Shown piece by piece: positions 1 to 33,262 of a stretch of 33,262 nucleotides of DNA (the stretch's first letter is position 1; the number at the start of each line of letters is the position of its first letter). The notes below the pieces were generated by a model. It was not told the origin of the DNA. It searched no databases and was given only the letters and a program-made list of their open reading frames with translations. This DNA comes from Nitrobacter winogradskyi (GTDB taxonomy: Bacteria > Pseudomonadota > Alphaproteobacteria > Rhizobiales > Xanthobacteraceae). A program made the position numbers and the translations under genes. The stretch lies in the NCBI RefSeq assembly GCF_006539545.1, contig NZ_BJNF01000044.1:1-33262 (forward strand), in the 5' to 3' direction.

Positions 1-43
1 GCCGCTCTAGGCCGGGCGTTTTCTTATGAGAGCCGAGGCTCGT

Positions 44-3000
44 TCAGGTGCCGCCGCCGAACCGGCGCGACCACCACCCGGCGCGGCGCGGCCGGGTTTC
101 GTCCGATGCTTGCGGAGGAGGCTGCTGCGCCTCCGGCGTCGGCTCTTCCGGCTCGCCTTGAACGACGGGAACTGAAGGTGGCGCCTCCTCCTGCGAGGTG
201 AAACTCACTTTTTCACGTACCGTCGAGCGACGGCAAACAGCTTTCTCTGGCTCCGGAACAGTCCCGTTTCCGGTCTCAGCCGGGGAACTCGCCGGCTCTT
301 CGCTGTGCTGCTGCGGCTGAGTTTCAGATTCGGAAAATTCACTCTGCTCTTCCGGCGCCAGCGACACGGAATCAAGGTCAGCGACAGCGTCGACGGCTTC
401 CGATGCCGGAGTGGCACTCAGTTCGTCGGAAGCCGGATCGACAGGACTCGCACCGTTGGTGCCGCGACGTCGACGTCCACCGCGACGTCCGCGCCGTCGC
501 GGGCGGCGTTCGTCTCCGTCCGCAGACGGATCGGCCGGGGCCGCGCTGTCCTGCGCCGGGGAGTCCTCGCCCTCATTCTCGACGTCGTCGATCATGAAGC
601 GTGCAGCGGCGAACTCGGCGGCAATCTGGACGCTGTCAGGAACCTCGACCGTTTGCGGGATCTGGCTGTCGTTCGTTTCGCTTGAGCGTTCACGCCGCCG
701 GCGTCGCCTGCGCTTGCGGCCGTCACCCTCCGTCTCACCGCCCGCCTGCTCATCGGCGCGAACTTCGACGTCATCGGCCTCGGTCTCGGTTTCCGTATCG
801 GGCGACGGTTCATCGTCTTGAACATCTTCAACTTGTGGCGGGTATGTGGCGAGTTGCGTGGCCAGTAGCGCTTTTGCAGCCTCCAGGGTATGCACCTGCT
901 CGCCGCGATCAATCATGAAAGACTGCTGACCCGCGATCGCGGGGTCGGCGACCACCGAGAGACCGACCTTGAAGCTGTGCTCCAGGGCGCGCAGATGCTC
1001 GCGCTTCTGATTGAGCACATACAACGCGACGTTAATGCGCGTCCGTACGATAAGGTTATGCGTCGCGCCTTTCATCAGAACTTCCTCAAGGCTGCGCAAC
1101 AATTGTAGCGCCACCGAGGGTACCGAGCGGACATGACCGCTGCCGCCGCATTGCGGGCAGGGCTCCGTCGAGCTTTCCAGCATGCTGGCGCGAATGCGCT
1201 GGCGCGACATTTCCAGAAGACCGAAGTGCGAAATGCGCCCGACCTGGATGCGCGCACGATCGTGGCGCAGGCACTCGCTGAGCTTACGCTCCACCGCGCG
1301 GTTGCTTCGCTTCTCGTCCATGTCGATGAAGTCGATGACGATCAGGCCGGCAAGATCGCGCAGCCGCAACTGCCGGGCGACTTCCTCGGCAGCCTCGAGA
1401 TTGGTCTTGAGCGCGGTATCCTTGATGTGATGTTCGCGGGTCGAGCGTCCTGAGTTGACGTCGATCGATACCAGCGCTTCGGTCTGGTTGATGACGATAT
1501 ATCCGCCGGAGCGAAGCTGCACCGTCGGCAGAAACATCGCATCCAGCTGGCTCTCGACGCCCATCCGCGAAAACAGGGGCTGGCAGTCGCGATACTGCTT
1601 CACGGCCCGGGCGTTGGATGGCATCAGCATCTTCATGAAGCCGCGCGCTTCATGATAGCCGGCTTCACCGGCCACCAGGATTTCGTCGATTTCCTTGCTG
1701 TAGAGATCACGAAGGGAGCGCTTGATCAGCGAGCCTTCCTCGTAAACGAGCGTCGGCGCCTGGGACCGCAGGGTCATATCGCGCACGGTTTCCCACATGC
1801 GGATCAGATATTCGAAGTCGCGCTTGATCTCCGGCTTGGTGCGCGCAGCGCCGGCGGTGCGCAGGATGACTCCCATTCCCTCGGGGACATCGAGGTCCTG
1901 CACCACTTCCTTGAGCCGCGAGCGGTCCTGAGCCGAGGTGATCTTGCGGCTGATGCCGCCGCCGCGCGCGGTATTGGGCATCAGCACGGCATACCGGCCA
2001 GCCAGCGACAGATAGGTCGTCAGCGCCGCGCCCTTGTTGCCGCGCTCCTCCTTGACCACCTGCACCAGCATGACCTGACGGCGTTTGATGACTTCCTGGA
2101 TTTTGTACTGACGGCGCGGCCGGAACGCCCGCTCCGGCACCTCCTCGAGAGCATCGTCGCCGCCGACGGATTCGACCTGCTCCTCTTCTTCCTCATCGTC
2201 ACCATCGTCATCGGTGCGATCTTCGACACGGACCCCATCCCCATGAAACTCTCCGGCATGAGGCTCGTCGTGGTCGTGATCGCCGCTCGCATGTACGTCG
2301 AGCGCATGATCCTCGTTTGGGAAAGAAGATATGGCCGGTTCAACCTGATCGTTCCGGGCACCGTCGTCAGCAGGCGGCTCCGAGCCGGTCGCGTCACGCG
2401 GCGCGATCGAGGAAAAATCCTCTTCCGAAGACGCCGCAACCGGATCGTCCCCGGCATCCTCCTGGTTTTCGTCTTGCTCGTGATTTCCATTATCGAAATC
2501 AGGGGCGAAAGCGAAGTCCGGCGACTCCGGCAGGTGGTCCGCGCCGGTTTCGTGGTCGGAGCCGTATGGCGAGATTGATCCAGACTCGTTCGAGTGATCG
2601 TCACCATCCAAATGACGGTGATCCGGATCATTCGGCTGATCGTGACCCTGTACGTCATGCTGCTGCCCGAGGTGATCGTCCGCCACGAATTCATCGTGCG
2701 ACGGGTCGGACTGCGTCGCGTCCACGCCCGCGACCTGATGCTCTCCGTCCTCGACAATGGCGCTTTGCACGCGTTCGCCATGGTCTCGCCGACGGGCGTT
2801 GCGGTGCCGCGAACGACGGCGGCTGGACCGATCCTCGGACTCCTCCTCGGCCTCGCGGTGCGCCCGCTCGTCGGCCTCGATCAGCGCCTGACGATCGGCG
2901 ACCGGAATTTGATAATAGTCGGGATGGATTTCGCTGAACGCCAGGAAGCCGTGGCGGTTTCCTCCGTACTCGATAAACGCGGCTTGTAGCGACGGTTCGA

Positions 3001-3157
3001 CGCGGGTGACCTTGGCCAGATAGATGTTGCCGCGTAGTTGTTTGCGTTGAGCGGACTCGAAATCAAATTCCTCGACGCGGTTACCGCGGACCACCACCAC
3101 CCTGGTTTCTTCCGGGTGGGTGGCGTCGATCAACATTTTGTTGGGTTTGTTGGGCAT
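44..3157 (-). CDS. rne: Ribonuclease E
   Basis: Endoribonuclease of mRNA decay and rRNA/tRNA processing, the degradosome scaffold. The 1037-aa product starts MPNKPNKMLIDATHPEET. I chose the ATG at 3157 although the frame stays open to 3322, because the conserved family start (NKMLIDATHPEETRV) begins here and AAGAG lies 7 nt upstream. The S1 domain starts near residue 35 and is split at about 88-340 by a His/Asp/Glu-rich insertion, then resumes at RRQYKIQEV. Catalytic aspartates are visible as D566 (SIDVNSGR) and D609 (IVIDFIDM). The zinc-link CPQC is at 667-670. The C-terminal half is low-complexity with two arginine-rich blocks and ends in a basic, aromatic tail (GWWSRRFGGGT) as in alphaproteobacterial RNase E. 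Identity is certain; the insertion is longer than I would expect. Confidence 0.97.
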   Translation of the reverse strand: MPNKPNKMLIDATHPEETRVVVVRGNRVEEFDFESAQRKQLRGNIYLAKVTRVEPSLQAAFIEYGGNRHGFLAFSEIHPDYYQIPVADRQALIEADERAHREAEEESEDRSSRRRSRHRNARRRDHGERVQSAIVEDGEHQVAGVDATQSDPSHDEFVADDHLGQQHDVQGHDQPNDPDHRHLDGDDHSNESGSISPYGSDHETGADHLPESPDFAFAPDFDNGNHEQDENQEDAGDDPVAASSEEDFSSIAPRDATGSEPPADDGARNDQVEPAISSFPNEDHALDVHASGDHDHDEPHAGEFHGDGVRVEDRTDDDGDDEEEEEQVESVGGDDALEEVPERAFRPRRQYKIQEVIKRRQVMLVQVVKEERGNKGAALTTYLSLAGRYAVLMPNTARGGGISRKITSAQDRSRLKEVVQDLDVPEGMGVILRTAGAARTKPEIKRDFEYLIRMWETVRDMTLRSQAPTLVYEEGSLIKRSLRDLYSKEIDEILVAGEAGYHEARGFMKMLMPSNARAVKQYRDCQPLFSRMGVESQLDAMFLPTVQLRSGGYIVINQTEALVSIDVNSGRSTREHHIKDTALKTNLEAAEEVARQLRLRDLAGLIVIDFIDMDEKRSNRAVERKLSECLRHDRARIQVGRISHFGLLEMSRQRIRASMLESSTEPCPQCGGSGHVRSVPSVALQLLRSLEEVLMKGATHNLIVRTRINVALYVLNQKREHLRALEHSFKVGLSVVADPAIAGQQSFMIDRGEQVHTLEAAKALLATQLATYPPQVEDVQDDEPSPDTETETEADDVEVRADEQAGGETEGDGRKRRRRRRRERSSETNDSQIPQTVEVPDSVQIAAEFAAARFMIDDVENEGEDSPAQDSAAPADPSADGDERRPRRRGRRGGRRRRGTNGASPVDPASDELSATPASEAVDAVADLDSVSLAPEEQSEFSESETQPQQHSEEPASSPAETGNGTVPEPEKAVCRRSTVREKVSFTSQEEAPPSVPVVQGEPEEPTPEAQQPPPQASDETRPRRAGWWSRRFGGGT

Positions 3158-3798
3158 TTTGAGGCTCTTGGAGGCGGAGGGCGCATGACATGGCACGCGC
3201 GTGTCGCGCGGCCGGCCCATGCAACGGTCCACCTGATTCGGGGGTGAGGGGAAGGCTGCGCCGCGATCCCGTACGCCGTACCGACCCTGCTCCCTGCGAG
3301 ACGCGATCCGCGAAGTTTTCACTTCGCCTCGGCGCGATCCTTGCGGGAAAAATGGTCGGCTTCTCAGTATGGCGCATCAGGCGTCAGCCCGTCTAAAACA
3401 GGTTGGCGGCAAACAAAACACCGCCGCATATCTCTCTCGCTGCCGGACCGACACAGCGCCAAGGCACCTGTCGGTTGTCGTATTACCTCGTGGCCGATGG
3501 GCCGGAACAATCGGATACGACCTCTCCAAGTCGCCCCCGGTTCAAATGGTAACCTGGGACAGGATGCCTCCCGAACCTGAGAACGCCTCTGCAATTCGGC
3601 CGCGCGTCGCGCTGGCTGTTTGGAGGGATCAGGAAACGCCGAGCTTCCAGCAAGTTGAAGCCCTACGCTGCACCCGGGAGGCTGAACGCGACACAACCGT
3701 GAGTTTAGCCGTCAGCACTCACCTACATACGTGGATTGCCCGTCGCATGCAAGGGACAGCGTCGCCAGCCTGCAACATCTCTAAACAGCCGTGCTCGA
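3158..3798 (-). other. Long rne leader and divergent spacer (no gene)
   Basis: About 640 bases separate the rne start from the CtrA-type site in front of amiC. Frames here are open on both strands but none gives a recognisable protein or a good ribosome-binding site, so I call no gene. The rne-proximal part holds two stem-loops: GCGAAGT-TTTC-ACTTCGC at 3310-3327 and CGCGCG-TGT-CGCGCG at 3196-3201/3205-3210. Long structured rne leaders are known in gammaproteobacteria, where they mediate RNase E autoregulation; the same role here is inference. Confidence 0.5.
3310..3327 (-). promoter_or_regulatory. Stem-loop with GAAA tetraloop in the rne leader
   Basis: Read on the minus strand this is GCGAAGT-GAAA-ACTTCGC, a perfect 7-bp stem closed by a GNRA-type tetraloop, about 150 nt upstream of the rne start codon. 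It has no T-tract, so it does not look like a terminator. A role in RNase E autoregulation is possible but unproven. Confidence 0.45.
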
Positions 3799-3814
3799 TT
3801 AAGCCCGGATTAAC
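3799..3814 (+). promoter_or_regulatory. CtrA-type binding site upstream of amiC
   Basis: TTAAGCCCGGATTAAC matches the CtrA consensus TTAA-N7-TTAAC at every defined position. It ends 38 nt before the amiC start codon, where a CtrA-controlled promoter would place it. No clear -10 hexamer is visible, although CTATTG and TTAAAA follow. The site is seen in sequence; CtrA binding is inferred. Confidence 0.6.
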
Positions 3815-3852
3815 CGTGCGGTTCTATTGCGATTAAAAGGCAGCTCGGAGGC

Positions 3853-5130
3853 ATGGGTTCGTTGGCGTGCCGCGCAAATCTGGGAATCGTCTGGCTATGC
3901 GCCACAGCGATATTTGCTCCCGGCGCGGCTTCATTTGCCGCCGGGAACGAACCCGTGCGCCCCGAGGTCGCGGTTGATTTTCCGGTCGCCTCCGCGGTGC
4001 GTGTCGCGGGTGATCTGAAACAGACCCGCTTCGTTCTCGATCTCGACAGGAAGATCGGTCTTCGCGCTTTTCTGCTGAGCGATCCTTATCGGGTCGTGAT
4101 CGACACTCCCCAGGTCAGTTTCCATCTTGCGCCAAAGGCCGGGGAGGCGGGACGCGGCCTGATCAAGGCGTTCCGCTACGGCCTGGTGATGCCGGGCGGA
4201 TCGCGGATCGTCTTCGATCTCGCAGGACCTGCGAAAATCGGGAAAGCCTACGTGCTTGACGCCGCGAACGGTCAGCCCTCCCGTCTCGTCGTCGAACTTG
4301 AGGCCGTCGACCGTGCCGCATTCAACCGCTTGCTGGCGCGATCGAGCAGCCCGGAACCGGCGAAGGATACTGGTCCTCCAGGGCCTGCCGCCGATACCCC
4401 CGGCTCGACCGGAGTCAAGGACGGCCGCCTCGTGGTCGTGATCGATCCCGGCCACGGCGGACTCGATAATGGAACCCAGGCTTCAACGGGAGAAAGCGAA
4501 AAGGATCTGGTGCTGGCCTTCGGCACAGCTTTACGCGACCGCATCGAGCAGGACGGCAGGTTCCGTGTTGTCATGACGCGGACCGACGACACCTTCATCC
4601 CACTGGCCGAGCGGGTGCGCATCGCCCGCAACAATGGCGCTTCGCTATTCGTGTCGGTTCACGCGGACGCCTTGCCGCGCAACGAGGGTGATGCGCGGGG
4701 CGCAACAATATATACGCTGTCGGACATGGCTTCGGACCGCGAGGCGGAACGGCTGGCCGAGGCCGAAAACAAGGCGGACGCCATCGGCGGCGTCGACCTG
4801 ACCGAGGAGCCGACGGAGGTGGCCGATATCCTGATCGACCTCGCGCGGCGGGAAACGCGCACGTTCTCAAATCGTTTCGCCCGGCTGCTGATGAGTGAGA
4901 TGAAAACCTCCGCGCGGATGCACAAGCACCCGCTGAAGTCGGCCGGATTCAGAGTGCTGAAAGCTCCCGATGTGCCATCGGTGCTGGTCGAACTGGGTTA
5001 CGTTTCGAATAACGCGGATCTTCGCCAGATGGCATCCGAAGAGTGGCGTTCAAAGACGGTCCGGTCGGTGGCTAAGGCCATCGAGGCATTCCTTGCGAAA
5101 AGGGTCGTATCAGCCGCTCCGGTGGACTGA
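3853..5130 (+). CDS. amiC: N-acetylmuramoyl-L-alanine amidase, AmiC-like
   Basis: Periplasmic zinc amidase that cleaves the bond between MurNAc and the stem peptide, used in daughter-cell separation. The 425-aa product has a signal peptide (hydrophobic 9-29, AAS-F-A cleavage region near 28-30), an AMIN domain at about 36-150 that targets amidases to the septum, a Pro/Ser-rich linker at about 163-190, and an Amidase_3 domain from 192 to the end. Zinc ligands fit H201 (DPGHGG), E216 (ESEKDL) and H270 (SVHAD); the catalytic glutamate fits E380 (LVELGYVSN). GGAG lies only 2 nt before the ATG and AAAAGG about 12 nt before it, so the ribosome-binding site is not ideal, but the signal peptide supports this start. 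A CtrA-type site lies immediately upstream, and mrcA follows 214 nt downstream in the same direction. Confidence 0.93.
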   Translation: MGSLACRANLGIVWLCATAIFAPGAASFAAGNEPVRPEVAVDFPVASAVRVAGDLKQTRFVLDLDRKIGLRAFLLSDPYRVVIDTPQVSFHLAPKAGEAGRGLIKAFRYGLVMPGGSRIVFDLAGPAKIGKAYVLDAANGQPSRLVVELEAVDRAAFNRLLARSSSPEPAKDTGPPGPAADTPGSTGVKDGRLVVVIDPGHGGLDNGTQASTGESEKDLVLAFGTALRDRIEQDGRFRVVMTRTDDTFIPLAERVRIARNNGASLFVSVHADALPRNEGDARGATIYTLSDMASDREAERLAEAENKADAIGGVDLTEEPTEVADILIDLARRETRTFSNRFARLLMSEMKTSARMHKHPLKSAGFRVLKAPDVPSVLVELGYVSNNADLRQMASEEWRSKTVRSVAKAIEAFLAKRVVSAAPVD

Positions 5131-5286
5131 GAATGAAAAGCGACGCATTGCGGGTGAGAAGCCCTAGTTTGGACACAGCGTCCGCCCTATAGACAAGTTT
5201 CGTAAACTCGCGGAATCGCCAGAATCGGCATGCCCGATCCGGGCGGATGCCTCGACGAACGAAACGCGTCCACCCGGCGACAATGC

Positions 5287-5310
5287 CTGTAGTCGGCGCT
5301 GTAGTCGCCG
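5287..5310. repeat. 12-bp tandem duplication upstream of mrcA
   Basis: CTGTAGTCGGCG is followed directly by CTGTAGTCGCCG, two adjacent copies differing at one base. It lies 35 nt before the mrcA start, in an otherwise featureless 214-base gap. Confidence 0.6.
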
Positions 5311-5344
5311 ATGATCAGGTTCCGGATAACAAAACGGACATTCG

Positions 5345-7840
5345 ATGATGCGCTTGCTGCTGCGGTTCATGGGTTTTCTGTTTGCCGCGGGGACCATTCT
5401 GTTTCTGGTCGGGGTCGCGGCGGTCGCGGGATTGATCTGGCATTTCTCCCAGGACCTGCCGGAGTATTCCCAGCTTCAGAATTATGAGCCGCCGGTGATG
5501 ACGCGCGTCCATGCGTCCGATGGCTCGCTGCTCGGCGAATATGCGAAGGAGCGCCGGCTCTATCTGCCGATACAGGCCGTGCCGAAGCTGGTCATCAACG
5601 CGTTCCTGGCCGCGGAAGACAAGAATTTCTATGAGCACGGCGGCATCGATTATCAGGGCATGGCGCGTGCGGCGCTGCTTTATGCTCAGAACTACGGCAC
5701 CAACAAGAGGCCGCAGGGCGCCTCCACGATCACCCAGCAGGTTGCCAAGAACTTTCTTCTGACCAACGAAGTTTCCTTTGCCCGCAAGATCAAGGAAGCT
5801 CTGCTGGCCATGCGCCTCGAGCGCACCTATTCCAAGGACAAGATTCTCGAACTGTATCTGAACGAGATCTACCTCGGTCTTGGCGCCTACGGCATCGCGG
5901 CCGCGTCGCTCGTGTACTTTGACAAATCGGTCAACGAACTGAGCGTCGCCGAGGCCGCGTACCTCGCGGCCCTGCCAAAGGCGCCCTCGACGCTGCACCC
6001 CGTCAAGAACCGTGACCGCGCGATCGAACGGCGCGACTATGTCGTCGATCGGCTGCTGGAAAATGGCTGGGTCAACCAGGCCGACGCGGAAAAGGCTCGC
6101 AAGCAGCCGCTGATCGTCAAGGGCCGGTCCAACGGGGCGCATACTTTCGCCGGTGAATATTTTGCTGAGGAGGTTCGGCGCGATCTGTTCGAACGCTACG
6201 GCGAAGAAAAGCTCTACGGGGGTGGCCTGTCTGTCAGGACGACGCTCGACCCGGAATTGCAAGGGATAGCGCGCAAGACCATGGCCAATGGCCTCGTCAC
6301 CTATGACGAAGCTCAGGGCTGGCGCGGGCCGGTGAGCAAGCTCGACATCTCCGGCGACTGGGGGGTGAAACTCGCCGAGGTCAAATCGTTGTCCGATATA
6401 TCCCCATGGCGAATGGCGGTCGTGCTCGAGTCCGACGACAAATCGGCGCGGGTCGGCTTCCAGCCCGGACGCGAGCTTGGCGGCGCCGTAAGCCGCGAGC
6501 GGCGAACAGGTTTGATTACGCTCGACGGGGTGAAATGGGCCAAGGCCACATCCGGGTCGGCGCGAGGCCGTACGCCGACAAAGGTGTCTCAAGTGCTTTC
6601 GCCCGGCGACGTGATCTATGCCGATCCCCTGATCGCGAAGGACGGCAAGATCGTCGAGGGGGAATACCGGTTGCGCCAGTTGCCTGAAGTGTCCGGCGCG
6701 ATGGTGGCGATGGATCCGCGGACCGGCCGTGTGCTGGCAATGGTCGGCGGCTTCTCCTTCGATCAAAGCCAGTTCAATCGGGCAACACAGGCGTATCGGC
6801 AGCCGGGCTCCTCGTTCAAGCCGCTCGTCTATTCCTCGGCGCTCGACAACGGTTACACGCCTTCCACAGTCGTGGTTGACGCGCCGATCGAGATCGACCA
6901 GGGGCGCGGCTCGGGCGTTTGGCGGCCGGAAAACTACTCGAAAGAAAAATACTACGGTCCGCAAACGCTTCGAAATGCGCTACGGCTTTCGCTCAACACC
7001 GTTACGGTCCGCCTGGCGCAGGATGTCGGCATGCCGCTGATCGGCGAGTATGCCAAGCGCTTCGGCGTTTACGACGAACTGCCGAACTATCTGTCCTACG
7101 CACTGGGAGCCGGCGAGACCACGGTGCTGCGCATGGTGACCGCGTATTCGATGTTCGACAACGGCGGCAGGCGCGTGAAGCCGACCCTGATCGACCGCAT
7201 TCAGGATCGTTACGGTCACACCATCTACAAGCACGACGCGCGGGAGTGTCGCGGCTGCGAGGCGCCGGAGGGCTGGAAGAATCAATCCGAACCTCAGTTG
7301 ATCGACCACCGCGAGCAGGTGCTGGATTCAATGACGGCTTACCAGATCACCTCCATGATGGAGGGTGTGGTGCAGGCCGGTACCGCCACGGTGATGCGCG
7401 AGGTCGGCAAGCCGATCGCCGGCAAGACCGGCACGACCAACGACCAGAAGGATGCCTGGTTCATTGGATTCTCCCCTGACCTTGTCGTCGGCATCTATCT
7501 CGGATACGATAAACCTCGCAATCTCGGCCGTAAGGCGACGGGCGGACATCTGGCGGCTCCGATCGCGCGGGATTTCATGAAGGTCGCGCTTGCCGATAAG
7601 CCGGCCACTCCGTTCCGGATTCCTCCCGGCATCAAGCTGGTTCGCGTTGATGCCAAGTCCGGTATGCGCGCAGGCCCCGGCAGCGGCGGCAAGACGATCC
7701 TTGAAGCTTTCAAGCCTGGCACGGCACCGCCCGACAACTATTCCGTGATCGGCGTGGCTGATGCAGACGGACGCGAGCCGCAGCCGCTGCCCGATGCCGA
7801 CCGCAGCCTGTTCCGGCCCGGCACCGGAGGGCTTTACTAG
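5345..7840 (+). CDS. mrcA: Penicillin-binding protein 1A (class A bifunctional PBP)
   Basis: Inner-membrane peptidoglycan synthase with glycosyltransferase and transpeptidase activity. The 831-aa protein has a short cytoplasmic start and one membrane helix (about 7-34). The GT51 domain carries the catalytic glutamate E91 in AAEDKNFYEHGG, GASTITQQ at 125-132, and RTYSKDKILELYLNEIYLG near 160-178. The transpeptidase has SSFK at 489-492, SLN at 549-551 and KTGT at 694-697. A segment at about 320-450 between the two domains corresponds to the OB-like insert of PBP1A proteins. Two ATG codons are adjacent (5345 and 5348); I kept the first. The stop codon is TAG at 7838-7840, part of the CTAGAG terminus of a dispersed repeat that begins exactly there. 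Confidence 0.96.
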   Translation: MMRLLLRFMGFLFAAGTILFLVGVAAVAGLIWHFSQDLPEYSQLQNYEPPVMTRVHASDGSLLGEYAKERRLYLPIQAVPKLVINAFLAAEDKNFYEHGGIDYQGMARAALLYAQNYGTNKRPQGASTITQQVAKNFLLTNEVSFARKIKEALLAMRLERTYSKDKILELYLNEIYLGLGAYGIAAASLVYFDKSVNELSVAEAAYLAALPKAPSTLHPVKNRDRAIERRDYVVDRLLENGWVNQADAEKARKQPLIVKGRSNGAHTFAGEYFAEEVRRDLFERYGEEKLYGGGLSVRTTLDPELQGIARKTMANGLVTYDEAQGWRGPVSKLDISGDWGVKLAEVKSLSDISPWRMAVVLESDDKSARVGFQPGRELGGAVSRERRTGLITLDGVKWAKATSGSARGRTPTKVSQVLSPGDVIYADPLIAKDGKIVEGEYRLRQLPEVSGAMVAMDPRTGRVLAMVGGFSFDQSQFNRATQAYRQPGSSFKPLVYSSALDNGYTPSTVVVDAPIEIDQGRGSGVWRPENYSKEKYYGPQTLRNALRLSLNTVTVRLAQDVGMPLIGEYAKRFGVYDELPNYLSYALGAGETTVLRMVTAYSMFDNGGRRVKPTLIDRIQDRYGHTIYKHDARECRGCEAPEGWKNQSEPQLIDHREQVLDSMTAYQITSMMEGVVQAGTATVMREVGKPIAGKTGTTNDQKDAWFIGFSPDLVVGIYLGYDKPRNLGRKATGGHLAAPIARDFMKVALADKPATPFRIPPGIKLVRVDAKSGMRAGPGSGGKTILEAFKPGTAPPDNYSVIGVADADGREPQPLPDADRSLFRPGTGGLY

Positions 7841-7968
7841 AGCATGATCGCTTCTGATTGAATCAGAAGCGAAGCTCTCGATTGTTGTTCTGACGCTTTT
7901 TCTTCACGCGAACAGGTCACCATCCTCGGGTCAAGCCCGAGGACATGCTTCGCTCGAAAACGCTATAG
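7837..7968 (-). repeat. Dispersed palindromic element, copy A (reverse)
   Basis: Full-length copy. It runs CTAGAGC, then hairpin CGCTTCTGATT/AATCAGAAGCG, then an internal segment with TTTTTCTTCACGCGAA, then hairpin CCTCGGG-TCAAG-CCCGAGG, then TTCGCTCGAAAACG and a CTATAG end. I define the plus orientation as starting at GCGTTTTCGAGCG, so this copy is reversed. Its first bases form the TAG stop of mrcA. Confidence 0.85.
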
Positions 7969-8010
7969 GGCGTGATCCGATCACGGTTGAATCGACCATG
8001 CTCTCGAAAT

Positions 8011-8038
8011 TATTGTGTGGTCATTATTGTGTGGTCGC
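8011..8038. repeat. 14-bp tandem duplication between mrcA and prfB
   Basis: TATTGTGTGGTCAT is followed directly by TATTGTGTGGTCGC, 12 of 14 bases identical. The gap otherwise holds repeat copy A and about 125 bases leading to prfB with no clear promoter. Confidence 0.55.
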
Positions 8039-8163
8039 ATTTTCCTGCGGCGAGCGCGCGGTCTCTTCGGGTTTCACGTCCGACACGATTGCGCTTTGCG
8101 GGCTTCGCGGCTAAATCACACGCTGTTGTTGAATGAGGCGTAAGCCGGTGGACTTGAAAAGCT

Positions 8164-9295
8164 ATGCGCGCTGAAATCGAAAGACTTGTCGAAGAGATCA
8201 AGCAGTCGGTCGGGCTGCTGAGGAGGCATCTTTGACGTCGAAACATCAACCGCGCGCCTGGCGGAGCTGAACAAGCTCGCCGAAGATCCAGAGCTCTGGA
8301 ACGATCCCCAGAAAGCCCAGAAGCTGATGCAGGAGCGAACCTCCCTTGAGGATTCGCTGGCCGGCATCGGTAAGGTGGAGCGCGAGCTCGAAGATCAGAT
8401 CGAAATGATCGAACTCGGCGAGGTTGAGAACGATCAGTCCGTCATCGATGAATCCGAGAACGCCCTGAAAGCCCTCAAGAAGGAGGTCGCCCGCCGCGAA
8501 CTCGAAGCCTTGCTCTCGGGAGAAGCGGATCGCTTCGACACCTATCTGGAGGTTCATGCCGGCGCGGGCGGCACCGAAAGCCAGGACTGGGCTGCGATGC
8601 TTCTGCGCATGTATACGCGCTGGGCGGAAAAGCGTGGTTTCAAGGTCGAGTATCTGGAAGAGACGCCCGGCGAAGAGGCCGGCATCAAATCAGCGACGGT
8701 TCAGGTCAGCGGCCACAACGCCTATGGCTGGCTCAAGACCGAGGCAGGCGTGCATCGCCTCGTGAGAATCTCGCCGTTCGATTCCAATGCGAGGCGTCAT
8801 ACGTCGTTTTCGAGCGTAGCGATTTTTCCGGTTGTCGACGACAGCATCAAGATAGATATCAAGGAATCAGACGTCCGCACCGATACCATGCGCTCCGGCG
8901 GCGCAGGCGGACAGCATGTCAACAAGACCGAGTCGGCGGTGCGGCTGACGCACGTTCCGACCGGGGTCGCGGTGGTTTGTCAGGCCGGGCGCTCGCAGCA
9001 CAAGAATCGCGCGCAGGCCTGGGACATGCTGCGGGCGAGACTTTACGAGATCGAACTCAAGAGGCGGGAAGAGCAGGCCGCCGCCGATCAGGCCGCCAAG
9101 ACCGATATCGGCTGGGGCCATCAGATCAGATCCTACGTCCTGCAGCCCTACCAGATGGTGAAGGACCTCCGAACGGGCGTGCAGACCTCGGACACATCGG
9201 GCGTCCTCGACGGCGACCTCGACGACTTCATGGCGGCAACGCTGGCGCAGAGAGCTTTTGGCACCACGCCAGGTGCCGTCGAGGATGTCGAGTGA
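8164..9295 (+). CDS. prfB: Peptide chain release factor 2 (programmed +1 frameshift)
   Basis: RF2 terminates translation at UGA and UAA. The gene is two overlapping frames. A first frame from ATG 8164 encodes 22 codons ending AGG AGG CAT, then CTT followed by an in-frame TGA at 8233-8235. Shifting +1 on CTT continues at GAC 8234 into the main frame ([18 protein letters not shown]...) to the stop at 9293-9295. The fused product is 376 aa, normal for RF2. The PCRF domain occupies the first two thirds. The stop-codon recognition tripeptide SPF is at about 203-205 and the GGQ loop ([10 protein letters not shown]) at about 248-250, where glutamine acts in peptidyl-tRNA hydrolysis. SPF rather than PxT identifies RF2, not RF1. 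Reading only the long uninterrupted frame from 8327 would lose 54 N-terminal residues. Confidence 0.95.
8221..8236 (+). promoter_or_regulatory. prfB frameshift signal
   Basis: AGGAGGCATCTTTGAC consists of a Shine-Dalgarno-like AGGAGG, a 3-nt spacer, the slippery CTT codon and the poor-context stop TGA-C. This is the canonical RF2 autoregulatory arrangement (usually AGGGGGTATCTTTGAC in enterobacteria). When RF2 is scarce the ribosome pauses at UGA and slips +1 to make more RF2. Confidence 0.95.
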
Positions 9296-9304
9296 TCAGA
9301 CCAG

Positions 9305-9348
9305 TCTCAGACCTGGTTGCTCTCAGACCTGGCTGGTCTCAGACCTGA
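9305..9348. repeat. 16-bp tandem repeat, three copies, at convergent gene ends
   Basis: TCTCAGACCTGG recurs at 9305 and 9321, and TCTCAGACCTGA at 9337, a strict 16-bp period. The array fills the 43-nt gap between the prfB and DUF983 stop codons; the third copy contains the TGA stop and last codons of the DUF983 gene (minus strand). No classical T-tailed terminator is visible here. Confidence 0.75.
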
Positions 9349-9779
9349 TCGTCGACAAAATTCTCGTCAAAGCCGTGCATGCGGAGGGCCCACTGGAGGC
9401 CGACGACCGCACCCTTGATCGGCTGAATCAGCCATAGCGCCATGATCAGCGTCAACGGCAGATAGATCGCCCATTGAAGGATCAGCGGCGGAGCAAACGC
9501 TTTCTCGATCAGCAGCGCCAGCGGCACAACAATGTGGCCGACGACGACGATGACGAGGTAGGCGGGCAGGTCGTCGGCGCGATGGGGGGTAAAATCAAGT
9601 CCGCATTCCGAACAACTGTCGGCGGTTTTCAGAAAGGTACGAAAAAGTTTGCCTTGGCCGCATCTCGGGCAGCGGCAGAATAAGCCGCGCCTCATCGCGG
9701 CCCAGGTGTCGCGCTTTTCGCCTTCCGGGGTCCAGGTTTTGCCGGCTGTGCTCGCGGTATCGGGAGGAAGCGCGGTCAT
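9339..9779 (-). CDS. DUF983 membrane protein
   Basis: 146 aa. It resembles the DUF983 family, small membrane proteins of unknown function common in alphaproteobacteria. The N-terminal half carries two zinc-knuckle-like pairs, CRCPRCG (about 36-42) and CSECG (about 56-60). Two hydrophobic helices follow (about 73-92 and 100-120), and the tail is short and acidic. The start ATG overlaps the rnr stop by 4 nt (ATGA), indicating translational coupling as the last gene of the topA-rnr-DUF983 set. Its stop lies inside a 16-bp tandem array. The biochemical role is unknown. Confidence 0.85.
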   Translation of the reverse strand: MTALPPDTASTAGKTWTPEGEKRDTWAAMRRGLFCRCPRCGQGKLFRTFLKTADSCSECGLDFTPHRADDLPAYLVIVVVGHIVVPLALLIEKAFAPPLILQWAIYLPLTLIMALWLIQPIKGAVVGLQWALRMHGFDENFVDDQV

Positions 9780-12124
9780 GATTTGCCCTTCTTCGGTTTG
9801 CCGGCCTTGCTCTTGCCCGGCTTGCGCGATGTCCCGCGCGATTTACGGCCCGGATGGGCCTTCGAATGAACATCGGGATGACCCGCGTTCCGACCACGCG
9901 GCGTCTTTGTTTTCCCTCCGCCCCGCGCGCGGGGGAAGCGCGACCTCACCTCGGCTCCGGATAGGAGTTCGAACCGCAGAGCGCCAGCCAAGGGTACAGC
10001 TTCTACCAGACGAACCTCCACCACGTCACCCAGCTTATGCATGGAACCGCTGCGGGAACCCACCAGGGCATGCCGGGTCTCATCGTAATTGAAGTATTCG
10101 GTCCCCAGCGAGCGGATCGGGATAAGCCCGTCGGCGCCGGTGTCGGCCAGCTTCACGAAGAGGCCGGCACGGGTCACACCGGAAATACGCGCCTCGAAGA
10201 TATTGCCGATGCGGTCGGCGAGAAAATGCGCGATTAGGCGATCGGCGGTCTCGCGTTCGGCTTTCATGGCGCGACGTTCGGTGACGGAAATCCGCGCGGC
10301 TATTTCAGCCAGCGTTTCGGCGTTGTCGGAGTCCGGCAACGCTCCATCACCAAGTCCGAGCGCACGGAGCAGGGCGCGGTGCACGACCAGATCGGCGTAT
10401 CGCCTGATCGGCGATGTGAAATGCGCGTAGCGCCGCAGGTTGAGGCCGAAGTGGCCATAGTTCTCTGCCGAATACTCAGCCTGCGCCTGCGAACGAAGAA
10501 CCACCTCGTTCACCAGCGATTCCGAATCATGTCCCTTGACCTGATCCAGCACGCGATTGAACAACTCCGGCCTCAGCGCGCCGCTTCTGGCGAAGGACAT
10601 ATCGAGAGTCTTCAGGAACTCACGCAGGTTGTGAACCTTCTCGATCGTTGGCTCGTCATGCACGCGATAGATCAGCGGCAGCCCCTTCTTTTCCAGCATC
10701 TCGGCTGCGGCGACGTTTGCGAGGATCATGAATTCCTCGATCAGCCGATGCGCATCGAGCCGATCCGGAACGATCACGCGATCGACCGTTCCGTCCTTCT
10801 TCAGCAGAATCTTGCGTTCGGGCAGTTCAAGATCGAGCGGATCGCGCTCGTCGCGCGCGCGCTTCACCAGAGCGAAGGCCGCGTAGAGCGGTTTCAGGAT
10901 CGGTTCGAGCAGGGGGGCGGTCGCGTCATCCGGGTTGCCGTCGATCGCGGCCTGCACCTGCGCGTAAGCAAGCTTCGCCGCCGAGCGCATCAGGATGCGA
11001 TGAAAGGTGTGCGAACGCTTGCGTCCGTCGGCGTCGATCACCAGGCGCACGGCGAGAGCCCCGCGCGCTTCGCCCGGAACGAGGGAGCAGAGATCGTTTG
11101 AAATGCGCTCGGGCAGCATCGGGACCACGCGATCCGGGAAATAGACCGAATTGCCGCGCTCCAGAGCTTCACGATCCAGCGCCGATTCAGGGCGCACGTA
11201 ATAGGCGACGTCAGCGATGGCGACGGTGACGATGGCGCCGCCCGTGTTGTTGGGATCATCGTCCGGCGCGGCGTGAACCGCGTCGTCGTGATCCTTCGCA
11301 TCGGGCGGATCGATAGTGACGAGCGGCACCGCGCGCCAGTCTTCGCGGCCTTGCAAGGCGGCGGGCGTCGCAGCTTCGGCCTCGCGCAGGGCAGCCGGTG
11401 CAAAGGCTTGCGGAATGTCATGGGCGTGGATCGCGATCAGGCTGACGGCCTTTTCGGTCGCGAGCGAGCCAAGCCGCTCCTTCACCTTGCCAGAAGCAAG
11501 TCCGAAACCGCGGGTCCGCACGAGTTCGACACTCACGAGATCGCCGTCCTCCGCGCTCGCGCTGTCGGCTTTCGCGATGTTCAGCTCGCGCCCGGCCTGC
11601 TTCTTGTCCACCGGCACGAGGCGTCCGCCACCTTGGGGCAAGGCGCGATAGATGCCGAGCATACGCGCGCGGGTGCGATCGATGACCCTGATGACGCGCG
11701 CGCGATAGCTTGCGGTTTCGTCGGACTCGATTGTCTCGATGCGCAGCAGCGCGCGATCGCCGACGCCCGCCACGGTGCCGGGCTTTGTCCGGCGCGGCAC
11801 ATGAATAAGAATCCTCGGCGCGGGCGTCGTTTCATCGTCCCATTCGGTCGGCGTGGCGATCAGTTCGCCGTCGCTATCGCGTCCCGTAATATCGGCCACC
11901 AGCGTGGGCGGCAGCGTTTCCGGCTGCCGCAGCTTGCGGCCCCGTTTGACGATTGTTCCGTCATCCGCGAGCGCGCGAAGGAGCTGCCTAAGCTCGGCGC
12001 GATCGGCATTTTTCAGGCCGAACTCATGGGCGATCTCACGTGTGCCGGCCCGGCCGGGATGCGCGCGGATGAAAGCGACGATGGTCTCGCGATCCGGAAA
12101 ATTCCTGGCGCGCGGTTTGCTCAC
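9776..12124 (-). CDS. rnr: Ribonuclease R (3'-5' exoribonuclease, RNB family)
   Basis: Processive hydrolytic exonuclease that degrades structured RNA. The 782-aa product has an N-terminal winged-helix segment (about 1-65), cold-shock-like OB folds (about 70-240), the RNB catalytic domain from about 262 with its metal-binding aspartates in TIDPPDAKDHDDAV (D272, D278, D280, D281), an S1 domain at about 645-730, and a long Lys/Arg-rich tail. The start is GTG at 12124: conserved family sequence (FPDRETIVAFIRAHPGRAGTREIA) begins within ten residues and no ATG lies nearby. The start codon sits inside the first unit of a 14-bp tandem array that extends to the topA stop, so spacing and ribosome binding may vary with repeat number. 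Confidence 0.95.
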   Translation of the reverse strand: MSKPRARNFPDRETIVAFIRAHPGRAGTREIAHEFGLKNADRAELRQLLRALADDGTIVKRGRKLRQPETLPPTLVADITGRDSDGELIATPTEWDDETTPAPRILIHVPRRTKPGTVAGVGDRALLRIETIESDETASYRARVIRVIDRTRARMLGIYRALPQGGGRLVPVDKKQAGRELNIAKADSASAEDGDLVSVELVRTRGFGLASGKVKERLGSLATEKAVSLIAIHAHDIPQAFAPAALREAEAATPAALQGREDWRAVPLVTIDPPDAKDHDDAVHAAPDDDPNNTGGAIVTVAIADVAYYVRPESALDREALERGNSVYFPDRVVPMLPERISNDLCSLVPGEARGALAVRLVIDADGRKRSHTFHRILMRSAAKLAYAQVQAAIDGNPDDATAPLLEPILKPLYAAFALVKRARDERDPLDLELPERKILLKKDGTVDRVIVPDRLDAHRLIEEFMILANVAAAEMLEKKGLPLIYRVHDEPTIEKVHNLREFLKTLDMSFARSGALRPELFNRVLDQVKGHDSESLVNEVVLRSQAQAEYSAENYGHFGLNLRRYAHFTSPIRRYADLVVHRALLRALGLGDGALPDSDNAETLAEIAARISVTERRAMKAERETADRLIAHFLADRIGNIFEARISGVTRAGLFVKLADTGADGLIPIRSLGTEYFNYDETRHALVGSRSGSMHKLGDVVEVRLVEAVPLAGALRFELLSGAEVRSRFPRARGGGKTKTPRGRNAGHPDVHSKAHPGRKSRGTSRKPGKSKAGKPKKGKS

Positions 12125-12172
12125 CTCAACTTGCTCACGTCAACTTGCTCACGGCGGCTGGCTCACGTCAGC
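12117..12172. repeat. 14-bp tandem repeat, four copies, topA-rnr junction
   Basis: Units at 12117 (TTGCTCACCTCAAC), 12131 (TTGCTCACGTCAAC), 12145 (TTGCTCACGGCGGC) and 12159 (TGGCTCACGTCAGC). The array starts in the first codons of rnr and ends past the topA stop, so it forms the whole 43-nt intercistronic space. Because 14 is not a multiple of 3, the GTGAGC at the 5' end of each unit (minus strand) falls in a different frame, leaving one usable rnr start. Confidence 0.8.
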
Positions 12173-14903
12173 CGTTCTTGCCCGCGCTCTTTTTTGCAGG
12201 CGCTTTCACTGTATTGGGCGGCGCTTTGGCCGCAGCGATCGAGCCTCGCGCCTTGCTCACAGCGTCAGACTTCGGCGTCGTGGAAGCCTGTTTCGAAGCT
12301 GCCTTTTTGGCGGGCTTTTTTGTCGCCGCGCCGTCCTTGCCGGCCTTTTCGGTTTGCGCGGGCTTGGCTTTCTTCGCCGCGCGTTTCGGCTTGCCGCCGC
12401 CCTTGGCTGCGCGCTCGTCGATCAGCGCGATGGCCTCCGGCAGCGTAATGGTACCCTGCGTCTTGTCGCTCGGAATTGTGGCGTTGACGCCGCCTGCGGT
12501 GACATAGGCGCCGTAACGGCCGCTCTTCACCGCGACCGGGCCGAGCGTCGGGTGGTCGCCGAGAGGCTTGCCTGGATCGGAGCCAAAGCGCCGGCTCGGC
12601 CCCTTGGCGACCTTCTCCGCGATCAGCGTCACCGCGCGGTTGAGGCCGATGTCGAACACCTCGTCGCCGGCTTCGAGACTGGCATAGGTTTTTTCATGCC
12701 GGACGAACGGACCGAAGCGGCCGATCCCCGCCGTGATCGGCGCGCCGGTCTCCGGATGCTTGCCGATCTCGCGCGGAAGCGAAAGCAGCTTCACGGCAAG
12801 GTCCAACTCGATGTCAGCGTGTGACATGTTTTTCGGGATGCCCGCGCGCTTCGGCTTCTCGCCCTCTTCGTAGTCGCTGGCCTCGCCGAGCTGGATGTAA
12901 GGTCCGAAGCGGCCGGATTTCACCGCGACATCAAGACCGCTCTCCGGATCCTTGCCGAGAACGCGGTCTCCACCGGTTTCGCCGTCAGCGGCGAGGGGAC
13001 GGGTGTAGCGACACTCCGGATAGTTGGAGCAGCCGACGAAGGCGCCGAATTTACCGGCCTTGAGATTCAGTTTTCCGGTTCCGCAAGTGGGGCACTGGCG
13101 CGGATCGCCGCCATCCTCGCGCGGCGCATAGATGTGCGGCCCGAGCATATTGTCGAGCACGTCGAGCACCTCGGAAACGCGGACATCCTTGATTTCATTG
13201 ACCACACCGATGAAGTCGTCCCAGAAATCCTTCAGGACCTGCTGCCATGATACTTCGTTGTTCGAAATGCGATCGAGCTGCTCTTCGAGATTGGCGGTGA
13301 AGTCGTATTCGACATAACGCGCGAAGAAGTTCTCCAGGAATGCAATGACGACGCGGCCCTTGTCTTCGCCATAGAGCCGCTTCTTTTCGAGTTTGACGTA
13401 GCCGCGATCCTTGAGCACCTGCAGGATCGAGGCGTAGGTCGAGGGCCGGCCGATGCCGAGTTCCTCCATGCGCTTGACCAGCGAGGCTTCCGAAAAGCGC
13501 GGCGGCGGTTCCGTGAAATGCTGGGTGACGCTGAGCTTCTCGCGCCTCAACGCTTCGCCTTCGCTCATGGCGGGAAGGCGGCGGCTGTCCTCGTCTTCCT
13601 CGTCATCGCGGCCTTCCTGATAAAGCGCAAGAAAACCGTCGAACTTGACGACCTGGCCGCTGGCGCGCAACTCCAGCATGCGCGCACCGGCCCGTGCCGC
13701 GATGTCCACGGTGGTGCGTTCCAGCTCCGCTGATTCCATCTGGCTGGCGATGGTCCGGATCCAGATCAGTTCATAAAGTCTGGCCTGATCGGCATCGAGG
13801 CGGCGCTTCATGTCCGAGGGACGGCGCGACAGGTCGGTTGGGCGGATCGCCTCGTGGGCTTCCTGGGCGTTCTTGGCCTTGGTCTGATACTGGCGAGGCG
13901 CCTCCGGCACGTAGGCGTGGCCATAATCCTCGCCGATCACCTTGCGTGCCTGCGTAATCGCCGAGCCGTCGATCTGCACGCCGTCCGTTCGCATGTAGGT
14001 GATGAGACCCGTGGTTTCGCCGCCGACGTCTATGCCCTCATAAAGGCGTTGTGCGATCCGCATCGTGTGCGCAGGCGCGAAGCCGAGCTTGCGGCTGGCC
14101 TCCTGCTGCAGCGTCGAGGTGGTGAAGGGCGCCTGGGGATTGCGTCGCGCCGGTTTGGCCTCAACCGTCGATACGGTGAAGTTCGCCGCCTCGATCGCCT
14201 TCCGGAAATCCTCAGCCTCGGCTCCGTTTCCGATGTCGAGCCGCTGGATCTTCTTGCCGTCGGCCCCGACCAGACGCGCATCGAAGGTTTCGCCACGAGG
14301 GGTGGCGAGCGTCGTGACCAGTGACCAGTATTCGCGCGGGACGAACTTCTCGATCTCAAGTTCCCGGTCGCAGACCAGGCGCAGGGCGACCGACTGGACG
14401 CGGCCAGCCGACCGCGCGCCGGGCAGCTTGCGCCACAGCACCGGGGACAGGGTAAACCCGACCAGATAGTCGAGCGCGCGGCGCGCCATGTAGGCATCGA
14501 CCAGCGCGCCGTCGATCTGGCGCGGGCTCTTCATGGCTTCGGTAACGGCCTGCTTGGTGATGGCGTTGAAGACCACGCGCTCGATCTTCTGGTCCTTCAG
14601 CGCGCGCTTCTGCTTGAGCACCTCGAGCACATGCCAGGAGATCGCTTCGCCCTCGCGATCAGGGTCGGTGGCGAGAATAAGCTTGTCGGCTCCCTTGAGC
14701 GATTTGGCGATGTCATTGAGCCGGCCGGCGGCCTTCGGATCGACCTCCCAGATCATCTGGAAATTGGCATCGGGATCGACGGATCCATTTTTGGCCGGGA
14801 GGTCGCGAACGTGGCCGAAAGACGCTAGCACCTCATAGGAAGTTCCTAGATACTTGTTGATCGTCTTAGCCTTTGCAGGCGACTCAACAATAACGATATT
14901 CAT
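12168..14903 (-). CDS. topA: DNA topoisomerase I (type IA)
   Basis: Relaxes negative supercoils. 911 aa. The TOPRIM domain is at the N-terminus, with E8 in MNIVIVESPAKAKTI and the acidic D80-D82-E84 in LATDPDREGEA. The cleavage domain carries the catalytic tyrosine Y303 in GLITYMRTDG. A four-cysteine zinc ribbon follows (CPTCGTGK ... CSNYPEC, near 605-630), then degenerate C-terminal repeats of the KSGRFGPYIQ type (about 660, 715, 790). The last 90 residues are Lys/Ala-rich. The ATG at 14903 begins the conserved N-terminus exactly. It is first in a minus-strand run with rnr and DUF983. The 239-base gap upstream is AT-rich for this genome and probably holds its promoter; dprA, a common upstream neighbour, is absent here. 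Confidence 0.97.
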   Translation of the reverse strand: MNIVIVESPAKAKTINKYLGTSYEVLASFGHVRDLPAKNGSVDPDANFQMIWEVDPKAAGRLNDIAKSLKGADKLILATDPDREGEAISWHVLEVLKQKRALKDQKIERVVFNAITKQAVTEAMKSPRQIDGALVDAYMARRALDYLVGFTLSPVLWRKLPGARSAGRVQSVALRLVCDRELEIEKFVPREYWSLVTTLATPRGETFDARLVGADGKKIQRLDIGNGAEAEDFRKAIEAANFTVSTVEAKPARRNPQAPFTTSTLQQEASRKLGFAPAHTMRIAQRLYEGIDVGGETTGLITYMRTDGVQIDGSAITQARKVIGEDYGHAYVPEAPRQYQTKAKNAQEAHEAIRPTDLSRRPSDMKRRLDADQARLYELIWIRTIASQMESAELERTTVDIAARAGARMLELRASGQVVKFDGFLALYQEGRDDEEDEDSRRLPAMSEGEALRREKLSVTQHFTEPPPRFSEASLVKRMEELGIGRPSTYASILQVLKDRGYVKLEKKRLYGEDKGRVVIAFLENFFARYVEYDFTANLEEQLDRISNNEVSWQQVLKDFWDDFIGVVNEIKDVRVSEVLDVLDNMLGPHIYAPREDGGDPRQCPTCGTGKLNLKAGKFGAFVGCSNYPECRYTRPLAADGETGGDRVLGKDPESGLDVAVKSGRFGPYIQLGEASDYEEGEKPKRAGIPKNMSHADIELDLAVKLLSLPREIGKHPETGAPITAGIGRFGPFVRHEKTYASLEAGDEVFDIGLNRAVTLIAEKVAKGPSRRFGSDPGKPLGDHPTLGPVAVKSGRYGAYVTAGGVNATIPSDKTQGTITLPEAIALIDERAAKGGGKPKRAAKKAKPAQTEKAGKDGAATKKPAKKAASKQASTTPKSDAVSKARGSIAAAKAPPNTVKAPAKKSAGKNG

Positions 14904-15041
14904 GTTATTCCAATATTTTATGGATAAACTTCAAACCGATTCGCGAAAGGCGAACGGGTTGTTTCGGGGCGAACATGGGTGCAGCAGGGTCTTAAGTCAA
15001 ATAGACTCCTGTGAAAACCTCTCGTCTCGATTGCACCTAGA

Positions 15042-15066
15042 AATTGTACAATTCATGTAATATTAC
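15042..15066. promoter_or_regulatory. Twin palindromes, possible operator region
   Basis: AATTGTACAATT (15042-15053) is a perfect 12-bp palindrome, and GTAATATTAC (15057-15066) a perfect 10-bp palindrome 3 nt further on. Both are AT-rich in a GC-rich genome and lie in the divergent gap between topA and the 77-aa gene, about 75 nt before the latter. Regulator unknown. Confidence 0.4.
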
Positions 15067-15142
15067 TTTTAGTTGCCGCCCTCATGAAGGGGTGACGGAG
15101 CTATAAGCTTCGCCTTGGCATGATGTGAGGAGTTCTCGGGGG

Positions 15143-15376
15143 ATGAGGGAACGACCAAACCGTAACGAGGAGTCGCGCGATGATGAGTCGCGCCTGGGCG
15201 ATCCCCCCGGTGACGGCGGCCCGGACGAGGCCGCGCGTTACCTGGCGGGGGCGGTTGCCGATATGGCGCTGATTGCGCGGCGTCATGGGCTGGATACCCT
15301 CGGCTACCTGCTCGATATGGCGCAGCTGGAGGCGGAAGACATCGTCCGACTGCGTGCTGCGCGAAAGGGAAGCTGA
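15143..15376 (+). CDS. Conserved hypothetical 77-aa protein
   Basis: Small acidic and basic protein with a disordered N-terminus (RERPNRNEESRDDESRLGD) and a predicted helical C-terminus (ARYLAGAVADMALIARRHG, then LDTLGYLLDMAQLEAED). I recognise the C-terminal pattern as a small conserved protein of rhizobial genomes, but know no function for it. I chose ATG 15143, which has GAGGAG 10 nt upstream; a GTG at 15125 would add six residues. Divergent from topA and preceded by the twin palindromes. Confidence 0.75.
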   Translation: MRERPNRNEESRDDESRLGDPPGDGGPDEAARYLAGAVADMALIARRHGLDTLGYLLDMAQLEAEDIVRLRAARKGS

Positions 15377-15390
15377 AGCAAGTGATAGGA

Positions 15391-15483
15391 CTATCGTGTT
15401 TTCGAGCGAAGCGGATACCGGCTCACGCGAGGAAAATGCGTCATAATCAAAAAAATTATGGAGCCCCGTCTCTGGTTCTATTT
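15391..15483 (+). repeat. Dispersed palindromic element, copy B (decayed)
   Basis: GTGTTTTCGAGCGAAGCGGATACCGG and the following GCGAGGAAAATGCGTC match the 5' part of the element. The CCTCGGG hairpin is absent and the terminal TCTGATT hairpin is degenerate. It lies between two convergent genes. Confidence 0.6.
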
Positions 15484-15553
15484 GAGGCGTAAGCGCAAGT
15501 CCGAGCGAGCATTCCTCACGGCGGTCTTTTGATTCTGCCTGTCCGAAGATGCT

Positions 15554-16834
15554 TCAACGAAAAGTGGATCGCAACGCCGGCGCGCTTCCAGGAATGGTGC
15601 GCTTCGCGGCGCTTTCCTCGAGCGGGATCGGTTGCTCATTATCCTCGATGGGGTCGACCGCTGGCCGGGCTGGCTGCTGGAGAGGAACCGCCGCCAGGAG
15701 CGGCCCTGCGGGTTTTTCTCCAAACGCGAAAAAGTTCTGTCCCGGGACGAAGAGCCTCTCACTGGGGGCGAGGGCGAGCGGCGATGGGCGCCGCCAGAAC
15801 GCCCAGTCATGCAATCGCGGCACGAGGCCGCGAACGAAGCGCTGCGATCGGTCGAACACCTCCGACGGAAGAACGAACTGTCCCTGGTTGGGTTGCGATT
15901 CCGGGATTACCGGAGCAGGGAGGGGTCCGGCTTCGGCGGGGCTGGGAGCCTGCACCGCGGGCGACGGTGAGACGGCTGCGACGGTCGCCGGCACCGGATG
16001 CATCCGCCAATCCTGCGGCTGCGTGGCCGTTTTCGGTCGATTCGCCGTCGCTGGCACAACGTGAACAATGCGGTAGCCGCGCTCCTTCAGCGTGCGAAGG
16101 ATCCTGGGCAGCGCAGCGACTGTCCGCGCCTGGATATCATGCAACAGCAAAATACCTTTGCCCTTGGCTTCGATCCGGCTGATCGCGAGCTGATAGACGC
16201 GCTCAGCCGAAATAGGCCGCCAGTCGTCAGCCGGGAAATCGGCGCTCCAGAGCTGGATGTTTCTTGAGGCCAGATAATCCTCGATCCCTTGCGCGCGCCT
16301 CAGACCGGGAATGCGCATGAACGGTGCGAGAGCAGCCTTGTCGCCCAGCGCGGCGGCCGCCGAAGCAATCCCGTCGTCGATTTCCTGCCGGGCCCGTTCG
16401 ATTGGCATCCGATTCATGCCAAGCGGATGATTCTGCGAATGGGTGCCGATGGAATGTCCGGCCGCGAACACGCGGCGCAGATGCTGCGGGTAGTCGCGCG
16501 CCATCCGCCCAACCGTGAAGAAAGTCGCTTTCACGCATTCACGAGCGAGGATATCGAGAACCCGGAGGCTGTGTGGCGGCAAAGGACCGTCGTCGAAGGT
16601 CAGCACCACTTCATGATCGCGAAGCGGTAGTGTTTCCTGATACTGCATGGTGCCGATACGGGGGTGTTCCCGAGGGTCCACGACCAATGTCCGGGACGTT
16701 CCGAGGGCATCGGGATTGCCCGGGCAATCGCCGGCCAAAGCGGGAAGCACCATGAATTCGAGGGTCGCGGCGAGCAGGCCGAGCCCAAGAGTCCGCTGGA
16801 TCCGCCGCCGGGCTGTTTTTGATATCCGTGCCAT
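15554..16834 (-). CDS. Polysaccharide deacetylase family protein (NodB/CE4)
   Basis: Predicted exported metal-dependent deacetylase of N-acetylated glycans (peptidoglycan or exopolysaccharide). 426 aa. A basic start and hydrophobic stretch (about 15-34, ending ALAG) form a signal peptide or anchor. CE4 motifs are all present: TFDDGP at 79-84 (D81 base, D82 metal), HSQNH at 132-136 (metal histidines), RIPGLRR at 174-180, DFPADDW at 199-205, and LLHD at 230-233 (H232). The catalytic domain ends near 265; the remaining 160 residues are Pro/Ala-rich and probably disordered. Substrate cannot be read from sequence. It stands alone, convergent with the 77-aa gene. Confidence 0.88.
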   Translation of the reverse strand: MARISKTARRRIQRTLGLGLLAATLEFMVLPALAGDCPGNPDALGTSRTLVVDPREHPRIGTMQYQETLPLRDHEVVLTFDDGPLPPHSLRVLDILARECVKATFFTVGRMARDYPQHLRRVFAAGHSIGTHSQNHPLGMNRMPIERARQEIDDGIASAAAALGDKAALAPFMRIPGLRRAQGIEDYLASRNIQLWSADFPADDWRPISAERVYQLAISRIEAKGKGILLLHDIQARTVAALPRILRTLKERGYRIVHVVPATANRPKTATQPQDWRMHPVPATVAAVSPSPAVQAPSPAEAGPLPAPVIPESQPNQGQFVLPSEVFDRSQRFVRGLVPRLHDWAFWRRPSPLALAPSERLFVPGQNFFAFGEKPAGPLLAAVPLQQPARPAVDPIEDNEQPIPLEESAAKRTIPGSAPALRSTFR

Positions 16835-16857
16835 TCGATAATACCTTCACGCCCCGC

Positions 16858-16990
16858 CTATAGCGTTTTCGAGCGAAGCATGTCCTCGGGCTTGAGCCCT
16901 AAGGATGGACGACCTGTTCGCGTGAAGAAAACGCGTCAAAATAACAATCCTGAGCTTCGCTTCTGATTCAATCAGAAGCGATAATGTCCT
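16858..16990 (+). repeat. Dispersed palindromic element, copy C (forward)
   Basis: Full-length forward copy: CTATAGCGTTTTCGAGCG, a CCTCGGG hairpin with a partly disrupted right arm, GCGTGAAGAAAACGCG, and the terminal hairpin CGCTTCTGATT/AATCAGAAGCG. It sits 24 nt upstream of the deacetylase start (divergent), so that gene's promoter may lie in or beyond it. The rest of the 294-base gap to 17129 shows nothing I can name. Confidence 0.85.
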
Positions 16991-17128
16991 AATTGCGTCC
17001 AAAACTAAAAGACCGGCGATGAACGCCGCCTTAACTGGTCGTGAACGAGGGTGCCTGTGCCGAGGCCGCGCGCGCATTCACTCGGGCTTAACGTCCATCG
17101 CCGACGATCTCTCGAATCGGAGGTGAGT

Positions 17129-17449
17129 ATGCAGCGATTGCGGTTGAAAGCAGACGGACGGATCGTGGAAATCCGCGACGGGAAAGAGTTTCCGCTATCA
17201 CCTTCCATGCACGTCGCGGGCGCGGCTTCCGATGATGCTGGACCGAGTTCGGTGCCTGAGGTCAGAAGCCTGCGCCGGCGGGCGCGGTTGACCCAGGTTG
17301 AGTTCGCGGCGCGGCTGGGCGTTCCCGTTGAAACCATCCGCAACTGGGAGCAGGGCAAGCGGATTCCGCGCGGCCCCGCGCGTGCACTCCTTGCAGTCGT
17401 TGCGCATGCGCCCGAAACCGTGTTCGCCGCCCTCGATGGTCACGAATAG
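17129..17449 (+). CDS. Xre-family helix-turn-helix regulator, orphan antitoxin-like
   Basis: 106 aa. The C-terminal part (about 48-100) is an Xre/HigA-type helix-turn-helix (VRSLRRRARLTQVEFAARLG, then VETIRNWEQGKR). The IRNWEQGKRIPRGPARALL pattern is typical of antitoxins of the HigA/NadS kind and related regulators. The N-terminal 45 residues are not recognised. I chose ATG 17129 because GGAGG lies 5 nt upstream; the frame is open upstream to 17051 without a good start. No toxin-like gene is adjacent: upstream is a repeat element, downstream a YdcF-like membrane protein. It could be an orphaned antitoxin or an ordinary regulator. Confidence 0.8.
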   Translation: MQRLRLKADGRIVEIRDGKEFPLSPSMHVAGAASDDAGPSSVPEVRSLRRRARLTQVEFAARLGVPVETIRNWEQGKRIPRGPARALLAVVAHAPETVFAALDGHE

Positions 17450-17513
17450 AACCACGGCCACGGCCGGATGACGTCACGATTTTCGACTCCGCATCGACCG
17501 GGCCGCTGACCGC

Positions 17514-18311
17514 ATGTTCTTCATGCTCTCCAAGGTTGTCGGATTTATCGTCCTGCCGTCGAACGCGATCGCGCTCATATGCGGTCTTGGGCTCTGCCTG
17601 ATGCTGTCGAAATGGCGGCGCGCTGGCGTCGGCCTGCTGACGGCGGGGATCGCCGCGCTCTTGATCTTCGGCTATTCGCCGCTCAGCAACGTGTTGCTGT
17701 TGACGCTATCGGAACGTTTCCCGGCATGGCAGCACGACGGGCGCGATCCGGACGGTATCATTGTTCTGGGTGGCGCTGTTGATGCCGACATATCGGTTGC
17801 CCGCGGCACCGTCGAAATCAACGGGTCGGCGGAAAGGGTGATCGCGGCGCTCGAACTGGCGCGTCGATTTCCGAAGGCTCGTATCGTTTACAGCGGAGGC
17901 ACCGGAAACCTGATTGCCGGCTTGCGCGCCGAAGCACCGGTCATGGGACGGCTGTTCGAGCAGCTTGGAATCTCACGCGAGCGTATCGTTCTCGAAACCC
18001 GCTCCCGCACGACCGATGAGAATGCGCGTTTTACCCGCGAACTGGTGAGGCCGGAACCCGGTGAGCGCTGGTTGCTGGTGACATCAGCCTATCACATGCC
18101 GCGATCGATCGGTGTATTCCGCAAGGCGGGATTCGCTGTCGAACCCTACCCGGTCGATTGGCGCACAGGGGGCTGGATCGACGCGTGGATGCCATTTGAC
18201 AAGTTGTCGGCTGGTCTTGCCCGCGCCGATGCGGCAGCCCACGAATGGGTCGGGCTGCTGGTTTATAGAATGACTGGCCGCAGCGACACGTTCTTTCCGG
18301 AATCGCGGTGA
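17514..18311 (+). CDS. YdcF/ElyC-like DUF218 membrane protein
   Basis: 265 aa. Two N-terminal membrane helices (about 6-30 and 35-57) precede a DUF218 domain (about 80-250) with a Rossmann-like start IIVLGGAVD, YSGGTG, the acidic stretch ETRSRTTDENA, and LVTSAYHMPRS. Some family members (ElyC/YcbC, SanA) affect envelope integrity and peptidoglycan precursor recycling; which applies here is unknown. The start is ATG 17514 or, three codons later, ATG 17523; neither has a strong ribosome-binding site. The 64-nt gap after the Xre-family gene allows co-transcription. Confidence 0.85.
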   Translation: MFFMLSKVVGFIVLPSNAIALICGLGLCLMLSKWRRAGVGLLTAGIAALLIFGYSPLSNVLLLTLSERFPAWQHDGRDPDGIIVLGGAVDADISVARGTVEINGSAERVIAALELARRFPKARIVYSGGTGNLIAGLRAEAPVMGRLFEQLGISRERIVLETRSRTTDENARFTRELVRPEPGERWLLVTSAYHMPRSIGVFRKAGFAVEPYPVDWRTGGWIDAWMPFDKLSAGLARADAAAHEWVGLLVYRMTGRSDTFFPESR

Positions 18312-18324
18312 CAGTGAAAGGCGT

Positions 18325-18606
18325 TCAGTCCAGTCGTGGCAAGCCCACCCGGTATACGCCCCGAAAGTCGAGGGGATCGGCCGGCTTGCCTTTGCGATAG
18401 ATCACGAGACGTCCGGATTGAGCCAGCGCCACGGCCGCGCGCCGGATCGGCATCAGCAGGCTGCGCCAGTCGGCTTCCGCGGCAATGGCCTGTGCAAGCT
18501 CCGGCGCGCTCAGCGTTCTGGCGGCGTCGCGCGTCAAGACTTTCAGAATGTCGTTTTCAAGGGAGGGCGTCGAATGCGAATCTTGCTTGGTCATGGATAG
18601 TGCCAT
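18325..18606 (-). CDS. DUF3253 domain protein
   Basis: 93 aa from the ATG at 18606 (a second ATG at 18594 is equally possible; a TTG frame extends to 18630). The core LENDILKVLTRDAARTLSAPEL ... IRRAAVALAQSGRLVIYRKGKPADPLDFRGVYRVGL matches DUF3253, a small winged-helix-like domain of unknown function. Convergent with the YdcF-like gene, stops 13 nt apart with no terminator between them. Confidence 0.8.
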   Translation of the reverse strand: MALSMTKQDSHSTPSLENDILKVLTRDAARTLSAPELAQAIAAEADWRSLLMPIRRAAVALAQSGRLVIYRKGKPADPLDFRGVYRVGLPRLD

Positions 18607-18759
18607 GGCGCACTGACGGACTCTCTGCAAGAGCGATCAAAAATCTCCGCGGAGGGAGCCGGCCTCGGCCGTTAAGTGAAAGACATGACGCGCGATCCGT
18701 AACGGAATAGATGGATGGCGGTGATCGCGGCGCGATGTGCCGATGCGGGAGTAGAAACC

Positions 18760-19416
18760 ATGACGCTGACGCTTGTGATCGGAAACAAAAATTATTCGTC
18801 TTGGTCGATGCGGCCCTGGCTGGCGCTCAGGGCCGGCGGCATCGCCTTCGAGGAAAAATTGATTCCGCTCTACACCGGTCCCGCCGACAAGCAGCGCATC
18901 CTCGATATAACTCCCGCCGGCAAGGTCCCGGCGCTGATCGATGGCGAGGTGACCGTCTGGGATTCGCTCGCGATCATCGAATATGCCGCCGAACGGTTTC
19001 CAGAGGCAGGCTTGTGGCCGGCACACCCGGCGAGCCGCGCACGCGCCCGGTCGATCTCGGCGGAAATGCATTCCGGCTTTTCCGCGCTCCGCCGCGAATG
19101 CGGGATGAACCTGCATCGCCCGATCGGCCCAAAGACGCTTTCCGACAACGCGCGAGCCGACATCGCTCGCATTCAGGAGTTGTGGACCGATTGCCGCCGA
19201 CGATCCGAAAGGGACGGGCCGTTCTTGTTCGGATCTTTCACCGCGGCGGATGCCATGTATGCGCCGGTGATCCATCGCTTCCGGACCTATGCGATCGAAG
19301 TGACGACCGAGGTGCGGGAATACATGGATGCGATGATGGCGCAGCCCGCCTTTCGCGAGTGGACCGAGCAGGGGCTCGCGGAAGCCCTGGTAATCGAGAG
19401 ATTCGAGACCGACTGA
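18760..19416 (+). CDS. Glutathione S-transferase family protein
   Basis: 218 aa. The N-terminal thioredoxin-like domain has the active-site serine region NYSSWSMRPW (about 11-20), the cis-proline region GKVPALIDG and the glutathione-binding DSLAIIEYAAE. The all-helical C-terminal domain contains FLFGSFTAADAMYAPV, the usual N-capping motif. Likely conjugates glutathione to electrophiles; substrate unknown. I chose the ATG at 18760, with GGAG 8 nt upstream and the beta-strand TLTLVIGN directly after it, over an upstream start at 18715. The following 250 bases to 19667 contain no gene; a GCTATAGG near 19600 could be a -10 element. Confidence 0.9.
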   Translation: MTLTLVIGNKNYSSWSMRPWLALRAGGIAFEEKLIPLYTGPADKQRILDITPAGKVPALIDGEVTVWDSLAIIEYAAERFPEAGLWPAHPASRARARSISAEMHSGFSALRRECGMNLHRPIGPKTLSDNARADIARIQELWTDCRRRSERDGPFLFGSFTAADAMYAPVIHRFRTYAIEVTTEVREYMDAMMAQPAFREWTEQGLAEALVIERFETD

Positions 19417-19666
19417 ATTGTCGTTGGGCTCGCGAGGTGCGACAACCGGCCAGCTGACCGTTCCCGTCCTGTCGCCCACAACCCTTGCTCGCGGCACCCC
19501 TTCCGCAACAACTTCACGGGCATTTACGTTGCTGGAAAATCTGCGGAATCCGCGTTTCCGCCGTGGTGTTTATGACTCGCCAAAAGCCTCCATGGCGTGC
19601 TATAGGAACCAAAAATCCTGACCGGCTGCACCGCTGTGGGCGCGGACAGACCGATATTGATATCTG

Positions 19667-19870
19667 ATGGAGAAGGCGTTGAAGCATAAATTTCTCGTTG
19701 GAGAAACAGTCCTTTTCACCGCGAGCAACGTGGCACGGCCGGCTGCGAGCGGCACGTACGAAGTGATCCGGCTGCTTCCCACTGATGGCGACGACTTCCA
19801 GTATCGGATCAAGAATTCAGCCGAGGCTTTCGAGCGCGTCGCAAAGGAAAGCCAGCTCGCCTCTTGCTAG
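19667..19870 (+). CDS. Conserved hypothetical 67-aa protein
   Basis: Small basic beta-rich protein: MEKALKHKFLVGETVLFTAS, then GTYEVIRLLP and FQYRIKNSAEAFERVAKESQL. I recognise the pattern (KFxVGxxV...YxVxRLLP...YRIK...FERVAxESQL) as a short conserved protein in Bradyrhizobium-type genomes, with no known function. The TAG stop at 19868-19870 lies in CTAGAG, the terminal motif of the repeat-like segment that follows. Confidence 0.75.
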   Translation: MEKALKHKFLVGETVLFTASNVARPAASGTYEVIRLLPTDGDDFQYRIKNSAEAFERVAKESQLASC

Positions 19871-19978
19871 AGACCCGAAGGGCCGCGCCAGCGCAAAGTG
19901 GAAACCGGCTTTCGGATAGGCTTGATCAAAAAGTTTAGGCTTGAGTCTGATTCAACGCAGTTGAACCAGACTCAAGCA
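19867..19978 (+). repeat. Sister-family palindromic element
   Basis: It has the same architecture as the dispersed element but diverged sequence: CTAGAG terminus, AAAGTGGAAACCGGCTTTCGG (compare GAAGTGGACACCGGTTCGCG in copy I), TGATCAAAA, then a long terminal hairpin. The hairpin arms are 19939-19956 and 19960-19977, 17 of 18 positions paired, with a 3-nt loop, and contain TCTGATTCAA as in the main family. No T-tract follows. Confidence 0.55.
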
Positions 19979-20117
19979 CGCATTCGGCAAAAAAAGTGAA
20001 CGCCGGTTTGCGATCGGAGTCCGCGCAGGCTGTTGATTGCGGGCCTCTTTTTCTTACCGCGAACGACGCTACATCTGGCGGGAACGTGCTCCTGAGATCA
20101 GCGCAGGGTAAGCTTGA

Positions 20118-20219
20118 GCCTTCCCGCTTCTGATTCAATCAGAAGCGGCTGGCTCTATGATTTTGATCTGATACGTTTTCTTCACGCGAACCTTATCTAC
20201 CTCGCGCGAAAATGCTACA
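20118..20219 (-). repeat. Dispersed palindromic element, copy D (reverse, short form)
   Basis: CGCTTCTGATT/AATCAGAAGCG hairpin, GGCTCTATGATTTTGATCTGA, CGTTTTCTTCACGCGAACC and CGCGCGAAAATGCTACA. It lacks the CCTCGGG hairpin, like copies B, G1 and I. The interval 19979-20117 between it and the sister element shows no gene. Confidence 0.8.
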
Positions 20220-20353
20220 ATGAGTTCCGGGTTCCGCTCACAACGGGCAGGTCGGACTGATTTCGGCGTGTTCCCGGATCATTGAATAGCCGGGCTGTAT
20301 CGGCATTTGCCGTTGTCTATGCTGGCCCACCGTTCTGCATGAGGGCATGGAGC

Positions 20354-21280
20354 ATGAACTGGGCCTGGGTGACATCACTCGATCAAGTCTGGCGCTCGTC
20401 TGCATTCCCGATGTGGCTGACGCTTGCCGGGGCGGTTTTCTTCGCGTTCATTGTATTTCTGACGCTCATCCGTGCCGAAAAGTCGGTCGCCAATGGCGTC
20501 TTGACCATCATCACGCTGCTCGCGATCGGAGTCGCGGCGGCGGTTGCGCTTCGCGCCTTCGAGGCGGATGGCAGCCGCTCGCTGGATTCGAAGAACTCCA
20601 GTGCCCGGTTCAACGTCGCGATACCGGCGTTATCGTGCATTGACGGGCTGGCCGGAGAGGTGGTCGAGGGCGCTTGCGAGAAGGCGCTGTTCGGGACGCC
20701 AGACGCGGCGGCCGCCGCCGTTTCCTACGCCGCTTCCGAAATCAGCAGGTTAAGATCGTTCGGCGCCGCCGCTGCGGACGGCAGCGTGGTTGCGCCGGAA
20801 TTGGAGACGCTGCGGCGGGCGATCGAGCGCGACCGCTACGGTCTGGTCGCCCATGTGCTGGTTGCGCGAGACCATTGCCAACCATCGGACTGTGCTGCTT
20901 TCCAGTCGCTGACTGATCACAGTCGGATCGCGGCAAACATGAAAGAGCAGCTCTATGAAAATCTGGTGACGCGTTATGCGTCATCCTGGAACGCGCCTGC
21001 GGCAGCGGCGCAGGCCGCTGCACCCGATACGCCGTCTGTTCCGGCGCTCGCATCGGAGCCGGCCGGCAATCCGACGACCATGGACTTTCCGACGGCCGAA
21101 TCCATTCCGCCGGTCAGCATCATGACGCCCGAGCCGGCGACGGGTACGGCGGCGGCGTCATCCTCGGCGGCCGCGCAGGCCGTCCCGAAGCCGCGTCCGG
21201 CCGCGAAGAAGCCGCATGCACCGAAGCCGCACGCGGCCCCGCCCGTCCGCCTTGCGCCACCACCGTCATCCCAGAACTGA
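20354..21280 (+). CDS. Membrane protein with Ala/Pro-rich tail, unknown function
   Basis: 308 aa from ATG 20354 (GAGGG about 9 nt upstream; an ATG at 20339 adds five residues). Two membrane helices at about 18-40 and 48-68. A middle domain (about 80-210) has four cysteines (SCIDGLAGEVVEGACEKALF and HCQPSDCAAF) that could form disulfides if it is periplasmic, and the TPDAAAAAVSYAASEISRL helix. From about 215 the chain is Ala/Pro/Thr-rich and ends in a Lys/His/Pro tail (AKKPHAPKPHAAPP). No family recognised. The stop TGA overlaps the start of the DUF1489 gene by one base. Confidence 0.75.
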   Translation: MNWAWVTSLDQVWRSSAFPMWLTLAGAVFFAFIVFLTLIRAEKSVANGVLTIITLLAIGVAAAVALRAFEADGSRSLDSKNSSARFNVAIPALSCIDGLAGEVVEGACEKALFGTPDAAAAAVSYAASEISRLRSFGAAAADGSVVAPELETLRRAIERDRYGLVAHVLVARDHCQPSDCAAFQSLTDHSRIAANMKEQLYENLVTRYASSWNAPAAAAQAAAPDTPSVPALASEPAGNPTTMDFPTAESIPPVSIMTPEPATGTAAASSSAAAQAVPKPRPAAKKPHAPKPHAAPPVRLAPPPSSQN

Positions 21281-21744
21281 TGATCCGTTCGACAGCTGCC
21301 GCCGACAGGCGCCTCAACCTGGTCAAACTCGCCGTGGGCTGCGAATCCGTAAAGGAACTCAGGGATTGGATCGCCGAACGTATGAAGCAGGCGACGCTGA
21401 AAGGCTTGCCGCGCCATCATATCCACATCACCAGGATGACACCGAAACGAGGCGAGGAGCTGCTCGCGGGCGGCTCGCTTTATTGGGTCATAAGAGGCGA
21501 AATTGCTGCCCGGGAGAAGCTGATCGGCATCGAACCCTTCCGCGACGGCGACGGTATTGGTCGATGCCGTCTGGTCATGCAGCCGAAGGTGGTTACCGTC
21601 AGACCGCGCCCGATGCGCCCCTTTCAGGGGTGGCGTTACCTGTCCGTCGCTGATGCTCCTCCCGACCTCGGAAGCAACGCTGCGAGCGTCGCAGAGATGC
21701 CAGAGCCGCTGCGCCGCGAGTTGCGCGATCTGGGGTTGCTATAA
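21280..21744 (+). CDS. DUF1489 family protein
   Basis: 154 aa. Matches DUF1489, an alphaproteobacterial family of unknown function: LNLVKLAVGCESVKELRDW, HITRMTPKR, GGSLYWVIRGEI, a region around RCRLVMQPKVV, and the RPFQGWRYL motif. Overlaps the previous gene as TGATG, so translation is coupled. Convergent with panC, stops 34 nt apart. Confidence 0.88.
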   Translation: MIRSTAAADRRLNLVKLAVGCESVKELRDWIAERMKQATLKGLPRHHIHITRMTPKRGEELLAGGSLYWVIRGEIAAREKLIGIEPFRDGDGIGRCRLVMQPKVVTVRPRPMRPFQGWRYLSVADAPPDLGSNAASVAEMPEPLRRELRDLGLL

Positions 21745-21778
21745 TTGGAAATCGGCAACGAGTGAGCAAGAGGGTGGA

Positions 21779-22630
21779 TTAAACGCCGAGGTTGTCGATC
21801 AGGCGGGTGTCCCCGATTTTAGCTGCGACCAGGAGCCTGACCGGGCCATCCTTTAACGAGCCGGCCGGTGACAGCGTTTCGGCGTGGCGGGCCTCGAAAT
21901 AATCCAGCGAGAAGCCTGCGTCCTCGATCGTCCTCGCGCCATCCGACATGACGGCTTCGAGATGATCCCCGTTCCGTAAACGCCCAGCCGCATCTTTCAG
22001 GGTGCGATAAAGCGCCGGCGCGCGCGCGCGCTGCTCGTTCGACAGGTAGACGTTACGTGACGACATGGCGAGCCCGTCCCGCTCGCGCACGATCGGAACA
22101 CCAATGATCTTCACGCCGAGATCGAGATCAGCCGCCATCCGCGTCACGACCTTGAGTTGCTGATAATCCTTCTGGCCAAACAAAGCGATGTCAGGCCGGC
22201 ACTGGATGAACAGCTTGCCGACTACGGTCGTGACTCCGCTGAAAAAGTGCGGCCGGAAGCGATCTTCGAGGTCTGCCATGGCCGGACCTTCGGTCGATAT
22301 CCGGGTCGCGAAATCCCGCGGATACATCGTGCTGACGTCCGGACGCCATATCAGGTCGGCCTTCGCCTCGGCGAGTTTGGCCAGATCGGCCTTCCAGGTT
22401 CGCGGGTAGGATCCGAAGTCTTCATGCGGCGCGAACTGGGTCGGGTTGACGAAGATCGAGACGATAACCCGCGATGCGCGCTTCTTCGCCTGACGCACCA
22501 GCGCCAGATGTCCTTCGTGAAGCGCGCCCATGGTCGGCACCAGCGCAACGGTGGCTCGCCGCGCCCGCAGGCGCTCCAGGGCGCGGCGTAGCGAGGGCAG
22601 GGTGCGAACGACAGTGGGGGCAGGAGGCAT
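21779..22630 (-). CDS. panC: Pantothenate synthetase (pantoate--beta-alanine ligase)
   Basis: Joins pantoate and beta-alanine with ATP to give pantothenate, the coenzyme A precursor. 283 aa from ATG 22630, the usual family length; the frame extends to a TTG at 22672 but the extension looks non-native. Motifs: [10 protein letters not shown] (ATP-binding HIGH signature), [19 protein letters not shown] and the KMSKS-like region DGLAMSSRN. No panB is nearby. The upstream gap to 23085 holds an inverted pair of repeat copies E and F. Confidence 0.96.
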
Positions 22631-22701
22631 TGCTGCTCGTTGGATAAGTTCCAGGGACGGGGGCGGCCGCAAGCGCGGCTACGGGGAGAACGCAGCTTAA
22701 C

Positions 22702-22798
22702 CTATAGCGCTTTCGGGCGAAGCATGTCCTCGGGCTTGACCCGAGGATAGTATTCGGTTCGCGTGAAGAAAACGCGTCAAAACATAAAGAAAGATAGA
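22702..22798 (+). repeat. Dispersed palindromic element, copy E (forward, lacks 3' hairpin)
   Basis: CTATAGCGCTTTCGGGCGAAGC, a perfect CCTCGGG-CTTGA-CCCGAGG hairpin, GGTTCGCGTGAAGAAAACGCG and TCAAAAC. The terminal TCTGATT hairpin is missing. About 72 bases upstream of the panC start. Confidence 0.85.
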
Positions 22799-22921
22799 GT
22801 CTTTCACCGTATCCATGAAGCAGTGAAAAGCAGGGATCAACCTGACAACCGCGCGATTTGATCAGGCAGCCGGCCTCTTCAGGCCATGCACCCTGCTTGA
22901 ATTATCAGCGGTTTGCGCCAC

Positions 22922-23060
22922 ATAGAGCCTTCCGCCTCTAACTCTGACAAAGATCAGAAGCGCGGTTTTATGATGTGGACGCGCTTTCTTGGTTCTTGAC
23001 GCGAACCGATACCGTCCTCGGGTCAAGCCCGAGGACATGCTTCGTTCGAAAGCGCTATAG
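22922..23060 (-). repeat. Dispersed palindromic element, copy F (reverse)
   Basis: ATAGAGCC, a degenerate CTGACAAAGATCAGAAGCGCGG hairpin, TTCTTGACGCGAACC, a perfect CCTCGGG-TCAAG-CCCGAGG hairpin and TTCGAAAGCGCTATAG. It opposes copy E, so E and F form a long-range inverted repeat across the panC to VWA gap. It ends 24 nt before the VWA gene. Confidence 0.85.
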
Positions 23061-23084
23061 TGCATTGATCCCTTGTGAGTCTCG

Positions 23085-23852
23085 ATGGCCTACGATCCGG
23101 AGCCGCCGAAACGTTCCCCAAATCCGACGATCTGCCGGACCCCGCCGTCCGGCGGGAACGCTCCGCTGCCTGACATAAAGTCATCTTCGTCCGATATCGC
23201 CGCGTTCGTCGCCAAGGCGCGATCGATGTCGCCTTATGCGTCAGACGGCCGTGGCAGGCTGTTGTTCGCGCTCGACGCCACCATGAGCCGGCAGCCGACC
23301 TGGGACATGGCTTGCACCCTTCAGGCGGACATGTTTCGCGAAGCGGTCGGCATCGGCAGCCTCGACATTCGCCTTGTCTATTACCGGGGACTCGACGAAT
23401 GCCGTTCCAGCGGCTGGATATCCGACAGTGCGAAGCTCGCAAGGTTGATGAGCACCATCGATTGCCGCGGCGGCAACACTCAGATCGGCAAGGTTCTTTC
23501 GCACGCGCGCAGTGAAGCGGTTGCGTCCGGCATCAAGGCCGTCGTTTTCGTCGGTGACGCGATGGAAGAATCGGTGGACGACCTTTGCGCGAAAGCGGGA
23601 GAACTGGGGCTGCTGAAAGTGCCCGTTTTCATGTTCCAGGAAGGACATGATGCGATGGCCGAGCAGGCTTTTCGGGAAATCGCGCGGCTGACCGGCGGCG
23701 CCTGGTGTCGGTTCGATCCGGGCGCGGCGACCCAGCTGCGCGAACTGCTTCGTGCGGCGGCGGCTTATGCGGTGGGCGGCCGGGAGGCCTTGCGGCGGTT
23801 GTCGACGACCGTAACAAGCGCGACCCGGCTATTGGGACAGATGAAATCCTAG
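23085..23852 (+). CDS. VWA-domain protein
   Basis: 255 aa, no signal peptide. Residues 1-45 are Pro/Ser-rich and probably disordered; a von Willebrand factor A-like fold spans about 55-235. The MIDAS is a variant, DATMS (D64, T66, S68) in place of DxSxS, after the strand GRLLFALD; the later acidic strand is VVFVGDAMEE. LMSTIDCRGGNTQIGKVL probably supplies the middle MIDAS threonine. Function unknown; VWA proteins of this kind often act with chaperone-like partners, and a J-domain gene follows 267 nt downstream in the same direction. The TAG stop is part of the CTAGAG terminus of repeat copy G1. Confidence 0.82.
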   Translation: MAYDPEPPKRSPNPTICRTPPSGGNAPLPDIKSSSSDIAAFVAKARSMSPYASDGRGRLLFALDATMSRQPTWDMACTLQADMFREAVGIGSLDIRLVYYRGLDECRSSGWISDSAKLARLMSTIDCRGGNTQIGKVLSHARSEAVASGIKAVVFVGDAMEESVDDLCAKAGELGLLKVPVFMFQEGHDAMAEQAFREIARLTGGAWCRFDPGAATQLRELLRAAAAYAVGGREALRRLSTTVTSATRLLGQMKS

Positions 23853-23954
23853 AGTTTTTCCGCTTCTGATAGAATCAGAAGCGGGCTCCATGATTTTGGT
23901 TTGACGCGTTTTCTTTACGCGAACCGGTATCCACTTCGCTTGAAAACGCTCTAG
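23849..23954 (-). repeat. Dispersed palindromic element, copy G1 (reverse, short form)
   Basis: Bounded on both sides by CTAG (23849-23852 and 23951-23954). Contains CGCTTCTGATAGAATCAGAAGCG, CGTTTTCTTTACGCGAACC and TTGAAAACGCTCTAG. Its left terminus forms the stop codon of the VWA gene. Confidence 0.85.
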
Positions 23955-24025
23955 CCTCTCCGAGCGAAGCATGTCCTCGGGCTTGACCCCAGGGGATGGA
24001 TACGCTTGCGTGAGCAAACGCTTCC
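23955..24025 (+). repeat. Dispersed palindromic element, copy G2 (forward, partial)
   Basis: CGAGCGAAGCATGTCCTCGGGCTTGACCCC, then GCTTGCGTGAGCAAACGC, a diverged form of the GTGAAGAAAACGC segment. Directly abuts G1 in opposite orientation, giving a head-to-head composite. Confidence 0.7.
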
Positions 24026-24119
24026 AGAGTGCTTTCATGCCGTAGCACGGAACGTAGCGCTGCTATGCCGCCGCATACGGGCGCTTTCGTTGACGGCGTA
24101 GAGCTACTATTTGTTCGCC

Positions 24120-24842
24120 ATGCCGACCCTGATCGCAGGACTCTTCACGTTTCTTTTTCTGTATTTGCTGCTTCAGTTATTACGGGCGGCAAATCCGGCC
24201 GTTCTGGCGCGAGCCATCAGGCTCGCCGGCGGCATCATCGCGTTTGGAATGGCGGCTTTCATCGGCAGCAGGGGGGAGCTGGCGGTTGCGCTGCCGCTGG
24301 CGGTTCTCGGCGTCGGACTTTTGGGATGGTCGTCCTCCGGCATGTCCTTCTTTGCCAGGCTTTTTGGCGCGGGAATGCAGCGTACGGCCAGCGGACATAC
24401 GTCCCAGGTTCGTTCGCGGTTTCTCGATATGGTTCTGGATCACGCCAGCGGCCGCCTCGGCGGACGGATCATTGACGGACCCGATGCCGGCCGCTCGCTG
24501 GATGACTTCGACCTGCCTCGGCTTCTCGCCATGATGACAGGCTTCGACGCGGAGAGCTGCGCGTTACTTGAAGCTTATCTGGACCGCAGATTTCCCGCCT
24601 GGCGTCATAACGCGCAAGGCGATCCGGCAGGGGGGAGGAGCCACGCGTCGCCGGGCGGCAAAATGACGGACGAGGAGGCCTATCAGATCCTTGGCTTGCA
24701 GCCGGGGGCGGGAAGCGACGAGATTCGTCGCGCGCATCGGGGGCTGATGAAGAAACTGCATCCCGACCAGGGGGGGTCGACGTACCTCGCGGCTCGCGTA
24801 AACGCGGCCAAGGATACTTTGCTTCGCACTCATCGCAGCTGA
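24120..24842 (+). CDS. Membrane-anchored J-domain protein
   Basis: 240 aa. Hydrophobic segments at about 4-24, 35-50 and 56-72 anchor the N-terminus. A middle region (about 95-160) is of unknown fold (SRFLDMVLDHASGRLGG ... FDLPRLLAMM). The C-terminal J-domain (about 182-240) has EEAYQILGLQPGAGSDEIRRAH and the HPD tripeptide at 214-216 (LHPDQGG), resembling the Tim14/Pam18 type that stimulates an Hsp70 ATPase. I chose ATG 24120; the frame opens three codons earlier with TTG. It probably recruits DnaK to the membrane; client unknown. It pairs with the VWA gene upstream, although a repeat composite separates them. Confidence 0.85.
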   Translation: MPTLIAGLFTFLFLYLLLQLLRAANPAVLARAIRLAGGIIAFGMAAFIGSRGELAVALPLAVLGVGLLGWSSSGMSFFARLFGAGMQRTASGHTSQVRSRFLDMVLDHASGRLGGRIIDGPDAGRSLDDFDLPRLLAMMTGFDAESCALLEAYLDRRFPAWRHNAQGDPAGGRSHASPGGKMTDEEAYQILGLQPGAGSDEIRRAHRGLMKKLHPDQGGSTYLAARVNAAKDTLLRTHRS

Positions 24843-25017
24843 CTCCAACAACGCCACCAAACGCTACACTGCGAGTTGCTTCTGTCTTTCTGTCGGACGC
24901 GGCCCCGGTTTCGCCCGCCGTTGTCCGGCGGATCGATCGTTGCGTTGAACATTATCCATCAATTGTTGACGAGTGGTTTGCATGGAGTGGCTTGGGTGCG
25001 TAGATCACCTATGCCTG

Positions 25018-25142
25018 GATAAAGCGCATCCTCGGGCTCGCCCCGGATGAACATCGGTTCCCATGAGGGAAAACGTGTCGCATCAACATGAAAGCCCAGC
25101 TTCTGATTCCATCAGACGCTGGGCTCTCAATTCTGGTGTCAC
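25018..25142 (+). repeat. Dispersed palindromic element, copy H (diverged)
   Basis: CATCCTCGGGCTCGCCCCGGATG hairpin, CGGTTCCCATGAGGGAAAACGTG, then the terminal hairpin CCCAGC-TTCTGATTCCATCAGACGCTGGG with new GC-rich arms. Lies in the 321-base gap between convergent genes; the first 170 bases of that gap (24843-25016) show nothing recognisable. Confidence 0.65.
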
Positions 25143-25163
25143 GTATGACTGCGGGCGGGGCGA

Positions 25164-26924
25164 TCAGTTTTTGATCGTGATGCAGGATATATCCGAACGC
25201 TTCAGCTTGCGGCACACGGCTTCGGCCTCATCGCGGTCGAGACCGGCGAAGCGGGCGCGATACAGCTTCTTGCTGCCCTTGGCGACGGTCTCGGTGAAAG
25301 GATCGGCCTTGCCCAGCATCCTGGGAGCGCGGCCTCGGGCCGCATCGAGACGCTCACGCGCCTGGCTCTCGGTTTCCAGCGCGCCGACTTGAATAATCCA
25401 ACCCGAATGCGACGCGACCGGTTTCAACGCGCCATTCTTCTGAACTGTCCGAGGCTGAACCGCAGGCGCCGGATCAGTATGAGCCATCGCCTGCCGTGTC
25501 GAAGCAGGAAGACTGGAGGCCGGAAGCACGCCCAGGATGCCCTGACCGGTGCCGAAGTTGGCAGGCTGCGGCGGCATGTTCGCCCGCGCCACGACCGAGC
25601 CCGACGTTTCCGGCGTCGCCTCGCGATCCGCCGCGGCGTCGTCAGCGGCCGGCGACACAGCAGGCGAGGGCCCAGCCGATGCCAGTCTGACCGTTTTCGC
25701 CCTGACCTGTACCGTCTTGACCCGCACCGGCTTCATCGGTTCGGCGGAGCCGGGAACGGCGTCGATCTGCTGGGTTTCGATAACGCCACTCGTCAAGGGA
25801 GCCGGTTCGGCTACAGGCCGCTTCGGAGGCAACGCAGCCGCCGAGGTCGTTACCAGCGATCGGCTCAGATGGGCGGGACGTTCAGCCGGCAGCGAGACAG
25901 GCTCTGGCACAGTGGACGCGACTTGAACGGCCCCGTCCACCTGCGTCGTGCCCCTGGGCCGTGAGCGCGCCTGATCCTCGGCCGCTCTCGCATTGGCCTC
26001 CGACATGCTGCTTTCGGTAATTGCGGCGACCGTCCGCCGCGTCGCGGCGTTGTCGAGGTTTTCGGCCAGCAGTTTGCGCATGGTCGCATCGCGGGAGCCG
26101 CCGCTGCGGCCGCCAAGAACCACGCCGACAAGATGGCGATTGCCGCGCTTGAGGTTGGTGACGAGGTTGAAGCCGGAAGCTCGAATATAGCCGGTCTTGA
26201 TGCCATCGACGCCATCGACGCTGCCGACCAGCCGGTTATGGCCCCGAATGGTGCGGCCGCGGAACGTGAATGAGGTGGTCGCGAAGTAGCGATAGTAGCG
26301 TGGGAAACGATCCTGCAACGCACGGCCGAGCGTTGCCTGGTCCCGTGCCGTGGTGACTTGATCGTCGTCGGGAAGACCTGAAGCGTTCCGATAGACCGTC
26401 CGTGTCATGCCGAGCGCGCGGGCCTTCCGCGTCATCATCCGGGCGAAGTCGTCCTCGTCGCCCGCGATCGCCTCGGCGATGACGACCGCCGCGTCGTTGG
26501 CGGATTTCGTCACCAGCCCCTTGATCGCATCTTCGACGCGGATGGTCTGACCCGGTCGCAGGCCGAGCTTGGTCGGGTTCTGCGCGGCCGCGCGCGCTGA
26601 AACGCGCATCTCGCTGTCGAGGCCGATCCTGCCGGCATCCAGACGCTCGAAAAGCATGTAGAGCGTCATCATCTTGGTGAGCGACGCCGGATGGCGAAGA
26701 CTGTCGGGGCTGGTGGACGATAGCGTCGCCCCGGAATTGGCGTCCACCACGATCGACGCGAAGGGCGGATTGTAGCTATACCGCACCTGCTGATGGTGGC
26801 GGTGATGCTGACGGGCACGCCGCGCATCTGCATGATCGATCGTAAAAACGACGGCGACGATCGCTGCAAGCCCAAGCGCGCCAACACGCGTTGCGCGCGA
26901 GGAAGCCAAGGTGGTGCGAAGCAT
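25164..26924 (-). CDS. D-alanyl-D-alanine carboxypeptidase with C-terminal SPOR domain
   Basis: Periplasmic DD-carboxypeptidase of peptidase family S11 (DacA/DacF type) that trims stem pentapeptides. 586 aa from ATG 26924 (GGGGAA about 5 nt upstream); the frame runs on to 27239 but that extension has no family character. Signal peptide at about 11-34 (ADA cleavage region), then a His/Arg-rich patch (RARQHHRHHQQ). Catalytic motifs: SLTK at 81-84, SAN at 141-143, KTG at 243-245. A Pro/Ala/Thr-rich linker (about 320-500) leads to a SPOR domain (GWIIQVGALETESQARERL to the end), which binds denuded glycan at division sites. Divergent from the phasin gene. Confidence 0.92.
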   Translation of the reverse strand: MLRTTLASSRATRVGALGLAAIVAVVFTIDHADARRARQHHRHHQQVRYSYNPPFASIVVDANSGATLSSTSPDSLRHPASLTKMMTLYMLFERLDAGRIGLDSEMRVSARAAAQNPTKLGLRPGQTIRVEDAIKGLVTKSANDAAVVIAEAIAGDEDDFARMMTRKARALGMTRTVYRNASGLPDDDQVTTARDQATLGRALQDRFPRYYRYFATTSFTFRGRTIRGHNRLVGSVDGVDGIKTGYIRASGFNLVTNLKRGNRHLVGVVLGGRSGGSRDATMRKLLAENLDNAATRRTVAAITESSMSEANARAAEDQARSRPRGTTQVDGAVQVASTVPEPVSLPAERPAHLSRSLVTTSAAALPPKRPVAEPAPLTSGVIETQQIDAVPGSAEPMKPVRVKTVQVRAKTVRLASAGPSPAVSPAADDAAADREATPETSGSVVARANMPPQPANFGTGQGILGVLPASSLPASTRQAMAHTDPAPAVQPRTVQKNGALKPVASHSGWIIQVGALETESQARERLDAARGRAPRMLGKADPFTETVAKGSKKLYRARFAGLDRDEAEAVCRKLKRSDISCITIKN

Positions 26925-27195
26925 ATACTTCCCCGTCCTGTTTTCGACTTTAGTCACTGGTTCGTGAGGCAAAATTTTGCCCGGCCATCTGATCTGAGCG
27001 TTCGGCGCAAACCGGTTCTCTCGGCGAGGGTGGCAGGGTCTGATTGCCATTCTGGCTAAGAGCCTGGTTCCAAGGTACTTTTTTGCCTTTTCACCGGGAA
27101 CGCTCAAGATGAGGGAATCAGGGTAGGAGCCCGGAGTTTCCAAAGCGTTAAGTAACTCTTGATGGAACCTTGGGAATTTAAAGCGAATGCCGATC

Positions 27196-27245
27196 TTGTG
27201 CGCCGCACAATAATGCTTGCATTTCATTGTGCAGCGCACTATAAA
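27196..27245 (+). promoter_or_regulatory. Phasin promoter with two PhaR-like operators
   Basis: Predicted sigma-70 promoter: TTGCAT at 27217-27222, 17-nt spacer, TATAAA at 27240-27245. A perfect palindrome TTGTGC-GCC-GCACAA (27196-27210) lies just upstream of the -35, and a second, near-perfect copy TTGTGC-AGC-GCACTA (27227-27241) lies between -35 and -10. Their centres are 31 bp apart, close to three helical turns. The core TGC-N3-GCA agrees with the motif described for PhaR, the polyhydroxyalkanoate-responsive repressor of phasin genes. Sites are seen; the regulator is inferred. Confidence 0.65.
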
Positions 27246-27298
27246 CTTGACAGGACGGCGGGTACTCCAACCCCGTCAGGTGACGATAAGGAATCATC

Positions 27299-27637
27299 AT
27301 GACCAAGATCGAAGACATTCAGCAGCAGGGTAAAGAGCAGTTCGACGCCGCGGTCACGACCGCGAGCGGTTTTCAGAAAGGCATTCAGGAGATCGCTGTA
27401 GCCTTCAGCGATTACTCGCGAAAGTCGTTTGATGACGGCAGGGCATTCACCGAGAAGCTCGCCGGAGCGAAATCGCTGGATCAGGCGATCGAGGCGCAGA
27501 CCGTGTATGCCAGAACCGCCTACGAGACGTTCGTCAGCGAGTCACAGAAAATCGGTGGACTCTACGTTGACCTCGCCAAGCAAGCCTATAAGCCGTTTGA
27601 GGATTTTACGGCGAAGTTCGTTCCGGACGCCCGCTGA
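27299..27637 (+). CDS. Phasin family protein
   Basis: 112-aa amphipathic helical protein of the Phasin_2 type, which coats polyhydroxyalkanoate granules. All-helical sequence without Cys or Trp: DIQQQGKEQFDAAVTTASGF, SDYSRKSFDDGRAFTEKLAG, QTVYARTAYETFVSESQKIG, ending KPFEDFTAKFVPDAR. AAGGA lies 6 nt before the ATG. Transcribed alone: its own promoter and paired operators lie upstream, an intrinsic terminator downstream. This indicates that the organism stores PHA or PHB. Related small phasins can also act without granules. Confidence 0.92.
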   Translation: MTKIEDIQQQGKEQFDAAVTTASGFQKGIQEIAVAFSDYSRKSFDDGRAFTEKLAGAKSLDQAIEAQTVYARTAYETFVSESQKIGGLYVDLAKQAYKPFEDFTAKFVPDAR

Positions 27638-27668
27638 TACCCAGGGCAAGGGCCCCGAATATAAGCGT

Positions 27669-27699
27669 AGCCCGGCCGCAGTTTTCGGCCGGGCTTTTT
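27669..27699 (+). terminator. Intrinsic terminator of the phasin gene
   Basis: Perfect 10-bp stem AGCCCGGCCG/CGGCCGGGCT, 7-nt loop, then TTTTT. It begins 31 nt after the phasin stop codon. Confidence 0.93.
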
Positions 27700-27704
27700 G
27701 TTGG

Positions 27705-27811
27705 TTAGAGCGTTTTCGAGCGAAGTGGACACCGGTTCGCGTGAAGAAAACGTGTCAAAACAATATCATAGAGGCCCGCTTCTGATCCAGTCAGAAGCGG
27801 AAAGGCCCTAG
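27705..27811 (+). repeat. Dispersed palindromic element, copy I (forward, short form)
   Basis: TAGAGCGTTTTCGAGCGAAGTGG, ACACCGGTTCGCGTGAAGAAAACG, TCAAAACAATATCATAGAG and terminal hairpin CCGCTTCTGATCCAGTCAGAAGCGG, ending in CCTAG. No CCTCGGG hairpin. Inserted between the phasin terminator and the end of the TadG-like gene. Confidence 0.85.
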
Positions 27812-27818
27812 CGCCTCG

Positions 27819-29534
27819 CTATTTGGCGATGCGGAGTTGCGAGATTTGCGTGAGGATGTTCTGAAAAGCGTCGGCGGTCTGGTTAGCCGAGGTGATCATC
27901 TGGAAATTTCCGTTGGAGGCGCAGTCCTGTAGCACCTGGGATAACGGATCCCTGTTGCCGACATTGACCTGGACGGTGAAAATGACGGTGCCGCTGTCCT
28001 TGACCTTCTGACATAGCAGCGCCTGCCGCGCATCGACCTCTGGCGAGTGGTCGCTTCCGTTGCCTGACCAGCGGTTCTGGGTGTTCAACCCGTCTGACAA
28101 GAGAACCAGATAGTCCTGATAGACATATGCTTTATCCTTGGCGGGAGCCGGGAAGGGACCGTTCGTGGTACTTAGCGTCTGCCATCCCCAGGCGAGGCCG
28201 ATGGCCTGGTTCGTACTTCCGCTGGGCGACATCGAGTCGATCTCGTTCTTCAGAGTACTCGATTGAGAACTCACGGGGGTAATCGTGGCTGGAAGACAGC
28301 CGTTCAACTGTTCGGCGTAGAACTTCGTGGAGGGTTTTCCATTGCTGCCCGAAGAGGGATCGGCATTGGAAATGTCGTAGTTCTGATCGCGGTCGTTGAT
28401 GCAACCGGTCCAGCCGCCATCGGCTTCCGCTGCCGATGGCCGGGGAGCGGCGGGGGCGGCGGCTGAATCTCCGGGGCTGTCCGTATCGCGCCAGGGGTGC
28501 AGCACCTGGGTGCAAACCCGGTTCCGACCGCTCCCGCTGCAGGCGCAGTACTGTGTGGATCCGCAGCTCGCACCTGATCCCGAAGCGATGGTTTTTGTCA
28601 CCGTCCGGTAGCATCCGTTGTAAAGAACACCGTTCTTGCCCGGGATCTTCCTGCCGCTATCCGCGCTCGGGCAAATGTATCCGGCGTACCTTCCGCTGGA
28701 AGGAATTCTGGAGGCGCTTCTGGCTCCGCTTAAGGTTGCCGGACGATCGGTGCAGGTGAAACCGTGGTTATTGTTGGTGAATGGGCAATTCGAGTCGGCA
28801 ATGGTGGCGTCCCAGTTGCTCGGCTTCGAGTTCTTGAGGATCGGGGGTTCGTCCAGCCACTCTGACCAGCTAATCCATGATGCGCTGACGTTGGAAGTTC
28901 CAACGTTGACGTCCTTTGCGAACGGAACGATCGAAATGTAGACGTCGTCGGCGGTTTTGGCGAATGCCGACAGCGAGTCGATCATGTCTTTGGCCGCCTT
29001 TTGCAACGCGGCCATCTTGCCGTTGTCTCGCATCGACCCGGTGTTATCGAGGACCAGGGCGACCCTCATCCGCGAATTACCCCATGTGGACGTGGAACTG
29101 GTACCGAAGCTGAGTTGCGGAAAGCCGGCGATTTTCATGAAATCGGTTTTGATCGCGCCTTGTCCGGAGGCGAGGATCTTCGCCGCCGCCGCCGATGACG
29201 TGCTCGGGGTATAGGTCGCGCCTACGCTGACATTGAATGCGCTTTTGTCATTATAAAGTGAGTTAAAGTAGCGCTGCACCGCGTCGGTGATCTGCTGGGA
29301 GGTCATGGCCGGGTTGGCCGCGGCGTCCCTGGAAACCATCAGCACCGCCGAATCCATAGCCGCCTGCATCGATGAGCGGGCTGCGTTCGCCCGCGTATAA
29401 TCGACAGCAGCGCCCACAAAGCCCAGCACCGGCAGAAGCGCGATCGCGAAAATAGGCGCGATGTTACCTCGGAAATCCCGATCAAAACGCCTGATCGAAC
29501 TGCGAATCCGTTTGCAAGTTGACGTCCCAGACAT
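27819..29534 (-). CDS. TadG-like pilus assembly protein with VWA domain
   Basis: 571 aa from ATG 29534; the frame extends to a TTG at 29648 but the conserved TadE/TadG start lies here. Residues 20-47 (FRGNIAPIFAIALLPVLGFVG, then AAVDYTRA) are the TadG-type N-terminal membrane segment. A VWA domain follows with MIDAS DNTGSM at 163-168. A long insertion (about 240-440) carries about ten cysteines (such as CGSTQYCAC, GCINDRDQNYD, NGCLPATI), plausibly disulfide-bonded outside the membrane. The domain resumes with YQDYLVLLSDGLNTQNRW and ends VIFTVQVNVG ... QISQLRIAK. TadG proteins serve tight-adherence Flp pili, but no other tad gene is in this window, so the partner apparatus is unknown. Confidence 0.85.
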   Translation of the reverse strand: MSGTSTCKRIRSSIRRFDRDFRGNIAPIFAIALLPVLGFVGAAVDYTRANAARSSMQAAMDSAVLMVSRDAAANPAMTSQQITDAVQRYFNSLYNDKSAFNVSVGATYTPSTSSAAAAKILASGQGAIKTDFMKIAGFPQLSFGTSSTSTWGNSRMRVALVLDNTGSMRDNGKMAALQKAAKDMIDSLSAFAKTADDVYISIVPFAKDVNVGTSNVSASWISWSEWLDEPPILKNSKPSNWDATIADSNCPFTNNNHGFTCTDRPATLSGARSASRIPSSGRYAGYICPSADSGRKIPGKNGVLYNGCYRTVTKTIASGSGASCGSTQYCACSGSGRNRVCTQVLHPWRDTDSPGDSAAAPAAPRPSAAEADGGWTGCINDRDQNYDISNADPSSGSNGKPSTKFYAEQLNGCLPATITPVSSQSSTLKNEIDSMSPSGSTNQAIGLAWGWQTLSTTNGPFPAPAKDKAYVYQDYLVLLSDGLNTQNRWSGNGSDHSPEVDARQALLCQKVKDSGTVIFTVQVNVGNRDPLSQVLQDCASNGNFQMITSANQTADAFQNILTQISQLRIAK

Positions 29535-29961
29535 GGCTGACACCGATCCGTTGGCTCCAGCCGCATTTCGGACATCCCGGCTAAACGTGTGGTAAAGTTG
29601 TCCTGAGAAAGCAGGTAAATAGCCGCACAAATTGCGGCAACTGTTCAAAATGCTTATCCATCGTCAACCGATCATGAACAGGAGGATCTGACATTCGGGG
29701 AAGGCAGGAGGGGTTGGTTAACCATCCCCCCACAGTCGACCGCAGCAATTACGATCTTGCGGTGAGGCCAATACAAACCCATACTTAATCCGTCCGGGCC
29801 GGCCGACAGTCAGATAAGACGGGGCGGCCCTGATATGTTGCCTGAACTACGTTTGCCTGGACTGAAGTGGCGTGCGGTCTCCTTGCCGGCTCCATCGTTT
29901 GTCCTGGCAAGAAATCGACGCCTGAAAACATTGAATGCTGAAGACATCGAACGCCTGAGCC
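29535..29961. other. Divergent gap between TadG-like gene and clpS
   Basis: About 430 bases without a convincing gene; short frames on either strand look like chance. The only signal I note is TTAACCAT at 29718-29725, a described CtrA-associated half-site motif, inside the imperfect palindrome GGTTGGTTAACCATCC. Confidence 0.4.
29718..29725 (-). promoter_or_regulatory. Possible CtrA half-site upstream of the TadG-like gene
   Basis: TTAACCAT occurs about 185 nt upstream of the TadG-like start codon, on the plus strand. This 8-mer is known as a CtrA-associated motif in Caulobacter, and pilus genes are frequent CtrA targets. A single 8-mer is weak evidence. Confidence 0.25.
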
Positions 29962-30036
29962 ATGCTGAAGCCGCCCGTCATTCAAACACCCGAAACGTCC
30001 GTGCTGCCCGTGAGCAATAACCGTTCAGCACCGAGA

Positions 30037-30372
30037 ATGAGTGAAGACGAGGACGACCACGCCGCTGGCCGTGGCGATCCGGCCGCTTCGGTCATCACCA
30101 AAGTCAGGACAAAGACGAAACGTCCCAATCTCTATCGTGTGCTCATATTGAATGATGACTACACACCGATGGAGTTCGTCGTTCACGTCCTTGAGAAGTT
30201 CTTTCAAAAGGATCTGGAGGCCGCTACCCAGATCATGCTGCACGTTCATCATCATGGTATCGGCGAATGCGGCGTGTTCACTTACGAGGTCGCCGAAACC
30301 AAGGTCACGCAGGTGATGGATTTCGCGCGCAAGCACCAGCATCCGCTGCAATGCGTGATGGAAAAAAAATAA
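30037..30372 (+). CDS. clpS: ATP-dependent Clp protease adaptor ClpS
   Basis: Adaptor that binds N-degron substrates and delivers them to ClpA. 111 aa from ATG 30037 (MSEDEDD), the typical length; an ATG at 29962 in the same frame would add 25 residues of unconserved sequence. Flexible N-terminal part, then the ClpS core: [20 protein letters not shown] (acidic N-degron pocket), [21 protein letters not shown], and [13 protein letters not shown] at the C-terminus. Followed by clpA in the same direction after 249 nt, the normal pairing. Confidence 0.94.
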
Positions 30373-30621
30373 GCGCATCGATTCGCAAAAACGGAACGGA
30401 TATTTCGCGGCTGCCCGGATTCGCGATGTTCCGCGCCCGGCTCGGTTGAGCATAATCGCCATGCGCGTCTGTCGGCGAGAGCCTCGCCGCGCGCGATTTT
30501 CTTGGCGGAAGACGGACCCTTTTCCTCCGGATATTGTACGACTATATTGTTGACATAAGGTTGTTGTTGCCTGACGGGGCGATGGCGATCATGATGGCCA
30601 AGAGACCCTAGAGGACGCGCA

Positions 30622-33027
30622 ATGCCAACTTTTTCTCAAAGCCTGGAACAATCCCTGCATCGGGCGCTCGCAATTGCAAACGAGCGTCATCATCAATACG
30701 CCACGCTCGAACACCTTTTGCTGTCGCTGGTCGACGATTCGGATGCGGCAGCGGTTATGCGGGCTTGCAGCGTCGATCTCGACAAGCTGCGCGGCAGCCT
30801 CGTGAATTATCTCGAGACCGAATTTGAAAACCTGGTCACGGCGGAAGCCGCTGACGACGCCAAGCCGACCGCCGGTTTCCAGCGCGTGATCCAGCGGGCT
30901 GTGATTCATGTGCAGTCGTCCGGCCGCGAGGAGGTGACTGGCGCCAACGTGCTGATCGCGATTTTCGCGGAGCGAGAGAGCCATGCCGCCTACTTCCTGC
31001 AGGAGCAGGACATGACTCGCTACGACGCGGTGAATTACATCAGTCATGGCATCGCCAAACGCCCCGGCGTTTCCGAAGCGCGGCCGGTGCGCGGCGTCGA
31101 CGAAGAGACCGAAACCAAGAGCGGCGACGACGCCAAGAAGAAGGGCGACGCGCTCGACACCTACTGCGTCAATCTGAACAAGAAGGCGCGGGACGGCAAG
31201 ATCGATCCGGTGGTCGGGCGAAATGTCGAGATCAGCAGGGCGATCCAGGTGCTATGCCGTAGGCAGAAGAACAACCCGCTCTTTGTCGGCGACGCCGGTG
31301 TCGGCAAGACCGCGATTGCCGAAGGGTTGGCGAAACGCATCGTCGACAGTGAAGTTCCCGAGGTGCTGGCGGCCGCGACCATATTCTCGCTCGACATGGG
31401 AACGCTGCTGGCGGGCACACGCTATCGCGGCGACTTCGAGGAGCGGTTGAAGCAGGTGCTCAAGGAACTCGAAGCACACCCGAACGCGGTTCTCTTCATC
31501 GACGAGATTCACACGGTGATCGGCGCGGGAGCGACGTCCGGCGGCGCGATGGATGCTTCGAATCTGCTCAAGCCCGCATTGGCGTCGGGAACGATCCGCT
31601 GCATGGGCTCGACCACCTACAAGGAATACCGGCAGCATTTTGAGAAGGATCGCGCGCTGGTCCGCCGGTTCCAGAAGATCGACGTCAATGAACCGTCGGT
31701 CGAGGATGCCATCGCCATCCTCAAGGGCCTCAAGCCGTATTTCGAGGACTACCACAAGCTGAAATACACCAACGATGCGATCGAGGCGGCGGTGCAGTTG
31801 TCGTCCCGCTATATTCACGACCGCAAGTTGCCCGACAAGGCGATCGACGTGATCGACGAATCCGGCGCGGCGCAGATGCTGGTGACTGAGAACAAGCGGA
31901 AGAAGACGATCGGGATCAAGGAAATCGAGACCACGATCGCGGCCATGGCCCGGATCCCGCCCAAGAGCATGTCGAAGGACGATGCGGAGGTTCTCAAGCA
32001 TCTCGAACAGACTCTCAAGCGTGTCGTGTTCGGACAGGATCGCGCGATCGAGGCTCTGACGGCGTCGATCAAGCTGGCGCGCGCCGGCTTGCGCGAACCG
32101 GAGAAGCCGATCGGTTCCTACCTGTTCTCCGGCCCGACCGGCGTCGGCAAGACGGAGGTCGCCAAACAACTTGCGGAGGCGCTCGGCGTCGAACTGCTGC
32201 GCTTCGACATGTCCGAATACATGGAACGGCACACCGTTTCACGGCTGATCGGTGCGCCTCCCGGCTATGTCGGCTTTGATCAGGGCGGCCTGCTGACTGA
32301 CGGCGTCGATCAGCATCCGCATTCGGTGGTGCTGCTCGATGAAATCGAGAAAGCGCACCCGGATGTCTATAATGTGCTGTTGCAGATCATGGATCACGGC
32401 CGGCTCACCGATCACCACGGCAAGCAGGTCAACTTCCGTAACGTGATCCTGATCATGACGACCAATGCGGGCGCCTCGGACATGGCCAAGGCTGCGTTCG
32501 GCTTCACGCGCAGCAAGCGGGAAGGGGACGATCGCGAGGCGATCAACCGCCAGTTCTCGCCTGAGTTCCGTAACCGGCTCGATGCCGTCGTTTCGTTCGG
32601 CCATCTCAGCACGGACATCATCGGCATGGTGGTCGAGAAGTTCGTGTTGCAACTCGAAGCGCAGCTTGCGGATCGTTTTGTAACGATCGAGCTTTCTGAT
32701 ACGGCCAAGTCCTGGCTGGTCCAGCATGGCTACGACGAGCAGATGGGCGCCCGGCCGATGGCGCGGGTGATCCAGGAGCACATCAAGAAGCCGCTCGCAG
32801 ACGAGGTGCTGTTCGGCAAGCTCAAGGGTGGCGGCCACGTTCGCGTTGTTCTGGTCAAGGACGAAGCGGTCGCGGGCGTTGATCTCGAGAAGATCGGCTT
32901 CGAGTTTATCGAAGGGCCGGTCACGCCGAAGCCCGAGAACCTTCCGGGCGCGCGCAAGCGGACACCACCGCGCAAGCCCAGGCCGGACGGCGGAGGACTT
33001 ACGTCGGAGGAGCCGCTTAAGGTCTGA
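30622..33027 (+). CDS. clpA: ATP-dependent Clp protease ATP-binding subunit ClpA
   Basis: Hsp100 unfoldase that feeds substrates to ClpP. 801 aa. The N-terminal Clp_N repeats (1-145) dock ClpS. The first AAA+ module has GDAGVGKT at 223-230 and VLFIDEIHT at 290-298; the second has GPTGVGKT at 504-511 and VVLLDEIEKAH. There is no coiled-coil middle domain, which separates ClpA from ClpB and ClpC. The ClpP-contact loop appears as AAFGFTRSK, with FGF where E. coli has IGL. The C-terminus carries an extra basic, proline-rich tail (ARKRTPPRKPRPDGGG). GAGGA lies about 6 nt before the ATG. The 249-nt gap after clpS includes an AT-rich stretch (30529-30570) with TTGACA at 30550, but no matching -10 in register, so I do not call a promoter. 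Confidence 0.96.
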   Translation: MPTFSQSLEQSLHRALAIANERHHQYATLEHLLLSLVDDSDAAAVMRACSVDLDKLRGSLVNYLETEFENLVTAEAADDAKPTAGFQRVIQRAVIHVQSSGREEVTGANVLIAIFAERESHAAYFLQEQDMTRYDAVNYISHGIAKRPGVSEARPVRGVDEETETKSGDDAKKKGDALDTYCVNLNKKARDGKIDPVVGRNVEISRAIQVLCRRQKNNPLFVGDAGVGKTAIAEGLAKRIVDSEVPEVLAAATIFSLDMGTLLAGTRYRGDFEERLKQVLKELEAHPNAVLFIDEIHTVIGAGATSGGAMDASNLLKPALASGTIRCMGSTTYKEYRQHFEKDRALVRRFQKIDVNEPSVEDAIAILKGLKPYFEDYHKLKYTNDAIEAAVQLSSRYIHDRKLPDKAIDVIDESGAAQMLVTENKRKKTIGIKEIETTIAAMARIPPKSMSKDDAEVLKHLEQTLKRVVFGQDRAIEALTASIKLARAGLREPEKPIGSYLFSGPTGVGKTEVAKQLAEALGVELLRFDMSEYMERHTVSRLIGAPPGYVGFDQGGLLTDGVDQHPHSVVLLDEIEKAHPDVYNVLLQIMDHGRLTDHHGKQVNFRNVILIMTTNAGASDMAKAAFGFTRSKREGDDREAINRQFSPEFRNRLDAVVSFGHLSTDIIGMVVEKFVLQLEAQLADRFVTIELSDTAKSWLVQHGYDEQMGARPMARVIQEHIKKPLADEVLFGKLKGGGHVRVVLVKDEAVAGVDLEKIGFEFIEGPVTPKPENLPGARKRTPPRKPRPDGGGLTSEEPLKV

Positions 33028-33031
33028 GCCA

Positions 33032-33104
33032 TTGCGTTTTCGAGCGAACCATATCCTCCAGCTTGACCCGAGGATGGACGCCGATCGCATGAAGAAAACG
33101 CGCT
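33032..33104 (+). repeat. Dispersed palindromic element, copy J (forward, partial)
   Basis: TTGCGTTTTCGAGCGAACCAT, then CCTCCAGCTTGACCCGAGG (one hairpin arm damaged), then CGCATGAAGAAAACGCG. It starts within 5 nt of the clpA stop codon. The terminal hairpin is absent. Confidence 0.8.
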
Positions 33105-33130
33105 AACAAGCGCTCCGGTGAATAAACAAA

Positions 33131-33157
33131 ACGGCCGGCACGTAATGTGCCGGCCGT
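33131..33157. terminator. Terminator hairpin downstream of clpA
   Basis: Perfect 11-bp stem ACGGCCGGCAC/GTGCCGGCCGT with a 5-nt loop. On the plus strand only TTTG follows. On the minus strand the stem is followed by TTTTGTTT, so it would end transcription better for a gene coming from the right; probably bidirectional. Confidence 0.75.
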
Positions 33158-33240
33158 TTGCGTGCGCGGAACCCAGGCGCTCCAGATCACGATAATCTCG
33201 GATCAGGATTGCTCCGGATCATATTCAAGAAACGGTTCAG

Positions 33241-33262
33241 CCTAGAGCCTCGCTTCTGATGT
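33241..33262 (-). repeat. Dispersed palindromic element, copy K (cut by window end)
   Basis: CCTAGAGCCTCGCTTCTGAT matches the left end of reverse-oriented copies such as A. The rest lies beyond the window. With copy J it would form another inverted pair around the terminator. Confidence 0.6.

Follow-up and report, generated by a model that had tools for sequence, protein, structure and literature searches.

According to an excerpted account, the RUP repeat of Streptococcus pneumoniae is about 107 bp long, has tips like those of IS630-Spn1 and has been proposed to be mobilised in trans (PMC3049150). CGTC REPs are recognised by a terminal CGTC (or TGTC, CCTC), a stem of 8-9 bp, a loop of 4-5 bp and, in most cases, a CCA tail. 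We analysed a 33,262-nucleotide stretch of the Nitrobacter winogradskyi genome (contig NZ_BJNF01000044.1; hereafter the window), which carries many copies of a short palindromic repeat. Judging from sequence comparisons, these repeats are very probably a non-autonomous, TA-targeting MITE moved in trans by the transposase of an IS630 subgroup.

Copies in the window and their architecture

Repeat finding, extraction and alignment yielded 11 copies of the repeat (family 1) in the window, with the fixed module order, both orientations and optional CCTCGGG hairpin that the original prediction had described. The copies and related features were as follows.

7837..7969, minus strand: copy A, long form, CCTCGGG module in the loop (alignment, covariance-model match)
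15391..15492, plus strand: copy B, short form, decayed (alignment, covariance-model match)
16857..16993, plus strand: copy C, long form (alignment)
19876..19977, plus strand: decayed member of sister family 2, TAGAGCATGATCCCG type (covariance-model search)
20107..20224, minus strand: copy D, short form (alignment, covariance-model match)
22701..22802, plus strand: copy E, long form, without the module 2 hairpin (alignment, covariance-model match)
22922..23062, minus strand: copy F, long form (alignment, covariance-model match)
23847..23957, minus strand: copy G, short form (alignment, covariance-model match)
23947..24027, plus strand: copy H, long form, truncated (extraction, alignment)
25018..25127, plus strand: copy I, decayed, CCTCGGG-like module present (alignment, covariance-model match)
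27703..27812, plus strand: copy J, short form, well-preserved layout (alignment, predicted fold, covariance-model match)
27706..27717, plus strand: 5' tip of copy J, TA plus GAGCGTTTTC (extraction, comparison with IS630 tips)
27708..27756, plus strand: module 1 hairpin of copy J (predicted fold)
27769..27810, plus strand: module 2 hairpin of copy J (predicted fold, module 2 covariation)
33027..33109, plus strand: copy K, long form, without the module 2 hairpin (extraction, alignment, covariance-model match)
33241..33262, minus strand: another copy's 3' end, truncated where the contig stops, at 33262 (extraction)

The alignment bore out the clean loss of whole modules, with CCTCGGG missing from the copies at 15391, 20118, 23849 and 27705 and the 3' hairpin missing from those at 22702 and 33032; the predicted partial copy at 33241 appears to be the 3' end of another copy. 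The decayed second-family member (19876-19977) is an addition to the original prediction. Copies G and H adjoin and have a CTCTAG tip in common.

The element runs from a target TA through the tip GAGCGTTTTC, the module 1 hairpin, the linker GTCAAAACAA and the module 2 hairpin to a second target TA. The short form of family 1 is about 107 bp, and the long form (about 130-138 bp) carries in addition a hairpin of about 26 bp within the module 1 loop. The module 2 hairpin starts with TAGAGC and finishes with GCTC, and copies from several genera showed sharp TA-GAGC...GCTC-TA ends. The boundaries are best read as lying between TA and GAGC at one end and between GCTC and TA at the other, which corrects the original prediction. 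Predicted folds were stable for five strands (z -3.4 to -8.0), and the arms of module 2 varied with compensatory changes, visible as covariation in the alignment. Alignment A2 held 83 of the 98 listed copies and 3 window copies. Template-switch repair of quasi-palindromes can also produce compensation of this kind.

Distribution, gene context and empty sites

A covariance-model search of the whole genome found at least 150 family-1 copies, which excludes one outcome that the original prediction had named as a refutation, a small number of copies confined to the region. Among the 150 matches listed, 147 were 100-143 bp long and 3 were shorter, all far too short for a transposase. A covariance-model search at E<=5.1e-5 gave 18 rows that included 10 of the 11 window copies; the truncated copy at 23947 was not among these 18. 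Three window copies scored weakly (30.4, 26.7 and 24 bits), and scores are partly circular for the five window copies present in the model's source alignment. Beyond these scores, the reality of the copies is supported by the matches across the genome and by the core in other genera: the core 30-mer also occurred in Bradyrhizobium, Tardiphaga, Bosea and others. The other-genus copies were selected by the exact module 1 30-mer, so module 1 conservation there is partly due to selection; module 2 played no part in selecting them. Of 121 genomes sampled from the order, 53 had model matches. Sister families follow the same plan, with rewritten stem arms. Two cases of tandem module 1 (L072 and L099) came from Bradyrhizobium.

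The original prediction had placed all copies between genes. This held except for the copies at 7837 and 23847, which overlap the last bases of an ORF and supply its TAG stop: the tip of copy A ends ORF 5345-7840, and that of copy G ends ORF 23085-23852. The insertion of copy G likely shortened the upstream gene, although relatives without the LAP ending exist. Overlap with called genes was at most 15 bp for 46 of 54 family-1 copies, compared with 18% of random intervals, and 4 of the 54 lay more than half inside called genes, the calls being crude (the gene finder missed ORF 21280-21744). This analysis used 63 of 74 rows, leaving out 11 antisense, partial or duplicate rows, and the 431-kb sample was not drawn at random. 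Among 45 copies classed by gap, 23 were in tandem, 12 in divergent and 10 in convergent gaps, against 49,268, 21,803 and 14,748 bp of intergenic sequence, respectively; in tandem gaps, 8 copies lay on the gene strand and 15 on the opposite strand. No gap-type or strand preference emerged among these 45 copies. Five pairs of the 73 elements abut each other, and in every pair the model coordinates overlap by 5-6 bp.

Across the 98 copies examined, the base before the 5' TA was C in 51 and T in 12 of 72, and the base after the 3' TA was G in 53 and A in 7 of 61. The corresponding bases at 18 IS630 pairs were C in 17 and G in 18. Empty orthologous gaps, which the original prediction had proposed to look for, were found in congener G004, and three of the ten absent cases examined had a TA in the empty site. 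C2:4669 (family 1) and C2:140773 (sister family) gave clean TA empty sites; C2:37815 (a third variant) also had the TA, but its flanks differ in length. Two further cases were exact in length with substitutions at the TA. Copy C (16857..16993) was absent from the orthologous gap, with flanks 92-95% identical, and C2:117571 was absent as well, neither fitting the empty site cleanly. For copy G the site is not truly empty, since a different element starts at that place, and two cases were only partial. Copy A (7837..7969) was unchanged in length in G004. The CCTCGGG module does differ between orthologous copies: the counterpart of copy F (22922..23062), at the same position, is without it.

Tips shared with IS630 and the competing explanations

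The ends of copies from other genera were mostly TAGAGC(G/A)TTTTC. When we looked for an autonomous transposon with matching ends, as the original prediction had proposed, we found IS630 elements with the same tips. A TAGAGC...GCTCTA pair 0.8-1.5 kb apart was present in 19 of 59 IS630/DDE_3 loci; by comparison, 200 shuffles gave a mean of 2.1 and at most 7, and 11 permuted tips gave 0-2. The pair spanned 950-1100 bp in 18 loci, by our own count about 12 distinct IS types; the loci are not independent, several being copies of one IS. The pair listed for L217 probably uses a neighbouring element. All 18 loci fell within the 25 most similar to two reference transposases, a cut set after viewing the list, and none of the other 34 loci had the pair. 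For one IS630 type, the ends were fixed separately by multi-copy alignment.

The tips were TAGAGCGTTTTCC/TAGAGCATTTTCC for L227, TAGAGCATTTTCC/TAGAGCGTTTTCC for L200 and TAGAGCATTTTTC/TAGAGCATTTTCC for L197. Both ends of an L197-type IS occurred in the window's genome (C115:14335-14661, 96%; C120:10693-10838, 95%), each with TAGAGCATTTTCCGATC and with TAGAGCATTTTC tips; the assembly held no intact L197-type partner, only these two ends on two contigs. Among 65 other-genus copies, 38 of the 45 tips matched at the 5' end were TAGAGCGTTTTC, and 12 of the 23 matched at the 3' end were TAGAGCATTTTC. In the window's own genome, 17 of the 22 tips matched at the 5' end were TATAGCGTTTTC; the searched 3' pattern fitted only 6 of 33 copies, one of them being TAGAGCATTTTC. 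Own-genome tips are thus more divergent than those of other genera, and their match to IS630 is weaker. Similarity between element and IS ended after about 12 bp.

If the repeats are mobilised by IS630, a subgroup transposase with its own TA-GAGC(A/G)TTTTCC ends would bind the matching element tips, excise the element and place it in Y-TA-R sites, for the most part CTAG, with duplication of the TA as a rule. The TA-GAGC tips of old elements could serve as landing sites for new elements and IS630s, and abutting and mosaic copies would arise because each element offers such tips. Loss of insertions in genes would leave the mostly intergenic location that we observed. A borrowed IS enzyme would explain how such hairpin repeats spread.

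The original prediction had left open a MITE or a REP/BIME-type repeat. Copy number, IS630-shared tips, presence and absence between congeners and the TA in the cleanest empty sites support the former. The palindromic, mostly intergenic, many-copy and mosaic character of the repeat would suit a spread driven by a REP-associated tyrosine (Y1) transposase, and the CCTCGGG-CTTGA-CCCGAGG stem-loop resembles the CGTC REPs of alphaproteobacteria, its CTTGA loop fitting their pattern. However, a PF01797 search found no Y1_Tnp match in the window's genome, and 7 of 8 congeners likewise had none; we rejected RAYT-driven spread on the former result. Most elements measure 105-138 bp and carry inverted tips bounded by TA, and CGTC repeats have been reported without association to transposase genes. 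By eye, we found no CGTC head, CCA tail or free-standing copies for the CCTCGGG hairpin. Within our own sample, 15 of 18 CCTCGGG-hairpin rows lay in copies or copy-like context (the other three were unlike the element), and 7 of 17 rows from other taxa lay in the same module 1 loop; given these same-site hairpins, we rejected a REP that recently invaded the element. We regard REP-type spread as very improbable.

A primarily RNA-level regulator under selection (terminator, mRNA stabiliser or processing site) would account for the stable folds and module 2 compensation, and Br-REP1/2, other Bradyrhizobium intergenic repeats, are transcribed according to an excerpted report (PMC5082802). Against it, gap-type counts were near the share of intergenic bases, tandem copies did not favour the gene strand, some copies were missing in the congener, compensation may come from template-switch repair and the IS630-shared tips would go unexplained. 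This role is unlikely, if somewhat less so than the others considered here. Another TA-targeting family might instead move the MITE, for example an IS5/IS427-group element such as IS711 of Brucella, which in the excerpted account targets YTAR and favours palindromic Bru-RS repeats. Yet at each end L200 and L227 agree with the commonest other-genus tips along 12 bases, even in the G/A difference, and the window's genome contains an IS630 with tips of this kind, the end survey having covered IS630/DDE_3 loci; we give an IS5-type mover very little chance.

The TAGAGCATGAT tip was shared by sister family 2 and one end of a high-copy IS630 of G004. Tentatively, family 1 may belong, as a single branch, to a superfamily of double-hairpin MITEs bounded by TA that extends across the order and perhaps takes in RIME and Bru-RS. 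Every branch would then carry a copy of the tip from its own IS630 variant, TAGAGCRTTTTC for family 1 and TAGAGCATGAT for sister family 2. Loop and linker motifs would be kept and stem arms rewritten complementarily, with the tip tracking the transposase and the fold acting as a second required signal.

Significance and comparison with known systems

This work assigns ends, a rule for the target and a candidate for the partner enzyme to a repeat that has at least 150 copies in one genome and matches in other sampled genomes of the order. Better annotation becomes possible (the window's contig itself stops inside a copy), MITE mobilisation can be tested directly in a group that carries RIME-like repeats, and the rewritten stem arms of the sister families let one ask whether the fold matters for transposition. 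We did not find the repeat named in the literature searched. That search returned no paper with the element's sequence or an IS630 link among sources that did not extend to the RIME publication, and a text search of papers for a 14-base core gave no match. Scanned against Rfam with the gathering scores as cutoff, the window gave 0 matches. The original prediction had named a match to a known family as a refutation; none was found in a comparison that did not extend to RIME and Bru-RS sequences.

By description rather than sequence, the element resembles RUP in its size of about 107 bp, its tips similar to an IS630-family element and the proposed mobilisation in trans; RUP, as excerpted, is a simple repeat, whereas the Nitrobacter element combines two hairpin modules with a third, optional one. 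Like BOX of S. pneumoniae, it is a modular composite with a variable middle, and BOX also clusters with and inserts into other repeats (PMC3049150, in part), but the partner proposed for BOX is ISSpn2 and the optional module here lies in a hairpin loop. The excerpted description of Correia elements of Neisseria gives 100-155 bp and no transposase, as here, together with the TA duplication that we propose for our element, but 26-bp inverted repeats and IS1106 (IS5 family) as the suggested partner (PMC3898611). Br-REP1 and Br-REP2 of Bradyrhizobium are intergenic palindromes from the same bacterial family, but the consensus printed in the excerpt is unlike ours (PMC5082802); we therefore rejected Br-REP1 as the same element, and its 20-mer occurred twice in the loci examined.

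RIME (Rhizobium-specific intergenic mosaic elements) are likewise intergenic rhizobial repeats, likened here by description, and sister family 2 presumably resembles RIME1. Bru-RS of Brucella, compared by its excerpted description only, is a palindromic intergenic repeat of 103-105 bp and reportedly a hot spot for an IS that targets YTAR.

Layout, copy number and distribution

Repeat finding, extraction and alignment bore out the original prediction of a repeat family in both orientations, giving 11 copies of one repeat (family 1) in the window. The majority sequence of an 86-copy alignment (29 loci from the N. winogradskyi assembly GCF_006539545.1, hereafter the own genome, three further window copies and 54 from other taxa) was CTAGAGCGTTTTCGAGCGAAG-(optional, ~26 bp)-TGGATACCGGTTCGCGTGAAGAAAACGCGTCAAAACAA-nAAT-CTAGAGCTTCGGTTCTGATTCAATCAGAACCGAAAATGCTCTAG. 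The 3' hairpin (module 2) was mostly CGCTTCTGATTCAATCAGAAGCG in the own genome, and aligned sequences diverged immediately beyond both TA ends. The 5' hairpin (module 1) occurred twice in tandem in the Bradyrhizobium copies L072 (62-bp spacing) and L099.

The genome-wide count that the prediction had called for came to at least 150 copies in the own genome, these being the best 150 of 2306 covariance-model candidates, all at E ≤ 5.6e-10. Among them, 77 were on the plus and 73 on the minus strand; 102 were shorter than 120 bp and 48 were 120 bp or longer. A non-random 431-kb sample of the own genome (long contigs, one picked for its matches, plus the window) held 54 family 1 copies, kept from 74 covariance-model rows at E ≤ 0.01, and 19 places with sister family 2 (blastn). 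By extrapolation, there would be several hundred copies genome-wide, counting decayed ones. The window comprises one entire contig and terminates within a further copy (33241-33262), so assembly may break at such repeats.

Across the order, at least 53 of 121 genomes (own genome counted; best 31 or fewer candidates per genome) had a model match at E ≤ 1e-6, and many weaker matches are likely sister families. In the wider class sample, 3 of 76 genomes had a match, one being the own genome. ClpA encoded in the window aligned in two pieces, at 97% and 94% identity, with ClpA from the Nitrobacter record behind L065; the values were 92% for a Bradyrhizobium, 91% for Tardiphaga and 93% for a Hyphomicrobiales bin, and the window was assigned to Nitrobacter accordingly. 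The exact core, a 30-mer of module 1, occurred in at least 119 stretches; among the 80 listed, Bradyrhizobium formed the majority, with Nitrobacter, Tardiphaga, Bosea, Pseudolabrys, Roseiarcaceae and further bins as other carriers.

Sister family 2 follows the layout of family 1 but has arms GAGCATGATC/GATCATGCTC; in some of its copies, a separate insert occupies the equivalent position. It matched 56 plasmid records, 41 of them from Rhizobium.

Copies named in the text (window coordinates unless a locus is given)
7837..7969, minus strand: copy A
16857..16993, plus strand: copy C
23847..23957, minus strand: copy G
L173:773-877; 19876-19977: sister family 2 members (TAGAGCATGATTCCGAAAAGTGGAAACCGG...)

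Presence, absence and neighbouring genes

Comparison with the congener G004 suggests that the repeat moves, or moved. Among 30 family 1 sites in two regions, 5 were absent from G004, 12 had the same length, 8 had another length and 5 were without colinear flanks; for 13 sister family 2 sites, the numbers were 5, 4, 2 and 2, respectively. The clearest empty site was at C2:4669-4801, on contig C2 of the own genome (own GTAGT-TA-GAGCG...GTTC-TA-ACTCCC, G004 TGGC-TA-ACTCCC). At C2:55798-55907, the G004 gap was exact in length and the TA read TC. Copy C was an insertion with flanks at 92-95% against G004, with no TA visible in its empty site. The family 1 absences included a third variant at C2:37815-37924 (L167:17815-17924), which starts TAGAGCATCGGACCC and whose TA is retained in G004. 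For sister family 2, C2:140773 was exact (own GGACTC-TA-GAGCATG...GACTC-TA-GTTC, G004 GGACTC-TA-ATTT), C2:30729 was exact in length with TA substituted, C2:50915 and C2:89039 were partial absences, and the empty site for C2:117571 gave no fit. TA duplication was clean in few cases, C2:4669-4801 and C2:140773; the remaining sites deviated in length or by substitution. Conversely, G004 had elements that the own genome is without. Copy G, one of the five family 1 absences, was ruled out as a true empty site, since another element begins there in G004.

Two other differences were observed. The G004 gap orthologous to window 18641-18681 has a run of ~15-bp repeats (GACATGGCAAATGAA) absent from the window, and a CGTC-type REP region (CGTCATGCCCGG...CCGGGCATCCACGTC) at C2:199188-199323 is absent from G004.

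Copy G supplies the stop of its upstream gene, whose product ends ...QMKS; copy A also contributes a TAG stop. Insertion of copy G likely shortened that gene, which is not proved because the congener products are split between ...QMKLAP (G002, G003, G005 and G006) and ...QMK (G004, G007 and G008). By our own crude gene calls in the 431-kb sample, 46 of 54 family 1 copies overlapped genes by 15 bp or less and 4 of 54 lay more than half within genes. Copies were distributed across gap types roughly like bases, with no gap-type preference, and strand had no clear bias (8 vs 15). There was no sign of placement typical of a regulator.

Candidate partner transposase

Of the two partners originally proposed, a REP-associated tyrosine transposase found no support, there being no Y1 transposase match in the own genome. 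For the other, an autonomous transposon with the same ends, the candidates were three IS630 types (L197, L200 and L227) that have TAGAGC(G/A)TTTT, the tips of the repeat, at both ends. IS630 (DDE_3) matches numbered 3 in the own genome and 29 in G004, and five transposase pieces had IS630 as their best NCBIfam name, with the score exceeding that model's cut-off in two cases. The TAGAGC pair was present in 19 of 59 IS630 loci fetched, several loci being copies of one IS. Both ends of the L197 IS, each TAGAGCATTTTCCGATC, were found in the own genome on contigs C115 and C120, besides two internal pieces (89% and 74%). G038, the genome of L200, gave at least 23 matches to the covariance model.

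Alignment of its copies placed the ends of the G004 IS at TA-GAGCATGATGAGTTT and TA-GAGCGGGATGGGTTT. This high-copy G004 IS630 shares one of its tips, TAGAGCATGAT, with the 5' end of sister family 2. On visual inspection of four G004 loci (L212, L217, L221 and L224), IS630 copies directly adjoin TA tips of these element families, as if such tips were preferred IS630 targets.

Conservation of the palindrome and comparison with known systems

Predicted folds of five strands were lower than those of shuffled controls (z -3.4 to -8.0; 0-2 of 200 shuffles as good). On the 86-copy alignment, 93.9% of cells paired, compared with 30-43% with the partner slid, and the named structure had 82 cells altered on both sides vs 26 in shuffles. 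Module 2 held all but one of these; in 31 sequences, for instance, C-G replaced G-C. Module 1 was nearly invariant, partly because copies were selected by it. Further pair types were not clearly over shuffles (36 vs 33.6; 58 of 500 as high), and RNAalifold's own prediction had 15 pairs, 4 with both-side changes, and a small covariation term. Most of 12 G038 copies had different arms (GTGCTTC/GAAGCAC; AGGGTC/GACCCT) and retained GTGGAAACCGGTT, AAAATCAAA and GATTCAATC. Module 2, the G038 copies and sister family 2 thus indicate that palindromy persists although the bases forming it vary. Either the transposase or a role in RNA may require the palindrome, or template-switch repair may restore it.

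We file the repeat as an IS-associated MITE, ordinary in kind, with putative movement in trans. In the open-licence literature searched, we found no paper that deals with its sequence or that connects repeats of this type with IS630 in the order; the repeat is widespread, and its nature and partner were found stated nowhere in that literature. As far as the available parts of the sources describe them, Br-REP1/2 of Bradyrhizobium (PMC5082802) and CGTC REPs differ from it. Rhizobial RIME and Brucella Bru-RS are likely its kin. MITEs that combine IS-like tips with duplication of TA have been described before: RUP, paired with IS630-Spn1 (PMC3049150), and Correia elements (PMC3898611).
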